This document shows, piece after piece, positions 1 to 64,000 of a DNA stretch of 64,000 nt. A program made the translations under genes and the position numbers. Location of the stretch: the NCBI RefSeq assembly GCF_014837295.1, contig NZ_JACYHB010000003.1, positions 124,001 to 188,000 of the forward strand, in the 5' to 3' direction. Source of the DNA: Cellulosimicrobium arenosum. Lineage in GTDB: Bacteria > Actinomycetota > Actinomycetes > Actinomycetales > Cellulomonadaceae. The notes under the pieces are model-generated. The model worked only from the letters and a program-made list of their open reading frames with translations. It made no database searches and was not told where the DNA came from. Every line of letters starts with the position of its first letter. Position 1 is the stretch's first letter.

Positions 1-215
1 ACGAGGAGCTCCGGGCGCCTGCGCCCCCCGGCTACGAGGACGCCTACGCGGGTCTCGACAAGGGGTACGCGGGGGGCAACCTCATCAGCACGGGCGAGGT
101 CGTCGTCCTGATCCGCCCGGCCGACCTCGTCGCGACGAAGTCGCCGGAGTTCTCCGACCTCGTGCGTGCCGCCGCGCTGGTCGTGACCGACCACGAGGTG
201 GCCAAGCTGTTCTAG
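1..215 (+). CDS. C-terminal end of an unrecognised protein (partial)
   Basis: An open frame enters from the left edge (first full codon at base 3) and ends at TAG 213-215, giving the last 70 residues of a protein whose start lies outside the window. The visible part has a Pro-rich start, a GGNLISTGEVVVLIRP stretch and a hydrophobic/acidic end finishing VAKLF. I do not recognise the family. Codon positions show the usual GC-rich third base, so the frame is probably real. It converges with the PhzF gene 36 bp downstream. Confidence 0.6.
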   Translation, partial: EELRAPAPPGYEDAYAGLDKGYAGGNLISTGEVVVLIRPADLVATKSPEFSDLVRAAALVVTDHEVAKLF

Positions 216-251
216 CGGTCCGCCCGTGCGAGGGCGTCGGAGCCCTGACGG

Positions 252-1193
252 TCAGAGCACGACGCTGCCCGCGACGACGGTCACGCTGTCACCGCCGACC
301 CAGACCGTCCCGGTGCCGTCGCGCTCGACGTGCACCCGGCCGGCGCGGCCCAGCGCAGCACCCTGGGCGGCCAGGTACCGACCGGGCAGGCGCCCGTCGG
401 CGGTGAGCCACTGCCCGACGACGGCCTGCAGGCTGCCCGTGACGGGGTCCTCCGGGATGCCCATCCCGAGGGCGAACCCGCGCACCTCGACGGCCGCGCC
501 GTCGGGACCGGTACCGTCGGGACCTGTGCCGGCGGGGTAGAGCCCGGCGACCCCGACGGACAGGTCGGGGTGCGTGGCGCGCAGCGTCGCGAAGTCGGGC
601 GCGAGCCCGGCGACCCGCTCGGCCGAGTCGAGCAGCAGGACGCGCCAGCCCGGTCCGTTGTCGAGGAACCGGTGGTCGAGGACGGCGCTGCCCGGGACGC
701 GCAGCGCGGAGACGATCGCGGCGAGCTCGCCGTCGTCCAGCGGCTCGTCGCTCCGCAGCGCCGGCGCCGCGAACGCGAGGCGTGGGCCGCCGTCGGCGTC
801 GCGGCGGACCGTCACGGGCCCGACGCCGCACTCCTGCACGACGACGTCGTGAGCCGCGGGTCGACCGCCGGACTCGAGCCAGGCGTGGCACGAGCCGAGG
901 GTCGGGTGCCCGGCGAACGGCAGCTCACCGGTGGGGGTGAAAATTCGGAGGCGGTAGTCGGCGCCGTCGGCAGCGCCCTGCCGTGTCGGGGGCAGGACGA
1001 AGGTGGTCTCGGAGAGGTTCGTCCAGCGGGCGAACGCGGCCATCTGCGCGTCGTCGAGGCCTTCGGCCGCCAGGACGACGGCGACCGCGTTGCCGCAGGT
1101 GGGGGTGGTCGTGAAGACGTCCACCTGCGCGAAGGGTCGCGACTCCTCCTGCGCTCCGGGCAGGCCGTGTCGCGCTCGGGTGTCCCTGGTCAT
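252..1193 (-). CDS. PhzF family isomerase/epimerase-like protein
   Basis: 313 residues, the usual PhzF length. The family adopts a diaminopimelate-epimerase-like two-lobed fold; members isomerise small metabolites, and PhzF itself acts in phenazine synthesis. Seen: the N-terminal VDVFTTTPTCGNAVAVV strand-loop, the NLSETTFVLP motif with the expected catalytic Glu (about residue 62), the GELPFAGHPTLGS motif (about 88-100) and the C-terminal EDPVTGSLQ motif. No phenazine genes are nearby, so the substrate is unknown and a housekeeping role is likelier. The ATG lies 6 nt after a TACGCT box (1200-1205 on the minus strand) with no Shine-Dalgarno, so the mRNA is probably leaderless. Confidence 0.9.
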   Translation of the reverse strand: MTRDTRARHGLPGAQEESRPFAQVDVFTTTPTCGNAVAVVLAAEGLDDAQMAAFARWTNLSETTFVLPPTRQGAADGADYRLRIFTPTGELPFAGHPTLGSCHAWLESGGRPAAHDVVVQECGVGPVTVRRDADGGPRLAFAAPALRSDEPLDDGELAAIVSALRVPGSAVLDHRFLDNGPGWRVLLLDSAERVAGLAPDFATLRATHPDLSVGVAGLYPAGTGPDGTGPDGAAVEVRGFALGMGIPEDPVTGSLQAVVGQWLTADGRLPGRYLAAQGAALGRAGRVHVERDGTGTVWVGGDSVTVVAGSVVL

Positions 1194-1264
1194 GGGGACA
1201 GCGTAGAGAGCGGCCCGATCAGTCGCCGAGCATTCAACTTATGCCGAATCGTGATCAAAAGATG

Positions 1265-1294
1265 TCGACAACGAGCCGAAGGGGCCTGTACGCT
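1265..1294 (+). promoter_or_regulatory. Candidate promoter of the PA14/propeller gene
   Basis: TCGACA (1265-1270), an 18-bp spacer and TACGCT (1289-1294) resemble a housekeeping actinobacterial promoter. It would give a leader of about 95 nt that carries the palindrome at 1364-1380. Inferred from sequence only. Confidence 0.4.
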
Positions 1295-1363
1295 GCCAGC
1301 GTTGTCAGTCGACGGGGACTGTTGCGGGTGGTCCGATGACGAGCCCGCGTCGTATCTCGTGGA

Positions 1364-1380
1364 CTGGATGGCCCATCCAG
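1364..1380. promoter_or_regulatory. 17-bp palindrome (operator-like) just before the PA14 gene
   Basis: CTGGATGG-C-CCATCCAG is a perfect 8-bp inverted repeat around one base, ending 14 bp before the ATG at 1395 and next to its AGGAG ribosome site. The size and symmetry fit a dimeric repressor operator. No regulator gene is adjacent. Confidence 0.5.
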
Positions 1381-1394
1381 CAAGAGGAGCGACG

Positions 1395-4300
1395 ATGCTC
1401 GTTCGCACGACCCCCCCGACCGCGCGCCGGTCACGAACCCGCCGCGGTGTCGCGGCCCTGACCGGAGGTGCGTTGCTCGCTGCCGCGTGGGTCGTCCCCG
1501 CGACGGCGGCCGACCTCCCCGAGCAGGAGCCCGGCGTCACGCTGCGGACGTTCCAGCTCGCCCAGGACCCGGGTGCCGTCTGCACCCTGAGGTCCGGGCA
1601 GACCCCGAACGTCGACAAGCTCATGCCGACGATCGACTGGAACTCACCCGACGACTTCGGTGCGTCGGACACCTTCATCTCCCAGGTCACCGCGAACCTC
1701 CATGTCGAGACCGAGGGTCAGTACACGTTCCGTGTGACCAACGACGACGGCGCGCTGGTCTACATCGACGAGCAGCTCGTCATCGAGAACGACGGTCCCA
1801 ACGACTCGACGTCGGTCGAGGGGAGCGCGACGCTCACCGCCGGCGTGCACCCGCTGCGCATCGACTACTACGAGGGCGCGTACTCGGAGCGGCTGACGCT
1901 CGAGTGGAAGGCGCCGGGGAGCTCGGCGTTCGAGGTGGTCCCCGAGTCCGTGCTGAGCACCGAGGCGGGCGTCGTGCGCGTGACCGCGCCCGGCTACAAG
2001 TACTGCGAGGGCGCGACCGACACCGCCGGCGACGGCCTCCGTCTCGACACGGTGAACCCGAACTACGAGCTCGTCGACCTGCGTCCCGAGGGCTTCGAGC
2101 CCAAGGTGTCCGGCCTGGCGTTCACCCCGGACGAGCAGCTCGCCGTCGTGACCACGGGCGAGGTCAGCTCCGGTGGATGGCAGCCCGACCCGACGTCCGG
2201 TGAGGTCTTCTTCCTCGACGGTGTCGTCGACGCCACCGGCCCCGAGGACGTCACCGCGACCAAGGTCGCGGACGAGCTCCTCAACCCCATGGGCATCGAG
2301 GTCATCGAGGACTCGATCTTCGTCTCGGAGCGGTACCAGCTCACGCAGCTCACCGACCCCGACGGCGACGGCTTCTACGACGTCCACACGAAGATCGCGG
2401 AGTGGCCCGACGGCGGCAACTTCCACGAGTTCGCGTTCGGCCTCGTCCACGACGAGGACTACTTCTACGTGAACCTGTCCGTCGCGATCGACAACGGTGG
2501 CGCGACGACCAGCCCGCAGCCCGGCGAGAACCGCGGCACGTCGATCAAGATCGACCGCGAGACCGGCGAGGTCACGTACGTCGCGGGTGGCCTGCGCACG
2601 CCGAACGGTATCGGCTTCGGCCCCGACGGCGACCTGTTCGGCACGGACAACCAGGGCGCCTGGCTCCCCGCGAACAAGCTCGTGCACATCGAGCAGGACA
2701 AGTTCTTCAACCACTACACGAACCCGGCGGGGATGTTCGACGACAACCCCGTGAGCCAGCCGGCGCTGTGGCTCCCGCACAACGAGATCGCCAACTCCCC
2801 GGGCAACCCGATCCTCGTCGAGGACGGCGAGTTCGCCGGGCAGATGCTCTTCGGCGACGTCACCTACGGCGGGATCCAGCGCGGGTTCCTCGAGAAGGTC
2901 GACGGCGAGTACCAGGGCGCGGCCTTCCGTCACTCGGCGGGCATCGAGGTCGGCAGCAACCGCATCCTCTACGGCCCGGACGGCTCGCTGTACGTCGGCG
3001 GCACCGGCGAGGGCGGCAACTGGGGCGAGTCCGGCAAGCTGCGCTACGGGCTGCAGAAGATGGTCCCGGTGAACGAGGACTCCTTCGACATGAAGGAGAT
3101 GCGGATCGTCGAGGGCGGCTTCGAGATCGAGTACACGGACCCCGTCTCCGACGAGGTGGCGGCGAACCTGGCCGACGCCTACCAGCTCAAGCAGTGGACC
3201 TACGTCCCGACGCAGCAGTACGGCGGCCCCAAGGTCGACGAGCAGCCGCTCTTCGTCTCCGACGCCCAGCTGTCGGACGACCGCACGACCGTCACGCTGC
3301 AGGTCGACGGCGTCAAGCCGGGCTACGTCGTGCACCTGCGCTCCCCGCGGCCGTTCGCGTCCGCCGACGGCGCCGAGCTGATCAGCACCGAGGCGTGGTA
3401 CACGGCGAACTCGGTCCCGGGCTACGTCGCACCCGCCGACCGCGGCTGGTACGAGGCGGAGGAGGCTCGGCCGCTCGGAGGCTCCAACCTCGGCAGCGAC
3501 CACAGCAACTACTCCGGTTCCGGCTTCGCCGCCGGGATGCAGAACGTCGGCTCCGGCCGCACGTTCTCGGTCACGGTCGACGAGGCGGGGACCTACCCCG
3601 TCAACGTGCGGTACGCCAACGGCATCCACCCGTACAACGAGCTGCGTGCCAAGAACGTGTCGCTCCACGTGAACGACGAGGACCTCGGCCAGTGGGAGTT
3701 CCCGACGACCGGTGACTGGAAGAACTGGGGCACCGCCACCCGTGACCTCGAGCTCCAGGCCGGCGTGAACACCATCACGATCGCCTACGAGGAAGGCGAC
3801 CAGGGCAACATCAACATGGACGTCCTCTCCATCGGCGAGAACCCGGACATCTGCACGCCGGCCGACGTCGAGGAGGGCTACACCGGCCTGTTCGACGGCA
3901 CGCTCGCGAGCCTCGACGACGGGTGGCGCATGGCCGGTCCGGGTGGCTTCGGTCGCCAGGACGACTGCTCGATCCGCGGTGAGGGCGGCATGGGCCTGCT
4001 CTGGTACCAGGAGGAGCTCGGCGACAGCTACAGCCTCAAGCTCGACTGGAAGCTCGTGAAGGACGACAACGGCGGCGTGTTCGTCGGGTTCCCGGACCCG
4101 GGGAACGACCCGTGGGTCGCGGTCAACGAGGGCTACGAGATCCAGGTCGACGCCACGGACGCCGACGACCGCACGACCGGTGCGGTCTACACCTTCCAGG
4201 GCGCCGACCTCGACGCCGTGGACGAGGCGCTCAACCCCGTCGGGCAGTGGAACGCGTACGACATCCGTGTCGAGGGAGACCGCATCCGCATCTACCTCAA

Positions 4301-4718
4301 CGACACGCTCGTCAACGACTTCACGAGCACCGACCCGGCACGTCTGGTGAACAGCTTCGTGGGGATCCAGAACCACGGCGGCGGCGAGGCGGTCTCGTAC
4401 CGCAACATCCGCGCCAAGGCCCTCACCGACGAGCCGGCGGAGCTGGCCGTGAGCACCACGGTCCAGGCCCGCTGCCTGGCAGGCAAGGCGTACGTCGCGG
4501 TCCGCGCGACGAACGACGACACCGTGCCCGCCGACATCACGCTCTCCACGCCGTTCGGCGAGAAGACCGTGGCGGACGTCCAGCCGGGCAAGTCGGCCTA
4601 CCAGTCGTTCGCGGTTCGCGCGGCGTCGCTGGAGGCCGGCAGCGCCCAGGTGTCGGCGTCGGGTGACGAGCGGACCTTCGAGGCCGACGTCGCGTACGAC
4701 GCGGTGTCCTGCGGCTGA
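1395..4718 (+). CDS. Secreted PA14 / beta-propeller / CBM / DUF1080 multidomain protein
   Basis: 1107 residues from an ATG with AGGAG 6 nt upstream; the frame is open much further upstream but only this start gives a signal peptide (1-41: RRSRTRR, hydrophobic stretch, cut after ATAA). Domains in order: PA14 sugar-binding-like (about 50-185, with DDGALVYIDEQLV and HPLRIDYYEG), a PQQ/sorbosone-dehydrogenase-like propeller (about 200-660, with GLRTPNGIGFGPDGDLFG), a CBM6/35-like beta-sandwich starting WYEAEEARPL (about 684-825), a DUF1080/3-keto-disaccharide-hydrolase-like jelly roll (about 828-1010) and a C-terminal beta domain. The architecture suggests extracellular carbohydrate binding and processing; no membrane anchor is seen. 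The exact reaction is not known. It is followed by a strong hairpin. Confidence 0.85.
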   Translation: MLVRTTPPTARRSRTRRGVAALTGGALLAAAWVVPATAADLPEQEPGVTLRTFQLAQDPGAVCTLRSGQTPNVDKLMPTIDWNSPDDFGASDTFISQVTANLHVETEGQYTFRVTNDDGALVYIDEQLVIENDGPNDSTSVEGSATLTAGVHPLRIDYYEGAYSERLTLEWKAPGSSAFEVVPESVLSTEAGVVRVTAPGYKYCEGATDTAGDGLRLDTVNPNYELVDLRPEGFEPKVSGLAFTPDEQLAVVTTGEVSSGGWQPDPTSGEVFFLDGVVDATGPEDVTATKVADELLNPMGIEVIEDSIFVSERYQLTQLTDPDGDGFYDVHTKIAEWPDGGNFHEFAFGLVHDEDYFYVNLSVAIDNGGATTSPQPGENRGTSIKIDRETGEVTYVAGGLRTPNGIGFGPDGDLFGTDNQGAWLPANKLVHIEQDKFFNHYTNPAGMFDDNPVSQPALWLPHNEIANSPGNPILVEDGEFAGQMLFGDVTYGGIQRGFLEKVDGEYQGAAFRHSAGIEVGSNRILYGPDGSLYVGGTGEGGNWGESGKLRYGLQKMVPVNEDSFDMKEMRIVEGGFEIEYTDPVSDEVAANLADAYQLKQWTYVPTQQYGGPKVDEQPLFVSDAQLSDDRTTVTLQVDGVKPGYVVHLRSPRPFASADGAELISTEAWYTANSVPGYVAPADRGWYEAEEARPLGGSNLGSDHSNYSGSGFAAGMQNVGSGRTFSVTVDEAGTYPVNVRYANGIHPYNELRAKNVSLHVNDEDLGQWEFPTTGDWKNWGTATRDLELQAGVNTITIAYEEGDQGNINMDVLSIGENPDICTPADVEEGYTGLFDGTLASLDDGWRMAGPGGFGRQDDCSIRGEGGMGLLWYQEELGDSYSLKLDWKLVKDDNGGVFVGFPDPGNDPWVAVNEGYEIQVDATDADDRTTGAVYTFQGADLDAVDEALNPVGQWNAYDIRVEGDRIRIYLNDTLVNDFTSTDPARLVNSFVGIQNHGGGEAVSYRNIRAKALTDEPAELAVSTTVQARCLAGKAYVAVRATNDDTVPADITLSTPFGEKTVADVQPGKSAYQSFAVRAASLEAGSAQVSASGDERTFEADVAYDAVSCG

Positions 4719-4772
4719 CGCAGCACATCACGCCTCGGGGGCGGCCGCCGCGTGCGGCCGTCCCCGGGGCGG

Positions 4773-4809
4773 CCCGGCCGGAGCGTGGTCCGACGGCGCT
4801 CCGGCCGGG
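4773..4809 (+). terminator. Strong hairpin terminator after the PA14 gene
   Basis: Perfect 13-bp inverted repeat CCCGGCCGGAGCG / CGCTCCGGCCGGG with an 11-nt loop (4786-4796), 54 bp past the stop codon. No U-tract, as is common in actinobacteria. Confidence 0.7.
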
Positions 4810-4820
4810 ACGTATCCTTC

Positions 4821-4850
4821 CGGCGTCCCCCGAACACTCGGGGGGCGCCG
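4821..4850. repeat. Second inverted repeat before the MMPL gene
   Basis: CGGCGTCCCCCGA (4821-4833) faces TCGGGGGGCGCCG (4838-4850), 12 of 13 pairs, four-base loop. It ends 11 bp before the GGAGG ribosome site of the MMPL gene, so it may be a second terminator or an operator for the exporter. Confidence 0.45.
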
Positions 4851-4873
4851 GATCTCGCCGTGGAGGACCTTCG

Positions 4874-7045
4874 ATGCTCGCCCGTGCGCTCGACCGCCTC
4901 GGCCGTCTCACCGCCCGACGTCGCGTCGTCGTCCTCGTGGCGTGGGCGCTGCTCGTCGCGCTCGGGGTCGTCCTCGGCGGGGCGGTCTTCGACCGGACCC
5001 AGGACGTCGACGGCGCACCCGCCGGCACCGCGTCCGCGCTCGCCGCCGAGCGCCTGGACGAGCTCTCCCCCGAGGGCGAGGTCGTCATCGCGGTCCTCGG
5101 CGGCCGGGACTACTTCTCCGCGTCGCTCATCGACCAGGCCAGCGGCGTCATGGCCGAGATCCGCGAGATCCCGGGAGTCGTCGAGGTCACCGACGCGTAC
5201 ACCGCCGGCGGACTCATCGCTGACGACGGGCAGGGCTCGTTCGTGGCCGTCGAGCTCGACCAGGAGCTGGACGACGACGCGGCGCTCGCCGTCGCCCAGG
5301 AGGTCTCCGACGCCCTGCACACGATCGACACCCCCGAGGTTCTCGTCGGGGGCGCGCTCCTCGCCCAGGAGGCGTTCGTCGACCAGGCCGTGACCGACGC
5401 CGCCAGGGGCGAGAGCGTGGCGCTCGTCGTGCTGCTCGTGCTGCTCGTCGTCGTGCTCGGCGGCCTCCGTGCGGGTGCGCTCCCGGTGCTGTCCGCGCTC
5501 GCCACCATCGCGGCGGCACTCCTCCTCCTGAGCGGCCTCACCTCCGCGGTACCGGTGAACGAGTTCGCCGTGAACGTCGTGACGATCCTCGGGCTCGGGC
5601 TCGCCGTGGACTACAGCCTCCTCGTGCTCGCGCGGTTCCGGGAGGAGCGGGAACGGACCCCCGACGAGTCGATCGAGACCGTCATGGGTCGCACGGTCGA
5701 CGGCGCGGGCCGCGCCGTGCTCACCTCCGGGCTCGCGGTCGGGATCTCGCTCGGCGGGCTCTTCCTGCTCGGCGACCCGCTGCTGTCCGGCATGGCGGTC
5801 GGCGGCGTCGTCGTCGTGCTCGTCGCGACGATCGCCGGGCTGACCCTCGTCCCCGCGCTCGTCGCCGTCGGGCACCGTCATGTGCCCGCGCCCGGCGCGC
5901 GCACCTGGGTGCGGCGCTGGACCCGGCGCCCCGGGACGGGCCTGCTCGGCCGGCTCGCGCGCGTCGCGCAACGGCGAGCGGTGCTCGTCACGCTCGGAGC
6001 GTGCGCGCTGCTCGTCGCGCTCGCCGTCCCCCTCGGGTCGTTGACGCTCGGGGACTCCGAGGTGCGGTCGCTGCCCGCGACGTCGGAGGCGCGGCTCGCG
6101 AGCGAGGCCGCGACGTCGCGGTTCTCGGATCTCGGGGTGGAACCGGTGACCGTGCTCGTCGACGCGCCGGTGCAGGACCAGGCCGTGCAGGACTACCTCG
6201 ACGAGGTCGCCGCGCTGCCGGGCGTCACGGACGCGATGCAGGACGTCGACCTGCCGCCCGAGGTGACGGCCGTCGACCTGACGCCGCCCGGCGACGCCAC
6301 CGGCGCCGACGCGCAGCAGCTCGTCCGCGACGTGCGCTCCGTCGACACCCGCGGTCTGTCCGTCCTCGTCGGCGGGCCGGCGGCCGAGCTGGTCGACACC
6401 CAGGAGCACATGGTGGAGCGTGCTCCGCTCGCGCTCGGCGCCGTCGTGCTCGCCACCTTCGTGCTGCTGTTCCTGCTGACCGGGTCCGTCGTCGTACCGG
6501 TCAAGGCGCTCGTGCTCAACCTGCTGACGCTCGCCGCCACGCTCGGCGTGCTGGTCGTCGTCTTCCAGCACGGGGCGGGTGCGGGCCTGCTCGGGTTCGA
6601 GCCGTGGGGGGCGCTCGACGTCACGACGCCACTGCTCCTGGGCATGCTCGTGTTCGGGCTGTCGATGGACTACGAGGTGTTCCTGCTCTCGCGCATGGCC
6701 GAGGAGTGGCGGCGTCGCGACCGGGCCGAGGACGCGCGCGTCGCGAACGACCGCGCCGTCCTGCGCGGGATCACCTCCTCCGGCCCCGTCGTCACGCTGG
6801 CGGCCGTGGCGATCGGTATCGTCTTCCTCGGGTTCGCGGCGGGCGAGCTCGTCGCGATGAAGGAGGTGGGCATCGGCCTGGCCGTCGCGGTCCTCCTCGA
6901 CGTGACCGTCGTGCGGGGCCTGCTCCTGCCGTCGACGATGACCCTGCTCGGCCGCTGGAACTGGTGGCCCGGGACCACGCGGGACCGAGCGCGGGACCGC
7001 GAGCACCCCGTGGCCGTCGAGCCGGAGCTCGTCCCGCCGAGGTAG
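4874..7045 (+). CDS. MMPL/RND-family membrane exporter
   Basis: 723 residues with two repeated halves, each an extracytoplasmic domain followed by five to six membrane segments, typical of MMPL lipid or drug exporters. Seen: TM1 near residues 17-35, a first membrane bundle about 170-320 with GLGLAVDYSLLVLARFREER, a second about 500-700 with GLSMDYEVFLLSRMAEEW. These paired Asp-Tyr motifs are the proton-relay signature of the family. GGAGG sits at 4862-4866, 7 nt before the ATG. It is a lone gene; substrate unknown. Confidence 0.9.
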   Translation: MLARALDRLGRLTARRRVVVLVAWALLVALGVVLGGAVFDRTQDVDGAPAGTASALAAERLDELSPEGEVVIAVLGGRDYFSASLIDQASGVMAEIREIPGVVEVTDAYTAGGLIADDGQGSFVAVELDQELDDDAALAVAQEVSDALHTIDTPEVLVGGALLAQEAFVDQAVTDAARGESVALVVLLVLLVVVLGGLRAGALPVLSALATIAAALLLLSGLTSAVPVNEFAVNVVTILGLGLAVDYSLLVLARFREERERTPDESIETVMGRTVDGAGRAVLTSGLAVGISLGGLFLLGDPLLSGMAVGGVVVVLVATIAGLTLVPALVAVGHRHVPAPGARTWVRRWTRRPGTGLLGRLARVAQRRAVLVTLGACALLVALAVPLGSLTLGDSEVRSLPATSEARLASEAATSRFSDLGVEPVTVLVDAPVQDQAVQDYLDEVAALPGVTDAMQDVDLPPEVTAVDLTPPGDATGADAQQLVRDVRSVDTRGLSVLVGGPAAELVDTQEHMVERAPLALGAVVLATFVLLFLLTGSVVVPVKALVLNLLTLAATLGVLVVVFQHGAGAGLLGFEPWGALDVTTPLLLGMLVFGLSMDYEVFLLSRMAEEWRRRDRAEDARVANDRAVLRGITSSGPVVTLAAVAIGIVFLGFAAGELVAMKEVGIGLAVAVLLDVTVVRGLLLPSTMTLLGRWNWWPGTTRDRARDREHPVAVEPELVPPR

Positions 7046-7072
7046 GACCCGGAGCCCTACCTCGGCGTGTGA

Positions 7073-7579
7073 TCAGCCCTCGCGGAGCACCTCGGCGACG
7101 AACTTCGCGGAGCGTTCCCGCAGGCCGTCGACCCGCATCTCGACGATGACGTCGCGCATGGTCGGGTCGTCGCCCATCTCGGTGCGCGTCGGGGTCCGGC
7201 GGACGTTCGCGGAGCACCGGAAGTGCGTGCACACGAGCGTGCCGACGGTGTCGCCACGACGGCCGGACGCGCCGGCCCGTCGCGCGACGTAGAGCGAGAC
7301 GTCCTCGGTCACGACGAGGTCCTCGCACCACGCGCACACGGCCCGGCGGCGCATCCCACCGGTCTTCGCGTCGGTCGATCGCAGCAGGACGCCGCGGGGC
7401 TCGCCGTCGACCTCGACGACCGCGTACGCGAGCAGCGGCGCCTTGCGGTCACGCCACCCGAGGTAGTCGAGACGGTCCCAGTCGAGGGAGTCGAGGTCGG
7501 GGAGAGCGGCCTGGGCGGCCTCGCGCTTGGAGGCGTTCACGAAGGACGCGCGGATCTGCTTCTCGGTCAGGGGATTCAT
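7073..7579 (-). CDS. FBP-like protein with C-terminal treble-clef zinc finger
   Basis: 168 residues. The N-terminal helical part starts MNPLTEKQIRASFVNASKRE, as in actinobacterial FBP (EF-G-binding/fibronectin-binding-like) proteins. The C-terminal half has the zinc ligands C82-x2-C85 and C117-x4-C122 (THF between) and the family-typical MRDVIVEMRVDGL ending. Relatives bind elongation factor G and give low-level fusidic-acid protection; that role here is inferred from family only. Converges with the MMPL gene across 27 bp. Confidence 0.8.
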   Translation of the reverse strand: MNPLTEKQIRASFVNASKREAAQAALPDLDSLDWDRLDYLGWRDRKAPLLAYAVVEVDGEPRGVLLRSTDAKTGGMRRRAVCAWCEDLVVTEDVSLYVARRAGASGRRGDTVGTLVCTHFRCSANVRRTPTRTEMGDDPTMRDVIVEMRVDGLRERSAKFVAEVLREG

Positions 7580-8012
7580 GGTTCAGGCTTCCGGTTCGGT
7601 CGGGCTGCCGCCGGCACGCCACGGGGCTCAGGGTCCCGGCGCGTTCGAGCCCGCCCGACGAGACGGGCGTGGTGACGCGCTCCCGGGACGAGGAGCGGGG
7701 TGGCGAGGTGCCGTCGTGGACCGTCCGGGACGGTCCAGCACGACGGTGCGGCGGCGAGGGCGTCGAGATGCCCGCACCTCAGGGTCGACCGGCCGGGGAC
7801 GCGAGGTCCCGCGCGGTCAGCGTGAAGCGGTGCGGGCCGGGAGGTCGCCCGAGCAGGCCGCCACGGCCACCTCGCACCCTGCGATGACGCCCTGCATCCG
7901 CTCGCTCCTCGTCGTCCTCGTCGCACGGGCCGGACCGACTGCCGCGCACCGTCGATCATGCGCCCTGACGAGCGCCTCGGTCAACGTCGTGCGCCGGACC
8001 TGCGACGGACCC
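7580..8012. other. 433-bp stretch without a recognised gene
   Basis: The open frames here have Arg/Pro-rich, low-complexity translations typical of wrong-frame GC-rich DNA and match no family I know. The notable content is the imperfect long inverted repeat at 7713-7744. It may be a decayed gene or a long regulatory region; nothing more can be supported. Confidence 0.5.
7713..7744. repeat. Inverted repeat with GGACCGTCC arms
   Basis: GGACCGTCC-G-GGACGGTCC (7718-7736) is a perfect 9-bp inverted repeat, with outer GTCGTG/CACGAC arms extending it. The core GGACCGTCC recurs at 8498-8506 before the small membrane protein gene. Confidence 0.5.
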
Positions 8013-8408
8013 TCACCGTTCCTGCCGAGCCGCCAGGCGCACGAGGACGACGCGGTGGCCGTCCGGGTCCAGGACGTGGGCGAACCGGTCCCCGTCGTCC
8101 GGGTCGGTGTCCGGCCCGGCGACCGGATCCACGCCCACGCCGGCGAGCCGCGCGAGCGTCGCGTCGAGGTCGTCCACGTACAGCACGAGCGACGGGAAGC
8201 CGGGGCGCCGGGCGGACGCCGCGCCGTCGGGGAGCGGGACGAGCCACAGACCCGGGTCGGTCACCTCTCCCGGCCCCACGTGCAGGAGGGGGAACCCGTC
8301 GCTCTCGCCGCTGAACAGCGTGCGGAACCCGAGGCCCTGGGTCCAGAACGCCGCGCTCGTGTCGAGGTCGCGCACCATGAGGACGGTGCGTCCGATCGTC
8401 GTCGTCAT
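8013..8408 (-). CDS. VOC (glyoxalase/bleomycin-resistance-like) family protein
   Basis: 131 residues, one glyoxalase-type unit pair. Seen: RTVLMVRDLDTSAAFWTQGLGF at the start and LVLYVDDLDATLARL followed by FAHVLDPDGHRVVLV at the end, the classic VOC strand-helix-strand pattern. The real start is the ATG at 8408: it lies 7 nt after TAGGCT (8416-8421, minus strand), so leaderless; a longer open frame upstream is not conserved-looking. Substrate unknown; VOC proteins include dioxygenases, isomerases and antibiotic-binding proteins. Confidence 0.85.
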   Translation of the reverse strand: MTTTIGRTVLMVRDLDTSAAFWTQGLGFRTLFSGESDGFPLLHVGPGEVTDPGLWLVPLPDGAASARRPGFPSLVLYVDDLDATLARLAGVGVDPVAGPDTDPDDGDRFAHVLDPDGHRVVLVRLAARQER

Positions 8409-8479
8409 GGCGACGAGCCTAGCGACGGCGCACGCCCCGCCCACCGGCCGGGACGCGGACGCCCTGGAGCGTTGCGGGG

Positions 8480-8508
8480 ACTAGCCTGTACTAGCCTGGA
8501 CCGTCCAG
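8480..8508 (+). promoter_or_regulatory. Tandem repeat plus palindrome before the small membrane protein
   Basis: ACTAGCCTG occurs twice, 10 bp apart (8480, 8490), followed by CTGGAC-C-GTCCAG (8496-8508). Each copy of TAGCCT is a possible -10 hexamer and the palindrome could be a repressor site covering the start of transcription. Confidence 0.4.
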
Positions 8509-8526
8509 ACGTCGAAGGAGCCTGAC

Positions 8527-8772
8527 ATGAGCACGAGCACCGACCAGTCCCCCGGTCTCGCGACCGGGACCGAGGGGCGCGACATCCCCGGCCACGCGGG
8601 CGCGTTCGCACGGTTCGTCGTCTCGTTCGTGCTGTTCGTCGGCGGTCTGGTGCTCATGGGTGCGGGGCTGTCCGGTGTCGACGCCGGGGTGTGGCTGTTC
8701 TGCGGCGGGCTCGCGGCCGCGACGCTCGCGTTCGCGATCCCCATGTCGGTCACGGGCAAGACCGAGCGCTGA
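8527..8772 (+). CDS. Small two-helix membrane protein
   Basis: 81 residues: a 25-residue polar start, then two hydrophobic helices (about 29-50 and 53-73) and a short basic tail. ATG follows GAAGGAG by 6 nt. The family is not recognised beyond generic actinobacterial two-TM hypotheticals. It converges on metE and the two are separated by a strong hairpin. Confidence 0.7.
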   Translation: MSTSTDQSPGLATGTEGRDIPGHAGAFARFVVSFVLFVGGLVLMGAGLSGVDAGVWLFCGGLAAATLAFAIPMSVTGKTER

Positions 8773-8813
8773 CCGTCACGGCGGAGCCGCGGCAACGCGG
8801 CCCGAAGACGCGG

Positions 8814-8857
8814 AGCGCGGGGTGGCTCGGGGTGCGGACCCCGGACCACCCCGCGCT
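8814..8857. terminator. Bidirectional hairpin between small membrane gene and metE
   Basis: AGCGCGGGGTGG (8814-8825) pairs perfectly with CCACCCCGCGCT (8846-8857), and a nested CGGGGT/ACCCCG stem fills the loop. It lies in the 96-bp convergent gap, so it can end both transcripts. Confidence 0.75.
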
Positions 8858-8868
8858 GCTCTGTCGTC

Positions 8869-11331
8869 CTAGCTCGCGAGGGTCGCGCGCACCGTCCGTG
8901 CCGCCGCCACCAGGTGCTCGAGCGACGGCGTCGTCTCGTCGTACCCACGCGTCTTGAGACCGCAGTCCGGGTTGACCCACACGAGCGCGGGGTCGATCGC
9001 CTTCACCGCGAGCTCGAGCAGCTCGGTGACCTCCTCGGTCGACGGCACACGCGGGCTGTGGATGTCGTACACGCCCGGTCCGATGCCGCGCGCGTAGCCG
9101 GCGTCCGCCAGCTCCGGCACGATCTCCATGCGGGAGCGCGCCGCCTCGACCGACGTCACGTCGGCGTCGAGGCCGTCGATCGCGCCGATGACCTCGCCGA
9201 ACTCCGAGTAGCACAGGTGCGTGTGGATCTGCGTCGCGGCCTCGACCCCGGAGGTCGCGAGGCGGAACGACCCGACCGACCAGTCGAGGTACGCCGGCTG
9301 GTCGGCACGGCGCAGCGGCAGCAGCTCGCGCAGCGCCGGCTCGTCGACCTGCACGATCGCGATCCCGGCCGCCTCGAGGTCCGCGATCTCGTCGCGCAGC
9401 GCGAGACCGACCTGGTTCGCCGTGTCGCCGAGCGGCTGGTCGTCGCGCACGAACGACCACGCGAGGATCGTCACCGGGCCCGTGAGCATGCCCTTGACGG
9501 GCTTCTCGGTGAGCGACGCCGTGTAGGCGGACCACTCGACGGTCATCGGCTCCGGCCGCGTGACGTCGCCCCACAGGATCGGCGGGCGCACGCAGCGCGA
9601 CCCGTACGACTGCACCCACCCGTTCGCGGTGACGGCGAACCCGTCGAGGTGCTCCGCGAAGTACTGCACCATGTCGTTGCGCTCCGGCTCGCCGTGCACC
9701 AGCACGTCGAGGCCGATCTCCTCCTGGAGCGCGACGACGCGCGCGATCTCCCCGCGCATCGCCGTGGTGTAGTCCGCGTCGGGCAGCGTGCCCCTGGTCC
9801 ACTGCGCGCGGGCGCGGCGGATCTCGGGGGTCTGGGGGAACGAGCCGATCGTCGTCGTGGGCAGGGGCGGCAGGTTCAGTCGCGCCTGCTGGGCGGCGGC
9901 ACGCTCGGCGGAGGAGCCGCGGGCGAAGTCCGCGTCGGTCAGGGCGGCGGCACGCTCGCGCACCGTCGGCTCGACGACGCCGGCCGCGGTCGCGCGCGAC
10001 GCGACGGCAGCGCTCGACACCGCCAGGGCGTCCGCGACCGTGTCCCGACCCGCCGTGAGCGCGCGGGCGAGCGTCGCGACCTCGCCGACCTTCTGGTCGG
10101 CGAACGCGAGCCACTCGCGCAGCCGCGGGTCGAGGACGGTACCGGGCGTCTCGGCGCCGCCGAACACCTCGTCCTCGACGTCGTGCGGCACGTGGAGCAG
10201 CGACGTCGACGTCCCGACCGCCAGCGCGCCGGCGCCGAGGGCACGGACGGTCTCGACCGTGCCGAGCTTCGCGACGAGGTCCGCACGCCACACGTTGTGG
10301 CCGTCGACCACACCGGCGACGAGCGTCTTGGTCGCCAGGCCGGGCACCGTCCCGTCGGGGGCCGAGCCCGTGGGCACCGCACCCTTGACGAGGTCGACGG
10401 CGATCGCGTCGACGTCGGTGCCCGCGAGGAGCGCGAGCCCGTCGCGCGCGGCGCCGTCGTCGAGCGGCGCGGCCTGCAGCCCGCCGAACGGCGCGGCGAC
10501 GAGCACGGCGGGGCGCGCGGCGGCGGGGTCCGTCGCACCCACGGACAGGTCGGTCGCGAGCGTGCGGTACGCGCTCGTCACGGCGGCGGCGAGCTCGGCG
10601 AACGGCACGTCGACCGAGTCGGTGACCAGCACCGGCTCGTCGAGCTGGACCCACGGTGCGCCCGCGGCGGCGAGCGCGCGCAGCAGGTCGGCGTAGGCGG
10701 CGACCACGTCGTCCAGGCGGTCGAGCGGCGAGTAGCCCGCGGGGGCGTCGTCCGCGGCCTTGGACAGCGCCAGGAACGTCACGGGCCCGACGACGACGGG
10801 CCGGGTCACGACGCCCGCCTCCTTCGCCTCGACGAACTCGCGCACGACGCGGTCGTCGACGAGCCGGACCGGGGTGTCGGGGCCGATCTCGGGGACGAGG
10901 TAGTGGTAGTTCGTGTCGAACCACTTCGTCATCTCGAGCGGTGCCCGCGAGTCCTGGCCGCCGGCTCCGCGCGCGACGGTGAAGTAGCCCGCGAGGTCGA
11001 GACGGCCGTCGGCTCCCGTCAGCGACGCGAACCGGGACGGGACCGCGCCGAGGGACGTCGCGACGTCGAGCACCTGGTCGTAGAACGAGAACGAGCCGGG
11101 CACGGACGCGTCGTCCGCGTCGAGGCCGAGCGAGACGAGGCGGCGGAGCGTCGCGAGCCGCAGCTCGCGCGCCGTGGTGTCCAGCTCGTCGGCCGTGGAC
11201 CGCCCGGCCCAGAAGGACTCGACGGCCTTCTTGAGCTCGCGGCGGCGCCCGATGCGCGGGTAGCCGAGGACGGTGCCGGCGGGGAAGGGCACCGGGAGGT
11301 GGGCAGGGGAGGGTAGGGACGTGGCGGACAT
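8869..11331 (-). CDS. metE: Cobalamin-independent methionine synthase
   Basis: 820 residues. Makes methionine by moving the methyl group of 5-methyl-tetrahydropteroyl-polyglutamate to homocysteine in the cytoplasm. Seen: N-terminal half starting [16 protein letters not shown], then the catalytic half with [29 protein letters not shown], the zinc motifs HTHLCYS and [10 protein letters not shown] (His, Cys, Glu and Cys ligands) and DIHSPRVPS. Slightly longer than the usual 750-790 residues. Start is the ATG 20 bp after metF with AGAGG 6 nt upstream. Second gene of the metF-metE operon, which begins with a SAM-I riboswitch. Confidence 0.97.
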
Positions 11332-11351
11332 GAGTGACCTCTGGTGTCTGA

Positions 11352-12365
11352 TCAGGCCGGGACGCCGCCGGTGGCGGCCCCGGTCGTCGTGGGCAGGGAG
11401 GTGCTGCTGACCCACGGCCCGCTGGCCAGGTCGGGGACGGAGTCCCCACCGCCGAGGTGAACACCCTCGAGCAGGTCGATCGCGGCTTCGTACTTGTTGA
11501 ACGTGTAGATGTGCAGTCCCGGCGCCCCGGCGTCGAGGACCTGCTGCGCGAGCGCGACGCCGTGCCGGGTGCCGAGCGCGTGGCGGCGCTCCGGGTCGGG
11601 CTCGGCCTCGAGCGCCTCGACGAGCGCGCGGGGTGCCGGGACGCCGGTGAGCGTCTCGACGCGCAGGAGGCGCGCCGGGTCGGTCATGGGGATGAGGCCC
11701 GCGAGGATCGGGATCGTGACGCCCGCGGCCCGGGCCTCGGCGACGAAGTCGACGTACGACGACGCCTCGTAGAACAGCTGGGTGATCGCGAAGTCGGCGC
11801 CCGCCCGCTGCTTCTCCAGGAGGCGGTGCACCTCCTGGGTGCGGGTCGTGCCGGCATCGCGGTTGCCGTCGGGGAACGTCGCGACCGCGATGGTCAACGG
11901 GCGAGCGGCCCCGCGCAGCGCGAGCGAGGGGTTGGCCGCGCAGCGCGCCGCCTCGACCTCGCGGAGCAGCGCGACGAGCTCGATGCTCGACCCCACGCCG
12001 TCCTCCGCGGGGGACCAGTCGGGATCGTCCTTGGGCGGGTCCCCCCGGAGCGCGAGGAAGCTGCGGACCCCGGCGTCGAGGAAGTCGGCGACGACGTCCT
12101 CCACGACCTCCCGCGACGCGCCCACGCACGTGAGGTGCGCGATCGCGTGCACGGGCGTGCCCTGCAGGAGCCTGCCGATGACGGTCAGCGCCGTCTCACG
12201 GTCGTTGCCCGCCGCGCCGTACGTGACGGACAGGAAGTCCGGCTGGACCGCGACGAGCTGCCGTGCCGTCTCCCAGAACTTCGGTGCGGCCTGCGGCCGG
12301 CGCGGGGGCATGACCTCGAAGGACACCGTGGGCCGTTGCTGCCCGACGGCGTCCGCCACGCTCAC
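11352..12365 (-). CDS. metF: 5,10-methylenetetrahydrofolate reductase
   Basis: 337 residues. Reduces 5,10-methylene-THF to 5-methyl-THF with a flavin, supplying the methyl donor used by MetE next door. Seen: N-terminal SFEVMPPR (catalytic Glu), [55 protein letters not shown] and [11 protein letters not shown], all in the TIM-barrel order of the family. I chose the GTG at 12365 because it precedes SVADAV just before the first strand and has GAGG 7 nt upstream. A 50-residue C-terminal tail is rich in Ser, Thr and Gly. Its leader holds the SAM-I riboswitch. Confidence 0.95.
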
Positions 12366-12372
12366 GGCGCGA

Positions 12373-12399
12373 CCTCGGCCGGGCGCGGGGACAGCCGAG
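12373..12399 (-). promoter_or_regulatory. Candidate expression platform: hairpin that masks the metF ribosome site
   Basis: On the minus strand CTCGGC (12394-12399) can pair with GCCGAG (12374-12379), which contains most of the GAGG ribosome site (12373-12376) before GTG 12365. It lies 50-75 nt 3' of the riboswitch aptamer, so SAM binding could switch translation. Inferred; no folding was computed. Confidence 0.4.
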
Positions 12400-12449
12400 C
12401 TGACCCGCCCCGGTGTGCGCGTGTGAAGAATGCCTCTGCGACCATGCGT

Positions 12450-12555
12450 CACTCCATCGTCCCTGGCGTTAGCACCTTTGTCCTCGGGAGGCTTCCGTCG
12501 GCGGGTTGCTGCGGTGTCGTCGAGCCAGGACTCTCGACCGCTCTGGATGGTTCCC
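12450..12555 (-). ncRNA. SAM-I (S-box) riboswitch in the metF-metE leader
   Basis: Read on the minus strand the leader shows the SAM-I core in order: P1 CCATC (12546-12550), J1/2 CAGAGC, P2 GCGGT/ACCGC, the inner CGAG-AGTCCTGG-CTCG stem-loop, the kink-turn ACGAC, the invariant AGCAACC, an imperfect P3 with tandem G-A pairs, the invariant AAAGGTGCTAAC, a short P4, and P1' GATGG (12454-12458). Loop CCTGG can pair with CCAGG just after GCTAACG, giving the pseudoknot that defines the family. SAM binding should turn down methionine synthesis. Transcription from the TACGAT promoter would start almost exactly at the aptamer. Confidence 0.88.
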
Positions 12556-12559
12556 GTCG

Positions 12560-12588
12560 ATCGTAGAGGCCATCCGTCACGCGGTCGA
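12560..12588 (-). promoter_or_regulatory. Promoter of the metF-metE operon
   Basis: On the minus strand TCGACC (12583-12588), a 17-bp spacer and TACGAT (12560-12565). The predicted start, about 7 nt downstream, is the first base of the riboswitch. Confidence 0.55.
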
Positions 12589-12664
12589 GAGCGACCGTCT
12601 GGTGAGACGATGTGACGTGCGGCCGCACCACGTCGCCACCCCTCCGTCGCGCCCCGGGACGGAC

Positions 12665-13288
12665 CTACAGGAGGACGATCACGGTCACCACGACGGCGAT
12701 CAGCCCGAGCACGAGCGTGCCGGCTCCGACGAGGAGCGCGAACGCCACGCGGTGGGCCTGCCACCAGGGCACGAGGCGGGGGTCGTACGCGCGGAGCTGG
12801 ACGGGCGTGATCGGCACGTGGACGGGGGTCAGCGGCACGCCACGGTGCGCGAGGTCGAGCGCGATCGTCGTGAGCTGGTCCCGGTCCCAGGCCTGCCCCA
12901 CGAGGTGGACCAGGCGCCGCCCTGTCCGCCCCACCGCGACGAGATGGTAGGTCGTCAGGGCGATCCCGCCGAGGGACATCTGGTCGATCGTCACGACGCG
13001 CTCCACGTCGGCGACCGTGAAGCGCCGCGTGCGCATCCAGCGCACGGTGTACGTCCCGTCGCCGAGCACGACGCGCGCGTTGCGGACCACGTGCCGCACC
13101 CAGGGGTAGGACGCCGCGACGAGGACGAGGGTGAGTGCGACGAACGCGAGCGTGAGCACGACGTTCCTCCCCGAGAGCAGCAGCGGGACCTGAGCGGCCA
13201 GCAGCACGGGTACGAGGGTCGCCACGGTCGTCATGTTGGCGCGGACGACTCGGCGCTGGGCGTCCTCGGTCATCCGGAGCTCGATCAC
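12665..13288 (-). CDS. Membrane protein with a PH-like domain
   Basis: 207 residues. Two hydrophobic helices near the N-terminus (about 20-65), a central soluble beta-rich part with RHVVRNARVVLGDGTYTVRWMRTRRFTVADVERV (shown here only as a landmark, about 70-105) typical of bacterial PH-like domains, and a single C-terminal helix (about 180-205). GTG 13288 is preferred because it sits 7 nt after GAGCAT (13296-13301, minus strand); ATG 13273 is the alternative. Function unknown. Confidence 0.7.
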   Translation of the reverse strand: MIELRMTEDAQRRVVRANMTTVATLVPVLLAAQVPLLLSGRNVVLTLAFVALTLVLVAASYPWVRHVVRNARVVLGDGTYTVRWMRTRRFTVADVERVVTIDQMSLGGIALTTYHLVAVGRTGRRLVHLVGQAWDRDQLTTIALDLAHRGVPLTPVHVPITPVQLRAYDPRLVPWWQAHRVAFALLVGAGTLVLGLIAVVVTVIVLL

Positions 13289-13404
13289 GCCGGGAATGCT
13301 CGCACACCGCGGGTGATCCATGGCACGTCGCGCGATCCGACGAGACGCGAACCGGCGGGCGGGGACGCCCCGCTCGTCGCCGGGCGCCGCCACGAGCCGG
13401 GCGA

Positions 13405-13433
13405 TACTGTCGTGGACGTCCCACCGGTGGAGG
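13405..13433 (+). promoter_or_regulatory. -10 box and ribosome site that decide the surface-protein start
   Basis: TACTGT (13405-13410) is followed by GGAGG (13429-13433), 8 nt before TTG 13442. The GTG codons at 13412 and 13427 lie too close to the -10 or lack a ribosome site, so the TTG is the best start. Confidence 0.5.
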
Positions 13434-13441
13434 TCCGTCCG

Positions 13442-16177
13442 TTGCAGTCCTGGTCCCACGCTCCCCGGCGCTCGTCCGCGCCGCGCGCGGGCGCCGCCGT
13501 GCTCGTGCTCCTCCTGCTCACCGTGCTGGGTCTCGCGGGAGCGCGGACGGCGTCGGCCCAGGTCGACACGGGGACGCTGTCGCTCTTCAAGCGCATCGAG
13601 AACCTCGACACGGGCTCCTCGGAGGGTCGGCGCGAGCTGTGGACGATGCACGCGCGGAACGTCGCGACGGGTGACGTGATCGAGGGCGACGGCCTCAACG
13701 GCGTCCAGTCGATGACGGTCCCGGCCGGGACCTACCGGATCTGGGAGACGGGCGGCGTCGGCGGCTACCGGTTCCAGGACTGGAACTGTGGCGGCGAGGA
13801 CATCATGGACCCGACGCCGCAGGTCGTTGTCCCGGCGGGCGGCACGGTCACCTGCACGGTGGACAACGAGGCGATCTATCCGACGCTGACGCTCGTCAAG
13901 GACGTCCGGGGCGGCACGGCCTCGCCCGAGGACTGGACCTTGCGGGCGCAGGGGCCGTCGTCGGTCGCCGGCGCGTCCGGGTCCGACGCCGTGACGAACC
14001 AGGAGGTCCGCATCGGGCAGTACACGCTGTCCGAGGAGGGCGGACCCGACGGCTACCGTGACGAGGGATGGGTGTGCGACGGTGCCGACGTCGTGGACGG
14101 GGTCGTGGCGCTCGACCTCGCCAGCACCGTGACGTGCACGGTGACGAACGTGGCCCCGGTGACGCCGACCGTGCCCACGCTCACGCTCGTCAAGGAGGTC
14201 GTCGGCGGGCCGTCGTCCGCCGGGGACTGGACGCTCACGGCGTCGGGCCCGCAGTCGCTGACGGGCGTCACCGGCGCCGGCTCCGTCACCGCGGTCGAGG
14301 TCGAGCCCGGCGCGTACGCCCTCACGGAGGACGGCCCGCCCGGGTACGACGCCGCGTGGTCCTGCACCGGCGCGGCCGCGGGTGACGGGTCGGCCGGGGA
14401 GATCGTCGTCGCGGAGAGCGAGGACGTCGTGTGCACCGCGACCAACACGTGGGCGGGCGCCACGCTGACCCTGACGAAGGAGCTCGTCGGCGAACGGTTC
14501 GCCGAGCCGGACGACTGGACGCTCACGGCGACCGGGGCGGACACCGTGGTGAGCGGCCCGTCGGGATCCGACGAGGTCACCGGCGCCTTCGTCCCCGCCG
14601 GCGCCTACACGCTGAGCGAGGCCGGCTGGCGCGGCTTCGAGGCGGGCGCGTGGGAGTGCGCCGGAGCGACGGTGAGCGACGACGTGGTGGCCGTTCCCGA
14701 GGGCGCGGACGTCTCGTGCACGATCACGAACACCGCGCTCCCGTCCCTGCTGACGCTCGTCAAGGAGGTCGACGGCGGCCCCGCCGCTCCCGCGGACTGG
14801 ACCCTGTCCGCGACCGGACCGCAGCCGGACGGGAGCGAGGGCACGATCTCCGGCCCGTCCGGCAGCGTGGAGGTGACGCAGGTCGACGTCGGCGACGGGC
14901 TGCACGTCCTGGCCGAGTCCGACGGGCCCGCCGGGTACGAGAGCGCCGGGTGGTCCTGCGAGGGAGGCCTGCTGCAGGCGGGCGCGACCGTCCTGGTCGG
15001 CCCCGACGAGGACGTCCGCTGCACGGTCACCAACACGTACGTCGACGCGTCGCTCACGCTCGTCAAGGTCGTCGTCGGGAGCTCCGCGGACCCGGCCGGG
15101 TGGACGCTGTCGGCCACCGACGCCGGCGGCGACGTCGTCGTCGAGGGCGCGGCCGGCAGCGACGACGTCACCGCCGCCCAGGTGGCGCCGGGCACCTACG
15201 AGCTCGCGGAGACCGGCGGGTACGACGGGTTCGTCTCCGAGGGGTGGAGCTGCGACGCGGGGACGCTCGACGGCAGGACCCTCTCTCTCGGGGCGGGGGA
15301 CGAGGCGACGTGCGTCCTGACGAACCGTGCGGACCTCCCGCACCTCACCCTGGTCAAGGAGCTCGACGACCGCGGGTTCACGGGTGACGCCGAGCCGACC
15401 GACTGGACGCTGACGGCTCAGGGGCAGGGCGTCTCGCTCGCCGGGGCGACCGGTAGCCGGGCCGTCTCGCACGTCGCCGTCGCCCCCGGGCGGTACGCGC
15501 TGGGGGAGAGCGGCGGTCCGGACGGCTGGACCGCGATGAGGTGGTCGTGCGACGACGCGCGCGTGGTCCAGTCCGGCGCGGGCGGCGCGGTGTCGAGCGT
15601 CGTCGTCGAGACCGGCGACGACGTGACGTGCACGGTGACCAACCACTGGCTCGCGGGCAGCCTGACCCTGCACAAGCAGGTCGTGGACGACGTCGCCCCC
15701 GTCGACGACTGGGAGCTCACCGCCGCGGGGCCGACGCCGGTCTCGGGCTTCGACGGCAGCACCGACGTGACGGCCGTCCCGGTCGCGGAAGGGACCTACG
15801 AGCTGTCCGAGTCCGGCAGCGACTGGGACTACGAGCAGGGCGAGTGGGTGTGCGACGGCGGCGATCTCGTGGACGCCCAGACCGTCCAGGTCGACGACGG
15901 CGCGGACGTGAGCTGCACGATCTCCAACACCGTGCTCGACCCGCCCACACCGACGCCCACGCCCACCCCGACGCCCACGCCCACGACGGACCCGACCGAC
16001 GGGCCGACGACGGACCCGGCGCCGGACGGGCCGACGGCCGCACCGACGTCGGGCAGCGGCGACGAGCCCGGCGACATGGCCGCCACGGGGGCCGACGTCG
16101 GGGTGCTCCTCGCGCTCGCGGCGCTCGCCGTGGCGGCAGGCGCGATCCTGCTCGCGACGCGCCGACGGCGCGGCTGA
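13442..16177 (+). CDS. Cell-wall surface protein with eight SpaA/prealbumin-like repeats and an MAATG sorting signal
   Basis: 911 residues from TTG. Signal peptide 1-40 (basic start, LLLLTVLGLAG, cut after TASA). Eight tandem repeats of about 95-100 residues begin near 43, 149, 246, 341, 436, 537, 634 and 739. Each starts LTLVKEV-like, has DWTL, a GxYxLxE turn, a W-x-C and ends C-T-x-T-N, so each carries two Cys. A Pro-Thr repeat (PTPTPTPTPTPT, about 835-847) spans the wall. The end has MAATG (about 878-882), a hydrophobic helix and RRRRG. This matches class-E-type LAxTG sortase signals with Leu replaced by Met. Likely an adhesin or wall stalk; no sortase or pilin neighbour is in the window. 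Confidence 0.85.
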   Translation: MQSWSHAPRRSSAPRAGAAVLVLLLLTVLGLAGARTASAQVDTGTLSLFKRIENLDTGSSEGRRELWTMHARNVATGDVIEGDGLNGVQSMTVPAGTYRIWETGGVGGYRFQDWNCGGEDIMDPTPQVVVPAGGTVTCTVDNEAIYPTLTLVKDVRGGTASPEDWTLRAQGPSSVAGASGSDAVTNQEVRIGQYTLSEEGGPDGYRDEGWVCDGADVVDGVVALDLASTVTCTVTNVAPVTPTVPTLTLVKEVVGGPSSAGDWTLTASGPQSLTGVTGAGSVTAVEVEPGAYALTEDGPPGYDAAWSCTGAAAGDGSAGEIVVAESEDVVCTATNTWAGATLTLTKELVGERFAEPDDWTLTATGADTVVSGPSGSDEVTGAFVPAGAYTLSEAGWRGFEAGAWECAGATVSDDVVAVPEGADVSCTITNTALPSLLTLVKEVDGGPAAPADWTLSATGPQPDGSEGTISGPSGSVEVTQVDVGDGLHVLAESDGPAGYESAGWSCEGGLLQAGATVLVGPDEDVRCTVTNTYVDASLTLVKVVVGSSADPAGWTLSATDAGGDVVVEGAAGSDDVTAAQVAPGTYELAETGGYDGFVSEGWSCDAGTLDGRTLSLGAGDEATCVLTNRADLPHLTLVKELDDRGFTGDAEPTDWTLTAQGQGVSLAGATGSRAVSHVAVAPGRYALGESGGPDGWTAMRWSCDDARVVQSGAGGAVSSVVVETGDDVTCTVTNHWLAGSLTLHKQVVDDVAPVDDWELTAAGPTPVSGFDGSTDVTAVPVAEGTYELSESGSDWDYEQGEWVCDGGDLVDAQTVQVDDGADVSCTISNTVLDPPTPTPTPTPTPTPTTDPTDGPTTDPAPDGPTAAPTSGSGDEPGDMAATGADVGVLLALAALAVAAGAILLATRRRRG

Positions 16178-16222
16178 CGCGTTCCGCGCGCACCGCGGGT
16201 CGGCGAGGGCTACTGTCCTGCC

Positions 16223-16882
16223 GTGACCGACGACGAGGCAGGGCAGGCCGGGAAGGAACCGGAGGAGGAGGGGCGCACCCTCCGGGAGACGATCACCGTC
16301 ATCCTGCTCGGCCTGACCGCCATCCTGACGGCGTGGAGCGGGTTCGAGGCCAGCAAGTGGGGCGGCGAGATGTCCATCGCCTTCTCGCGCGCCTCGACGC
16401 AGCGCATCGTGGCGTCCACCGAGGCGACGAACGCGCAGGCTGCGCGCGCGATCGACCTGCAGGTGTTCGGCCTCTACCTGGAGGGTGTGGCCGACGACAA
16501 CGACCTGCTCGCGGACTTCGCCGAGGAGCGGTTCACGCCGCACTTCGCGGTCGCGTTCGACGAGTGGTACGCGTCGGAACCGCTGAAGAACCCCGACGCC
16601 GCGCCCAGCCCGTTCGCGCTCGAGTCGTACGTCCCCCCGGGGCAGGTCGAGTCGGCCGAGGCCGACGAGCGCGCCGACGCGTACTTCGTGCGGGCGCTCG
16701 CCAACAACCAGCGCGGGGACAACTACACGATCCTGACCGTGCTGTTCGCGCTCGTGCTGTTCTTCGGGGCGTTCGCCAACCGGTTCCGGACCGAGCGGAT
16801 CTCCTGGGCGATGGTCGGCGGCGCCGCCGTGCTCATGGTCGTCGGCGTCGGGTTCCTGCTGAGCTTCCCCAAGATCATCTGA
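16223..16882 (+). CDS. Hypothetical three-helix membrane protein
   Basis: 219 residues: acidic N-terminus, one helix at about 22-42 ending in a WSGFEASKWGG motif, a long helical periplasmic or cytoplasmic part, then two helices (about 165-185 and 192-214). GTG lies 6 nt after TACTGT (16211-16216), so leaderless. Conserved-looking but of unknown role. Its stop codon lies inside a CTGACGGT/ACCGTCAG hairpin that merges with the regulon box of the next gene. Confidence 0.7.
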   Translation: MTDDEAGQAGKEPEEEGRTLRETITVILLGLTAILTAWSGFEASKWGGEMSIAFSRASTQRIVASTEATNAQAARAIDLQVFGLYLEGVADDNDLLADFAEERFTPHFAVAFDEWYASEPLKNPDAAPSPFALESYVPPGQVESAEADERADAYFVRALANNQRGDNYTILTVLFALVLFFGAFANRFRTERISWAMVGGAAVLMVVGVGFLLSFPKII

Positions 16883-16896
16883 CGGTCTCCGGCAAC

Positions 16897-16913
16897 CGTC
16901 AGCACGACGTCAG
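16897..16913. promoter_or_regulatory. CGTCAG direct-repeat box 1 (before the GT-C-like gene)
   Basis: CGTCAG at 16897-16902 and 16908-16913, period 11 bp. The box ends 33 bp before the TAGCGT -10 (16947-16952) of the gene starting at 16980, centred about -54. No -35 hexamer is visible, which fits an activator-dependent promoter. Confidence 0.6.
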
Positions 16914-16979
16914 GTCGTCCGCGCCGCGGTGCACGGGGCGCACCGGTAGCGTCGGGAGCGCCCGACCCGAGGAGCTCCC

Positions 16980-18323
16980 GTGCCACGCCACCCGACCGCC
17001 GCCCGGCGCGCGCCCGACTGGTTGCTGCCGGTCGGGGCGGTCGTCCTCGTCGGGGCCGGCGTGCTGCTCCTGGTCTCGTGGGCGCAGGAGATCCGGGGCC
17101 GCGACGGCGTCGTTCTCCTGACCGGCGCGGAGCCGTTCGTCGGGCACTGGGACCTCCGCGTCGGGATGGGCACCGTGGTCGCGGCGGGGGTCGTCGCGGT
17201 CGTCGCGGCGTTCGGCCCGCGCCTGGCCACCACGCTGCGCTGGGGCGCGCTGCTCGCCGCCGCCGGCGGGACGGCGCTCGCGTTCACGGTCGCGCTCGGC
17301 GCCGCGACGTCCTGGGCCGGGCTGACCGACCCGGTGCGCAGCCGGCACGAGTACCTGCCCGTCGTGCCCGACGCCGCGGCCGACCCCGCCGGTTTCGTCG
17401 CCGCGTTCACGGCGCAGGTGGGGGACTACCCCATCCACGTGCGCGGCCACCCGCCGGGGTTCGTCGTCCTCCTCGCCGGGATGGACCGGGTGGGCCTGGG
17501 CGGCGCGGGCTGGGCCGCGGCCCTGATGATCGTCGCGGGGACGAGCGCCGTCGTGGCCGTCGCCGTGACGCTGCGCCGGCTCGGCGGCGACGCGGGGGAG
17601 ACGACGGCGCGGCGCGCCCTGCCCGCCGTCGTCCTCGCGCCCGCGGCCCTGTGGGTCGCGACCACCGCCGACGCGTTCTTCGCCGGGGTCCTCGCGTGGG
17701 GGGTGGCGGCGCTCGCGGTGGCGTCGACGACGTCGCGAGCGTGGGTGCGGTGGGTCGCGGCGGTGGGCGCGGGGGTGCTGCTCGGCGCGTGCCCGTTCCT
17801 GTCCTACGGACTGCTGCACATGGGCGTGCTGGCGCTCGTGGTGCCCTGGGCGACGCGGCGGTGGACGCCGACGCTCGTGGCGGGGGCCGTCGTCGTGCTC
17901 ACGGTGCTGGCCTGGGGCGCGGCGGGGTTCTGGCTGTGGGACGGGCTGGCGGCCACGCACGGCGAGTGGGGCGACGGGTCGGGCACGGGGCGGCCGTACC
18001 TCTACTTCCTGGTGGCCGACGTCGTCCTGCTGGGAGTGCTCGTCGGCCCGGCCGGGACGGGCGGACTGACGCGGGTCGCGCGGCTGGACCGGACCTCGCG
18101 CGCGCTCGTGCTCGTGGCGGTCGCGTCCGCGCTGCTCGGTGCGCTGAGCGGGTTCGAGCGTGGCGAGGTCGAGCGGATCTGGCTGCCGCTGGCCTGCTGG
18201 GTCGCGCCCGCGGCCGCGGCGCTCGTCGACGCCCCGCGACGAGTGGCTGGGTGGCGGTGGTGGATAGCAGCGCAGGGCCTGGCCACCCTGGTCATAGGAG
18301 TGGTCGTCCGCTCCCCGTGGTGA
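16980..18323 (+). CDS. Polytopic membrane glycosyltransferase-like protein, MtxT-like candidate
   Basis: 447 residues with about 11-12 hydrophobic segments and a soluble loop after the third that holds DYPIHVRGHPPGFVVLL (about 140-160). The acidic/His-Pro loop plus many helices is a GT-C-like layout. From memory, length and this loop resemble M. tuberculosis Rv0541c (MtxT), which adds 5-methylthioxylose to lipoarabinomannan using a polyprenyl-linked donor. GTG with GAGGAG 7 nt upstream. Shares the CGTCAG box with the GT2, epimerase, MTA-phosphorylase-like and molybdopterin genes, which supports a joint pathway. The substrate is inferred. Confidence 0.6.
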   Translation: MPRHPTAARRAPDWLLPVGAVVLVGAGVLLLVSWAQEIRGRDGVVLLTGAEPFVGHWDLRVGMGTVVAAGVVAVVAAFGPRLATTLRWGALLAAAGGTALAFTVALGAATSWAGLTDPVRSRHEYLPVVPDAAADPAGFVAAFTAQVGDYPIHVRGHPPGFVVLLAGMDRVGLGGAGWAAALMIVAGTSAVVAVAVTLRRLGGDAGETTARRALPAVVLAPAALWVATTADAFFAGVLAWGVAALAVASTTSRAWVRWVAAVGAGVLLGACPFLSYGLLHMGVLALVVPWATRRWTPTLVAGAVVVLTVLAWGAAGFWLWDGLAATHGEWGDGSGTGRPYLYFLVADVVLLGVLVGPAGTGGLTRVARLDRTSRALVLVAVASALLGALSGFERGEVERIWLPLACWVAPAAAALVDAPRRVAGWRWWIAAQGLATLVIGVVVRSPW

Positions 18324-18348
18324 CCCTCCCGGCCCGCGCCGAGAACAA

Positions 18349-18430
18349 CACCACCCCCCGTCGAGCACGATCTGAGGGTCGCTATCGGTGGGATAACGAC
18401 CCTCAGATCGTGCTCGGCGGGGGGGTGGGT
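18349..18430. repeat. Convergent-junction palindrome, copy A
   Basis: A 25-bp arm (18362-18386) faces its complement (18392-18416) with one mismatch; C-rich and G-rich flanks extend the pairing to about 35 bp. Core CACGATCTGAGGGTCG. It lies between the GT-C-like gene and the TetR gene and contains the TetR stop codon (18403-18405), so the last residues of TetR are encoded by the palindrome. One of four copies in the window; probably a two-way terminator. Confidence 0.8.
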
Positions 18431-18975
18431 GGGGTGGGGGCGTGGGTGAGGCGGCGGAGCGCCGTGAGGACGTCGGCGTCGTCGTGGGGCTCCGTGTCGA
18501 GGGCTCGGTGGATGGTCATGCCCTCGATGAACGCGTCGAGCAGGCGCGCCGTGGTCGGGTCGAAGTGGCGTTCCAGGGTGCGGCGGCTGCGGCGCATCCA
18601 CGGGTGGGTCACGGCGCGGAAGGCGGGCTCGCGCGCGGCGATCGTGTACAGCTCGTGGGTGAGGACGAGGTCGCGCTGGTTCTCGAAGACGTCGTGCGTG
18701 ATGAGTCGCGCGACGGCCTGCACCGCCTCCTCCGGGGTGGTCGCCGGGTCCACCCGGCGCGAGAACTTCGCCGACGCGCCGACGGCGAAGCGTTCGAACG
18801 CTGCCAGCAGCAGCTCGTCCATGCCGGTGAAGTGGTAGGTCATGGACCCGAGCGGGACGTCCGCCGCGGCCGCGACGCGGCGGTGCGACGTGCCCGCGAC
18901 ACCATGCTCCGCGATCACCTCGACGCAGGCGTCGATGATGCGGTCGCGGCGTTCGGGATCGTGGCGGCGGGGCAC
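18403..18975 (-). CDS. TetR/AcrR family regulator
   Basis: 190 residues from GTG. Helix-turn-helix: RDRIIDACVEVIAEHG, then GTSHRRVAAAADVPLGSMTYHF (about 8-50), the standard TetR DNA-binding unit. The rest is the helical ligand/dimer domain. Ends in PTPPTPPPSTI, encoded by palindrome copy A. It is the last gene of a three-gene unit MFS - small ORF - TetR with overlaps of 4 nt and a gap of 2 nt, so it probably represses this operon through the GTACGATCGTAC site upstream of the MFS gene. Confidence 0.9.
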   Translation of the reverse strand: MPRRHDPERRDRIIDACVEVIAEHGVAGTSHRRVAAAADVPLGSMTYHFTGMDELLLAAFERFAVGASAKFSRRVDPATTPEEAVQAVARLITHDVFENQRDLVLTHELYTIAAREPAFRAVTHPWMRRSRRTLERHFDPTTARLLDAFIEGMTIHRALDTEPHDDADVLTALRRLTHAPTPPTPPPSTI

Positions 18976-18977
18976 GG

Positions 18978-19091
18978 TCAGACGTTCTCGCGGACGGCCC
19001 GGGCCGGGTTGTCGACCGCCACGACGTCCATCGGCAGGTCGCGCGTCACGGCGGCGCGGTAGGGCTCGCCGGCAACGTGGTCGGTGGTCAC
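18978..19091 (-). CDS. 37-residue small ORF between MFS and TetR genes
   Basis: GTG at 19091 overlaps the MFS stop (GTGA) and the TGA at 18978 is 2 nt before the TetR start. Sequence starts VTTDHVAGEPYRAA and ends ARAVRENV, acidic and soluble. The exact fit between two genes argues that it is translated, either as a real small protein or to couple translation. I do not recognise it. Confidence 0.5.
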   Translation of the reverse strand: MTTDHVAGEPYRAAVTRDLPMDVVAVDNPARAVRENV

Positions 19092-20386
19092 GCGCGGGCC
19101 TCCTCGGGCTGCGGGGTGTCCGACGGGGCCGGAGCGACGGGCGCACGACGCGGCGCGAGCACGCCGGACAGGGCGAGGACGAGGATCCCGGCGAGCGGGA
19201 GCACGAGCAGGCCCACGCGCAGGCTCGTCGCGTCCGCGACCAGCCCGACGACGGGCGGCGACGCGAGGAACCCGAGCCGCATGAGCCACGAGACGAGCGT
19301 CAGCCCGGTGCCGGGGCGCAGACCGGGCAGCTCGTCGGCCTGCTGCATCGCGGCGGGTACGAGGGTCGCGGTGCCGAAGCCGGCGACGGCGAACCCGGCG
19401 ATCGTGCCCGGAACGGAGGGGAACGCGAGCGCCAGCCCCATGCCGCCCGCGATCAGCAGGCCGCCGATCCGTGCGACGGTGCGCTGCCCCAGCGCGTCGA
19501 CCATGCGGTCCCCGACCAGGCGTCCGGCGAACTGGGCCAGCATGAACGCGACGAACCCGAACGCGGCGAGCTCGGCGGACGCCCCGAGCGACTCGCCCGA
19601 CAGGTACACCGCCGCCCACGTGTTGCCCGCGTCCTCGACGAGCGTGCCGCCGATCGCGATGACCACGAGCGCGACGAGCGTGGCGACGGTCCGGCCCGAG
19701 ACGCGAGGCGCGGAGGGTCGGGCAGGGCGGACGGTGGCGTCGCGACCACCAGCCGTGGTGACGCCCTCCGGACCGGCGGGGGCGACGTCGTCGGGCACGG
19801 CGTCCGGGCCGCGCAGGCACCAGCGCCCGGCGAACAGCGCGACGCCGGAGAAGACGACGCCGCTGATCGCCAGGTGGACGCCGAGCGGGAGGTCGAGCGC
19901 GATGGCCGCGGTCGCGAGCAGACCGCCCGTGACCATGCCGATGGACCACACGGCGTGGAACGAGTTGATGATCGAACGGCCGTAGCGGCGCTGGACGCGC
20001 AGGCCGTGGGCGTTCTGCGCGACGTCGGTGAACGAGTCCATCGCGCCGGCGAGGAACAGCGCGCCGACCAGGAGCCCGAGGGAGGGCGACAGGCCGGCGA
20101 GGAGGAAGCTCGCGCTCGTGAGGATCGTCCCGGCGACCGCCACGGGCCCGGACCCGAACCGGCGCAGCAGGGGAGCGGCGGCCAGGCCCGCGGTGATCGC
20201 GCCCGCGGGGAACGCGGCGACCGCGAGGCCGTACGTCGCGTTGCTCAGGTCGAGCGCGGCCTTGATCTCCGGGTAGCGCGGGATGAGGTTGGCGAACAAC
20301 GCCCCGTTGGTGAGGAACAGCAGCGCGACCGCGGCACGCGCGCGGCGGTCGACGAGCGCGGGACGCGCCGCGGTCGGGAGGATCAT
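19088..20386 (-). CDS. Major facilitator superfamily transporter
   Basis: 432 residues, 12 predicted helices with a charged central loop (about 195-235). Seen: ALLFLTNGALFANLIPRYPEIKAAL at TM1, and SIINSFHAVWSIGMVTGG, typical of the FucP/YbjJ-like sugar or drug MFS branch. ATG 20386 lies 7 nt after TACGAT and inside a regulatory palindrome, so leaderless; the longer frame upstream is not used. Cotranscribed with the downstream TetR gene, hence probably induced by the ligand it exports. Confidence 0.85.
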   Translation of the reverse strand: MILPTAARPALVDRRARAAVALLFLTNGALFANLIPRYPEIKAALDLSNATYGLAVAAFPAGAITAGLAAAPLLRRFGSGPVAVAGTILTSASFLLAGLSPSLGLLVGALFLAGAMDSFTDVAQNAHGLRVQRRYGRSIINSFHAVWSIGMVTGGLLATAAIALDLPLGVHLAISGVVFSGVALFAGRWCLRGPDAVPDDVAPAGPEGVTTAGGRDATVRPARPSAPRVSGRTVATLVALVVIAIGGTLVEDAGNTWAAVYLSGESLGASAELAAFGFVAFMLAQFAGRLVGDRMVDALGQRTVARIGGLLIAGGMGLALAFPSVPGTIAGFAVAGFGTATLVPAAMQQADELPGLRPGTGLTLVSWLMRLGFLASPPVVGLVADATSLRVGLLVLPLAGILVLALSGVLAPRRAPVAPAPSDTPQPEEARA

Positions 20387-20388
20387 GC

Positions 20389-20400
20389 GTACGATCGTAC
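20389..20400. promoter_or_regulatory. TetR operator overlapping the leaderless MFS promoter
   Basis: GTACGATCGTAC is a perfect 12-bp palindrome. On the minus strand it contains the -10 hexamer TACGAT (20394-20399) and ends 2 nt before the ATG at 20386. A bound TetR dimer would cover both the promoter and the transcription start. Confidence 0.65.
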
Positions 20401-20442
20401 ACAACGACCGCCCGCTGCGAGAACGGTCCTCCGTCGCGAGGT

Positions 20443-20459
20443 CGTCAGGCACACGTCAG
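20443..20459. promoter_or_regulatory. CGTCAG direct-repeat box 2 (before the molybdopterin gene)
   Basis: CGTCAG at 20443-20448 and 20454-20459, period 11 bp. The box ends 22 bp before TAGGCT (20482-20487), centred near -43: exactly one helical turn closer than boxes 1 and 3. Confidence 0.6.
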
Positions 20460-20493
20460 GCGCGCGGCGCGGGCGCGAACCTAGGCTCGAGGG

Positions 20494-21768
20494 GTGACCG
20501 CCGCCCGCACGCCACCGCGCCGCCTGCCGGGCGTGCCGCGCGCTGAGGACTTCCGCTCCCCGGTGCACGACCCACGGGTCGTCGCGCGGGTCGGGGCGCT
20601 GCTCGGTGGCGCGATCGTCGTCCTGTTCGTCACCGGCCTGCTCTCGCACCTGAGCCAGAACCCCGTGCCCTGGCTGCCGTTCGGGCCGTCGCCGTCGTGG
20701 GGGTACCGGCTGAGCCAGGGTGTTCATGTCACCGTCGGGTTCGCCTGCGTGCCGCTCCTGCTCGCGAAGCTCTACGCGGCCTACCCGCGGCTGTTCGAGC
20801 GGCCCGCGCTGCGCGGTCCGCTCCACGCCCTCGAGCGCGGGTCGGTGGCCGTGCTCGTCGCCGCGACGACGTTCCAGATCGTCACCGGCGTGCTCAACGT
20901 GTTCCAGGTGTACCCGTGGAAGTTCAGCTTCCTGTGGGTGCACTACGCGGCGGCGTGGGTGGTCGTCGGGTCGGTCGTGGTCCACGTCGGGGTGAAGCTC
21001 CCGGTCATCGTCCCCGCGCTGCGGTCGTCGGTCGCCGAACTGCGCGCGGAGGAGTCCGGCGGCGGCCCCCGGCCACCTTCCGTCGTCCCACCCGCCGTCG
21101 TCCCGCCCGCCGGTGTCGCGGCCGACCAGGGTCAGGAGGAAGACCCGGCGCAGGCGGCGACGTCGCGGCGCGGGTTCCTCGCCGCGGTGGCGGTGACGAC
21201 GCTCGGCGTCGTCGCGCTCACCGTCGGCCAGACCGTGCGTCCGCTCGCCCCGTTCGCGGTCCTCGCGCCCCGTGACCCGCGCGTCGGGCCGCAGGGCCTG
21301 CCCGTCAACAAGACCGCCCGCTCGGCCGGGGTCGCCGACACCGCGACCGACCCCGCGTGGCGGCTCGTCCTCACCGGGCCCGGCGGGACGCGCGAGCTCT
21401 CGCGCGACGACCTGCTCGCGATGGACGCCGTCACCGCGGTCGTCCCCATCGCGTGCGTCGAGGGCTGGAGCGCCACCGCGACGTGGGACGGCGTGCGGGT
21501 GCGCGACCTCGTCGCCCTCGTCGGCGGGACGGCCGACGACGACGTGCAGGTCGACAGCCTCCAGCAGGGTGGCTCGTACGCGAGCTCGCTGCTGCCCGGC
21601 GCGTACGTCGCGGCGGAGGACACGCTGCTCGCGCTGCGTCTCGCGGGCGAGGACCTCGACCTCGACCACGGCTACCCGGCGCGTCTCGTCGCGCCGAACC
21701 GCCCGGGCGTGCTCCAGACCAAGTGGGTCGCGAGGATGACGGTGCTGCGCCCGGGGGGTGCCGCGTGA
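20494..21768 (+). CDS. Membrane molybdopterin-dependent oxidoreductase (sulfite-oxidase/MsrP-like) with N-terminal cytochrome-b-like domain
   Basis: 424 residues. Residues 30-175 hold four helices with spaced His (LLSHLSQNP, GVHVTVGF, LWVHYAAAW, VVHVGVKL), a cytochrome b561-like haem-b layout. After a Pro-rich linker, a helix at about 230-250 is preceded by TSRRGF, a twin-arginine-like motif. Residues 270-424 are the oxidoreductase molybdopterin-binding domain with the Mo-ligand Cys in VPIACVEGWSATATWDG. This arrangement reduces or oxidises S- or N-oxides outside the membrane using quinol electrons. GTG lies 6 nt after TAGGCT. Overlaps the next gene by 4 nt. Regulon box 2 links it to the glycosylation genes. 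Confidence 0.8.
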   Translation: MTAARTPPRRLPGVPRAEDFRSPVHDPRVVARVGALLGGAIVVLFVTGLLSHLSQNPVPWLPFGPSPSWGYRLSQGVHVTVGFACVPLLLAKLYAAYPRLFERPALRGPLHALERGSVAVLVAATTFQIVTGVLNVFQVYPWKFSFLWVHYAAAWVVVGSVVVHVGVKLPVIVPALRSSVAELRAEESGGGPRPPSVVPPAVVPPAGVAADQGQEEDPAQAATSRRGFLAAVAVTTLGVVALTVGQTVRPLAPFAVLAPRDPRVGPQGLPVNKTARSAGVADTATDPAWRLVLTGPGGTRELSRDDLLAMDAVTAVVPIACVEGWSATATWDGVRVRDLVALVGGTADDDVQVDSLQQGGSYASSLLPGAYVAAEDTLLALRLAGEDLDLDHGYPARLVAPNRPGVLQTKWVARMTVLRPGGAA

Positions 21769-22250
21769 GCGCCGGCGTGCGCTGGTCGCGCCGCGTGCTC
21801 CTCGTCGGCGGTGCGGCCCTGATCGGGTTCGGCCTGTGGACCGCGTGGTCGACGGTCCCGAGCAGCCAGTGGCCGTCCGCGCTGGTGTGGCTGGCGGGAG
21901 GAGTCGTCGTGCACGACGCCGTGCTCGCCCCTCTCGCGGTCGCCGTCGGCGCGTGGGTGCTGCCCCGCGTCCCGCCCGTGTGGCGGGGCCCGCTGCGGGG
22001 TGGCCTGCTGGCCGCGGGAACGCTGGGGGTGCTCGCGATCGCCCTGGTCGCGGGCGCGGCGGATCGTCGCAACCCGTCCGTCGTCCCGCAGGACCCGCTC
22101 GCCGCGATCGCTGCTGCGGCGATCGCGGTGGTGATCGGCGCCGTCGTCGGGGCGTTCCTCGCGGGCGCGAGGCCCCGCGGGGGAGACCCCGACGCGGACC
22201 GCGCGACGTCGGTCAGTCGCGCCAGGCGGTCAGCAGGTCCTCGGCGCTGA
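21765..22250 (+). CDS. Small membrane protein coupled to the molybdopterin oxidoreductase
   Basis: 161 residues, four hydrophobic segments (about 10-30, 37-65, 78-98, 112-135). The GTG overlaps the upstream stop codon (GTGA), so translation is coupled. The family is not recognised; the position suggests an electron-transfer or assembly partner of the oxidoreductase. Confidence 0.7.
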   Translation: MSAGVRWSRRVLLVGGAALIGFGLWTAWSTVPSSQWPSALVWLAGGVVVHDAVLAPLAVAVGAWVLPRVPPVWRGPLRGGLLAAGTLGVLAIALVAGAADRRNPSVVPQDPLAAIAAAAIAVVIGAVVGAFLAGARPRGGDPDADRATSVSRARRSAGPRR

Positions 22251-22326
22251 AGGCGAGGTCTGCGCCGGAAGGGAGCGGCATGGCCGCGTCCTGCCGGACC
22301 AGACCCTCGTCGAACGTATGAGTCAT
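22213..22326 (-). CDS. Possible 37-residue protein
   Basis: ATG-started frame with a plausible soluble sequence (MTHTFDEGLVRQDAA at the start, ending EDLLTAWRD). It overlaps the 3' end of the previous gene and the start of the RHH gene. Base composition here is less GC-rich than around it. No family recognised; could be a chance frame. Confidence 0.3.
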   Translation of the reverse strand: MTHTFDEGLVRQDAAMPLPSGADLAFSAEDLLTAWRD

Positions 22327-22530
22327 GGCGCGTTTGATACATCCGGTGACGGTGAACTCCCGTGGGGTGCCGATGCAGGCCGGCAGCGGAGGCCCGTCAG
22401 TGTGGGGGCGAAGGCCCGCCCGTTCACGTTGAGGCTCGACGGCGCGCGCCGCGCGAAGCTGGACGAGGTCGCGCGGGAGCGGCACACCACTCCCTCACAG
22501 CTCGTGCGTGACCTCATCGACGCGCTCTGA
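22318..22530 (+). CDS. Ribbon-helix-helix (CopG/Arc-like) protein
   Basis: 70 residues at most. Residues about 34-70 form an RHH domain: a beta strand RPFTLRLD, helix ARRAKLDEVARER, turn HTTPSQ and helix LVRDLIDAL. The start is uncertain: ATG 22318 gives a long polar lead, and a GTG at 22396 would give a 44-residue RHH alone. Such proteins are DNA-binding antitoxins or plasmid-like regulators; no toxin partner is adjacent. Confidence 0.6.
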   Translation: MSHGAFDTSGDGELPWGADAGRQRRPVSVGAKARPFTLRLDGARRAKLDEVARERHTTPSQLVRDLIDAL

Positions 22531-22556
22531 GGTGCCGTCGGCAGGGCTGGTGCCTC

Positions 22557-23222
22557 TCAGCCTCGCGCCGCACGCCTGAGCACGACGACGGTCCGCCCGC
22601 TCGCGGCCCACTCCTCGGTCGCGTCGAGCCCGGCCTCGGCGGCGACGACGCGCAGCGCGTGCGCGCCCAGCCGCGCCCAGGGCATCGGTCGGCTCAGGCG
22701 GCCGTCGGCCGCACGCAGCACGACGGGCGTGACGTCGTGCGCGTCGGGGTCCGGGTCGGTCTCGACGAGCACGGCGCCGTGGGGCCGCACGAGCTCGCGG
22801 CAGCGGGTCAGGAGCGCGACCGGGTCGCCGCCGATCCCGATGTTGCCGTCCGCGAGGAGGACCGTGCCCCAGCGGCCCTCGCCGGGCAGCGCCGCCTCGA
22901 CCGCGCGCCGCAGGGCGACGGCCCCGCGGTCGCGCGCCTGGCGCACGGCCGCGCGGGAGACGTCGATGCCGAGGCACGGGACGCCGCGCCGCGACAGCTC
23001 TGCGGCCAGCCGGCCGGGGCCGCAGCCGACGTCGAGCACCGGGGCCTCGCACCGCGCGAGCAGCACCTCGTCCGACGGCGTGGCCGGCGCGGCCCAGGTG
23101 CGGACGTCGAGCGGGCGGGCGCCGGTCTCGCCCAGCGCGACGACGGACTCGCCGCCGAGGGCGGCGTCGAAGAGCACGACCGGGTGGACCCGGCGCGGCG
23201 TCCGGGAGATGGCCTCCGTCAT
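22557..23222 (-). CDS. Class I SAM-dependent methyltransferase
   Basis: 221 residues. Rossmann-type methyltransferase with motif I VLDVGCGPGRLAAELSRRG (about 62-80), the acidic strand LGIDVSRAAV, and LLADGNIGIGGDP before the motif IV strand. Third gene of the GT2 - DUF2064 - methyltransferase operon, joined by ATGA overlap. Acceptor unknown; context suggests a sugar, lipid carrier or thio-sugar intermediate. Not part of the M. tuberculosis Rv0535-Rv0541c set as I recall it, so it may mark a variant product. Confidence 0.85.
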   Translation of the reverse strand: MTEAISRTPRRVHPVVLFDAALGGESVVALGETGARPLDVRTWAAPATPSDEVLLARCEAPVLDVGCGPGRLAAELSRRGVPCLGIDVSRAAVRQARDRGAVALRRAVEAALPGEGRWGTVLLADGNIGIGGDPVALLTRCRELVRPHGAVLVETDPDPDAHDVTPVVLRAADGRLSRPMPWARLGAHALRVVAAEAGLDATEEWAASGRTVVVLRRAARG

Positions 23223-23896
23223 CGCGCCGCCACCTCCGAGCGCTCCGTGACCTCGCGCCACCTCCGCGCGAACCGTGTCCCGGGCGCCGCGGCGGCGACG
23301 GCTCGCGCGTCGTCCGGTTCGTCGACGTCGCGCAGCGTCGGCAGCAACCCCACGGACAGCCCGCACGAGCGCAGCCGGTCGAGCTGCGCGGCGCCGGTCG
23401 TCGGCTCGGACATCGGCACCCCGACGAACAGGTCCGGGTCGGGCGCGCGCAGCCCGACCGCCCAGAACCCGCCGTCCTCCGCCATCCCGAGCACCGCGTC
23501 GTGACCGTCCAGGTCGACGGCGGCGAGCTGCGGCGCGAGCTGCGGCGTGTCCATCCCGACGAGCAGCACCGGTCCGGGGTGGGCCGCGAACGTGTCGTCG
23601 AACGCTCCCGCGAGCCGCCGGTCGAGCCCGCCGGCGACCTGCGGGTACACCACGAAGCCGGGCGGCACCCACGAGCCGGGCTCGCCGTCCAGCACGAGCA
23701 CGTGGTCCCCGGGCAGCGCCGCGACGGCGTCGAGCGTGTCGCCGAGCGCCGCGGCCGCGACGTCGGCCGCCTGCTCCGGCGTGAGGAGGCTGGTCAGGCG
23801 CGTCTTGGACCGCCCGGGCGCGGGCGCCTTGGCGAGCACGACGACGGTGCGCGGCGGCTCGACCGGCCGCGCGGGCCGGGCAGGAGCCCCGGTCAT
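23219..23896 (-). CDS. DUF2064 / TIGR04282-type nucleotidyl- or glycosyltransferase-like protein
   Basis: 225 residues, GT-A/CofC-like fold. Seen: VVVLAKAPAPGRSKTRLTSLLTP at the start (the nucleotide-binding loop with Lys and Arg), LLVGMDTPQLAP (acidic DxxxP motif), DAVLGMAEDGGFWAVGL, and MSEPTTGAAQLDRL. From memory the homologue Rv0540 sits beside the GT2 gene in M. tuberculosis. NCBI calls the family arsenosugar glycosyltransferase, but the fold also fits activation of a sugar phosphate. Overlaps both neighbours by 4 nt, so the three proteins are made together. Confidence 0.8.
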   Translation of the reverse strand: MTGAPARPARPVEPPRTVVVLAKAPAPGRSKTRLTSLLTPEQAADVAAAALGDTLDAVAALPGDHVLVLDGEPGSWVPPGFVVYPQVAGGLDRRLAGAFDDTFAAHPGPVLLVGMDTPQLAPQLAAVDLDGHDAVLGMAEDGGFWAVGLRAPDPDLFVGVPMSEPTTGAAQLDRLRSCGLSVGLLPTLRDVDEPDDARAVAAAAPGTRFARRWREVTERSEVAAR

Positions 23897-24540
23897 GCCG
23901 CGAGCACCTTCGACATGTCGCGCACGGCGCGCCACGCGCCGAGCGGCGTCCCGGTGACCTTGGAGCGCCCCAGCCGGTGCCGGTAGGGCACGTCGACCTC
24001 GCGCACGCGCCACCCGGCGTCCGCGGCGGCGACGAGCATCTCGAGCGGGTAGCCGGAGCGGCGGTCGGTGAGACGGAGCCCGAGCAGGGCCTCGCGGCGC
24101 GCGGCCCGCATGGGTCCGAGGTCGTGCACGCCGAGGCCGGTGCGGCGTCGGGCCCGGCGCGCCAGCTCGCGGTTGGCGAGCCGCAGGTGCCAGGGCCAGG
24201 CGCCGGCGTCGGGCAGCCGACGGCCCAGGACCAGGTCGGCCTCCCCGGCCACGACCGGCCCGACGACGCGCGGCAGGTCCGCGGGGTCGAGGCTCGCGTC
24301 GGCGTCGCAGAAGGCGACGACGTCCGCCGTGGCGGCCTCCAGGCCGGCGTGGCACGCGGACCCGAAGCCCCGGACGGGAGCCTGGACGACCAGGGCGCCG
24401 TGGTCTCGGGCGACCTCGACGGAGTCGTCGGTGGAGCCGTTGTCCACGACGACCGCGCGGACGCCTGCGGGCAGGCGCGGCAGCAGCCACGCGAGGCCCG
24501 GGGCCTCGTCGAGGCACGGGAGCACGACGTCGACGGTCAC
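23893..24540 (-). CDS. GT2 glycosyltransferase, polyprenyl-phosphate-sugar synthase-like
   Basis: 215 residues, soluble GT-A fold without membrane helices. Seen: VDVVLPCLDEAPGLAWLL, AVVVDNGSTDDSVEVAR (nucleotide-binding DNGSTD), FCDADASLDPADL (metal-binding DxD), GRRLPDAGAWPWHLRLANR and a C-terminal KVTGT. This is the dolichol-/polyprenyl-phosphate-mannose-synthase pattern, matching Rv0539 in my recollection. It would move an activated sugar to a polyprenyl phosphate on the inner membrane face. First gene of its operon; GTG 6 nt after TACCGT (24547-24552), box 3 upstream. Confidence 0.85.
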   Translation of the reverse strand: MTVDVVLPCLDEAPGLAWLLPRLPAGVRAVVVDNGSTDDSVEVARDHGALVVQAPVRGFGSACHAGLEAATADVVAFCDADASLDPADLPRVVGPVVAGEADLVLGRRLPDAGAWPWHLRLANRELARRARRRTGLGVHDLGPMRAARREALLGLRLTDRRSGYPLEMLVAAADAGWRVREVDVPYRHRLGRSKVTGTPLGAWRAVRDMSKVLAA

Positions 24541-24585
24541 TCTCCGACGGTACGGGCGGTCCCCGTGTCGCGCCCCTGATGAGGG

Positions 24586-24602
24586 CTGACGATCGCCTGA
24601 CG
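24586..24602. promoter_or_regulatory. CGTCAG direct-repeat box 3 (between the GT2 operon and the two-component genes)
   Basis: On the minus strand CGTCAG occurs twice with an 11-bp period (24586-24591, 24597-24602). It lies 33 bp from the TACCGT -10 of the GT2 gene, the same spacing as box 1. It also lies 59 bp upstream of the TACTGT -10 of the response-regulator gene, so it could serve both directions. Confidence 0.6.
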
Positions 24603-24673
24603 GTCGGCCGCGGCGGACCGGGACCGCGCCGTTCCGGCAGGGCGCGGTGCCGCCGCGGCGCTACTGTGCAGAG

Positions 24674-25414
24674 ATGACCACTGCCGAGGCCGACGAGCGC
24701 CGTGCGCCCGCGCCGGGCGTGACGTCGCGCGTCCTCGTCGTCGACGACGACACGCTGACGGCCACCAGCGTCTCCGCGCACGTCACGGCCGCCGGGCACG
24801 CCGCACGCGCCGCGACGGACGCGACCGAGGGCGAGCGGCTGTGGCGCACCTGGGAGCCGGACGCCGTCGTGCTCGACGTGCGGCTGCCGGGGCGCTCCGG
24901 GCTGGACCTGCTCGCGCGGCGTCGGGCCGACGGGGACGGGACGCCGGTGCTGCTGCTGTCCGGCCTCGGGTCGGTCGACGACCGGATCGGCGGTCTCGAG
25001 GTCGGCGCCGACGACTACGTGGTCAAGCCGTTCGACGCGCGCGAGCTCGTGCTGCGCGTCGAGGCGCTGCTGCGCCGCGGGCCAGGACTGGTGGAGAACG
25101 CGCCGACGCGCGTCGTCGTGGGCGACCTCGTCGTGGACGGCGGCGAGCGTACCGCGACCTACCGCGGTCAGACCGTGGCGCTGACGCCGCGCGAGTTCGC
25201 GCTGCTCGACTTCCTCGCGCGGTACCCGGGCCGTTCGTTCGGCCGCGCCGAGCTGCTGCGGCGCGTGTGGGGCTGGAGCTTCGGCGACGACTCGACCGTC
25301 ATGGTGCACGTGCGCCGGCTGCGCGCGAAGCTCGAGGACGACCCGGCCGACCCCGTGCTGATCGTCAACGTCCGCGGTGCCGGGTACACCCTGATGGAGG
25401 TGGCGGCGCGATGA
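24674..25414 (+). CDS. OmpR/PhoB-family response regulator
   Basis: 246 residues. Receiver domain 18-130 with acidic pair VVDDD, phospho-acceptor in VVLDVRLPG (about D76), LLLSG and VVKPFDARELVLRV (Lys about 118). C-terminal winged helix (about 145-240) with LTPREFALLDFLARYPG, VWGWSFGDDSTVMVHVRRLRAKL and RGAGY. This class binds tandem 10-11-bp direct repeats, the geometry of the CGTCAG boxes. Leaderless ATG 6 nt after TACTGT. Overlaps the sensor kinase gene by 4 nt. A 17-residue disordered lead precedes the receiver. Confidence 0.92.
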   Translation: MTTAEADERRAPAPGVTSRVLVVDDDTLTATSVSAHVTAAGHAARAATDATEGERLWRTWEPDAVVLDVRLPGRSGLDLLARRRADGDGTPVLLLSGLGSVDDRIGGLEVGADDYVVKPFDARELVLRVEALLRRGPGLVENAPTRVVVGDLVVDGGERTATYRGQTVALTPREFALLDFLARYPGRSFGRAELLRRVWGWSFGDDSTVMVHVRRLRAKLEDDPADPVLIVNVRGAGYTLMEVAAR

Positions 25415-26601
25415 CCGACGTCGGGTTCATGCTGCTGGTCACCGCCGCGTGCGCGGTGGTGGTGGGGTTCCTCGGAGCGTGGGCGGTGCGTCGGGCCGGG
25501 CGGGTGTCGCTCGTGCTCGCGCTCGTCCTGGCCGCGCTCGTCCCGTTCGCCGCCGTCGTGGTCGCGCTGACGGTGAACGTGTCCGCGATGTTCCTGTCCG
25601 AGCACGACGCCGGGGTGGTGCGGCTCGTCCTGATCGCGTCCTCGGTGCTCGCGGTCGTGATCGCGCTCGTCCTCGGGCGGACCGTGGCCGACGACGCGCG
25701 GCAGGTCCGCGAGCTCGCCCGCCGGCTCGGGGACGACGCCGGCGGGGCGGCAGCGACGTCGGGTGACGGGTCGCCGGCGTCCACCCCGAGCGCGGCGCCG
25801 GCGACCGCGGAGCTCGCCTACGTCGTCGCCGAGCTCGAGCAGACGCAGCGACGCCTGGACGCGGCCCGCGAGAGCGAGCGCGCCGCGCAGGCGGCGCGGC
25901 GCGAGGTCGTCGCGTTCGTCAGCCACGACCTGCGCTCGCCGCTCGCCGGTGTCCGCGCCGCCGCCGAGGGTCTGCAGGACGGCGTGTTCGCCGACCCGCG
26001 CCCGGCGCTCGACGGCATCGTGGCCGCGACCGAGCGCATGGCTCACATGATCGAGGACCTCGCCGAGCTGGCCCGGGACGACCGGCCCCGGGCACGTCCC
26101 GCCGCCCAGGAGGTCGACGTCGCCGTGGTGCTCGAGCGCGTCGCCGCGCACGCCCGCCCGCTCGCGGGCTCGGTGGGCGTCGAGCTGCGGGTCGAGGTGG
26201 GCGCGGACGTCCGCGTGCCCGGGGATCCCGGGGAGATCGAGCGGGTCCTGGACAACCTGGTCGCGAACGCCGTGCGGGCGAGCGGGCACGAGGCGCGGGG
26301 CGCCCGTGGAGCTGTCTCGGGGCACGGCGGGCCCGCCGGCGTCGTGACCGTGGAGGCGAGGATCGTGGACGGGGCGGCGCGCGTCGTCGTGCACGACACG
26401 TGCGGGGGCATCCCGGCCGACGCGCTGCCGCACCTGGCGACGGCCGGTTACCAGGTCGCGGACGGGCCGGCGGGGTCCGCCGGGCTCGGGCTCGCGTTCG
26501 TCGACCGTGTGGTGGACCAGCACGGCGGGAGCCTCGACGTCGCGTCCTCCGACGACGGGTGCCGCGTCGAGGTGCGCCTGCCGGCGACGGGTCGTGCGTG
26601 A
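25411..26601 (+). CDS. Membrane sensor histidine kinase
   Basis: 396 residues. Three to four helices in the first 95 residues with only short loops outside, so the signal is probably sensed within or near the membrane. Then a HAMP-like/coiled segment, the H-box VVAFVSHDLRSPLAGVRAAAEG (His about 172), N-box VLDNLVANAVRAS, G1 VHDTCGGIP and G2 GSAGLGLAFVDRVV. Signals to the regulator encoded 4 nt upstream in the same operon. The inserted GHEARGARGAVSGHGG loop before G1 is unusual but does not break a motif. Confidence 0.9.
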   Translation: MTDVGFMLLVTAACAVVVGFLGAWAVRRAGRVSLVLALVLAALVPFAAVVVALTVNVSAMFLSEHDAGVVRLVLIASSVLAVVIALVLGRTVADDARQVRELARRLGDDAGGAAATSGDGSPASTPSAAPATAELAYVVAELEQTQRRLDAARESERAAQAARREVVAFVSHDLRSPLAGVRAAAEGLQDGVFADPRPALDGIVAATERMAHMIEDLAELARDDRPRARPAAQEVDVAVVLERVAAHARPLAGSVGVELRVEVGADVRVPGDPGEIERVLDNLVANAVRASGHEARGARGAVSGHGGPAGVVTVEARIVDGAARVVVHDTCGGIPADALPHLATAGYQVADGPAGSAGLGLAFVDRVVDQHGGSLDVASSDDGCRVEVRLPATGRA

Positions 26602-26691
26602 CGCGTCCGCCCGGGAGGCGCGCAGCACGAACGAGGACCGGTCCGGCACGCACTGGCGACGGGGTGCGCCCGAGGCATAGCGTCGGGTTCC

Positions 26692-27429
26692 ATGGCACTC
26701 CAGCTCGTCCAGGTGAACATCAAGGCCGGCGACGAGGCGACGCTCGGCCGGTTCTGGGCCGCCGCGCTCGGCTGGGACATGTCCAGCGAAGGACCCGGCG
26801 TGGTGAACCTCGTGCCCGCCGGCCTCGACTGGCCGGACCCCGCGGCCGTGTGCGTCGACCTCGTCGTCGTCCCGGACCCCGAGACCGTGCGGTACCGCAC
26901 GCACCTCGATCTCGCGACGACCTCTGCGGCCCACCAGGCGGAGCTGGTCGCGCGGCTGGTCGAGCTCGGCGCGACGCGCGCCGACGTGGGTCAGGGCGAC
27001 GTGCCGTGGCAGGTCCTGGCGGATCCGGAGGGCAACGTGTTCTGCGTGCTCGAGCCCCGGGCGGTCTACCAGGACACCGGTCCGATCGCCGCGGTCGTCG
27101 TCCAGTGCGCGGACCCGCGGGCCATGGCCCGGTTCTGGGGCGAGGCCGCGGGCTGGACCGTGCACGAGATCTCCGACGACCTCGCGAGGCTGCGGTCGGC
27201 CGAGGGCGTCGGGCCGTACCTGGAGCTCGTCCGCACGCCCGGCCCGACGACGGCGCAGAGCCGCATGCACATCGACCTGCTGCCCTACCCGGGCGACGAC
27301 CAGGCGGCGGAGGTCGCGCGCCTGCGGGCCATGGGGGCCACGGACACCGACGTCGGCCAGGGCGACGTGCCCTGGATCTGCCTCGCCGACCCGGAGAACA
27401 ACGACTTCTGCGTCCTCCACAGACCCTGA
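26692..27429 (+). CDS. Two-domain VOC family protein
   Basis: 245 residues made of two glyoxalase-like modules (about 1-118 and 123-245). Each begins with a LVQVNIKAG or AVVVQCADP strand, has a RFWGEAAGW-type turn, and ends in DVGQGDVPW followed by LADPEN, so the two halves are clear duplicates. Leaderless ATG 8 nt after TAGCGT. Substrate unknown. Ends 1 bp before palindrome copy B. Confidence 0.85.
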   Translation: MALQLVQVNIKAGDEATLGRFWAAALGWDMSSEGPGVVNLVPAGLDWPDPAAVCVDLVVVPDPETVRYRTHLDLATTSAAHQAELVARLVELGATRADVGQGDVPWQVLADPEGNVFCVLEPRAVYQDTGPIAAVVVQCADPRAMARFWGEAAGWTVHEISDDLARLRSAEGVGPYLELVRTPGPTTAQSRMHIDLLPYPGDDQAAEVARLRAMGATDTDVGQGDVPWICLADPENNDFCVLHRP

Positions 27430-27430
27430 C

Positions 27431-27501
27431 CCCCCCGCCGAACACGACCTGAAGGTCGTTCTGACGCTCTTCGCGACCCCCAGGTCGTGCTCGACGGGGG
27501 G
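27431..27501. repeat. Convergent-junction palindrome, copy B
   Basis: Arms 27431-27458 and 27474-27501 (28 bp, four mismatches), with CACGACCTGAAGGTCG against CGACCCCCAGGTCGTG. Fills the entire 72-bp gap between the VOC gene and the epimerase gene, which face each other. Same family as copies A, C and D. Confidence 0.8.
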
Positions 27502-28542
27502 TTAGCGCGTGACCAGGTTTGCCAGGCCTTCGGGCGCCCGGATGTGGGCGTGCCAGCTCAGGACGCTTGCGGCCCTGGCGCTCGACGCCGTGACGTGGCG
27601 GACGTCGCCTCCGCGCCACTCGCCCGTGACCACCGGCTCCGGGGCGTCGAGGAGCGCGGCGACGCGGCGCGCGACGTCCCCGATCGTCGTCACCTCGCCG
27701 GAGCCGACGTTGAAGGGCTCGACCCGGCCGGGGCCCTGCGGCTGCTCGGCGGCGGCGAGGACGGCGCGCGCGACGTCGTCCACGTGCACGAGGTCGCGGC
27801 GCTGGCCGCCGTCCTCGAACACGCGCGGCGCGCGGCCGTGCTCGGCCTCGGAGCGGAAGATCGAGACGACTCCCGCGTACGGGGTGTCGCGCGGCATGCC
27901 CGGGCCGTAGACGTTGTGGAACCGCAGCGCGGTCGCGGTCGCCCCCGTCGCGCGGGTCCACGCGGCGAGGACGTGCTCGCCGTGCACCTTCGTCGCGGCG
28001 TAGACGTTGCGCGGGTCGAACGGCGCGTCCTCGGCGACCAGGCCGGGCGTCAGGACGCTGCCGCACACCGGGCAGCGCGGGTCGAACACGCCGGCCGCGA
28101 GGTCGGCCTCGTCCCGCGGCGGCGCCGGCTGGGTCCCGTGCTCCGCGCAGGAGTAGGCGCCCTCGCCGTAGACGACCATCGAGCTCGCGAACACGACGTG
28201 GGGGACCGCCTCCTGCGTGGCCGCTGCCCGCAGCAGGACCGCGGTCCCCAGGTCGTTCGACGACACGTAGTCGTCCACGTCGTCGATCCCGACGCCGAGA
28301 CCGACCTTCGCGGCCAGGTGCACGACGACGTCCCGCCCGTCCAGCGCCTCGCCGACCACGTCCGGGTCCCGCACGTCGCCGCGGACGACCGGGACGCCGT
28401 CCGGCAGCGTGGGTGGCGGCCGGTCCCCGTGGACGTCCGCCCGCAGCGAGTCGAGGACGCGGACGTCGTGGCCGGCGGCGGCGAGGGTGCGGACGGCGGC
28501 GGACCCGATGAAGCCCGCCCCGCCCGTGACGAGGATGCGCAT
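27502..28542 (-). CDS. GalE-like NAD-dependent sugar epimerase with a zinc-finger-like insert
   Basis: 346 residues, extended short-chain dehydrogenase. Seen: RILVTGGAGFIGSAAVRTL (NAD loop), VVHLAAKVGLG, FASSMVVYGEG, the YAATK catalytic pair (Tyr/Lys about 175-179), LRFHNVYGPGMP and RDLVHVDDVARAV. Between Ser and Tyr there is an insert with SCAEHG and RCPVCG, which could bind zinc. Length and insert match M. tuberculosis GalE3/Rv0536 as I remember it. In that pathway an epimerase could turn a methylthio-ribose unit into the xylo form. Leaderless ATG 6 nt after GATGCT; box 4 is 34 bp further up. Confidence 0.85.
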   Translation of the reverse strand: MRILVTGGAGFIGSAAVRTLAAAGHDVRVLDSLRADVHGDRPPPTLPDGVPVVRGDVRDPDVVGEALDGRDVVVHLAAKVGLGVGIDDVDDYVSSNDLGTAVLLRAAATQEAVPHVVFASSMVVYGEGAYSCAEHGTQPAPPRDEADLAAGVFDPRCPVCGSVLTPGLVAEDAPFDPRNVYAATKVHGEHVLAAWTRATGATATALRFHNVYGPGMPRDTPYAGVVSIFRSEAEHGRAPRVFEDGGQRRDLVHVDDVARAVLAAAEQPQGPGRVEPFNVGSGEVTTIGDVARRVAALLDAPEPVVTGEWRGGDVRHVTASSARAASVLSWHAHIRAPEGLANLVTR

Positions 28543-28588
28543 CGTGCCAGCATCCCCGCCCGCGCCGGACCGTGCAGCCTCGCACCGG

Positions 28589-28605
28589 CTGACGGTCGCC
28601 TGACG
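28589..28605. promoter_or_regulatory. CGTCAG direct-repeat box 4 (before the epimerase gene)
   Basis: Minus strand CCGTCAGGCGACCGTCAGCC, repeats at 28589-28594 and 28600-28605. Identical over 20 bp to box 5. Centred about -55 from the epimerase start. Confidence 0.6.
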
Positions 28606-28642
28606 GCCGGGACCACGACACCGGACCCGCCCGTCAGGTGCG

Positions 28643-29485
28643 TCAGGCGCGGCGCTCGCGGCGGTAGAGCCTGCGGGACCAGACGTAGCCCGCGACCCCG
28701 ATCGCCACGCACCAGGCGACCGCCTGTGCCGCGACGCTGCCCTCGAGGCCGGCGCCGCCGGCGAGCAGGCCCCGGGTCGTCTCGATGATCGGGGTGAAGG
28801 GCTGGTGCTCGGCGAACCAGCGCACCGCGCCGGGCATGGTCTCGACGGGGACGAAGCCGCTGCCGAGGAACGGCAGCAGGAGCAGCAGCATGGGTGCGTT
28901 GCTCGCCGTCTCGACGCTGCGCGAGCTCAGGCCCATCGCGACGCACAGCCAGTTGAGAGCGAGCCCGAGCAGGACGAACAGGCCGACGAGGGCGAGCCAG
29001 TCGAGCGCGTCGGCGTCGGGCCGGTAGCCCATCGCGACCGCGGCACCGAGCACGAGGACGAGGGCGGCGAGCGCCTGCACCACGAACCCGAGCACCTGCC
29101 CGGACAGCACGGAGCCTGGCGCGATCGCCATGGTCTTGAACCGGGCCATGATCCCGGTCGTGGCGTCCATCGCGGCGCTGGTCGCGACCGACGTCGCGCC
29201 GCCGACCATGGTGATCACGAGCAGCGTCGGCGTGATGTAGTCGAGGTAGGCGGCGCGTCCCTCCGCGCCGGTTGTGACGCCGGGGGCGACACCGGCGCCG
29301 AAGGCTCCGCCGAAGACGTAGACGAACAGCACGAGCATGACCAGCGGCCCGGCGACGAGGAACACGGTCAGGCCCGGGTAGCGCACGGCGCGCAGCAGGC
29401 TGCGCCGCAGCATGATCAGGACGTCGGCGACCGGGCGTGGACGCGCGGTCGGCGGAGCGACGGGGGCGGTGGCGACGGTGGTCAT
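28643..29485 (-). CDS. ABC-2 type transporter permease (DrrB-like)
   Basis: 280 residues, six helices. Starts with a Pro/Thr-rich tail, then VLIMLRRSLLRAVRYPGLTVF, and has the ABC-2 signature region FLGSGFVPVETMPGAVRWFAEHQPFTPIIE (landmark about 215-245). Its ATG overlaps the ATPase stop codon by 4 nt. Forms an exporter with that ATPase, probably for a drug or lipid. Confidence 0.9.
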   Translation of the reverse strand: MTTVATAPVAPPTARPRPVADVLIMLRRSLLRAVRYPGLTVFLVAGPLVMLVLFVYVFGGAFGAGVAPGVTTGAEGRAAYLDYITPTLLVITMVGGATSVATSAAMDATTGIMARFKTMAIAPGSVLSGQVLGFVVQALAALVLVLGAAVAMGYRPDADALDWLALVGLFVLLGLALNWLCVAMGLSSRSVETASNAPMLLLLLPFLGSGFVPVETMPGAVRWFAEHQPFTPIIETTRGLLAGGAGLEGSVAAQAVAWCVAIGVAGYVWSRRLYRRERRA

Positions 29486-30288
29486 CGGACGTTCTCCTTG
29501 TCGTTCACGGACGAGGGCGCGGGGTCGGTGGGCTCGAGCTCGGTGGACGGCTCGGTCAGGGCCAGGAACACGTCGTCGAGCGAGCCGGTGTCGTGCACCG
29601 CCTTGAGCTCGGCCGGGGTGCCCTCGGCCACGATGCGGCCGTCGTTCAGCACGGCGACCGAGTCGGCGAGCTGGTCGGCCTCCTCGAGGTACTGGGTGGT
29701 GAGCAGGATCGTGGTGCCCGCGGTCACGAGCGACCGGACCTCGTCCCACAGGGTGCGACGGCTGCGGGGGTCGAGCCCCGTCGTGGGCTCGTCGAGGAAG
29801 ACGACGGACGGGGCGCCGACGAGCGTCATCGCGAGGTCGAGCTTGCGCCGCATGCCGCCCGAGTACGTCGCCACGGTCCTGCCGGCGGCCTCGGTGAGGC
29901 CGAAGCGTTCCAGCAGCTCGGCGCAGCGGCGTCGGCCGCGGGCCCGGCCGAGGTGGTGCAGGTCGGCCATGAGGTGCATGTTCTCGAGGCCGGTGAGCAG
30001 GTCGTCGACGGCGGTGATCTGACCCGTGACGCCGATCGAGGCACGGACGGCACCGGGCTCGCGGGCGATGTCGTGGCCGGCGACGCGGACGGTGCCGGCG
30101 TCCGCCCGCAGCAGGGTCGACAGCACGCCGACGGCGGTGGTCTTGCCGGCCCCGTTGGGGCCGAGCAGTGCGGTCACGGTGCCCGCGGGGACGGCGAGGT
30201 CGATCCCGTCGAGCACGAGCTGGGTGCCGGCCTTCGAGCGGTAGGACTTGCGCAGCCCCCGGACGTCGATGGCGAGGTTCTCGTCCAT
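29482..30288 (-). CDS. ABC transporter ATP-binding protein (DrrA-like)
   Basis: 268 residues. Walker A GPNGAGKTTAVGV (about 43-55), signature TYSGGMRRKLDLAM, Walker B VVFLDEPTTGLDPRSRR and the H-loop TTQYLEEADQLAD. The C-terminal extension with FLALTEPSTE is the daunorubicin-resistance type. Third gene of RHH - DUF4097 - ATPase - permease; the RHH protein and its 11-bp repeats probably set expression. Confidence 0.92.
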   Translation of the reverse strand: MDENLAIDVRGLRKSYRSKAGTQLVLDGIDLAVPAGTVTALLGPNGAGKTTAVGVLSTLLRADAGTVRVAGHDIAREPGAVRASIGVTGQITAVDDLLTGLENMHLMADLHHLGRARGRRRCAELLERFGLTEAAGRTVATYSGGMRRKLDLAMTLVGAPSVVFLDEPTTGLDPRSRRTLWDEVRSLVTAGTTILLTTQYLEEADQLADSVAVLNDGRIVAEGTPAELKAVHDTGSLDDVFLALTEPSTELEPTDPAPSSVNDKENVR

Positions 30289-30315
30289 GGTCTCTTCTCC
30301 TGGGTGTGGTGGGTC

Positions 30316-31158
30316 TCAGGGGCGACGGACGACGATGTCGCCGTAGCCGGTGGTGGCACGCACCTCGGCGGTGGCCTCGTCCTCGACGGGGCCCGCCGTG
30401 GGGGTCAGGCGGTTGCGGACGGAGCCGTGCTCCGACGCGACGTCCAGATGGGCGGCGACCCCCTCGGGCACGCCGATCTCGATGCTCCCGAACGACGTGG
30501 TGAGCGACACGCTGCCGGACTCGAGGTCGTTCACCTGGATCCCCGCGTGGGCGGAGCGGGCGACGACGGCACCGCGGACCCGACCGAGCGCGATGTCCCC
30601 GTGCGCCCCGACGACCTCGAGGGAACCGGTGACCGAGCCGACGGTGGTGGTGCCGTTGCTCGCCCGGATCGTGCCGTCGCCGGCGATCTCGCCGACCCGC
30701 ACGCTGCCCGCGCCGACCTTGATGTCCGTGGTCCCGAGCGCCCGGCCGACGACCGCGGAGCCGGCCGAGACCTTGAGGGTGAGCCGGTCCACGTCGTCGA
30801 GCCGGGCGTCGCCCGCGGACAGCGTCATGTCGACGACGCCGAGCGCGCCCTCGGCGAGGAGCGCGCCGGCCTTGCCCCGGACGTCCGAGCCCGCGGGCAG
30901 CTCGACGGTGACGTTCGCGGTGCCGGCGGCGAACGGGAGGACGAACTGCTTCCAGGAGCCCGGGTAGGTGATCGTGACGGCGTCGCCGTCGCGCTCGACG
31001 CGGACGTCCTGGGCGGCCCGGACGCTGCCGGACTTCGTGGGGTCGGTGGGCAGGACGGTGACCACGACGTCCTCGCGCTCCCCGGCGACGACGTGCACGT
31101 TCGCGAACGGCACCTCGACGACGACCGGGACGGGGTGGGTGGTGGGGAAGGTGGGCAT
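30316..31158 (-). CDS. DUF4097 beta-strand-repeat protein
   Basis: 280 residues with about 12 short repeats of the type LTLKVSAGSAVVGRALG / IKVGAGSVRVGEIAG, a beta-helix like DUF4097/DUF4098 adhesin-like folds. No signal peptide or helix, so cytoplasmic. GGGAG lies 5 nt before the ATG. In actinobacteria such genes commonly sit between an RHH gene and an ABC transporter, as here; the role is unknown. Confidence 0.8.
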   Translation of the reverse strand: MPTFPTTHPVPVVVEVPFANVHVVAGEREDVVVTVLPTDPTKSGSVRAAQDVRVERDGDAVTITYPGSWKQFVLPFAAGTANVTVELPAGSDVRGKAGALLAEGALGVVDMTLSAGDARLDDVDRLTLKVSAGSAVVGRALGTTDIKVGAGSVRVGEIAGDGTIRASNGTTTVGSVTGSLEVVGAHGDIALGRVRGAVVARSAHAGIQVNDLESGSVSLTTSFGSIEIGVPEGVAAHLDVASEHGSVRNRLTPTAGPVEDEATAEVRATTGYGDIVVRRP

Positions 31159-31252
31159 GGCAAGGCTCCCTCGATGGCGGGTTCGATCGGGTGGTGTCGC
31201 TGTGAGTCGCGGTGGTGTCAGCCGGCGGTGCCGGCGGAGGGCGGAGGGCTGG

Positions 31253-31804
31253 TCAGCGCACCCAGCCGGTGATGCGGTTCCCTGAGCGCTGTGCGGGCCG
31301 GTCCTGTGCCGCGGGCCGACCGGTGGCCTGCTCGAGCGCGGCGGAGACGCTGCGCACGAGCCAGGTGTTGACGGAGACGCCGTCGCGGGCGGCGGCCACC
31401 TCGACCTGCGACTTGAGGTGGTCGGGCAGGCGCAGGGTGGTGCGGGTCGTGGCCGCCGAGACCGCGTCGGCGTCCGCGTCCGCGACCTGCGACGGCGCGG
31501 TTTCCGGGGACGGCACGGAGCCTGCTCTCGGCGCGGGCAGGTCCCCTTGGTCGGCGGGCACCGCGGGTGCGGTGACGACGAACTCCGGCGACCCGCCGCG
31601 CAGGCGGACGTCCACGGAGCCGGGCGCGAGCTCGGCCGAGATCTCCCCGGCCGCGTCCGAGAGGGCGTCGAGGAGGACGAGCCGCGCGGCGGCGTCCAGG
31701 GGTGCGGTCAGGCGGCCGGCGAGGTCGCGTGCCTCGTCGCCGCCCGCGGCGGCAGCGGTGGCGAGCTGCCGGTGCAGCTCGTCGACGTATCGGGTGATCT
31801 CCAT
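31253..31804 (-). CDS. Regulator with C-terminal RHH domain (HicB/Arc-like)
   Basis: 183 residues: a helical N-terminal part (1-45), a beta-rich middle (50-80), an Ala/Asp-rich linker and an RHH domain at about 117-160 (TTRTTLRLPDHLKSQVEVAA, then DGVSVNTWLVRSVSAAL). Likely a DNA-binding regulator of its own operon, since an array of TATGAC half-sites with 11-bp spacing covers its start codon. First gene of the ABC exporter operon. Confidence 0.85.
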   Translation of the reverse strand: MEITRYVDELHRQLATAAAAGGDEARDLAGRLTAPLDAAARLVLLDALSDAAGEISAELAPGSVDVRLRGGSPEFVVTAPAVPADQGDLPAPRAGSVPSPETAPSQVADADADAVSAATTRTTLRLPDHLKSQVEVAAARDGVSVNTWLVRSVSAALEQATGRPAAQDRPAQRSGNRITGWVR

Positions 31805-31836
31805 GACGCCACTATGACACCACTATGACGTCATGG
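31801..31836. promoter_or_regulatory. Array of ATGAC half-sites over the RHH start codon
   Basis: CATGAC, TATGAC and TATGAC start at 31802, 31813 and 31824 (11-bp spacing), and an inverted GTCATGG ends the array, so CCATGACG (31801-31808) faces CGTCATGG (31829-31836). RHH dimers bind such short sites side by side on one DNA face. Confidence 0.65.
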
Positions 31837-31850
31837 CAAGAGGGTTGGTG

Positions 31851-32747
31851 TCACCTCGTGTTTCGGCACGCACGCGCGGGGAGCAGACCTGCCCGGGGCT
31901 CGCCGAGCCCGAGCATCGCGACCGCGACCTCGCCGGCGGCTGCGTCGGGGATCGCCGTCGCGGCCTCGAGCACGAGCAGCGTCGCACCGGGGATCTCGCG
32001 TGCGAGGGCTCGGCCGTTGCCGACCGGGAAGAACGGGTCGCGGGCGCCGTGCACCACCAGCGTGGGGACCGCGAGGTCGGTGAGCCGCTCGCGCCAGCGC
32101 GGCGTGCAGTCGAGCGCGGCGAAGATCGTGCCCAGCTGGTTGGCCATCTGCACCGCGGGCCCCGTGCCGGGGGTGCGGTCCCACGTGCGCCCGGCACGCT
32201 CCTGCGCGGCGGCAGGGTCGTTGCCGAGGATCTCCGCTCCTGCGGCGGCGAACTCCGCCACCGCGGCGCGGTCGGACCAGTCGGGCTTCGAGCGGGAGAA
32301 CAGCCGACGCATGGTCGCGGCGTCATGATCGGGCAGGTCGTCGTCGGCCGGCCCCGGAGCGACGGGTCGCGTCCCGACGAGAGTCAGGGCGGAGAACGCT
32401 GCCGGGTGGTCGAGGGCCGCGACCTGGGCGACCATCCCGCCGACGCCGATCCCGGCCAGGTGCGCCGGCCGGTCGTCGAGCGCGCGGGCGAGCGCCGCTG
32501 CATCGGCGGCAAGGTCTCGCAGCGTGTACTGCGGAGCGGCGGGATCGAGGGTGGTGGAGGCGCCGGCGTCGCGCAGGTCGTACCGCACGACGTGGCGACC
32601 GCCGCCGGCGAGCGCGGCGCACAGCGCGTCGGGCCAGGAGAGCATGGTCGTCCCGCCTGCGAGCAGCACGAGCGGTGCTGTGTCGTCGCCGAAGTGCTCG
32701 ACCCCGAGCGTCACCCCGCCGACCTCGACCGTCGTCGTCACGTCCAT
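31851..32747 (-). CDS. Alpha/beta-hydrolase fold protein lacking catalytic residues
   Basis: 298 residues with the fold's order: VVRYDLRDAGAST, the nucleophile elbow region LAGIGVGGMVAQVAALDHP, and VPTLVVHGARDPFFPVGNG. The elbow reads G-I-G-V-G-G where active enzymes have G-x-S-x-G-G, so the Ser is Gly. The His expected after the last strand (GHDLP in relatives) is replaced by ATAIP. The acidic Asp remains. Probably a pseudoenzyme, or a binding protein. ATG 32747; its stop is 47 bp before the RHH gene start, so read-through into that operon is possible. Confidence 0.75.
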   Translation of the reverse strand: MDVTTTVEVGGVTLGVEHFGDDTAPLVLLAGGTTMLSWPDALCAALAGGGRHVVRYDLRDAGASTTLDPAAPQYTLRDLAADAAALARALDDRPAHLAGIGVGGMVAQVAALDHPAAFSALTLVGTRPVAPGPADDDLPDHDAATMRRLFSRSKPDWSDRAAVAEFAAAGAEILGNDPAAAQERAGRTWDRTPGTGPAVQMANQLGTIFAALDCTPRWRERLTDLAVPTLVVHGARDPFFPVGNGRALAREIPGATLLVLEAATAIPDAAAGEVAVAMLGLGEPRAGLLPARACRNTR

Positions 32748-32860
32748 GAGGCTCCGTCCGTCGTGGGCAGCAGGCCGCCCGGGTTCGGGACAGCCTTCGA
32801 CACCGTTGACGATCCCCGCCGCGGGAACTCATCGCGGCACGTGCACCCGACCGCCGGCGG

Positions 32861-32877
32861 CTGACGGTCGCCTGACG
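32861..32877. promoter_or_regulatory. CGTCAG direct-repeat box 5 (before the MTA-phosphorylase-like gene)
   Basis: CTGACG at 32861-32866 and 32872-32877, that is CGTCAG repeats on the minus strand, 48 bp before TAGCGT (32926-32931). Orientation is opposite to boxes 1-4 relative to the gene, but 20 bp are identical to box 4. Confidence 0.5.
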
Positions 32878-32938
32878 GTCCGGCCGCCACGCATCCCGGC
32901 CGGGCGACGTCGGGCCCGGAACGGCTAGCGTGACGGTC

Positions 32939-33757
32939 GTGACCGACACGACTGAGCCCGTGGGGATCCTCGGCGGATCCGGCCTGTACCGACTCCTCGA
33001 CGCCCCGGAGCCCGTGGCGGTGGCGACGCCGTTCGGCGACCCGTCCGACCCGCCCAGCCGCGGCACCTTCGCCGGTCGGCCGGTGGTGTTCCTGCCCCGC
33101 CACGGAGCCGACCACCGATTCCCGCCGCATCGCGTCAACTACCGCGCGAACCTGTGGGCGCTGCGGTCCCTGGGGGTGCGGCAGGTCGTCGCGGCGTCGG
33201 CCGTGGGCGGGCTGAGGCCGGAGCTGACGGCGGGGACCGTCGTCGTGCCGGACCAGGTGGTGGACCGCACGTGGGGCCGCGAGCACACGGTGTACGACGG
33301 CGAGGGGCCGGTCGTGCACGTGCCGTTCGCCGACCCGTACTGCCCACGAGGGCGCCCCGTCGCGGTCCGTGCCGCGCGGGCGGGGACGCTGCCCGCCGTC
33401 GACGGCGGCACGATGGTCGTCATCCAGGGGCCGCGGTTCTCCAGCCGCGCCGAGTCGCGGCGCAACGCGGCGGAGGGCGGGAGCGTCGTCGGGATGACGG
33501 GGATGCCCGAGGCGGCGATCGCGCGCGAGCTCGCCCTCTGCTACACGTCGCTCGCGCTCGTCACGGACGCCGACGCAGGGGTCGACGTCGAGTCGTCGGT
33601 GACGCACGCGGCCGTGCTCGAGGCGTTCGCGCGCAACGTCGTCGCGCTGACGGCGGTGCTGCACGACGTCGTCGCGGCCCTGCCCGCCGACGACGACTGC
33701 CCCTGCCGCCACGTCCTGGACGGCCTGGACCTGCCGGCGTCCGTCGCCGGCCCGTGA
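32939..33757 (+). CDS. Purine nucleoside phosphorylase family 2, MTA-phosphorylase-like
   Basis: 272 residues. Cleaves purine nucleosides with phosphate; the MTA branch makes adenine and 5-methylthioribose-1-phosphate. Seen: GILGGSGLYRLL (phosphate loop), FLPRHGADHRFPPHRVNYRANLWALRSLG, VAASAVGGLRPEL, VIQGPRFSSRAESR, VVGMTGMPEAAIARELALCY and LVTDADAGVD, where the Asp pair fits 6-amino purines. Matches Rv0535 as recalled. The GTG at 32939 lies 7 nt after TAGCGT and is preferred over the GTG at 32930, which overlaps that box. A hairpin overlaps the stop. Confidence 0.85.
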   Translation: MTDTTEPVGILGGSGLYRLLDAPEPVAVATPFGDPSDPPSRGTFAGRPVVFLPRHGADHRFPPHRVNYRANLWALRSLGVRQVVAASAVGGLRPELTAGTVVVPDQVVDRTWGREHTVYDGEGPVVHVPFADPYCPRGRPVAVRAARAGTLPAVDGGTMVVIQGPRFSSRAESRRNAAEGGSVVGMTGMPEAAIARELALCYTSLALVTDADAGVDVESSVTHAAVLEAFARNVVALTAVLHDVVAALPADDDCPCRHVLDGLDLPASVAGP

Positions 33758-33783
33758 GACAGAACCGGGGGTTCTGTCTCACG
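33753..33783 (+). terminator. Perfect hairpin overlapping the phosphorylase stop codon
   Basis: CGTGAGACAGAACC (33753-33766) pairs perfectly with GGTTCTGTCTCACG (33770-33783) around GGG. Contains the TGA stop (33755-33757). Confidence 0.75.
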
Positions 33784-33863
33784 AGATGCACGGACGGGTG
33801 TCGGCAGGCGCTCGTGCGCCGGAGACGCGATGATCGAGGCGAACCGACCGTTGAGGAGCTCCC

Positions 33864-34925
33864 GTGCCCGTGCCCGACGCCGACCGGATCGTCCGCGCGG
33901 GAGCGCGAGCCTGGGCGGTCGTCGGGATCGTCGTGCTGTCCTGCATCGCGTACGCGGCGTTCGCCGCCCTCTCCGGCCTCGTCGTCCCGCTCGTGCTCGC
34001 CGCCGTCCTCGGGGTGCTGCTCCACCCGATCGTCGACCGGATGCAGCGGGCCGGCGTCCCGCGCGGTGTCGGGGCGTTCGCGGTGCTCGTCGGCCTCGGC
34101 GCGATCCTGGTGGCTGCCGTGTGGCTCACGGTCGTCGGCGTGCTCGACCAGTCGGAGGAGATCGCCGAGCGCGTCTCGACCGGTCTCGCGGAGGTCGACG
34201 CGCGCGTCGACGTCGACCTGTCCGCGATCCACGTCTCTCCCGACGCGCTCGCGGACGGCACGTCGAGAGCGATCGGCGGGATCGCCGGGCTGTTCGGCAG
34301 CGTGTTCTCGAGCCTGGCCGCGTTCCTCGTGGGGACGGGCATCGCCGTCTTCTTCCTGTACTACGTCCTCGCGGACTGGACGGCGATCGAGACCGCGACG
34401 GCGCGGTACACGCGCATCGGCCGGACGGCGGGGGCGGTCGTCCTCGACGAGGCCGCGACGACGCTCGGCCGGTACTTCGGCGCGCTGACCCTCTCGAGCG
34501 CGCTCACGGCCGTCGTCATCGGTGCGGCGGCGGTCCTGCTCGACGTGCCGCTCGCCGCCTCGATCGCGCTCGTCACGTTCGTCACGTCCTACGTCCCGTA
34601 CATCGGCGCGATCTTCTCCGGCGCGTTCGCGGTGCTCATCGCGCTCGGCGCGGAGGGGCCCGGTGCGGCGCTCTGGCTCCTGGCGGTCATCCTGCTCGTC
34701 CAGAGCGTGGTGCAGACCCTCGTGCTCACCAAGCTCTCGAGCGACCGCCTGCGGCTGCATCCCATCGTGAACCTCGCGTCGACCATCGTCGGCGCCGCGC
34801 TCGCCGGGCTGCTCGGGGCCATGCTGTCCGCACCGGTGACGGTGATGGTCCGTGACGCCGCCGCCCACAGCGCGCCCGGGTCCGAGCAGGACGCGGCGAA
34901 CGCGCAAGACGACGACGGGGCCTAG
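33864..34925 (+). CDS. AI-2E family (PerM-like) transporter
   Basis: 353 residues, seven to eight helices with the family order: two N-terminal helices, VLLHPIVDRMQRAGVPRG, a soluble loop (about 90-140), VGTGIAVFFLYYVLADW, then TFVTSYVPYIGAIFSG and LVQSVVQTLVLTKL near the end. GTG preceded by GAGGAG. The family covers autoinducer-2 exporters and Na/H antiporters; substrate not readable from sequence. Confidence 0.88.
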   Translation: MPVPDADRIVRAGARAWAVVGIVVLSCIAYAAFAALSGLVVPLVLAAVLGVLLHPIVDRMQRAGVPRGVGAFAVLVGLGAILVAAVWLTVVGVLDQSEEIAERVSTGLAEVDARVDVDLSAIHVSPDALADGTSRAIGGIAGLFGSVFSSLAAFLVGTGIAVFFLYYVLADWTAIETATARYTRIGRTAGAVVLDEAATTLGRYFGALTLSSALTAVVIGAAAVLLDVPLAASIALVTFVTSYVPYIGAIFSGAFAVLIALGAEGPGAALWLLAVILLVQSVVQTLVLTKLSSDRLRLHPIVNLASTIVGAALAGLLGAMLSAPVTVMVRDAAAHSAPGSEQDAANAQDDDGA

Positions 34926-34934
34926 GCTCGGGGC

Positions 34935-36215
34935 ATGGAACTGGAAGAACGCCTTGCCGTCTTCATCGACTACGAGAACCTCGCGCTCGGTGCGCGTGAG
35001 CACCTGGGCGGGATGGCGTTCGACTTCGGGCCGATCGCCGACGCGCTCGCAGCGCGGGGCCGGGTCGTCGTCCGCCGCGCGTACGCGGACTGGTCGTACT
35101 TCGACGAGGACCGCCGCTCCCTGACGCGCCACCAGGTCGAGCTCATCGAGATGCCGCAGCGCATGGGCGCCTCGCGCAAGAACGCGGCCGACATCAAGAT
35201 GGTCGTCGACGCGATCGAGATGTCGTTCGAGCGCGAGTACATTTCGACCTTCGTCATGTGTACGGGCGACTCCGACTTCTCCCCGCTGGTGCACAAGCTG
35301 CGCGAGCTCAACAAGCGCGTCATCGGGGTCGGGGTCGAGAAGTCGACGTCCCGCCTGCTGCCGCCCGCGTGCGACGAGTTCCTCTTCTACGACCGCCTCG
35401 AGGGCGTCGACATCCCCGACGAGCCGGCGCCCCGGTCCGTCCGCCCCGGTGTGAGCATCCCCCAGTCGAAGGGCCGACGACGCGGTGGCTCGTCCGCGGG
35501 CAGCGCGAGCGAGAGGCCGGCGAGGGCAGCCAAGTCGTCGGGGTCGCGCGAGGACTCGGCGCGCGCCGCCGCGTCGGCGCTCGTCGGCGCCGGCGAGGGC
35601 GTGCCGAGCGAGGAGTCGTCGCCCGTCGCCGACGAGGCCGCCGAGGCGGTCATCGGCGGAGCGGTGCCGACGACCGTGCCCGCGGGCGCGTCGCCCGAGC
35701 AGGACGGCAGTCACGACGAGAGCGACGACGCGCCGTCGGCCGACGACCTGCCGATGGAGGTCCGGGTCGCCCAGACCCTGGCCGACCTCGCGAAGTCCAC
35801 CGGCGGTGCAGTCACCGCGTCCGTGCTCAAGCGGACGCTGCTGCGCAAGGACCCGACCTTCAGCGAGGCCGACTACGGGTTCCGGACGTTCGGCGAGTTC
35901 GTCCGCTTCCTCGCGGACCGCGGCTTCGTCGAGCTGGCCCAGGGCCCCTCGACCGGGGACCCCGAGGTGTCGCTGCCCGCTCAGGGTGACACCACGTCCG
36001 CGTTCGCGCTCCTGCGCACCGTGGTCCAGGACGAGGGCGGGTCCGCGCCGCTCTCGGGCCTGAAGAACGCGATCCGCAAGAACCGGCCCGACTTCAGCGA
36101 GAAGGCGCTCGGCTACCGCGGGTTCCTCCAGTTCTGCAAGGCCGCCCAGGCCTCCGGCGCGGTCGACCTCGCGTGGGACGACGACGCCGACGACTACCTC
36201 GTCACCGCGGCCTGA
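34935..36215 (+). CDS. NYN-domain ribonuclease-like protein with two LOTUS (OST-HTH) domains
   Basis: 426 residues. NYN/PIN-like domain 1-150: the acidic residues in AVFIDYENLA (D11), KNAADIKMVVDAI and MCTGDSDFSPLV form the metal site of RNA-cutting PIN folds. A charged, Ser/Ala-rich linker (160-270) leads to two OST-HTH/LOTUS domains, about 272-345 (TLADLAKSTGGAVTASVLKR, TFSEADYGFRTFGEFVRFL) and 353-422 (SAPLSGLKNAIRKNRPDFSE, GYRGFLQFCK), which bind RNA or partner proteins. Leaderless ATG 6 nt after TAGGCT. Likely RNA decay or processing; target unknown. Confidence 0.9.
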   Translation: MELEERLAVFIDYENLALGAREHLGGMAFDFGPIADALAARGRVVVRRAYADWSYFDEDRRSLTRHQVELIEMPQRMGASRKNAADIKMVVDAIEMSFEREYISTFVMCTGDSDFSPLVHKLRELNKRVIGVGVEKSTSRLLPPACDEFLFYDRLEGVDIPDEPAPRSVRPGVSIPQSKGRRRGGSSAGSASERPARAAKSSGSREDSARAAASALVGAGEGVPSEESSPVADEAAEAVIGGAVPTTVPAGASPEQDGSHDESDDAPSADDLPMEVRVAQTLADLAKSTGGAVTASVLKRTLLRKDPTFSEADYGFRTFGEFVRFLADRGFVELAQGPSTGDPEVSLPAQGDTTSAFALLRTVVQDEGGSAPLSGLKNAIRKNRPDFSEKALGYRGFLQFCKAAQASGAVDLAWDDDADDYLVTAA

Positions 36216-36325
36216 CACCGGGGGCGGTCAGCCGGTCCACGGCGGGCAAGAGGTTCGTCGTCCGGGGCCGCCGCCTCGCAGCGGACCGGTGATGGTCGTC
36301 CTGGCCCGGCCGTGACCGACGCGGC

Positions 36326-37570
36326 TCAGACCGTGTCGACGATCCCGTCGTTCGGGAGGTCGCGACGCTCGTCGTCCGGGCGTCGCGACTCCCCGCCCCG
36401 GCCGTCGCGACCGGCCGCTCCGTCGTCTCCGCGCCGACGGAGCCGGCTCGCGATCATCGGCAGGACGATCACGGACAGCACGCCAGCCCCGACGAGGGCC
36501 GCGCCGATGTCGGTCGGCATGGAACCGTCGTCGACGGCGATCTCGGTGAGCGCGACGAGCAGGGGGAGGGTCGTCGTGGAGTAGAGCGCTGCCTGGACGC
36601 GCTCGCCGCCGGGCAGCTCGCGCCGGAACCACAGCAGCACGGGGCCGCCGCGGACCACGAGCATCGCGACCAGGAACGCGAGCGGCAGCACAGGGTTGGA
36701 GACGATCGAGTCGACGTCCAGCCCCATGCCCGAGCTGACGAAGAACACCGGGATGAACACTCCCCACGCGACGGCGTCGAGCTTCTTCTCGAGCGCGACG
36801 ACGTCGCCCGGCGCCCAGCGGCGCAGCACCATCCCGCCGACGAACGCGCCCAGCACCGCGTCGAAGCCGAGGGACTGCGCGAGAGCGAGCAGCCCGACCA
36901 GCAGGAGGACGGTCAGTCGCAGCGTGCTCTGCCCGGTGCCGTGCTCGGACAGCGACATGAGGAAGCGGCCCCGCAGGCTCGTGAAGCGCTCGGGGATGGC
37001 GGCGATCGCCAGCGTGAGCACGGCGAAGACCCCCAGCAGGACCGTCGCCGTCCCCGAGTTCCGCGTCCCGAGCAGGACAGCCATCGCGACGATCGGTCCC
37101 AGCTCGCCGATCGCGCCCAGCACGAGGACGGACCGGCCGAGCCGCGAGTCGAGCACGCCGTCGTCCTTGAGGATGGGCAGGACCACGCCGAGAGCGGTCG
37201 TCGTCAGCGCGATCGCGCCGGCGGCCAGCAGCTCGGACGGCTGGTGGCCGGGGAGCAGCAGCAGGGCCGCCCCGGCCAGGGCGAACGACGTCACCCACGC
37301 CCCGCCCGCGCGCCGCCCGACCTTCTGGCGCAGGAGGTTCGGCTCGAGCTCGTAGCCCGCCAGGAGGAACAGGAAGCCCATGCCGAGGTCGGACAGCAGG
37401 GTGACCGAGGCGGGGTCCGACAGCTCCATGAGCTGCGGACCGATCAGGACGCCGCCCAGGAGCAGCAGCACGACCTGCGGCACGCGGGCGTTCACGGGCA
37501 TGAGCCTCGCGAGGAGCGGTGCGACGAGCGCGACGACGAAGACGGGCACCAGAGCCGCGTAGGGGTTCAT
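36326..37570 (-). CDS. CPA2 family cation:proton antiporter
   Basis: 414 residues, 12-13 helices ending in a charged 35-residue tail. Seen: VPQVVLLLLGGVLIGPQ, FLFLLAGYELEP, LTTTALGVVLPIL, FDAVLGAFVGGMVLRRW and WGVFIPVFFVSSGMGLD, typical KefB/GerN-like antiporters exchanging Na+ or K+ for protons. ATG 37570 chosen for AGGAAG 8 nt upstream. No TrkA-N domain, so regulation must come from elsewhere. Divergent from the 8-oxoguanine deaminase gene. Confidence 0.9.
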   Translation of the reverse strand: MNPYAALVPVFVVALVAPLLARLMPVNARVPQVVLLLLGGVLIGPQLMELSDPASVTLLSDLGMGFLFLLAGYELEPNLLRQKVGRRAGGAWVTSFALAGAALLLLPGHQPSELLAAGAIALTTTALGVVLPILKDDGVLDSRLGRSVLVLGAIGELGPIVAMAVLLGTRNSGTATVLLGVFAVLTLAIAAIPERFTSLRGRFLMSLSEHGTGQSTLRLTVLLLVGLLALAQSLGFDAVLGAFVGGMVLRRWAPGDVVALEKKLDAVAWGVFIPVFFVSSGMGLDVDSIVSNPVLPLAFLVAMLVVRGGPVLLWFRRELPGGERVQAALYSTTTLPLLVALTEIAVDDGSMPTDIGAALVGAGVLSVIVLPMIASRLRRRGDDGAAGRDGRGGESRRPDDERRDLPNDGIVDTV

Positions 37571-37668
37571 CGATGCTTCCTGGGTCGGGGCCCTGTGGGG
37601 CACGTCCTGCTGAGAGCGAGCACAAGCATCCCACCTCGCGGGGCGAAGGACCCGGCGGCCCGGTCCTG

Positions 37669-37698
37669 TTGACGCGGGGCCGGGCGGGTGAATACCGT
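37669..37698 (+). promoter_or_regulatory. Promoter of the 8-oxoguanine deaminase gene
   Basis: TTGACG (37669-37674), an 18-bp spacer and TACCGT (37693-37698). The leader is then about 98 nt before the ATG with AGGAGG. Confidence 0.55.
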
Positions 37699-37802
37699 CG
37701 TCGGAGCCGCGGCACGCCGCCGTCGGCCCCTGGATCGGCAGACAGGACCACTGAGCCGGCGCGACGACGCCGGGGGGTGCCGCCGTCTACCAGGAGGCAC
37801 TC

Positions 37803-39161
37803 ATGACCCGGACCTGGATCCGCAACCCGCTCGGCGTCTTCACCGCGGACGACTCGCCGGACGCACCCGACGCCCGCGGCGGCGTCGTCGTCGAGGACGG
37901 CGTGGTCGTCGAGCTCGTCGGCGCGGGCGGTTCGCCCGCGGCGCCGACCGACGAGTCGTTCGACGCGTCGCAGCACGTGCTCACGCCCGGGCTGATCAAC
38001 ACCCACCACCACTTCTACCAGACCCTCACGCGCGCCTGGGGGCCCGTCGCGGACGCCCCGCTGTTCCCGTGGCTGCAGAACCTGTACCCGGTGTGGGCGC
38101 GCCTGACCCCGCGGGACCACGAGCTCGCGACGACGGTGGCGCTCGCCGAGCTCCTGCTCTCGGGGTGCACCACGGCCGCCGACCACCACTACGTCTTCCC
38201 CGCCGGGCTCGACGACGCGATCGACATCCAGGTCGAGGCCGTGCGCCGGCTCGGGATGCGCGCGACGCTCACGCGCGGGTCCATGACGCTCGGCCAGGAC
38301 GACGGCGGCCTGCCGCCCCAGTCCGTCGTGCAGAGTCTCGACGTGATCCTCGAGGACTCGCGCCGGCTCGTGGACACGTTCCACGAGCGCGGACCCGGGG
38401 CGCAGGTGCAGATCGCGTTCGCGCCGTGCTCGCCGTTCTCGGTGACGACCGACGCGATGCGCGAGAGCGCGGCGCTCGCCGAGGAGCTCGACGTGCGCCT
38501 GCACACCCACCTCGCCGAGACGATCGACGAGGAGGACTTCTGCCGCGAGCGCTTCGGGATGCGCACCGTCGACTACCTCGAGTCCGTCGGCTGGCTCACG
38601 GACCGCGCGTGGCTGGGCCACGGCATCCACTTCGACGACGAGGAGATCCGCCGCCTCGGGGCCGCGGGGACCGGCGTGGCGCACTGCCCGACGTCGAACA
38701 TGCGCCTCGCGTCCGGGATCGCCCGGGCCGTGGAGCTCGAGGACGCGGGCGCGCCCGTCGGGCTGGGGGTGGACGGGTCGGCGTCGAACGACGCGTCCAC
38801 GATGATCCTGGAGGCCCGACAGGCCCTCTACCTGCAGCGGCTCAAGTACGGCGCGGACATCCCGGTCACGCGTGCGCTCGGGTGGGGCACGCGCGGCTCC
38901 GCGCGCGTCCTGGGGCGCGACGACGTCGGAGTGCTCGCCGTCGGCAAGCAGGCGGACCTCGCGCTGTGGCGGCTCGACGAGCTGCGGTTCTCCGGGACGC
39001 ACGACCCGGTCGCAGCGCTGCTGCTGTGCGGTGCGGACCGCGCGGACCGCGTCATGGTGGGCGGGCAGTGGCGCGTGGTCGACGGCGCGATCCCGGACCT
39101 GGACCTGCACGCCCTGATCGCGGAGCACTCGACGGCAGCCCACCGCCTCGTCGCGGGCTGA
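37803..39161 (+). CDS. 8-oxoguanine deaminase (amidohydrolase superfamily)
   Basis: 452 residues. Hydrolyses 8-oxoguanine (and guanine-like bases) to urate-type products with a zinc site. Seen: LINTHHHFYQTLTRAWG (metal-binding His, about 65-81), RLHTHLAET (about 236), LGHGIHFDDEEIRRLG (His about 275), HCPTSNMRLASGIA and VGLGVDGSASNDAS (Asp about 323). FPWLQNLYPVWARLTP matches the guanine/8-oxoguanine deaminase group rather than the SAH/cytosine groups. ATG with AGGAGG upstream. The NCS2 permease downstream suggests uptake and breakdown of oxidised purines. Confidence 0.9.
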   Translation: MTRTWIRNPLGVFTADDSPDAPDARGGVVVEDGVVVELVGAGGSPAAPTDESFDASQHVLTPGLINTHHHFYQTLTRAWGPVADAPLFPWLQNLYPVWARLTPRDHELATTVALAELLLSGCTTAADHHYVFPAGLDDAIDIQVEAVRRLGMRATLTRGSMTLGQDDGGLPPQSVVQSLDVILEDSRRLVDTFHERGPGAQVQIAFAPCSPFSVTTDAMRESAALAEELDVRLHTHLAETIDEEDFCRERFGMRTVDYLESVGWLTDRAWLGHGIHFDDEEIRRLGAAGTGVAHCPTSNMRLASGIARAVELEDAGAPVGLGVDGSASNDASTMILEARQALYLQRLKYGADIPVTRALGWGTRGSARVLGRDDVGVLAVGKQADLALWRLDELRFSGTHDPVAALLLCGADRADRVMVGGQWRVVDGAIPDLDLHALIAEHSTAAHRLVAG

Positions 39162-39194
39162 CCCTCCTCGCAGACGACCCCTCGCCCCCCACGT

Positions 39195-39238
39195 CTGTCA
39201 GCACCGGGTGACTCTCGGGGCTCACCAGGTGCTGACAG
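39195..39238 (+). terminator. Terminator hairpin after the deaminase gene
   Basis: CTGTCAGCACC-G-GGTGA (39195-39211) pairs with TCACC-A-GGTGCTGACAG (39222-39238): 16 pairs and one mismatch around a 10-nt loop, 34 bp past the stop. Confidence 0.75.
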
Positions 39239-39293
39239 CTCGCTCCGGGCGGTTCGCGTTCCTGCTGGCGGGGAGCGAGTTTCGCCCAGGGAC

Positions 39294-39322
39294 TTGACAC
39301 ACGTCACACTGAGAGTTCGAAT
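39294..39322 (+). promoter_or_regulatory. Promoter of the NCS2 permease gene
   Basis: TTGACA (39294-39299), 17-bp spacer, TCGAAT (39317-39322). The only perfect TTGACA -35 hexamer I noticed in an intergenic region of this window. Confidence 0.6.
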
Positions 39323-39331
39323 AGTGGAAGT

Positions 39332-39353
39332 GTTCTTCCGCTCAGCGGAAAAC
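39332..39353. promoter_or_regulatory. Operator-like palindrome at the permease transcription start
   Basis: TTCCGC-TCA-GCGGAA (39336-39350), extended by GTT and AAC with one bulged C. It begins about 10 bp after the -10, so a bound repressor would block initiation. Symmetry and size fit IclR- or GntR-type regulators of purine genes; the regulator is not in the window. Confidence 0.6.
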
Positions 39354-39372
39354 AGCGACGAGGAGGTCCGCT

Positions 39373-40866
39373 ATGAACGAACCAGTTGCCACGGCCGGTC
39401 CCGTGCCGGGCCGACCGGAGGACGAACGTCTCCGGATCGGCCCCACGTTCGGGTACGGGTTCCAGCACGTCCTGACGATGTACGGGGGCATCATCGCCCC
39501 GCCCCTCATCGTGGGCTCGGCCGCAGGGCTCACCCCCGCCGAGATCGGCACGCTGGTCGCCGCGTCGCTGTTCATGGGCGGGCTCGCGACGATCCTGCAG
39601 ACCCTCGGCATCCCGTTCTTCGGCTCGCAGCTGCCCCTGGTGCAGGGTGTGTCGTTCGCGGGCGTGTCGACGATGATCGCGATCGTCGGTGGTGGCGGCG
39701 GCATCCAGAGCGTCTTCGGCGCCGTCATCGTCGCCTCCGCGGTGGGGCTGCTGATCACCCCGTTCTTCGCGCAGATCATCCGGTTCTTCCCGCCCGTGGT
39801 CACCGGCGTCGTCATCACCACGATCGGCCTGACGCTGATGCCCGTCGCCGCGAACTGGGCGATGGGCGGCAACGCCGAGGCACCGGGCTACGGCTCGGTC
39901 AGCAACATCGGCCTCGCCGGACTGACGTTCCTCATCGTGATCCTGCTGTCGAAGGTCGGGTCCGGCACGGTCTCACGCCTGTCGATCCTGCTCGCCATCG
40001 TCATCGGCACGCTGGTCGCTCTCCTGACCGGCCAGGCCGACTTCGCGGGCGTCGGCGAGGGTCCGATCGCCGCGTTCCCGGACTTCCTCGGCTTCGGTGC
40101 CCCGACGTTCCAGGTCGCCGCGATCATCTCCATGCTCATCGTCATCCTGGTCACGCTCACCGAGACCACCGCCGACATCATCGCCGTCGGCGAGATCGTC
40201 GACACCAAGGTGGACCGCAAGCGCATCGCCGACGGCCTGCGCGCCGACATGGCGTCCTCCGTGGTCTCGCCGTTCTTCGGGTCGTTCACGCAGTCCGCGT
40301 TCGCGCAGAACGTCGGCCTCGTCGCGATCACCGGCATCAAGTCCCGGTTCGTCGTCTCGGCCGGCGGAGCGATCCTCGTCGTCCTGGGCCTGCTGCCGGT
40401 GCTCGGGCGCGTCGTCGCCGCCGTCCCCACGCCCGTCCTCGGTGGCGCCGGCGTGGTGCTCTTCGGCTCGGTCGCCGCATCCGGGATCCGGACGCTCGCG
40501 AAGGTCGACTACTCGAACTCGATGAACCTCATCATCGTCGCGGCGTCGATCTCGTTCGGCATGATCCCCATCGCCAAGCCCGACTTCTACGACCAGTTCC
40601 CCGAGTGGTTCGGCGTCATCTTCCACTCCGGCATCAGCTCGGCCGCGCTCATGGCCATCCTGCTGAACATCCTGTTCAACCACATCAAGGTCGGCACGCC
40701 GAAGAATCCGTCGGTGTTCGCCGCCGGCACCGACCGGGGGACCAGTGCGGTCGAGGACGACGACCTCGAGGACCTCGAGGACGACGGCGTCCTCAACAAG
40801 TCCAACCGGCGCCGTCCGCCCTCGTCGACCGAGGCGACCCCGCCGACGGACCCGGCGGCCCCGTAG
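39373..40866 (+). CDS. Uracil-xanthine (NCS2) permease
   Basis: 497 residues, about 14 helices with a charged, Asp/Glu-rich C-terminal tail. Seen: GFQHVLTMYGGIIAPPLIVG (TM1), GVSFAGVSTMIAIVGGGGG, ALSTLT-equivalent TLTETTADIIAVGEIV, and the family signature QNVGLVAITGIKSRFVV with the Gln-Asn and Ser-Arg pair. Imports a purine base by proton symport; the neighbouring deaminase suggests guanine, xanthine or 8-oxoguanine. AGGAGG 7 nt before ATG. Confidence 0.92.
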   Translation: MNEPVATAGPVPGRPEDERLRIGPTFGYGFQHVLTMYGGIIAPPLIVGSAAGLTPAEIGTLVAASLFMGGLATILQTLGIPFFGSQLPLVQGVSFAGVSTMIAIVGGGGGIQSVFGAVIVASAVGLLITPFFAQIIRFFPPVVTGVVITTIGLTLMPVAANWAMGGNAEAPGYGSVSNIGLAGLTFLIVILLSKVGSGTVSRLSILLAIVIGTLVALLTGQADFAGVGEGPIAAFPDFLGFGAPTFQVAAIISMLIVILVTLTETTADIIAVGEIVDTKVDRKRIADGLRADMASSVVSPFFGSFTQSAFAQNVGLVAITGIKSRFVVSAGGAILVVLGLLPVLGRVVAAVPTPVLGGAGVVLFGSVAASGIRTLAKVDYSNSMNLIIVAASISFGMIPIAKPDFYDQFPEWFGVIFHSGISSAALMAILLNILFNHIKVGTPKNPSVFAAGTDRGTSAVEDDDLEDLEDDGVLNKSNRRRPPSSTEATPPTDPAAP

Positions 40867-40913
40867 GGCCCGCGCCGGGCGGACCGCGCGGCCCAGCGCC
40901 GTGCCCGACGACG

Positions 40914-40951
40914 CCCCGCGCCCTGGCGAGCGACCCTCGCCGGGGGCGGGG
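40914..40951 (+). terminator. Terminator hairpin after the permease gene
   Basis: CCCCGCGCCCTGGCGAG (40914-40930) faces CTCGCCGGGGGCGGGG (40936-40951), a GC-rich stem with small bulges and a 5-nt loop, 48 bp past the stop. Confidence 0.65.
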
Positions 40952-41011
40952 CTCCGTCGCGCCTCGATCAGGTTGCGCACCCGTGCAACACAGACGGTGC
41001 ACAATGAGCCG

Positions 41012-41656
41012 ATGACCTACCGGGTGCTGAAGCTCATCCTGTCGCTGCTGGCGTACGCGCTGCTGCGGCCGCAGGTGACCGGCCGGAACAACGTGCCGCG
41101 CAGCGGACCGGTGATCCTGGCGAGCAACCACCTGTCGTTCATCGACTCCCTCCTCATCCCGATCGTCGCTCCGCGCCACGTCACGTTCCTGGCGAAGTCC
41201 GAGTACTTCACCGGCCGCGGGATCAAGGGGGGCCTGTCCCGCTGGTTCTTCACCAAGATGGGGCACATCCCCGTGCAGCGCGACGACCCACGCGCCGGCC
41301 AGCGCTCGCTCGAGGACGCGCTCGCGGTGCTCAATCAGGGCGGGGTGTTCGGCATCTACCCGGAGGGCACGCGCTCGCGCGACGGGAGGCTCCACAAGGG
41401 GCACACCGGGGTCGCGTGGCTCGCGCTCGCCGGGCACGCGCCCGTCGTCCCCGTCGCGGTCCGCGGCACGGACAAGGTGCAGCCGGTGGGCGCGCGGATG
41501 CCGCGCATCCACCGCGTCCAGGTGCACTTCGGCGTCGCCATCCAGCCGACGCGCCAGATCACGTCGGGCGCCAAGCCAGCCCAGGCGCGCCGCGAGCTCA
41601 CGAACGAGGTCATGGAGTCCATCCACCGCCTCAGCGGCCAAGACCTCGCGGCCTAA
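41012..41656 (+). CDS. 1-acyl-glycerol-3-phosphate acyltransferase (PlsC-like)
   Basis: 214 residues. One N-terminal hydrophobic segment, then the acyltransferase blocks: SNHLSFIDSLLIP (catalytic HxxxxD), RGIKGGLSRWFFTKMGHIPVQRD, GGVFGIYPEGTRSRDGRLHKGHTGVAWLAL (EGTRS block) and APVVPVAVRG. Adds the second acyl chain in phosphatidic acid synthesis at the inner membrane. ATG 6 nt after CACAAT, so probably leaderless. It converges with the ZIP gene across palindrome copy C. Confidence 0.92.
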   Translation: MTYRVLKLILSLLAYALLRPQVTGRNNVPRSGPVILASNHLSFIDSLLIPIVAPRHVTFLAKSEYFTGRGIKGGLSRWFFTKMGHIPVQRDDPRAGQRSLEDALAVLNQGGVFGIYPEGTRSRDGRLHKGHTGVAWLALAGHAPVVPVAVRGTDKVQPVGARMPRIHRVQVHFGVAIQPTRQITSGAKPAQARRELTNEVMESIHRLSGQDLAA

Positions 41657-41671
41657 CCGCCCCAAGCCCCG

Positions 41672-41730
41672 GTCGAACACGACATGAGGGTCGTTCTGGC
41701 GTCGGTGACGACCTTCGGATCGTGTTCGAC
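41672..41730. repeat. Convergent-junction palindrome, copy C
   Basis: Arms 41672-41700 and 41701-41730: GTCGAACACGACATGAGG against CCTTCGGATCGTGTTCGAC. Lies between the PlsC and ZIP genes. The outer 10 bp match copies B and D. Confidence 0.75.
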
Positions 41731-41750
41731 GGCGGGTGACGTCGTGGTCG

Positions 41751-42476
41751 TCAGTTCAGCGCGCTCAGGCCGAACGCCGTCGCGAAGCCCAGGACCGTCA
41801 CCAGACCGGTCACCGGGCCGCCGAACTCCGTCGCCTCCGGGATCATCGTGTCGACAAGCATCGTGAGCAGCGCCCCCGCGGCGAACGCCTGCACCACCGC
41901 GACCGTTGCACCCGACGCCGAGCCCAGCGCGAGGTAGCCCACGCCCGCCGCGACGGCGGAGACCGCCGTCGTGCCGCCCCACAGGAGCCAGAGCCGGCCG
42001 CGCGACGTCCCGGACTTCACCAGGCCCGACGTCGCGGACATCGCCTCCGGCAGGTTCGACAGGAACACCGCGGCGAGCATCGCGACGCTCACGCCGTTCC
42101 CGCCGACGAGCGTCGAGCCGAGCACGACCGACTCGGGGATCCCGTCGAGCACCGTCCCGAGCGCGATCGCGCCGCCGGACCCGTTCGACTGCTCGCCCGT
42201 CGACCGTTTGCGCCCGTTGCCGCCCATCCGGTCGATCAGCAGGTCCCCGACGAAGAACGTCAGCGCGCCGCCCGCGAGCCCCGCGAGCAGGACCCAGCCG
42301 CTCGCGCTGCGCGACGCGTCCTCCACGAGGTCGTACGCGACCGCACTGATCAGCACGCCTGCGCCGAACGCCATGATCAGCCCGATCGCGCGCTTCCCCG
42401 GCGGGCGCCACAGCACGACCGCCGCCCCGAGCAGCAACGACGAGCTCGCGAGGAGCCCCCACCAGAACCCGGCCAT
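41751..42476 (-). CDS. ZIP family metal transporter
   Basis: 241 residues, eight helices. TM4 carries TVLDGIPESVVLG and TM5 FLSNLPEAMSATSG, the polar metal-path motifs; the variable cytoplasmic loop (about 78-100, RMGGNGRKRSTGEQSNGSGG) is short and not His-rich. Takes up or releases Zn2+ or related ions. Its start is 119 bp from the divergent histidine kinase gene. Confidence 0.88.
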   Translation of the reverse strand: MAGFWWGLLASSSLLLGAAVVLWRPPGKRAIGLIMAFGAGVLISAVAYDLVEDASRSASGWVLLAGLAGGALTFFVGDLLIDRMGGNGRKRSTGEQSNGSGGAIALGTVLDGIPESVVLGSTLVGGNGVSVAMLAAVFLSNLPEAMSATSGLVKSGTSRGRLWLLWGGTTAVSAVAAGVGYLALGSASGATVAVVQAFAAGALLTMLVDTMIPEATEFGGPVTGLVTVLGFATAFGLSALN

Positions 42477-42543
42477 GGCCCCAGTTGACCAGGGTCTCGC
42501 GTGGCGTGCGCGCCGGGGCCACGACCCGGTGCCCGACGCCGTC

Positions 42544-42563
42544 CCTCCCCCTGGCGGGGGAGG
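42544..42563. repeat. Inverted repeat between ZIP and kinase genes
   Basis: CCTCCCCC-TGGC-GGGGGAGG, perfect 8-bp arms. It ends 20 bp before the CAGGAT -10 of the kinase gene, so it overlaps the -35 region and may be an operator. Confidence 0.45.
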
Positions 42564-42595
42564 CGCTCGCCGCCCCGGATGGGCAGGATGGGGGC

Positions 42596-43963
42596 GTGGC
42601 GCGCAGGGAGGGACCCGTCGACGACCGGCCCGTGATCGGTCCGCGCACGCGCCGCGTCATCGAGCCGCTGCGCAGCGCGTCGACCGTGCGGGCGGGCGTC
42701 TTCCTCGTGATCGGGGGAGTCGTCGCGGGCGCGTACCTCGTCCTCGTCGCGGGGTTCGCGCAGATGTTCGCCTCGCCGCAGACCCCGCGGGTGGCGACCG
42801 CGGTGCTCGCCGGGGTGTCCGCGGCGATCGCGTGCACGCCCCCGTTCCTCGCCCCGGTCCGCGCGCTCGAGATCGCCGCGGTCCGCACGTTCCTCGACCT
42901 CGACCTCCCGACTCCCGACGGAGCGACGCCACCGAGCTCTGCGACCCGCTGGCGGTCCGCGGCCTGGTACGGCCTGCACCTGGTGCTCGGCGCACTGGTG
43001 CTGCTCGTCGTGCTGCTCGCGGTGCCCGTGGCGATACAGCTCGCGCTGTCGGCGCTGGGCCTGGAGCCGATCCTGCTCACGGACTGGCGACCGTGGGACC
43101 TCGTGCCCGCCTGGGCCGGGGTGTGGGCCCTGGCGCTCGTCGCCGTCGCGCTGCTGCTCGTCCTCCCGTACGTCGCGGCGGGGGCTCGGGCGCTGCTGCG
43201 CCAGGCGGCGTGGCCGCTGCTCGGGCCCGACCAGTCCGAGCGGATCGCCGAGCTCGAGGCCGCCGCCGACCGGGCGGCGGAGCAGGGCCGGCTCGCACGC
43301 GACCTGCACGACTCCGTCGGGCACGCCCTGACGGTCACCACGCTCCAGGCGGCCGCGGCGTCGCGCCTCCTTGCGACCGACCCGGACGCGGCCCGGCGCG
43401 CGCTCACCGCGATCGAGGAGACCGGGCGCACCGCGATGGCGGACCTCGACCACGTCCTCGGGCTGCTGCGGACGGGTTCGGCCGGCCCGGACCGTCGTCC
43501 CGCCCGCACCCTCGCCGACGTGGACGCGCTGCTCGACGACGCTCGCCTCGCCGGGGCCGTGGTGCGGCGCACGGGTCCCGGCGCGGGCCAGGACCTGCCC
43601 CGGGCGACGTCGCTCGAGGCCTACCGCGTCGTCCAGGAGGCGCTGACGAACGCGCTGCGCCACGCCCCCGGCGCCCCGGTGGACGTCGAGGTGGGGACGG
43701 CGGTCGACCCGCGGGGAGCGCTGCGGGTCGAGATCCGCAACCCCGTCGGGTCGGAGGCTGCTCGCCCGGTGGGAGGTGGGAGAGGGATCGCCGGCATGGC
43801 CGAGCGGGTGCGCCTGCTGCGCGGTGACTTCTCCGCCGGGCCCGTCGTGCCTGTCGAGGTCGCCGGGCCGGGATCGGAGCCCGACGCCGGTACCTGGGTC
43901 GTGCGCGCGACGTTCCCCCTCGGAGCGGCCAGCGGGACCGGTGGGGGAGGTGCCGGCCGATGA
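42596..43963 (+). CDS. NarL-type sensor histidine kinase
   Basis: 455 residues. Helices near residues 30-55, 65-85, 122-150 and 168-195 form a membrane sensor. Then LARDLHDSVGHALTVTTLQ (H-box of the HisKA_3 type, His about 238), a dimer helix pair, EAYRVVQEALTNALRHAPG (N-box) and GGGRGIAGMAERVRLLRGDF (G-box). GTG 6 nt after CAGGAT, leaderless. Overlaps its response regulator by 4 nt. Confidence 0.9.
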   Translation: MARREGPVDDRPVIGPRTRRVIEPLRSASTVRAGVFLVIGGVVAGAYLVLVAGFAQMFASPQTPRVATAVLAGVSAAIACTPPFLAPVRALEIAAVRTFLDLDLPTPDGATPPSSATRWRSAAWYGLHLVLGALVLLVVLLAVPVAIQLALSALGLEPILLTDWRPWDLVPAWAGVWALALVAVALLLVLPYVAAGARALLRQAAWPLLGPDQSERIAELEAAADRAAEQGRLARDLHDSVGHALTVTTLQAAAASRLLATDPDAARRALTAIEETGRTAMADLDHVLGLLRTGSAGPDRRPARTLADVDALLDDARLAGAVVRRTGPGAGQDLPRATSLEAYRVVQEALTNALRHAPGAPVDVEVGTAVDPRGALRVEIRNPVGSEAARPVGGGRGIAGMAERVRLLRGDFSAGPVVPVEVAGPGSEPDAGTWVVRATFPLGAASGTGGGGAGR

Positions 43964-44613
43964 CCCGCACCGAGCGGATCCGTATCGTGCTCGTCGACGA
44001 CGAGCCCTTGGTCCGGACGGGACTGCGCGCGATCCTGGAGGCCGAGCCGGACCTCGACGTGGTCGGCGAGGCCGGCGACGGCGTCGAGGTCCCGGGCCTC
44101 GTCGAGGCCGCGCGGCCCGACGTCGTGCTCATGGACGTGCGCATGCCGCGCGTCGACGGGATCGCGGCGACCTCGGCGCTCCTCGCGCGCGACCCCGCGC
44201 CGCGCGTCCTGGTCGTCACGACGTTCGAGAACGACGACCACGTGCTCGACGCCCTGCGCGCCGGAGCGCACGGGTTCCTCCTCAAGCGCGCTCGCCCCGA
44301 GGAGTTCGTGCAGGCGGTCCGCGTCGTCGCACGTGGCGAGTCGCTGCTCTTCCCCGACGCGGTGCGCCGCCTCGCGACCGCGCGCCCGCCCGCGGGGGAC
44401 GAGCTGCGCGCCGCGCGGCTCACCGAGCGCGAGGGCGAGGTGCTGCGGCTCATGGCGACCGGTCTGTCGAACGCGGAGATCGCCGGCCGGTTGTACCTGG
44501 GCGTCGAGACAGTCCGCACGCACGTGGGCAACGTGCTCGCCAAGCTGGGGGTGCGGGACCGCACGCAGGCCGTGGTCCACGCCTACGAGTCGGGATTCGT
44601 CCGCACCGGCTGA
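43960..44613 (+). CDS. LuxR/NarL-family response regulator
   Basis: 217 residues. Receiver 8-125 with VLVDDEPLVRTGL, phospho-acceptor in VVLMDVRMPRVDG (about D57) and FLLKRARPEEF. LuxR helix-turn-helix 150-212: RLTEREGEVLRLMATGLSNAEIAGRL, GVETVRTHVGNVLAKLGVRDRTQAVVHAY (landmark). Works with the kinase encoded 4 nt upstream. The downstream DoxX gene and the divergent ZIP gene are candidate targets by position only. Confidence 0.93.
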   Translation: MTRTERIRIVLVDDEPLVRTGLRAILEAEPDLDVVGEAGDGVEVPGLVEAARPDVVLMDVRMPRVDGIAATSALLARDPAPRVLVVTTFENDDHVLDALRAGAHGFLLKRARPEEFVQAVRVVARGESLLFPDAVRRLATARPPAGDELRAARLTEREGEVLRLMATGLSNAEIAGRLYLGVETVRTHVGNVLAKLGVRDRTQAVVHAYESGFVRTG

Positions 44614-44666
44614 CTCGTGGTCGGCCCCGACGTTCGCGCATCGCCGACCGGTGCGAGGATCGACGG

Positions 44667-45110
44667 ATGGACTTCTCCGTGCTCACGCGTCCCACCCGCA
44701 CGTCCGTCCCCGCCACGATCACGCGCGTCGCGCTGGGCCTCGCGCTCGTCGGTGCAGGGATCAGCCACCTCACCGTCGCGCGGGAGGAGTTCCAGGCGCA
44801 GGTGCCGGGCTGGTTCCCGATCGACGAGGACGTGACGGTCCTGGCGTCCGGGGCGGTCGAGATCGCGCTCGGCAGCTCCCTCGTCGTGCTCTCGCGGTGG
44901 AAGGTGGCCGTGGGTCTGGTCGCCGCCGCATTCTTCGTCGTCATCTTCCCCGGCAACGTCGGGCAGTGGTTGGAGGGCACCGACGGGTTCGGCCTCGACA
45001 CGGACGCGAAGCGGTTCGGGCGGCTGTTCTTCCAGCCCGTGCTCGTGGCGCTGGCGCTGTGGTCGACGGGCGCGTTCCGGGCCGTGCGCGAGTCCCTCAC
45101 GCGCGACTGA
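44667..45110 (+). CDS. DoxX-like membrane protein
   Basis: 147 residues, four helices. Seen: TITRVALGLALVGAGISHLTVAREEFQAQVPGWFP and an EIALG helix, the small DoxX/DoxD-like pattern (the second landmark at about 20-50). ATG 6 nt after GAGGAT. Role unknown, possibly redox or thiol stress as for mycobacterial DoxX. Confidence 0.8.
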   Translation: MDFSVLTRPTRTSVPATITRVALGLALVGAGISHLTVAREEFQAQVPGWFPIDEDVTVLASGAVEIALGSSLVVLSRWKVAVGLVAAAFFVVIFPGNVGQWLEGTDGFGLDTDAKRFGRLFFQPVLVALALWSTGAFRAVRESLTRD

Positions 45111-45113
45111 CGT

Positions 45114-45151
45114 TCACCCGCCCGGGGGAGGAGCGTCACCGGGGCGGGTGA
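45114..45151 (+). terminator. Hairpin after the DoxX gene
   Basis: TCACCCGCCC (45114-45123) pairs perfectly with GGGCGGGTGA (45142-45151), 4 bp past the stop. Confidence 0.6.
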
Positions 45152-45160
45152 TCCGTGCGG

Positions 45161-45174
45161 CGTCCTGCAGGACG
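45161..45174. promoter_or_regulatory. Perfect 14-bp palindrome before the next membrane gene
   Basis: CGTCCTGCAGGACG, 11 bp upstream of ATG 45186. Operator-like; no dedicated regulator is adjacent. Confidence 0.45.
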
Positions 45175-45185
45175 AGCGTCGAGGT

Positions 45186-46349
45186 ATGAGCACACGACAC
45201 CCCGCACCCCCGTCCGCTCCTCCGTCCGTTCCTCCCCCCGCAGCCCGGGTGGTGACCGTCGGGAGCACGGCCGGGCACCAGCACGCCCGACGCCCCCGCG
45301 GTCGATGGATCGGACCGGTCGCCGCGCTGTGGTGGGGAGCCGGCGCCGCGATCGCGCTCGTCGTCACCCTGTCCGGCGGCGTGCTGCCCGTCGGTGACGC
45401 GAGCGACTCCGGCTTCGGCGCCCTCACCGTCGTTCCTGCGAGCGCCCTCTCCCCATGGATCGCCGTCCTCGCGCTCGTCGGGGCGGCCCTGGCGGTGTGG
45501 ACCTGGCGCGGCGGGCGTGCACGGCCGGTCCCGAGGGCGGTGCGCACCGCGACCGTCGCGGCCGTCGCCGTGGTCGCGGTCGGCGCCTCCGCCCTCGCCG
45601 ACGCCGCGATCCTCGCCCGGCTCGGCTACCTGCCGGTCACGCTGATCATGGCGCCGTTCGACCCGGTCATGCGGGCGGCGTTCGTCGACTTCGTGAACCC
45701 GGCCGTCGTGCTGCAGCTCGCGAGCCTCGGCGGGGCCGGTCTGCTCGCGGCGTCGGCGGTCCGGTTCGCGCGGCGCGGCGTCGGGGCGTGCGAGTCGTGC
45801 GGGCGTCGGCTCGCCGGGGCCGACCCGACCTGGACGACGCCGGTCGCGGCCGCCCGGTGGGGGCGTGCCGCCGCGCTCGTGGCCGCCGCGATCCCGGCCT
45901 TCTACGCCGTCACCCGCATCGCGTGGGCGCTGGGCATCCCGCTCGGCTTCTCGCCGGAGAACGTCGAGGAGCTGGCGGGGAGCGACGGTCTGGTGGCCGC
46001 GCTCGGACTCGGCACCTTCGCCGTCGTCGGCGCCGTCCTCACGCTCGGGCTGTTCCAGCGCTGGGGTGAGGTCTTCCCGCGGTGGATCGTCGGGCTCGCC
46101 GGGCGCCGCGTCCCCGTGAAGCTGGCCGTCGTGCCCGCGACGGTGGTCGCGATCGCCGTCCTGCCGGCCGGGCTGTCCATGATCCTGGTCGGCCTCAGCG
46201 GCGACAGCCCCATCGAGCTCACCGCCGACCAGTGGGGCGCCGTCGGCCCGACGCTGCTGTGGCCCCTCTGGTCGCTGACCCTGGCCGCGGCCACCTACGC
46301 CTACTGGCTACGCCGCCGCGAACCATGCACGACACGCCCCGACGCCTGA
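45186..46349 (+). CDS. Polytopic membrane protein of unknown function
   Basis: 387 residues: Pro-rich cytoplasmic start (1-40), then about eight helices in pairs, with a small cytoplasmic loop containing CESCGRRLAG (about 200-210), which looks like half a zinc knuckle. No transporter motif recognised. ATG has weak GAGG immediately upstream. Converges on the next gene through palindrome copy D. Confidence 0.7.
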   Translation: MSTRHPAPPSAPPSVPPPAARVVTVGSTAGHQHARRPRGRWIGPVAALWWGAGAAIALVVTLSGGVLPVGDASDSGFGALTVVPASALSPWIAVLALVGAALAVWTWRGGRARPVPRAVRTATVAAVAVVAVGASALADAAILARLGYLPVTLIMAPFDPVMRAAFVDFVNPAVVLQLASLGGAGLLAASAVRFARRGVGACESCGRRLAGADPTWTTPVAAARWGRAAALVAAAIPAFYAVTRIAWALGIPLGFSPENVEELAGSDGLVAALGLGTFAVVGAVLTLGLFQRWGEVFPRWIVGLAGRRVPVKLAVVPATVVAIAVLPAGLSMILVGLSGDSPIELTADQWGAVGPTLLWPLWSLTLAAATYAYWLRRREPCTTRPDA

Positions 46350-46363
46350 ACCCGTCGTCTGAT

Positions 46364-46434
46364 CCCGTCGCCGACCACGACCTGAGGGTCGCTATCGGTC
46401 GGGTAGCGACCCTCAGGTCGTGTTCGACGGCGGG
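46364..46434. repeat. Convergent-junction palindrome, copy D
   Basis: Arms 46364-46396 and 46401-46434 (33 bp, few mismatches), core CACGACCTGAGGGTCGCTA against TAGCGACCCTCAGGTCGTG, four-base centre. Best-matched copy of the family, again between convergent genes. Confidence 0.85.
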
Positions 46435-46441
46435 GGGGGGG

Positions 46442-47329
46442 TTACGACTGCGGCTCCTGTGGGCCGTCCTTGCCTGCGGTCAGGTCGCCGCAGCTCGTCT
46501 CCTGGGCGGTCGTGACGACCGCGTCGTCCGCGGCGGCACCCTCGGCGACGGTCTCCTCGTCCCCGTTGGTCGCGGTCTGCGCGTCCGTGTCCAGGTCGAC
46601 GAAGGTCCGCGACACGGTGAACGTGTCGCCGTCGTCGCCGGGTACCGCGTTCAGCCCGGCCAGGCGCAGCTCGCCCGACACCTCCGTGCAGCCCACCCCG
46701 GTGCCGAAGCCCGTGAAGCCCTTGTCGAACGTGTAGGGGTCGCCCTGCTCGTTCTGGGTCGGAGTCAGCGCGCAGCCGGCCGCTGAGAGCAGCAGCACCT
46801 CGCGTCCCGTGTCGACCAGCGCGACGGGCGCCGTCCCGTCCCCGGCCGCGACGACGTTCACGACGGCGCTCGCGACCTGCGGGCTCGCGGAGTCGATCGG
46901 GGTGGAGAACGTCGCGCCCGACGCCGTCGTGATGCCGAACGCGCGGTCCGCGCCCGGTGTGATCCACGCCGTGTCCGCCTGGCCGTCGCCGTCCACGTCG
47001 ACGATCTCGTGCGACCCCGCGCCGTCGGGCACGCCGTCGCCGGTCGCCGCGCAGCCCTCGGCAGCAGGCTCGGACGTCGTCTCCTCGTCCGTGGGCTCGC
47101 CGGAGGGAGACGCGGTCTCCGTCGGCTCCTCGGTCGCCGTGCCCGACGTCGCCGTGCCCGACGTCGGCGATGCGGGTTCCGCGTCGCCCGGCCGGTTGAC
47201 CAGCCACACCACGAGCGCCACCACGAGGACCGCGGCGATCGTCAGCACGACCCACGGCCAGGTGCGGCGCGAGGTCTCGCCCCGGCCGTCGGGGGTGGGG
47301 TCGGGTGGGGATGCGGTGGGCGTGGTCAT
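46442..47329 (-). CDS. Anchored extracytoplasmic protein with VCBS-like repeat
   Basis: 295 residues. Short cytoplasmic start with RR, one helix (about 25-48), a Thr/Ser/Pro/Glu-rich stalk (50-90) and an outer domain with VDVDGDGQADTAWI, a calcium-binding FG-GAP/VCBS-type loop. Four Cys (GCAATG, GCALT, GCTEV, SCGDL) could form disulfides. Function unknown. ATG 47329 chosen over the TTG four codons up. Confidence 0.75.
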   Translation of the reverse strand: MTTPTASPPDPTPDGRGETSRRTWPWVVLTIAAVLVVALVVWLVNRPGDAEPASPTSGTATSGTATEEPTETASPSGEPTDEETTSEPAAEGCAATGDGVPDGAGSHEIVDVDGDGQADTAWITPGADRAFGITTASGATFSTPIDSASPQVASAVVNVVAAGDGTAPVALVDTGREVLLLSAAGCALTPTQNEQGDPYTFDKGFTGFGTGVGCTEVSGELRLAGLNAVPGDDGDTFTVSRTFVDLDTDAQTATNGDEETVAEGAAADDAVVTTAQETSCGDLTAGKDGPQEPQS

Positions 47330-47387
47330 TCCCTCAGGCAATCATTGACACGCGGTCCTTGTCATCCCGGACGGAGGCAATGCCCTG

Positions 47388-47636
47388 CTATGACCCGGCC
47401 GTCGGGTTCCCCGGTGCGTGCACGCCGCGTGCCTGCCCGTACGCGACAGTCAGGGACTGTGCCCACCAGCCGTCCACGCCCTGCTTCTCGATCAGCCACG
47501 CCGCGACCCGTTCCTGGGACCACGTCGACGCGCCGTGCGCGTCGAGCAGGGTGAACCAGCTCTCGCGCGGTTGACCGGTCGCGACGGCGACCGCGTCGTC
47601 GCCGAGCGCGTCGGCGTGGTGACCGTCGGTGCTCAT
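47388..47636 (-). CDS. DUF4287-like small protein
   Basis: 82 residues. The order GQPRESWFTLLDAHGA, VAAWLIEKQGVDGWWAQSLTVAYGQARG is the DUF4287 pattern (helix, WxxLLD, GWWxQ). Probably cytoplasmic. ATG 6 nt after GACCCT. Role not known. Confidence 0.8.
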   Translation of the reverse strand: MSTDGHHADALGDDAVAVATGQPRESWFTLLDAHGASTWSQERVAAWLIEKQGVDGWWAQSLTVAYGQARGVHAPGNPTAGS

Positions 47637-47696
47637 GGGTCCAGGGTCGCATCGCGACCCGGCCCGCGCAGCAGATGTCAGGATCCGTCGCTGGTG

Positions 47697-48752
47697 TCAG
47701 TACCGGTAGGGGCGCAGCGCGGTCGCGAGGGACCGGGCGAGCGCGGCACCGTCACCACCCCGCGCGGTGGGGACGTCGGCCACGACCCGCGCGACGGTGC
47801 GCGCGTCGTCGCCCGGTGCGGGCAGCGGCGAGCCGTGGGACAGGACCTGCTGCGCCGGTGTCAGGGTGCGGATCGCGACCGCCGCGACGTGCCGGCGGTG
47901 CAGGCGGGCCGCTCGCGCATAGATCTCCGGGTCGTGCTGGCCGTCGTCCCCGACGAGAAGCCAGTCCACGTCGGGGAGCTCGTGGACCAGTCGGTCGAGG
48001 GAGTCGTTCTTGTGCGCGGGGCCGCTGCGGAACCAGCCCGTGTTCGTCGGACCCCAGTCGGTGAGCAGCAGCGGCCCGGGCGGGAACCCCTCGCGCTGGA
48101 GGAAGCGCCGCAGGTTCGCGGCCGTGTTCCACGCGCCCGTGGACAGGTACACGAACGGCGTCCCGGGATTCGCCGCGGCGATCCCCTGGTAGAGCCGCGC
48201 CATGCCCGGCACGGCCACGCGGGCGCTCGAGTGCCGGACGAACGTGTTCCACGCCGCGAGCAGCGGGCGCGGGACAGCGGTCACCATCGCCGTGTCGTCG
48301 ATGTCGGAGACGACGCCGAGCCGTCGCCCGTCCGCCACGACCCGCACGCGGCCGGTCGCGACGGAACCTGCCGCCGAGCGGAAGGTCACGTCGTGCCACC
48401 CGGGCGGGAGCGAGACGTCGACCATCATGTCGAGGTAGCCGCCGCGGTCGGACACGACGTCGAGGGCGAGGTCACCGATGTGGACCCGCACCTCCTCGCG
48501 CGAGGCGGGCGCGGTGAAGAAGTAGCGCCAGCCCCGGCGGTCGGCGGTAGTCGCCGGGTCGTACGCGGGGTTCGCGAGCAGGACCCGCCCGAGCACGCGC
48601 ACGCGGCGCTCGCTGCCGTACCCGGTGAACGGCTCGACGCGCGGGCGCCAGCCGCGGCTCTTCTGGAACCGGGAGAGGACGTCGCGCCAGCGGTCCTCGA
48701 TCCGGGCCGCCCGGTGGGGGCGCCGGGTGGGTGTGCTCGTGGTCGGCGGCAT
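47697..48752 (-). CDS. App1-like phosphatase (DUF2183)
   Basis: 351 residues. C-terminal half is a HAD-like phosphatase with GVVSDIDDTAMVTAV (catalytic DxDDT, about 145-160), FVYLSTGAWNTAANLRRFL, LLTDWGPTNTGWFRSGPAHK and LLVGDDGQHDPEIYARAA. The N-terminal half is a beta-sandwich with a DIALD-type strand. The family includes yeast phosphatidate phosphatase App1; the bacterial substrate is unknown. ATG 48752 is used, but GTG 48794 in the same frame is possible. Divergent from the next gene. Confidence 0.85.
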   Translation of the reverse strand: MPPTTSTPTRRPHRAARIEDRWRDVLSRFQKSRGWRPRVEPFTGYGSERRVRVLGRVLLANPAYDPATTADRRGWRYFFTAPASREEVRVHIGDLALDVVSDRGGYLDMMVDVSLPPGWHDVTFRSAAGSVATGRVRVVADGRRLGVVSDIDDTAMVTAVPRPLLAAWNTFVRHSSARVAVPGMARLYQGIAAANPGTPFVYLSTGAWNTAANLRRFLQREGFPPGPLLLTDWGPTNTGWFRSGPAHKNDSLDRLVHELPDVDWLLVGDDGQHDPEIYARAARLHRRHVAAVAIRTLTPAQQVLSHGSPLPAPGDDARTVARVVADVPTARGGDGAALARSLATALRPYRY

Positions 48753-48857
48753 GGTCGGTGCGGCGTCTCCGGTCGTCGTGGTCGGGGAACTCACCCTGTC
48801 ACAGGCGTCCGACGCTCGCGGGGTGCGGGAGGTGTGGCCGCGTCCTAGCGTGGCGGG

Positions 48858-49310
48858 GTGGGAGACGACGACGGCACCGCGGACCTGCCCGGCCGTGCGA
48901 CGCCCGCCGGTGTGAGCGACGCGACGGTGGACGCGCTCGGTGCGCTGAGCGAGGCGCTCGAGACGACCGAGCGGGCGCGCGGGCACCTGTACACGTTCCA
49001 CCAGCTCACCGGCGAGGCCGACCTCGCGCTCGGGGACGCGGTGGCGAAGCTGCGCACGGCGGGGCACGACGACGTCGCCGACCGGATCGCCGAGGACCTG
49101 GTCGGGCGCAACGTCGTCCCCGGGCACTGGACGTTCCAGCTCGTCGAGGAGTACGACGACGGCTACTGGTCGACCTTTCGCGAGCATGAGCGACGCGCTC
49201 GCGAAGAGCTCGCGGGCGGCGTCCGGCACCTGTTCGAGGCCCGCATGAAGCAGGACCGTCGCACGCACGGCAGACCGGGCCACGAGGCGACGCCGGTCCG
49301 GACCGACTGA
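48858..49310 (+). CDS. Conserved helical protein of unknown function
   Basis: 150 residues, mainly helical and acidic: ALGALSEALETTERARGHLY, FHQLTGEADLALGDAVAKL, then WTFQLVEEYDDGYWSTFREHER. GTG 6 nt after TAGCGT, leaderless. Looks like a conserved actinobacterial hypothetical; I cannot name it. Confidence 0.7.
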   Translation: MGDDDGTADLPGRATPAGVSDATVDALGALSEALETTERARGHLYTFHQLTGEADLALGDAVAKLRTAGHDDVADRIAEDLVGRNVVPGHWTFQLVEEYDDGYWSTFREHERRAREELAGGVRHLFEARMKQDRRTHGRPGHEATPVRTD

Positions 49311-49449
49311 CGAGCGGGCGACCGCAGGTGCGAGGGTGCGCCCGTCGCCGGTGCACGACGGCGCGGCCGGGCTCGTCGGCGGGGCGGCGGACCGATGAGT
49401 CCGCGCTCGTACTCCGGTCCCAGGGGGAGGACCGACGAGAGGACCGCGC

Positions 49450-50013
49450 GTGACCACCGCTGCTGACGACCGCACCCCGACCGACCGACCGGCGCCCGAC
49501 GGACCCGAGGGGACGCTTCTCCCCGGCTACAGCTCGCCCGGGGCGCGACCGGTGCCCTGGGAGACCGTCCGTCGCGTGCTCGAGCGCGCGGAGATCTCGT
49601 GGATCTCGACCGTGCGCCCGGACGGACGTCCGCACGTCACCCCGCTCATGACGGTCGTCGCGGACGGGTGCGTGCACGTCACGACCGGCCCCGAGGAGCG
49701 CAAGGCGCGCAACCTCGCCGAGAACCCGCGCGTCGTGCTGACCACGGGCACGAACGTGTACGTCGACGCGCTCGACGTCGTCGTGGAGGGTGCCGCGGTG
49801 CGGGTCACGGACGACGCGACGCTGCACCGGCTCGCCGAGCGGTGGCGGTGCAAGTACGGCGACGAGTGGACGTTCACGGTGCAGGACGGGACGTTCCGGC
49901 ACGGCGACGGCGGGGAGGCGCTCGTCTTCGCCGTGTGGCCGGAAGTCGTCTTCGCGTACGAGCGGACCGCCGAGCACGCGGCGATGCGGTGGCGTCTCGA
50001 CCCGACCGGGTAG
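49450..50013 (+). CDS. Pyridoxamine 5'-phosphate oxidase-like flavin-binding protein
   Basis: 187 residues, split beta-barrel. Seen: RVLERAEISWISTVRPDGRPHVTPLMTVV, then GPEERKARNLAENPRVVLTTG (landmarks at about 42-100), as in FMN- or F420-binding general-stress and detoxifying enzymes. GAGAGGA precedes the GTG. Cofactor cannot be fixed from sequence; F420 is possible. Confidence 0.82.
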   Translation: MTTAADDRTPTDRPAPDGPEGTLLPGYSSPGARPVPWETVRRVLERAEISWISTVRPDGRPHVTPLMTVVADGCVHVTTGPEERKARNLAENPRVVLTTGTNVYVDALDVVVEGAAVRVTDDATLHRLAERWRCKYGDEWTFTVQDGTFRHGDGGEALVFAVWPEVVFAYERTAEHAAMRWRLDPTG

Positions 50014-50029
50014 CCAGCGCCGTCGTGTC

Positions 50030-50625
50030 CGAAGCCTCTCGGGAGCTCGTCGTCGGCCCTCCGCGAGTCGGTCTGACAGGCTGCGGCCTTCAGGATGATC
50101 GCGCCGCACGCCCGGGATGCTGACCGTCGTCGTGCGGTCCGGCCGGATGGCGAGCTCGGCGTTCACCGTCCGCCGAAGCGCTTGCGTGCCTCCCTCGATC
50201 GCGACCATCTCTCGCCCGTGCAGCTTCTCGACGACGCGGGGCGCCGCGTGGTCGGAGATGAGGACGTCGACGACGTCTGGGTCGCCGGTCACCAGGTCGA
50301 CGGTTGCCGTGCCGCGTACGAACCGGTGGGCAGTGCTCTCGCGCGGATCGATCGAGGTGAGCATCGTGTAGCCGAGGTGCTCGAGCGCCCTGGCTGTCTT
50401 CCCGGCTATCCCGCGCGTCGTCTCCACGTGCAGGACGATGTCGACGTCGTTGGTCGGGCGTATGACGTCGAGACCGTGGGTGATCGTGTGAAGCTGGGTC
50501 ATGAGCCCACCGACGAGCGTCCACGAGGAGTGGGGGAGCGCGAGCTCGATCTCTGCGACGGTGGGCCACGGCGTGCCCCAGCCGCCAGATGGCGTCGGCA
50601 CCTGGATCGACGGCCGGTCAGCCAT
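50030..50625 (-). pseudogene. Frameshifted, truncated AbiEii-like nucleotidyltransferase
   Basis: Starts ATG 50625, overlapping the regulator gene by 8 nt. Residues 1-170 read well as a nucleotidyltransferase-like protein: WTLVGGLMTQLHTITHG (GG motif), RPTNDVDIVLHVE (DxD), HRFVRGTATVDLV and LAIRPDRTTTVSIPGV. After V, near 50105, the frame goes into an Arg-rich nonsense extension running antisense through the PNPOx gene. Shifted by one base the expected continuation GAIILKAAACQTDSRRADDE appears, then decays. So it has lost its frame and its 3' end. It was probably the toxin of a type IV-like pair. Confidence 0.75.
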
Positions 50626-51280
50626 GCAGGGCCTCCAGCGCGGCAGCGAGAGCGCCCAGTCCCGTCTGGCGTTCGCGGACGTCGAGAGACTCGGCCAGGT
50701 CGAGCGCGGCAAGCACGTCTGCTCCTGCGGCGAGCTCGCTGACGACCTCGATCGGGAAGGTCGTCGCGCGCAGCGTGAACTGCCCGGAGTCGTCGCGCAC
50801 GAGTGCGAATCGCCGGGTCAGTTCAGGAAGCGCCTCGTCGTTGACGTAGCCGTCGACGTCAGCGGATGGCGTGAGCCCGAGCCGCGTCGACGTGGCTCCC
50901 GTATCGACGATCTCGGCACGAAGTCGCGTGACGGCCGATGGGTGTCCGGCGTACCTCGCGGTCGCGGCGCGGGCGCGCGTCTGCGCGACGACCGCGTCCG
51001 CGCTGGCCTCTCGGAGCCGGCCCTTGAGCCGTGACCGTTGGGACTGCCCCATCCACGCCGCCGCCGCCCCGGAAAGAAGCGCGACGGCACCCCACGCGGT
51101 CGGCATCGACCACGGGCGGCTGCGCGACCGTCCGTGCAGCACCACGAACCGATCGACCGAGCTCGGGTCGATCAGACCGCGCGCAGGGCTCGTGAGCTTG
51201 CCGTGCGCGACGAGATTCTCGACCTGGCGGACGGACACACCAAGCTCTCGCGCCGCATCGTGGACACCGACCACCAACAT
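50618..51280 (-). CDS. MerR/excisionase-type HTH regulator, AbiEi-like antitoxin candidate
   Basis: 220 residues. N-terminal helix-turn-helix: HDAARELGVSVRQVENLVAHGKL, then a wing with SSVDRFVVLH. A hydrophobic stretch (about 60-78) and an alpha/beta C-terminal region follow. Overlap with the nucleotidyltransferase remnant and an upstream palindrome fit an autoregulated antitoxin. Local base composition is less GC-rich at the promoter, which may mark acquired DNA. The antitoxin outliving its broken toxin is expected. Confidence 0.7.
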   Translation of the reverse strand: MLVVGVHDAARELGVSVRQVENLVAHGKLTSPARGLIDPSSVDRFVVLHGRSRSRPWSMPTAWGAVALLSGAAAAWMGQSQRSRLKGRLREASADAVVAQTRARAATARYAGHPSAVTRLRAEIVDTGATSTRLGLTPSADVDGYVNDEALPELTRRFALVRDDSGQFTLRATTFPIEVVSELAAGADVLAALDLAESLDVRERQTGLGALAAALEALHG

Positions 51281-51287
51281 GACAAAT

Positions 51288-51316
51288 AGTTTCGCTGTAG
51301 CGAAGTAGTTCGTCAA
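51288..51316 (-). promoter_or_regulatory. Promoter with embedded palindrome before the HTH regulator
   Basis: On the minus strand TTGACG (51311-51316), 17-bp spacer, GAAACT (51288-51293), then 7 nt to the ATG. TTCGCT-GT-AGCGAA (51291-51304) lies in the spacer, a likely autoregulatory site. Confidence 0.6.
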
Positions 51317-51327
51317 TAGCCGATCTC

Positions 51328-52032
51328 CTAGCCCGAGAGCGTCCCGGAGACCATGAGGTCGGCGCGGGGCCGGGTGGCCTGCACGACCAGCGCGTTGCGG
51401 CCGTCCACGTCGGTGGCCCAGGCGGTCGCGGCCTCGACGGTGCGGCCGTGCCGGGTGTGCCGGTCGACGAGGCGGCGCTCGCGTTCGTCGTCGGTGGCGG
51501 CGCAGAACCACGCCTCGTCGAGCAGGTCGCTCACGCGACCCCACGGTTCGTCGGGCACGAGGAGGTAGTTGCCCTCTACGACGACGACGCGGTGCTCGGG
51601 CCTGACCGCGATCTCGCCGGCGACGGGTTCGTCCACCTCGCGATGGAACGACGGCGCGTACACCGCGTGGTCGTCCTCGGCGCGCACGCGGGCGAGCAGG
51701 GCCACGAACCCCCAGCCGTCGAACGTGTCGAGCGCACCCTTGCGGTCGCGGCGGCCGAGCGCGTCGAGCGTCGCGTTCGCAAGGTGGAAACCGTCCATGG
51801 GCAGGTGCACGGCCTCGTCGCCGAGCCTCTCCACGAGCCGGAGCGCGAGCGTCGTCTTGCCCGCCCCCGGGCTGCCCGTGATCCCGACGACGACCCGCCG
51901 ACCTCGCGACCGTTCCTGCAGCCCCCGCACGCGCCGGGCGAGCGCCTCCAGGTCCGCGACCGGGACGTCGTCGTGCGGTCCGGCTCGCGAGACGTTCGTT
52001 CCTCCGATGTCCACGGGACCAGTGTCGGTCAC
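51328..52032 (-). CDS. P-loop nucleoside/uridine kinase-like protein
   Basis: 234 residues. Walker A GITGSPGAGKTTLALRL (about 45-60), HLPMDGFHLANATLDALGRRDRKGALDTFDGWGF (substrate region, landmark), YAPSFHREVDEPVAGEI, VVVVEGNYLLVPDEPWG and RRLVDRHTRHGR. This is the PRK/UPRTase-like kinase group (PanK/FrcK-like). Phosphorylates a nucleoside or sugar; substrate open. GTG has GAAGG 6 nt upstream. Confidence 0.88.
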   Translation of the reverse strand: MTDTGPVDIGGTNVSRAGPHDDVPVADLEALARRVRGLQERSRGRRVVVGITGSPGAGKTTLALRLVERLGDEAVHLPMDGFHLANATLDALGRRDRKGALDTFDGWGFVALLARVRAEDDHAVYAPSFHREVDEPVAGEIAVRPEHRVVVVEGNYLLVPDEPWGRVSDLLDEAWFCAATDDERERRLVDRHTRHGRTVEAATAWATDVDGRNALVVQATRPRADLMVSGTLSG

Positions 52033-52090
52033 CGGGCACCTTCGCGACCGACGCCGGACCGGGAGGCCCCCGGTCCGGCGTCGGGAACGG

Positions 52091-55000
52091 TCAGTCGCGC
52101 GTGATGGTGAACGTCGACGTCGGGTTCTCGATGTCCCGGAAGTTGCCCGAGAACGTGAGGTTGTGGAACGTCGCCGAGCCGACGGCCGGGCCCTGGCCCG
52201 CCTCTGGCATCGGGTTCGCCCAGATGCCGTAGCCGGACCGCGAGTCGTACTGGTCACCGCTCTTCTTGGCGCCCGTGATGGAGACGTTGGTGAAGACGGT
52301 GTCCTGGAAGGAGTTCTGCGGCTGGGACCCGACGTAGTTCGTCTGGAACATGATCCCGGAGTACGTCGGGTCGATGATGTCGAGATTGTTCACGCGGATC
52401 CCCGAGAACGACTTCGACGCGGAGAACATCCACACCGCCGGGAACACCTGCGCGCCCCAGAAGTGGCCGCCGGACCGCACGACGGTGAGCCCGTCGAACG
52501 TCGTGACCCCCGGCCCGAAGCCCTCCATCGGGTACCCGAAGTCGAGCGAGCTGATGGTGACGCCCGAGTAGACGAGGGTGTCGGCGATGTAGATGTTCCG
52601 GAAGGTGTTGTTCTGGCCGCCGTAGACCGCGAGCCCGGCCGCGCGCCAGGTGTTGGTCGACGTCAGGTTCTCGAACACGTTCCCCTGCTGCCCGCTGCCG
52701 CCGCTGTCGGTGGCCGCGAAGAGGGCGAACGAGTCGTCGCCGGTGCCGCGTGCCTGGTTGTTGTGCACGTGGTTGTCCGCGCTGCCGTTGGTCATGTTGA
52801 TCGCGTCGGCGAACGTGTTGCGGATGCGCGAGTTCTTGACCTCCGAGTCGTCCATGTTCGACGCCCAGAACATGCAGATCATGTGCTCGACCCAGATGTT
52901 GTCGATCGTCATGTTCTTCACGTTGGCGAAGTCGAAGACCTTGCCCGGTCCGTCGATGCGCGACGTGTAGTTGCCGAAGTAGGCGAAGTCACGGAACGAC
53001 GAGCCGTTGGCCGTGCCCTCGGCCCGGAAGCCGACGTCGGTGTTCTCCTGGCTCTGCGGCGCGAAGAACCGCGTGAACCACGGGCCCGCGCCGACGACGT
53101 CGACCGCCTTGCCGTACACCTGGAACTTGCTCGACGTCTGGTAGTCGCCGGCGGGCAGGTAGACACCCTTGAGCGTCCCGGTCGAGTCCATGCGGACCTT
53201 GTCGAGCGCGGCCTGGACGTCCTGGTGCGTGAACCCGGCGGGCTGGGTGTACTGCGCGGGGTTCGGGTTGGCCTTCTGCGTCGCGAGCTCGAGGTCGACG
53301 AAGTCGATCGCGTACTGGCTGGTGCTGCTCGCGGTCTTCTGGAGCCGGATCGTCGACCCCGCCGGGACCGTGGTGCCGAGGAGCACGCTCGCCTCGTCGT
53401 AGATGTGTCGCGGGCCGCCCGCGCCTGGCTGGTTGCCGGGGTTGGTCTCGTTGCCGTAGAGCCACGCGTAGCGCGAGCTGAGGTCGATGTTCTTGAGGAA
53501 CTGCCCGTCGACGTAGATGGCGAGGGTCGCGTCCGTGCCCCCGCCGCCCTGCGAGTCGGGGATGGAGAAGCGCGTGACCAGCGAGTTCGAGGCGGCCTTG
53601 GTCGTCCACTCGACGTACGCGCCCGTGGTGTTCAGCGTGACGGCCCTGCGGCCGGACGCCTCGCCCGCGAGGTCGCCGACGACGCGGTTCGGCGCGAGCA
53701 CGCTCGCGCCACCGCCCGTGACGCCGTCCTCGGCCTCGTACGTGTCGAACGGCATGTTGGCGCCGCGACCCACGAACAGCGGCCGGGTGGCGGTGTTGTT
53801 CGCCTGCTTGGCCGCGACCTCGGTCGAGTCCGGCGCGGCGACGATCTTCACGTCGTAGCTGCCGTTCGCGGCCGTCCAGGTCCCGAGGTTCACGCTCGCG
53901 CTCGTCCCGCCCGCGGCGATCGCCCCGGACACGGAACCGGTGAACGTCTTCACGACGGCGCCGGTGCCCTTGTTCGTCAGGGTGGCCGTGAGTCCGTGGG
54001 TGCCCGACGACGTCGCGACGTTGCCCTGGTTGGCGATCGTCGCGGAGACGGTGACGGTGTTCCCCGCGGCCGGCGTGCTCGGCGACCAGGCGACGGTCGG
54101 CACGAGGTCCGAGCTCGGGACCGCCGTGACGACGACGGGCGTCGGGTTCGCGTAGGAGTTGTTGCCCTCGTTCTGCTCGGCGACGCTGCCGCCGGCGTCG
54201 GCCTTCGCGCCGACCGCGTAGGAGCCCGCAGGACGGGCGCCGACGTCGGCCGTGACGGTCGCCTGGGCGCCCGCGGCGAGCGTGCCGACCGCCTTCGTGG
54301 CGACGGTCTGGCCGTTCAGCGTGAACGCGACGTCGGCCGCGGCGGAAGCCTGCGTGCCGATGTTCTTCACCACCGCGGACAGCGTGATCGCCTGCGACTC
54401 CAGCGGCGACGCCGGGGTCGCGGTGACGCTCGTGACGACGAGGTCCGGGTTCGGGGCGGCCGTGCCGAAGACCTGCAGCTCGGCGACCTGGCCGTTGCCC
54501 GACCCGGTGTTGCCCGTGAAGCGCAGGCGCACGTCCTTCGCGGTACCGGAGACGGGGACGGTCACCGTGTTCCCGGTGGAGGGGGAGAACTGGTAGCCGG
54601 CGGACGCCTTGAGCGTCTGCCAGGCGGCGGTCGTGCTCGCGCGCCCCTGCACCTCGAACGTCTGGGTGCGGTTGCCCCACACGCTCGCCGGCGGCAGCTT
54701 GACCACGACGTTCGTCAGCTGCGTCGCCGCGTCGAGCGAGACGGCGAGGGTGCTCGGGTACTGCCCGCCCGCGCCCTCCCAATAGGTCGAGGTGCTGTCG
54801 TCGTTCGCGTTCTTCGCGACGAACTGCCACTCGGTCGACGACGCCTCGATCGCCTTGCCCAGCGCGAGGTTCGCGCCCGTGGGCGGGTCGCCAGGATCGC
54901 CCGGGTCGCCGGGGTCACCCGGGTCGGTGGTCCCGGCGGTGCCGCGGACCTCGAGCTCGGAGAGCTGCCCCGCGGGCCAGCCGGAGTTCGCGGTGATCGC

Positions 55001-55480
55001 GACGCGGACGTAGCGCGCGCTCGTGTCCGTGACGTCGACGGTGACGGTGTTCTGCCCGGACGGCTCGAACGTGTACGCCTGCGACGCCTTGAGCGTCGTG
55101 AAGCTCGACCCGTCCGTGCTGCCCTGGACGCTGAGCGTCTGGCTGCGCGTCTCCCAGCCGGTCGGCAGCCTGAGGACGACGTCCTCGACCGTCGCGGCGG
55201 TGCCGAGGTCGACCTGGGCCCACTGCGGGAAGCTGTTGTTGGTCGACTCCCAGTAGGTGCCCTGGTTGCCGTCGGTGAGGTTGCCGGAGAGGTAGGGGGA
55301 GTTGTTGCTGCTCGCTGCGGTCGCCTTGCCCGTCGAGAGGACGGTGGGGGCGGCCGACGCGGTGGTCGTCAGGCCGAGCGGGACGAGCAGGGCGGTGGCC
55401 GTGGCCGTCGCCGCGAGGAGGCGTAGTCGGCGCGTCCCTGACCTGCTCAGGGGGCTCGGCGTGCTGGGTCGACTTCTCAT
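52091..55480 (-). CDS. Secreted GH87 alpha-1,3-glucanase (mutanase) with two discoidin-type carbohydrate modules
   Basis: 1129 residues. Signal peptide 1-43 (cut after ASA). Order: F5/8-type CBM32 (about 45-180), DPGDPGDPGDPGDPP linker, second CBM32 (203-347), two CARDB-like beta domains (352-445, 455-570), a GH87 N-terminal beta-sandwich starting FDTYEAEDGV (575-720) and a right-handed beta-helix (735-1129). The helix has ADAINMTNGSADNHVHNNQ and GTGDDSFALFA, whose Asp pair (about 913) matches the catalytic acids of GH87. Degrades alpha-1,3-glucan of fungal walls or dental-type mutan. GAGGA precedes ATG. Its upstream region has an unusual double inverted repeat. Confidence 0.9.
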   Translation of the reverse strand: MRSRPSTPSPLSRSGTRRLRLLAATATATALLVPLGLTTTASAAPTVLSTGKATAASSNNSPYLSGNLTDGNQGTYWESTNNSFPQWAQVDLGTAATVEDVVLRLPTGWETRSQTLSVQGSTDGSSFTTLKASQAYTFEPSGQNTVTVDVTDTSARYVRVAITANSGWPAGQLSELEVRGTAGTTDPGDPGDPGDPGDPPTGANLALGKAIEASSTEWQFVAKNANDDSTSTYWEGAGGQYPSTLAVSLDAATQLTNVVVKLPPASVWGNRTQTFEVQGRASTTAAWQTLKASAGYQFSPSTGNTVTVPVSGTAKDVRLRFTGNTGSGNGQVAELQVFGTAAPNPDLVVTSVTATPASPLESQAITLSAVVKNIGTQASAAADVAFTLNGQTVATKAVGTLAAGAQATVTADVGARPAGSYAVGAKADAGGSVAEQNEGNNSYANPTPVVVTAVPSSDLVPTVAWSPSTPAAGNTVTVSATIANQGNVATSSGTHGLTATLTNKGTGAVVKTFTGSVSGAIAAGGTSASVNLGTWTAANGSYDVKIVAAPDSTEVAAKQANNTATRPLFVGRGANMPFDTYEAEDGVTGGGASVLAPNRVVGDLAGEASGRRAVTLNTTGAYVEWTTKAASNSLVTRFSIPDSQGGGGTDATLAIYVDGQFLKNIDLSSRYAWLYGNETNPGNQPGAGGPRHIYDEASVLLGTTVPAGSTIRLQKTASSTSQYAIDFVDLELATQKANPNPAQYTQPAGFTHQDVQAALDKVRMDSTGTLKGVYLPAGDYQTSSKFQVYGKAVDVVGAGPWFTRFFAPQSQENTDVGFRAEGTANGSSFRDFAYFGNYTSRIDGPGKVFDFANVKNMTIDNIWVEHMICMFWASNMDDSEVKNSRIRNTFADAINMTNGSADNHVHNNQARGTGDDSFALFAATDSGGSGQQGNVFENLTSTNTWRAAGLAVYGGQNNTFRNIYIADTLVYSGVTISSLDFGYPMEGFGPGVTTFDGLTVVRSGGHFWGAQVFPAVWMFSASKSFSGIRVNNLDIIDPTYSGIMFQTNYVGSQPQNSFQDTVFTNVSITGAKKSGDQYDSRSGYGIWANPMPEAGQGPAVGSATFHNLTFSGNFRDIENPTSTFTITRD

Positions 55481-55830
55481 GGGTGTCCTCGATCTCCCGT
55501 CGTCGTCGACGGGGGTAGGGCCACGCCAGGGCGACCCCGCACCGGGCCGGATGCCCGGTTCGTCGGCCGGCCCGCTGGCGCACGTCCGGCCGTGGCCGGA
55601 TGGCTGGGGTCAGTACCTTCGAGAATTGCGGACCCGCTGTGCCGCACCGCGCAGAGGGAAGTTGACTTCTTGCGTCAACATGCAAGAACGCTACTGGCGG
55701 CGCGCTGGGGCGTCAAGAGATGTCTGAGACCCGCACTGGGCTCGCGTGCGAGGTACTACTTCGGGGGTGGCGTACAGGCGCAGCCGACGGGCGAGCCGCC
55801 GCAGTAGCGGACTCTGGACCTCAGTCGACC
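55481..55830. other. 350-bp upstream region of the GH87 gene
   Basis: No credible gene. It holds the double inverted repeat at 55661-55688 and a 10-bp tandem duplication (ACCTCAGTCG twice, 55818-55837) that extends just past the FNR gene stop. Probably a long regulatory leader for the inducible glucanase. Confidence 0.5.
55661..55688. promoter_or_regulatory. Interlocked inverted repeats upstream of the GH87 gene
   Basis: GTTGAC-TTCTTGC-GTCAAC and TTCTTGC-GTCAACAT-GCAAGAA share sequence, so two mutually exclusive hairpins or two operators overlap. Minus-strand TTGACG (55673-55678) could be a -35. Good candidate for control by a LacI-like sugar regulator. Confidence 0.5.
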
Positions 55831-56640
55831 TCAGTCGACTGCGGGGCCGAAGCGCTCCGTCTTGACGCACGCCGGGTCGTGGCCCAGGGCGACGAGCGTC
55901 CGCGACACCGCCTCGACGAACCCCGTCGGCCCGCAGACGAAGCACGCGGGCTCGATGTCGGCCGGCCAGCCCCAGGCGCCCAGCTCGGCGAGCGTGAGGC
56001 GTCCTGGCGCTCGGCGCGCGTCGAGCGGAGCGGCGCGCGTGAACGCGACGTTCGCCTCCAGCCCGTCCTCCGCGCGGCGCGCGAGCTCGTCGACGTAGAG
56101 CCGGTCCTCCGGCCGGCGGACGGAGTACACGAGCCGGAACGGCGTACGGTCGCCCGCGTCGCGGCGCGTCCGGAGCATCGAGACCAGGGGCACGACGCCG
56201 GAGCCGCCGGCCGCGAGGAGGACGGGCCGTCCGGCGTCGTGCACGGGTGACCAGACGAACCAGCCGCCGACCGGCCCGCGCACCTCGATCGCGTCCCCGA
56301 CGGCGAACGCGTCCGTGAGATAGCCCGACACCTCGCCCCCGGGCACGCGCTGCACGGTGATCTCGACCCGGACGGAGGGTGCGGTGCCGCTCGCCGCGCT
56401 CGCGATCGAGTAGCTGCGCTCGGCGGTGTAGCCGTCGGGCGCGGTGAGGCGCAGGTCGAGGTGCTGGCCGGCGAGGTGGCCGGGCCAGTCGGGCACGTCG
56501 AGGACGAGCGTGCGCGCGGTCCGGCTCTCGGCCCGCGCGTCGACGAGCGTCGCGACCCGCCAGCCCGACGGCATCGCGTACCGGGCACCGAGGCGGGGCC
56601 CGGCGTCCGTCCCTGTGCCGGGAACCGTGGCCTCAGTCAC
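55831..56640 (-). CDS. Ferredoxin/flavodoxin-NAD(P)H reductase-like FAD protein
   Basis: 269 residues. FAD domain with ERSYSIASAAS (RxYS motif, about 85-95), VEITVQRVPGGEVSGYL, NAD(P) domain with LLAAGGSGVVPLVSMLR, RLVYSVRRPEDRLY and CFVCGPTGFVEAV. GTG overlaps the molybdopterin gene's stop by 8 nt. Passes electrons from NAD(P)H to or from the sulfite-oxidase-like partner. Confidence 0.9.
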   Translation of the reverse strand: MTEATVPGTGTDAGPRLGARYAMPSGWRVATLVDARAESRTARTLVLDVPDWPGHLAGQHLDLRLTAPDGYTAERSYSIASAASGTAPSVRVEITVQRVPGGEVSGYLTDAFAVGDAIEVRGPVGGWFVWSPVHDAGRPVLLAAGGSGVVPLVSMLRTRRDAGDRTPFRLVYSVRRPEDRLYVDELARRAEDGLEANVAFTRAAPLDARRAPGRLTLAELGAWGWPADIEPACFVCGPTGFVEAVSRTLVALGHDPACVKTERFGPAVD

Positions 56641-57232
56641 CCTGGTACCTCTGCTCCCGCCACGGGTCCCCGAGGTCGTGGTAGCCGAGCCGCTCCCAGA
56701 ATCCCTGCTCGTCCATCGGCAGGAGCGTGATGCGGTTGACCCACTTCGCGGACTTCCAGAAGTACAGCCCGGGGACGAGCAGCCGCGCCGGGCCGCCGTG
56801 CACCGGGTGGAGCGGCGCGCCGTCGAACGTGTGCACGACCCACGCCTTGCCACCCAGCAGCTCGGCGACCGGGACGTTCGTCGTGTACCCGCCGTAGGAG
56901 CCGATCATGGCGAAGTCGGCGGTCGACTCCACGTCGGCGAGCAGGGTGTCGAGCGAGACACCGCGCCACGTCGTGCCGAACTTGGACCAGCGGGTCACGC
57001 AGTGGATGTCGACGGTCGGCTCGTCCTGCGGGAGCGCCATGAGGTCGGGCCACGTCCACGACCGCGTGTCGCCGGACTCGGTGACGACGTCGAGCCGCCA
57101 CGTGTTCGTGTCGACCCGCGGGGTGGGGCCGGCGGAGAGGACCGGGAAGCCGGCCTCGACGTACTGCCCGGGCGGCAGGGCGACGCCCTGCGGCCGTGGT
57201 CGGCCCTGGAAGCCGGGGGTGAGCGTGCTCAT
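56633..57232 (-). CDS. Sulfite oxidase-like molybdopterin oxidoreductase
   Basis: 199 residues, only the molybdopterin domain. Seen: the start FQGRPRPQGVALPPGQY, VDIHCVTRWSKFGTTWRGV (Mo-ligand Cys about 79), FAMIGSYGGYTTNVPV, LHPVHGGPARLLVPGLYFWKSAKWV (landmark). No signal peptide or heme domain, so cytoplasmic; electrons go through the fused-operon FNR. Leaderless ATG 5 nt after TACGGT. The physiological substrate is unknown. Confidence 0.88.
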   Translation of the reverse strand: MSTLTPGFQGRPRPQGVALPPGQYVEAGFPVLSAGPTPRVDTNTWRLDVVTESGDTRSWTWPDLMALPQDEPTVDIHCVTRWSKFGTTWRGVSLDTLLADVESTADFAMIGSYGGYTTNVPVAELLGGKAWVVHTFDGAPLHPVHGGPARLLVPGLYFWKSAKWVNRITLLPMDEQGFWERLGYHDLGDPWREQRYQGD

Positions 57233-57339
57233 GGCTCACCGTAGGCCCGTGCGCGACGTCGCGTCACCCGTTTCAGGGTTTCCCCGACACCGAGGGGCGG
57301 AGTGGCGACTTTAGTACGCGAGCGCCTACCATAATCTCC

Positions 57340-57348
57340 AAAGGAGGT
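57340..57348 (+). promoter_or_regulatory. Near-perfect Shine-Dalgarno of the MNT gene
   Basis: AAAGGAGGT is complementary to the 16S rRNA 3' end and lies 8 nt before ATG 57357. Such a strong site is rare in this window and would give a surplus of antitoxin over the coupled HEPN protein. Confidence 0.75.
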
Positions 57349-57356
57349 GGTCTTTG

Positions 57357-57983
57357 ATGGATGCTTCTCGCCCTCTCTCGGTCGTGACCCCCACTCTGGA
57401 CGGGGACGTCCTTGCGCGTCTCGCCGTCGTGGAGCGTGCGTTCACCCCGGGGCAGCTGCAGGCGATGATCGGGCACGCTTCCGTGTCCGGCGTGCGCAAG
57501 GTCCTCAACCGCCTGGCCGACCAGGGCATCGTCGACGCGCGACCCGTCAGCAAGGTCGCGATCACCTACTCCCTCAACCGCGACCACGTGGCGGCGGAAG
57601 CCATCATCTCCCTGGCGAACGCGCGCGACACGCTCTACGCCCGGATGCGCGGACTGATCGAGCAGTGGACGGTGCCGCCCACGTACGCGTGCGTGTTCGG
57701 TTCGTGGGCTCGGGGTCAGGCGACCATCGACTCCGACATCGACGTCTTCCTCGCCCGACCCGAGCGCGCCGAGATCGACACCTGGGACGGCGATGTCGCA
57801 GCGCTGGAGCATGCCACGACACGCTGGACCGGGAACGACGCGCGCGCTCTGGTCCTCACTGAGAGCGTGATCCACGACGCGCCCCGGGATCCGGTCCTGG
57901 TCTCGGTCGCGACGGAGGGTCGTGATCTCTACGGAGACAGCGGATGGCTCCGTCAGATCGTCAGGAAGGGCGCAGGGCGATGA
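57357..57983 (+). CDS. MNT nucleotidyltransferase with winged-helix domain (antitoxin candidate)
   Basis: 208 residues. N-terminal winged helix about 10-70 (LARLAVVERAFTPGQLQAMI, SVSGVRKVLNRLADQGIVDARPV as landmark). Minimal nucleotidyltransferase about 95-200 with ACVFGSWARGQATIDSDIDVFLA (GSxxRG and SDxDV metal motif). MNT antitoxins modify and silence the partner HEPN RNase by adding AMP units. The added winged helix probably binds the promoter. Overlaps the HEPN gene by 4 nt. Confidence 0.85.
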   Translation: MDASRPLSVVTPTLDGDVLARLAVVERAFTPGQLQAMIGHASVSGVRKVLNRLADQGIVDARPVSKVAITYSLNRDHVAAEAIISLANARDTLYARMRGLIEQWTVPPTYACVFGSWARGQATIDSDIDVFLARPERAEIDTWDGDVAALEHATTRWTGNDARALVLTESVIHDAPRDPVLVSVATEGRDLYGDSGWLRQIVRKGAGR

Positions 57984-58372
57984 CAGGTCGAACGACCCCG
58001 TGCGATCGTGCGACTCGGCGTGGGCGTCTCGACAAGGCGCGTCAGTTCGCCGAGGTCGCGCATCAGACCCAGATCCTTGCCGACGGTGTGCCGGGCGAGG
58101 TGGCCGACGCATTCGTGACCCTTGCGGTCCACGCCGGCATCGCCGCAAGCGACGTCATCTGCTGTGTGCGTCTCGGTGAACATGCCCGGGGCGAGAGCCA
58201 CAGCGCGGCGACGGCCCTTCTCGCCACGGCTGACCGCGATGTGGCCAAGCACCTTAGCACCCTGCTGCAGATGAAGACCACGGCTGGCTACTCGGCTGTC
58301 CCGGCGTCCGCACAGGACATGCTCCGAGCTGCGCGAGCGATGGACGCGCGAGCTGAGGAGATCGCCGGCTGA
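57980..58372 (+). CDS. HEPN-domain protein (toxin candidate of the MNT pair)
   Basis: 130 residues, all helical: RLDKARQFAEVAHQT, EVADAFVTLAVHAGIAASDVICC, RLGEHARGESHSAATALL and LSTLLQMKTTAGYS. RGESH at about 74-78 corresponds to the R-x3/4-H ribonuclease motif region, and TAGY provides a Tyr where MNT partners add AMP. HEPN proteins cut RNA. Activity is inferred from order and motif. Confidence 0.75.
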   Translation: MTGRTTPCDRATRRGRLDKARQFAEVAHQTQILADGVPGEVADAFVTLAVHAGIAASDVICCVRLGEHARGESHSAATALLATADRDVAKHLSTLLQMKTTAGYSAVPASAQDMLRAARAMDARAEEIAG

Positions 58373-58415
58373 AGCCAGCGCGCTCGAGCGCCTGACGCCC
58401 CCGCTGCCCGGCACG

Positions 58416-59060
58416 TCATCGTCCGCCGGTAGCAGGGGTTGCGACAAGGCGCACGACGGCGTCACGCAGCCAGGCGCGGTAGGCGTCGTCGGACCATCCC
58501 GCGCCGGTGACGAAGTGGGTGCGGCCCTCCGGGGCGAACACGTACGACAGTGTCTCGGCCGCGTCGTCGCGCGAGGTGCGGAGCGCGAACCCGTGCGCGA
58601 CGAGCAGGTCGACGCTCGCGCGGACGGTGTCGCGACGTCGCTCGAGCAGCGCGTCGAGCTCGGTGGCGACCTGGTCATCGCCCTGGGCCGCCGCGGTGAA
58701 GGCTGGCCACAGACCGCCGACCCGCGCGTTGGCGGACGCGACGAGCGCGACCATCCCGTCGAGAAAGGCGTCCGGGTCGGTCCGGGCGACGACGTCGCGA
58801 CCCTCGGGTCCCTCGGCGAGCGACTGCGGGCCCTCTGCGCCGCCGAACGTCAGCTCGAACGCGGCGAGCAGCAGCGCGCGCTTGGGTCCGTGGGTCTTGA
58901 CGGTCTCGAGCGAGACACCCGCCCGCTCGGCGACGCGCGCGAGAGTCGTGCGGTCGTAGCCGTGCTCGGAGAGCTCCGCCGCGGCGGCCCGCACCACGCG
59001 CTCCCGCGTGAGCGCGGCCTGCTCGGCGCGCAGGTCGGACGAGTATGCACGAGGAACCAC
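58416..59060 (-). CDS. TetR family regulator of the divergent glycosyltransferase
   Basis: 214 residues. DNA-binding part: TRERVVRAAAAELSEHGYDRTTLARVAERAGVSLETVKTHG (about 18-58, landmark), a TetR helix-turn-helix. The C-terminal domain has a C-terminal TGR tail. GTG start. Divergent 138 bp from the glycosyltransferase whose promoter contains a partly palindromic site over its -10, so it probably represses that gene and itself. Confidence 0.85.
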   Translation of the reverse strand: MVPRAYSSDLRAEQAALTRERVVRAAAAELSEHGYDRTTLARVAERAGVSLETVKTHGPKRALLLAAFELTFGGAEGPQSLAEGPEGRDVVARTDPDAFLDGMVALVASANARVGGLWPAFTAAAQGDDQVATELDALLERRRDTVRASVDLLVAHGFALRTSRDDAAETLSYVFAPEGRTHFVTGAGWSDDAYRAWLRDAVVRLVATPATGGR

Positions 59061-59062
59061 TA

Positions 59063-59091
59063 TTGACTACCCCTTCAGTGTGATGAATACT
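59063..59091 (+). promoter_or_regulatory. Promoter of the GT1 gene with overlapping operator-like symmetry
   Basis: TTGACT (59063-59068), exactly 17 bp, AATACT (59086-59091). GTGTGATGAATACTTCTCAC (59078-59097) has partial twofold symmetry (14 of 20) centred on the -10, a likely TetR site. Confidence 0.6.
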
Positions 59092-59198
59092 TCTCACGGT
59101 TGCTCGATCTTCTCATACGACCGGACGGCCCGGACGGCCCGGTCCGAGCCCCACAGGCCTCTCTCCACCCGTAGCGTTTCCCACGAAAGGCACGTCCG

Positions 59199-60506
59199 AT
59201 GGCTTCCGTCCTCCTGTGCTCGACCCCCGTCCACGCCCACGTCACCCCGCTGCTCGCCGTCACGCGCAGCCTCGTCGAGCGTGGCCACGACGTCCGCTTC
59301 CTCACCGGAGCGCGGTTCGCCGACGCCGTCACGGCCGCCGGGGCGCAGCACCTGCCGCTGCCCGCCGAGGCGGACTTCGACGACCGCGACCTCGCCGGGC
59401 ACTTTCCCGGGCGAGAGGGCCGGACCGGCCTCGACGCCATCCGGTACGACATGCTCCAGATCTTCGTCGGGCCCGGGCTCGCCCAGCACCGCGCCGTGCT
59501 CGCCGCCCTCGCCGAGAGGCCGACCGACGTCGTGCTCGTCGAGCCCCTGTTCCTCGGCGCGACGGCACTCGCGGCCACGCCCGCCGAGCGTCGACCGTCC
59601 CTCGTCGCGCTGGGCATCTTCCCTCTCGGCCTGACGAGCGCGCACACCGCACCGTTCGGGCTGGGCGTGCTCCCGGCGTCGGGCCGGCTCGGGGTCGTGC
59701 GCAACCGGGTGCTGCAGCGCATGGTCGCGCGCACGCTCGCCCCGGCCCAGGAGGCCGCCGACGGCCTCGTACGGGCCGCGGGCGAGCGGCCGCTCGACGG
59801 GTTCTTCCTCAGCTGGCCCGCCCACGCGGACGCGATCGCCCAGCTCACCGTCGAGGAGTTCGAGTACCCCCGCCCCGACGTGACCACGCCCGTGCGCTTC
59901 GTCGGCCCGCCCTCGGCGTCCGGCGGCGCGGGCGGCCCGGCGCTGCCCGCGTGGTGGGGCGACCTCGACGGGTCGCGCCCCGTCGTCCACGTCACCCAGG
60001 GGACGGTCGCCAACGAGGACCTGGGCCAGCTCATCCTGCCGACGATCCGGGCCCTGGCGGACGAGGACGTCCTCGTCGTCGCGGCGACGGGCGGACGGCC
60101 GGTCGAGGCGCTCGGTACCCTGCCTGCCAACGCGCGCGCCGCCGAGTACCTGCCGTACGACGCGCTCCTCCCGCTCACCTCCGCGTACGCCACGAACGGC
60201 GGGTACGGCGGCGTGCACCACGCGCTGCGCCACGGCGTGCCGATCGTCGTCGCGGGCAAGACCGAGGACAAGGCCGAGGTCGCCGCGCGCGTCGCGTGGT
60301 CGGGGGCGGGCGTGCGGCTGAGGACGAACCAGCCCCGACCGGCCCAGGTGCGGCGCGCGGTCCGGCGCGTGCTCGACGACGCGGCGTACGCGGCGGCGAG
60401 CGCGCGGATCGGCGAGCGCATCGCCGCGTCGCCCGGGACGGACGGCGTCGTCGACGTCGTCGAGCAGCTCACGCACGTGGGGGGCGCGCGCGTCGATGGT
60501 CGCTGA
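59199..60506 (+). CDS. UGT/MGT-like glycosyltransferase (GT1)
   Basis: 435 residues, GT-B fold. Starts LLCSTPVHAHVTPLLAVTRSLVERGHDVRFLTG; C-terminal donor site with VVHVTQGTVANEDL, YLPYDALLPLTSAYATNGGYGGVHHALRHGVPIV (landmark), the NGGxGG-H pattern of macrolide and flavonoid glycosyltransferases. Probably glycosylates a small lipophilic molecule, for example to detoxify it; a divergent TetR regulator fits induction by that molecule. Confidence 0.9.
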   Translation: MASVLLCSTPVHAHVTPLLAVTRSLVERGHDVRFLTGARFADAVTAAGAQHLPLPAEADFDDRDLAGHFPGREGRTGLDAIRYDMLQIFVGPGLAQHRAVLAALAERPTDVVLVEPLFLGATALAATPAERRPSLVALGIFPLGLTSAHTAPFGLGVLPASGRLGVVRNRVLQRMVARTLAPAQEAADGLVRAAGERPLDGFFLSWPAHADAIAQLTVEEFEYPRPDVTTPVRFVGPPSASGGAGGPALPAWWGDLDGSRPVVHVTQGTVANEDLGQLILPTIRALADEDVLVVAATGGRPVEALGTLPANARAAEYLPYDALLPLTSAYATNGGYGGVHHALRHGVPIVVAGKTEDKAEVAARVAWSGAGVRLRTNQPRPAQVRRAVRRVLDDAAYAAASARIGERIAASPGTDGVVDVVEQLTHVGGARVDGR

Positions 60507-60587
60507 CGGGCCCCGACTCAGGCGCCCGCCTCGAGGACCCGCACGCCGCGGCCGTCCCCTCGACGTGCAGCGCAGACTGCTCGGACC

Positions 60588-61232
60588 TCACCGCGGCTGT
60601 GCAGGGGCCAGATCGTCGTCCGACCACAGGGCCGCTGAGGCGTGTCCCAGCAGCAGCTTGGGGTAGTAGGCCCAGGCGAACCACGGCGCACGACGCGACG
60701 GGCCCAGCGCGCAGTCCAGTGCGAGTCCCCCGGCGGTGAGGGCCACCCCCAGGGCGCGTCGCCGGGCGGGGTAGCGGCGGATCACGACGGTCGAGGTCAT
60801 CAGGTACGCGTACTGTGCCGCCGCCCATCCTGCGGGGTGGACGCGGCTCCCCGGCGACTTCGCGTCCAGCCACGCGACCGCGGCCGGGTGCACGTGGAGC
60901 GCAGCGAACGAGACGTGCGCACCGAATCCCTGCCCCGGGCGCTCGTACCAGCGCGCGCACGCCCGCGTGTTGTTGACGTAGACGCCGCCGGCGAGGTCGA
61001 CGGCCAGCAGGCATGCGACGCCCACGCGTGCGGGACTCGCGTCGCGTGCCCGCGCCACGAGCGCCGCCGCCACTGCACCCACCGCCGTGGTCGCCGCCGT
61101 CAGCACGCCGTTCACCGGTGTGGCCTCCGGGCCGACGAACTCTGCCCAGGCGCGGCGCAGTGCTGCGCCCGTCCCTGTCGTCCCCGCCCTGTCGAGGCGT
61201 TGTCCGGGTCGTGTCAGGTGGTGGCCCGTCAT
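60588..61232 (-). CDS. Membrane protein of unknown function
   Basis: 214 residues. After about 30 soluble residues, helices near 50-70 and 80-97 and weaker ones later; SAAALWSDDDLA near the end. No family recognised. ATG 7 nt after GAGTGT. Converges with the glycosyltransferase. Confidence 0.6.
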   Translation of the reverse strand: MTGHHLTRPGQRLDRAGTTGTGAALRRAWAEFVGPEATPVNGVLTAATTAVGAVAAALVARARDASPARVGVACLLAVDLAGGVYVNNTRACARWYERPGQGFGAHVSFAALHVHPAAVAWLDAKSPGSRVHPAGWAAAQYAYLMTSTVVIRRYPARRRALGVALTAGGLALDCALGPSRRAPWFAWAYYPKLLLGHASAALWSDDDLAPAQPR

Positions 61233-61347
61233 GCGACTCACACTCACCCAGGACAGCGGATCCAGCAAGCGGTCCGCGGCGGCGCCATCCCTCCAGGTAT
61301 CGGCGAAGTCGCCATCACATGACGCGGACTCCGTCCGTTCGGAGGGC

Positions 61348-61374
61348 TGTCACACGTGCCGCGCGGGCGGTGTC
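61348..61374 (+). promoter_or_regulatory. ECF41-type promoter before the carboxymuconolactone decarboxylase gene
   Basis: TGTCACA (61348-61354), 16-bp spacer, TGTC (61371-61374). The published ECF41 consensus, as I recall it, is TGTCACA-N16-CGTC, so only one base differs. The ECF41 factor is encoded by the next gene, so the operon is self-controlled. Confidence 0.75.
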
Positions 61375-61411
61375 TCCATGTCGACGGACACGATCGACCA
61401 CTGGAGGAGAC

Positions 61412-62032
61412 ATGACCGGCAGCGCACGAGTCCCCGCGATCGAGGTCACCGGCATCTACGGGAGCCTGGTGAGGACGATGAGCCGACGGATGCTGGGACA
61501 GGTCCCGGACTCGCTCGGGGTGATGTGGAACAACCGCCCCGTGTTCAAGGACCTGATGACGATGGGCCGCAAGGCCGAGAAGTGGGACGCGCTCGACCCG
61601 AGCCTCGCGACGTTCGCGCACATGGCGACCGCCGCCACGGTCGGGTGCGGGTTCTGCCTGGACCTGCAGTACTTCCTCGCGCACGACAAGGGCCTCGACG
61701 AGGCGAAGGCGCGCGAGGTGCCACGGTGGCGCGAGTCGGACGCGTTCACGCCGACCGAACGGCGCGTCATGGAGTACGCCGAGGCGATGTGCCAGACCCC
61801 GCCCACGGTCTCGGACGAGCTGTCCGACGCGCTGCTCGCCGACCTGGGGCCGGCTGCCCTCGTGGAGCTGGCGGCCAAGGTCGGGTTCATGAACGCCACG
61901 GCGCGTGCCAACGTGGCGCTCGGCATCCGCTCGCAGGAGCTCGCGGCGTCGTGCGGGCTCGCACCGCTCGCCGCACCCGCCTCACGGGCAGGCGGACGCG
62001 GGGCCGAGGTCGGTGACAGGGTGGGCGCATGA
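61412..62032 (+). CDS. Carboxymuconolactone decarboxylase family protein (ECF41 partner)
   Basis: 206 residues, AhpD-like helical fold. Seen: TFAHMATAATVGCGFCLDLQYFLA with the redox C-x2-C (GCGFC, about 76-78), and TPTERRVMEYAEAM. GGAGGAG 4 nt before ATG. Coupled by ATGA overlap to the sigma factor. Partner genes of ECF41 are carboxymuconolactone decarboxylases, oxidoreductases or epimerases; likely peroxide/thiol related. Confidence 0.9.
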   Translation: MTGSARVPAIEVTGIYGSLVRTMSRRMLGQVPDSLGVMWNNRPVFKDLMTMGRKAEKWDALDPSLATFAHMATAATVGCGFCLDLQYFLAHDKGLDEAKAREVPRWRESDAFTPTERRVMEYAEAMCQTPPTVSDELSDALLADLGPAALVELAAKVGFMNATARANVALGIRSQELAASCGLAPLAAPASRAGGRGAEVGDRVGA

Positions 62033-62901
62033 GCGACGACCCCTTCGTCACCCACCGCCGCCTGCTCTTCACCGTCGCCTACGAGATGCTCGGCTCCGCC
62101 GCCGACGCCGAGGACGTGGTGCAGGAGTCCTGGCTGCGGTGGGCCGGCGTCGACCAGGACGACGTGCGCGACCCGCGCTCCTACCTCGTGCGGGTCGTCA
62201 CCCGCCAGGCGCTCAACCGGATGCGGACGCAGTCGCGGCGACGCGAGGACTACGTGGGGGAGTGGCTGCCCGAGCCTCTGCTGACCAGCCCCGACGTGGC
62301 CGACGACGTCGAGCTCGCCGAGTCCGTGTCGCTCGCGATGCTCACCGTGCTCGAGACCTTGCGCCCCGCCGAGCGCGCCGTGTTCGTGCTGCGCGAGGTC
62401 TTCGACGTGCCGTACGAGGAGATCGCGCAGGCGGTGGACCGATCGCCGGCCGCGGTGCGGCAGATCGCGCACCGCGCGCGCGAGCACGTCGCGGCCCGGC
62501 GCCCGCGGGTCGACGTGGACCGGGCCGAGCAGCGGCGGGTCGTCGACCGGTTCCTCGCCGCCCTCTCCACGGGTGACGTCCAAGGGCTGATGGACGTCCT
62601 CGCGCCGGACGTCGTCCTCGTGTCCGACGGCGGCGGCGTCGTGCAGGCGGCACGGCACCCCATCGTCGGCGCGGACCGGATCGCGCGGTACCTGGTGGGC
62701 GGCATCGGCAAGGCGCGCGGCGTGATCTCGGCGACCTCGGCACCGCTCAACGGTGCCCCCGGCATCCGGGTCGAGGTGGACGGGGTGCTCGCGACGGCCG
62801 TGTGCGTCGTCGTCGTGGACGGGCGGATCACGCAGCTCTTCGGCATCGCCAACCCCGCGAAGCTTGCCCACGTCGACGAGGAGGCGCGGCTCGCACGGTA
62901 G
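62029..62901 (+). CDS. ECF41-group RNA polymerase sigma factor with C-terminal SnoaL-like domain
   Basis: 290 residues. Sigma region 2 (about 5-75: FTVAYEMLGSAADAEDVVQESWLRW), linker motif WLPEP at 79-83, region 4 (about 105-160: LRPAERAVFVLREVFDVPYEEIAQAV), then a NTF2/SnoaL-like domain (165-285) with DGGGVV (about 200) and NPAKL (about 274). These three motifs are the ECF41 signature, in which the C-terminal domain replaces an anti-sigma factor. Self-activates through the TGTCACA promoter upstream. Confidence 0.95.
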   Translation: MSDDPFVTHRRLLFTVAYEMLGSAADAEDVVQESWLRWAGVDQDDVRDPRSYLVRVVTRQALNRMRTQSRRREDYVGEWLPEPLLTSPDVADDVELAESVSLAMLTVLETLRPAERAVFVLREVFDVPYEEIAQAVDRSPAAVRQIAHRAREHVAARRPRVDVDRAEQRRVVDRFLAALSTGDVQGLMDVLAPDVVLVSDGGGVVQAARHPIVGADRIARYLVGGIGKARGVISATSAPLNGAPGIRVEVDGVLATAVCVVVVDGRITQLFGIANPAKLAHVDEEARLAR

Positions 62902-62926
62902 GAGCCGAGGTTCGCCGGTTCGGTCG

Positions 62927-64000
62927 TCACGCCGTCGGCGGAGGTCCGAGGGCGGGGACCAGGAGGAGCTCCTCCGACTCCGGGTCGACCCAGCGCTGGT
63001 AGCCCGGCCCGGTCTGCGCCGTCTCGAACCGCACCGCGATGCGGCCGTCGTCGCGCACGCGCACGACCCAGCCGCGGCCGTCCTTCGCGGTCTCCACGTC
63101 CAGGCCGGGCGCGACGTTCTCGACCGTCGCACGCACGGGACCTGGCACGGTCGGGATCACGGGCGTCTCGGGAGCCGCACCGTCGGGGGCGGCCTCGACA
63201 GCATCGACGGCGACGCCCGGTCCGTCGGGCCCGACGACGGCGGCGTCGTCCTCGAAGGACAGCATGAGCTGGGCGTGCTCGGAGAGCGCGTGGAACGAGA
63301 CGCCGAGGAGCCGGACCGGCTCGGTGACGTCCGCGAGATCCAGTGCGCGGCGCGCGGCCGCACGCAGCGCGGCCGAGTCGGTGGTCGGCCGGGGCAGGGT
63401 GACGGAGCGCGTGACGGTCGTGAACGACGACGTCCGCACCTTCACGACGACCGTGCGCGCGGCGACGCCGTGCCGGTCGAGCCGGCGCAGCGCCCCGTCC
63501 GCCACGGTCTCCAGCGCCGCCGCGATCGCCGTGCGCCCGTGCAGGTCGTGGTCGAACGTGTGCTCCGCCCCGGCGGACTTGCGCTCGCGGACCAGGTTCA
63601 CGGGACGGTCGTCCCACCCGCGCGCGATGCGGTAGAGGTTCGTCCCGGCGGCCTCGCCCGCGACGTCGACCAGCGTGTCGATCGGCTGCCGCCGCAGGTC
63701 CTCGACGGTCCGGACACCGAGCTGCTCCAGCCGCGACGCGGACACCGGTCCGACGCCCCACAGCGCGCGCACGGGGTGCGCCAGCAGGAAGGCGTCCTCG
63801 TCCGTCGGGTCGACGACGCGCACACCGCCCGGCTTCGCCGCCTCCGACGCGAGCTTGGCCACGAGCTTCGAGCGCCCGAGCCCGAGCGAGACCGACAGCC
63901 CGCTCAGCTCGCGCGCCCGCTCCCGGACCCGCCGCGCGACGGTCTCCAGCGCGTCGCTGTCCCCGTCGAGGTGGTCGAGGTCGGCGAACGCCTCGTCGAT
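62927..64000 (-). CDS. dinB: DNA polymerase IV (Y-family), C-terminal 357 residues
   Basis: Runs off the right edge; the first part of the palm is missing. Visible: IDEAFADLDHL (the SxDEA catalytic Asp-Glu), GLSVSLGLGRSKLVAKLASEAAKPGG, RALWGVGPVSASRLEQLGVRTVEDL (helix-hairpin-helix), and a little-finger domain with TFDHDLHGRTAI and LGVSFHALSEHAQLMLSFED. An unusual 100-residue C-terminal extension follows (about 250-357), ending with the beta-strand-rich ERWVRV-like DGRGWVVRVRDDGRIAV. Copies damaged DNA. The extension resembles actinobacterial DinB tails. Confidence 0.9.
   Translation of the reverse strand: MDEAFADLDHLDGDSDALETVARRVRERARELSGLSVSLGLGRSKLVAKLASEAAKPGGVRVVDPTDEDAFLLAHPVRALWGVGPVSASRLEQLGVRTVEDLRRQPIDTLVDVAGEAAGTNLYRIARGWDDRPVNLVRERKSAGAEHTFDHDLHGRTAIAAALETVADGALRRLDRHGVAARTVVVKVRTSSFTTVTRSVTLPRPTTDSAALRAAARRALDLADVTEPVRLLGVSFHALSEHAQLMLSFEDDAAVVGPDGPGVAVDAVEAAPDGAAPETPVIPTVPGPVRATVENVAPGLDVETAKDGRGWVVRVRDDGRIAVRFETAQTGPGYQRWVDPESEELLLVPALGPPPTA

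What the first reader, a model, noticed from the sequence alone, without database searches (positions are those of the whole stretch)
16980..33757. Scattered homologue set of the mycobacterial methylthioxylose pathway with extra enzymes
From memory, M. tuberculosis Rv0535 (MTA phosphorylase), Rv0536 (GalE3), Rv0539 (GT2), Rv0540 (DUF2064) and Rv0541c (MtxT membrane transferase) form a cluster for 5-methylthioxylose on lipoarabinomannan. All five types occur here, at 32939, 27502, 23893, 23219 and 16980, with similar lengths, and share the CGTCAG box. This lineage lacks mycobacterial LAM, so a new acceptor glycan is likely. The added SAM methyltransferase (22557) and extracytoplasmic molybdopterin oxidoreductase (20494) could modify the product, for example the sulfur oxidation state. 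This may be an undescribed cell-envelope thio-sugar system.
Basis: partly seen in the sequence, partly recalled or inferred. Interest (0 to 1): 0.92.

Follow-up and report, generated by a model that had tools for sequence, protein, structure and literature searches.

The report
Probable methylthio-sugar envelope gene cluster
This stretch holds a jointly switched gene set that probably makes a rare sulfur-containing sugar and hangs it on the cell surface; the sugar is known from the tuberculosis group, but relatives of the gene set turn up in other actinobacteria that lack the tuberculosis-type surface polymer.

Summary
The five homologues are real and belong together. Window proteins match a named mycobacterial cluster (M. 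szulgai) at 33-55% identity: MtxT-type membrane protein, GT2, DUF2064, epimerase, MTA phosphorylase. Five of the eight exact CGTCAG-N5-CGTCAG sites in the 3.95 Mb genome lie in this 16 kb, each upstream of a gene of the set. It is a cluster split by insertions: all 8 MtxT-bearing order relatives found keep MtxT, GT2, DUF2064, methyltransferase and molybdopterin oxidoreductase together. A new small membrane protein accompanies the oxidoreductase in 45 of 45 loci and none of 83 others; a two-component system is often present. Some mycobacteria carry everything, others a trimmed form. The window genome lacks Emb arabinosyltransferases and MTR-1-P isomerase: the acceptor is not Emb-made arabinan, and MTAP is probably dedicated. 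Best reading: a regulated methylthio-pentose envelope system of which the mycobacterial MTX pathway is a reduced form. Product, acceptor and the roles of methyltransferase and oxidoreductase are unproven; 6 of 37 MtxT+ genomes lack MTAP; M. tuberculosis genes themselves were not fetched.

The parts
16897..16913 (+). regulatory box CGTCAG-N5-CGTCAG upstream of the MtxT-like gene
   Evidence: an exact site also precedes MtxT in same-genus G897
16980..18323 (+). MtxT-like polytopic membrane glycosyltransferase candidate (447 aa)
   Evidence: 33% identity over 432 aa, E 5e-46, to the M. szulgai homologue; conserved E/D124, GHPPG and ExER-W motifs; many hydrophobic segments; 1 of 37 aligned homologues hits PMT_2 at 9e-5
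20443..20459 (+). regulatory box upstream of the molybdopterin oxidoreductase
20494..21768 (+). cytochrome b561-like membrane part + RR-x-x-L motif + molybdopterin domain of the SO/MsrP superfamily, presumed extracytoplasmic
   Evidence: PF00174 81.7 bits; three invariant His in the membrane part and invariant IACVEGWS; PDB profile hits to sulfite oxidases and MsrP-like entries
21768..22250 (+). small membrane protein with W-x-HD-x-P motif, constant neighbour of the oxidoreductase
   Evidence: 45 of 45 oxidoreductase loci, 44 of them directly downstream on the same strand; 0 of 83 loci without oxidoreductase; no Pfam
22557..23222 (-). class I SAM-dependent methyltransferase
   Evidence: PF13649 and others; conserved CGPGR and DGNxGIGG motifs; of 128 loci with oxidoreductase in 44, alone in 7
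23219..23896 (-). DUF2064 / TIGR04282 nucleotidyltransferase-like protein
   Evidence: PDB profile hits 3cgx and CofC; only one match in the genome
23893..24540 (-). GT2 glycosyltransferase, polyprenyl-phosphate sugar synthase type (MtxS-like)
   Evidence: PF00535; PDB profile best hits dolichol monophosphate mannose synthase and an undecaprenyl-phosphate formamido-arabinose transferase
24586..24602 (-). regulatory box between GT2 and the response regulator (divergent)
   Evidence: exact site before GT2 also in G897 and G116
24674..25414 (+). OmpR-type response regulator
   Evidence: PF00072, PF00486; in 5 of 8 order and 11 of 20 phylum loci
25411..26601 (+). membrane sensor histidine kinase
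   Evidence: HisKA, HATPase_c; in 4 of 8 order and 11 of 20 phylum loci
27502..28542 (-). GalE-like NAD-dependent sugar epimerase
   Evidence: PDB profile hits to nucleotide-sugar epimerases
28589..28605 (-). regulatory box upstream of the epimerase
32861..32877 (-). regulatory box upstream of MTA phosphorylase; same 17-bp core as at 28589 (one divergent site in G897)
32930..33757 (+). S-methyl-5'-thioadenosine phosphorylase
   Evidence: PRK07823 368.5 bits; only match in the genome at E<=1e-40

Best explanation
An extended, two-component-controlled version of the mycobacterial methylthioxylose (MTX) pathway that decorates a cell-envelope glycan other than Emb-type arabinan. Proposed steps: MTAP splits methylthioadenosine into adenine and 5-methylthioribose-1-phosphate (family shown; step inferred). 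DUF2064 activates it to a nucleotide sugar (inferred). The epimerase turns ribo into xylo or another configuration (inferred). GT2 moves the sugar to polyprenyl phosphate (family shown; substrate inferred). An unknown flippase and the MtxT-like protein transfer it to a glycan outside the membrane (homology shown; activity inferred). The b561-molybdopterin oxidoreductase with its small membrane partner acts outside on the sulfur, most likely reducing the sulfoxide back to the methylthio form with electrons from quinol; the methyltransferase most likely O-methylates the donor sugar (both inferred, weaker). The sensor kinase and regulator switch the set through the CGTCAG direct repeats (sites shown; binding inferred).
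For: Homology and shared neighbourhood with named mycobacterial clusters, incl. M. frederiksbergense, where all nine protein types tested match. Conserved core in 8 of 8 order relatives and in other classes. Five upstream boxes of eight in the genome, matched by exact sites at three of the places in G897. In the order, MTAP is in 8 of 9 MtxT+ genomes against 3 of 19 without MtxT, p 0.0004, host kinship not corrected. No MtnA in the own genome, so the usual salvage route for the MTAP product is missing. MTAP genes next to the cluster fall in separate clades of an MTAP tree (5 changes, all forced by well supported branches), as repeated recruitment, or old linkage often lost, would give. Published: MTX uses a decaprenyl-linked donor, starts from MTA and needs a GT-C enzyme (PMC11127046, passage); anti-oxidative properties of MTX proposed, and a cited title names a natural carbohydrate substrate of M. 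tuberculosis MsrA (PMC10503756, passages and reference list; that this is the MTX sulfoxide is recalled).
Against: No product known. Six of 37 MtxT+ genomes have no MTAP at the cut used, and in the six genomes of family f21 tested (large genomes, Streptomyces by my guess) both MTAP and MtnA are present with MTAP unlinked. Outside the order MTAP presence does not differ between MtxT+ (23 of 28) and MtxT- (16 of 24) genomes, p 0.22. MtnA is missing from all 28 order genomes tested, also the 19 without MtxT, so its lack is a lineage trait. The oxidoreductase scores far below every curated subfamily cut-off. The methyltransferase has no diagnostic relative. Boxes are not recognisable in most more distant clusters, and same-genus genomes hold 1-9 exact sites each, so single sites elsewhere mean little. 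GT-C fold untested: structure prediction was off.
Confidence: 0.6

Rival explanations
1. The same machinery makes and transfers another pentofuranose (for example from adenosine or 5'-deoxyadenosine) and not a thio-sugar; MTX is a mycobacterial specialisation that came with MTAP.
For: MTAP found within only 3 of 20 phylum stretches (the stretches are 20 kb or less, and in G415 it lies just outside) and missing from 6 of 37 MtxT+ genomes; an archaeal MTA phosphorylase is called highly promiscuous (PMC6302742, passage).
Against: In the window genome MTAP has the same box upstream, is the only copy, and MtnA is absent; MTAP sits in 5 of 8 order clusters and together with all eight other types in 10 of the 80 loci.
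Confidence: 0.22
2. The oxidoreductase, small membrane protein, methyltransferase and two-component system are an independent envelope redox module that only shares the regulator with the sugar genes.
For: Exact boxes also lie at moeA / a thioredoxin-like gene with a CcdA-like neighbour and at a second molybdopterin oxidoreductase, though single sites may be background; many mycobacteria keep the sugar genes without the module.
Against: Conserved adjacency over the phylum, with the methyltransferase usually following DUF2064. Loci were found through MtxT, so a module without sugar genes could not appear (not tested).
Confidence: 0.22
3. Arsenosugar-type pathway, as the TIGR04282 name suggests.
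For: DUF2064 passes the TIGR04282 cut-off, 136.9 against 134 bits.
Against: GT2 far below TIGR04283 (36.5 against 182 bits); the radical SAM family TIGR04167 is over its cut-off in 0 of 37 MtxT+ genomes (35 show only weak matches; all 14 control genomes ring too, one over the cut-off).
Confidence: 0.03
4. Housekeeping methionine salvage plus unrelated glycan genes lying together by chance.
For: MTAP is the first salvage enzyme.
Against: MtnA absent; conserved cluster and shared boxes.
Confidence: 0.02

Closest known systems
Mycobacterial MTX capping pathway (MtxS/MtxT; Rv0535-Rv0541c, locus tags and their roles partly recalled)
   Same: MtxT-type membrane protein, polyprenyl-phosphate-type GT2, DUF2064, GalE-like SDR, MTAP; all five in one neighbourhood in M. 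szulgai and M. gastri
   Different: Adds two-component system with shared upstream boxes, SAM methyltransferase, b561-molybdopterin oxidoreductase and small membrane partner; genome without Emb
Three-component extracytoplasmic glycosylation (Gtr systems; GT136 ribofuranose system, PMC11127046, passages)
   Same: Polyprenyl-phosphate donor synthase plus GT-C-like transferase (inferred)
   Different: Donor presumably from MTA rather than PRPP or a nucleotide hexose; no flippase identified
MsrP/YedY and SoxC/SorA molybdoenzymes
   Same: PF00174 family and Cys motif
   Different: Joined to a b561-like part; below all curated cut-offs; own small membrane partner
TIGR04282/TIGR04283 arsenosugar-associated transferases
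   Same: DUF2064 passes TIGR04282
   Different: No TIGR04283-grade GT2, no TIGR04167 over cut-off

Membership tests
MTX pathway (mtx cluster) | MtxT-family membrane transferase | tested here: met
   33% over 432 aa, E 5e-46 to the M. szulgai homologue; the M. tuberculosis protein itself was not fetched
MTX pathway (mtx cluster) | GT2, DUF2064, GalE-like SDR and MTAP in the same neighbourhood | tested here: met
MTX pathway (mtx cluster) | LAM (Emb-made arabinan with mannose caps) as acceptor | tested here: not met
   PF04602 without match in the own genome; found in 3 of 18 MtxT+ genomes, two of them of the Mycobacterium genus. Mannan-type lipoglycans not tested
MTX pathway (mtx cluster) | Product is 5-deoxy-5-methylthio-xylofuranose | not testable with these tools
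   needs envelope chemistry
GT-C glycosyltransferases | GT-C fold with acidic residue in first outer loop | tested here: inconclusive
   hydrophobic segments and conserved E/D124; PMT_2 hit in 1 of 37 homologues; no PDB sequence hit; structure prediction off
MsrP / sulfite dehydrogenase equivalogs | score over curated NCBIfam cut-off | tested here: not met
   34.8 bits against 420 for SoxC; 27.7 against 207 for MsrP
Arsenosugar cluster | ArsS-type radical SAM protein (TIGR04167) present | tested here: not met
   0 of 37 genomes over cut-off
Methionine salvage | MtnA present to use the MTAP product | tested here: not met
   no TIGR00512 match in own genome

The most novel reading that the evidence does not exclude
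A phylum-wide, self-repairing antioxidant sugar coat: a sensor kinase of envelope oxidation turns on synthesis of a methylthio-pentose from MTA, the sugar is hung on a wall glycan as a sacrificial thioether, and a quinol-driven b561-molybdopterin reductase with a dedicated small membrane subunit regenerates it from the sulfoxide. The tuberculosis-type MTX cap would be a trimmed remnant of this system.
Probability: 0.22. Interest if true: 0.92.

Novelty: new variant of a known kind. Interest (0 to 1): 0.76.

Why it matters
A 2024 paper states that it is unclear whether the MTX reaction exists outside LAM assembly (PMC11127046, passage), and a 2023 review calls MTX a unique residue of the M. tuberculosis complex group and says its presence in LAM of other mycobacteria is not known (PMC10675199, passages). 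The cluster here gives genes, a regulator, candidate tailoring enzymes and non-pathogenic organisms in which to test this, and predicts thio-sugars in actinobacterial envelopes where nobody has looked, as far as the listings of my paper searches show.

Tried and rejected
Arsenosugar reading: rejected on TIGR04167 and TIGR04283. Methionine salvage: rejected on MtnA. CutRS-type regulator: its published motif (TAWATAAA) is unlike the box (PMC12802291, passages). Small membrane protein as flippase: unlikely, since it is absent from clusters lacking the oxidoreductase. The exact box G000:C29:55153 has a different spacer and no matching gene context and is probably chance. An early small-protein profile held wrong-frame rows and was replaced, whose 16 training rows (the window and 15 loci) include loci that were counted. 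I first gave the small protein to NCBIfam in the wrong frame and rescanned the right frame against Pfam only. Attempts to reach the M. tuberculosis member did not identify it; one search used too strict a cut-off and was wasted. Paper searches on methylthioxylose with Streptomyces, on DUF2064 and on methylthio sugars showed no report of such a cluster in the listed titles and abstract starts (one search listed 10 of 72); the key MTX paper (PMC5357196) is not held.
Full report
Observation. Corrected map: MtxT-like 16980-18323 +; TetR 18403 - and MFS 19088 -; b561-molybdopterin oxidoreductase 20494-21768 +; small membrane protein 21768-22250 +; methyltransferase 22557-23222 -; DUF2064 23219-23896 -; GT2 23893-24540 -; response regulator 24674-25414 +; histidine kinase 25411-26601 +; a gene at 26692-27429 + that looks glyoxalase-like to my eye (no NCBIfam family; not scanned against Pfam); epimerase 27502-28542 -; an ABC/DUF4097/HicB-type/hydrolase block to 32747; MTAP 32930-33757 +.

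The box. CGTCAG-N5-CGTCAG occurs exactly 8 times in the 3.95 Mb genome; 5 of the 8 are at window 16897, 20443, 24586, 28589 and 32861, upstream of the MtxT-like gene, the oxidoreductase, GT2/response regulator, the epimerase and MTAP. The reversed control pattern has no exact match in this genome; over 17 genomes of the genus the pattern has 72 exact matches (1-9 each) and the control 5. For 5 of 8 in 16 kb the binomial p is 6e-11, a post hoc figure; a first-order Markov model of the window expects 0.07 per 64 kb and, scaled, 4.3 per genome. So it is the crowding in this stretch that is remarkable, not the genome total. A window scan allowing one mismatch is not significant (10 found, 6.8 expected). 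In the same-genus genome G897 (L236) the whole cluster recurs and exact sites lie before MtxT, between GT2 and the regulator, and between the epimerase and MTAP, but none before the oxidoreductase. There one divergent site serves epimerase and MTAP; in the window the two genes are split by an inserted block and each has the same 17-bp core, so the box was probably copied (their wider flanks are not alike: 61 of 137 positions equal). In G116 an exact site lies before GT2 and a one-mismatch site before the oxidoreductase; in G074 only weaker look-alikes lie before GT2, the oxidoreductase and between epimerase and MTAP; in most more distant clusters the window motif is not recognisable.

A conserved cluster. 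A protein search with the MtxT-like gene found 9 of 119 genomes of the order, the own one included, and, with a profile, 58 of 396 of the phylum, four of them only at E above 1e-5. All 8 other order genomes carry MtxT, GT2, DUF2064, methyltransferase and oxidoreductase within about 8 kb. Counting hits over 60 bits in the fetched stretches: order, 8 loci: GT2, DUF2064, methyltransferase and oxidoreductase 8 each, epimerase 7, MTAP 5, regulator 5, kinase 4. Phylum, 20 loci that I chose out of the matches: GT2 18, DUF2064 17, epimerase 16, methyltransferase 15, oxidoreductase 13, regulator and kinase 11 each, MTAP 3 (in G415 MTAP lies just outside the stretch). Mycobacterium genus, 20 stretches of 19 genomes: GT2 and DUF2064 19 each, epimerase 17, MTAP 14, methyltransferase 9, regulator and kinase 8 each, oxidoreductase 7. 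The 80 loci, all but one (L198) titled Mycobacterium, Mycolicibacterium or Mycobacteriaceae, several cut short by contig ends: GT2 and DUF2064 78 each, epimerase 59, MTAP 57, methyltransferase 19, oxidoreductase 17, regulator 16, kinase 15. Some of these loci are the same genomes as fetched ones (for example L141 and the contig of L053 have equal length). At 60 bits a regulator or epimerase may be an unrelated family member.

Link to the MTX pathway. Of the 84 loci (L122-L205, hits over 100 bits), 47 show exactly MTAP, epimerase, GT2, DUF2064 and MtxT, and 10 show the full set with regulator, kinase, methyltransferase and oxidoreductase; the other 27 hold partial sets, many on short contigs. 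M. szulgai and M. gastri are of the first kind, M. frederiksbergense of the second. Against M. szulgai (L123) the window proteins give 33% (MtxT), 42% (DUF2064), 55% (GT2), 51% (epimerase) and 52% (MTAP); against M. frederiksbergense (L200) all nine types match. Thus both kinds and the window cluster are one family of clusters; the simplest history is trimming in some mycobacteria, although no host tree was used to test this. The published facts I saw: MTX uses a decaprenyl-phosphate donor, starts from MTA and needs a GT-C enzyme, and it is unclear whether this exists outside LAM (PMC11127046, passages); MtxS and MtxT are named as the glycosyltransferases (PMC8081860, passages); Rv0541c is an uncharacterised GT-C in a 2011 review (PMC3229680, passages). 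Which Rv number belongs to which step beyond that is recalled.

Acceptor. PF04602 (Emb) has no match in the own genome and is present in 3 of 18 MtxT+ genomes tested: two of the Mycobacterium genus and G087. So the acceptor is not Emb-made arabinan in 15 of these 18.

MTAP. At E<=1e-40 it is in 31 of 37 MtxT+ and 19 of 43 MtxT- genomes tested; within the order 8 of 9 against 3 of 19 (p 0.0004), outside it 23 of 28 against 16 of 24 (p 0.22). I chose these 80 handles out of those without knowing their MTAP state, except for the cluster MTAPs already seen; the MtxT- state of unlisted handles follows from their absence from the match lists of those calls. Host relatedness is not corrected for. MtnA is absent from all 28 order genomes tested, with or without MtxT; among MTAP+ genomes it is lacking in 24 of 31 with MtxT and 7 of 19 without, p 0.007. 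In a tree of 35 MTAPs (15 cluster ones; 20 others that I picked out of those, one of which, G116, lies about 14 kb from MtxT) the cluster label needs 5 changes, all forced by well supported branches; two outlying rows have very long branches. Either repeated recruitment or old linkage often broken would give this. Both fit a functional tie. Against a uniform thio-sugar: six MtxT+ genomes have no MTAP.

The extra module. Over 128 loci methyltransferase and oxidoreductase are both present in 44, both absent in 76, methyltransferase alone in 7, oxidoreductase alone in 1. A small membrane protein (21768-22250) accompanies the oxidoreductase in 45 of 45 loci, 44 of them directly downstream on the same strand, and occurs in 0 of 83 others. 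The oxidoreductase family has three invariant histidines in its membrane part, a twin-arginine-like RR-x-x-L, and the invariant IACVEGWS with the presumed cofactor-binding Cys (the role of the Cys is recalled). A profile hits sulfite oxidases best and MsrP-like entries weakly (which entries are MsrP is recalled); curated subfamilies are not reached. I infer a quinol-linked enzyme acting on oxidised sulfur outside the membrane. In its favour, anti-oxidative properties of MTX are proposed in print and a cited title names a natural carbohydrate substrate of M. tuberculosis methionine sulfoxide reductase A (PMC10503756, passages and reference list; the cited paper itself not seen). Two further exact boxes lie at moeA with a thioredoxin-like/CcdA-like pair and at a second molybdopterin oxidoreductase (the CcdA label is mine, it has no Pfam hit), which would suit a regulator of envelope redox enzymes, but no homologue of these genes lay at the 8 exact sites of G897, and single sites may be background.

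Verdict. A new, larger variant of a known pathway, real at the level of genes, arrangement and shared upstream sites; the chemistry is a prediction, not a result.

Noticed in passing
G000:C12:208504 (L019) and G000:C30:200388 (L021): The same box lies between moeA and a thioredoxin-like gene, and beside a second molybdopterin oxidoreductase with an Ig-like domain; possible wider redox regulon, or background.
   Followed up: partly
window 28643-32747: ABC transporter, DUF4097, HicB-type and alpha/beta hydrolase block between epimerase and MTAP; in G897 homologues of the ABC, DUF4097 and HicB-type genes lie on another contig (L239).
   Followed up: partly
window 27502-28542: The epimerase family consensus carries a Cys/His-rich insert ending in CPxCG that looks like a zinc ribbon.
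   Followed up: no
window 34935-36215: NYN domain joined to an OST-HTH/LOTUS domain.
   Followed up: no
window 52091-55480: 1129-codon ORF with unusual codon-position composition (first-position GC 0.58, third 0.97).
   Followed up: no
G565:C1:2457000 and G600:C1:2680700: Two 3.3 Mb genomes of the Mycobacterium genus hold only decayed MtxT fragments with stops.
   Followed up: no
L120 (G548:C1:4192000-4211900): A second MtxT-type gene (51% to the query) without the rest of the cluster within the 20 kb fetched.
   Followed up: no
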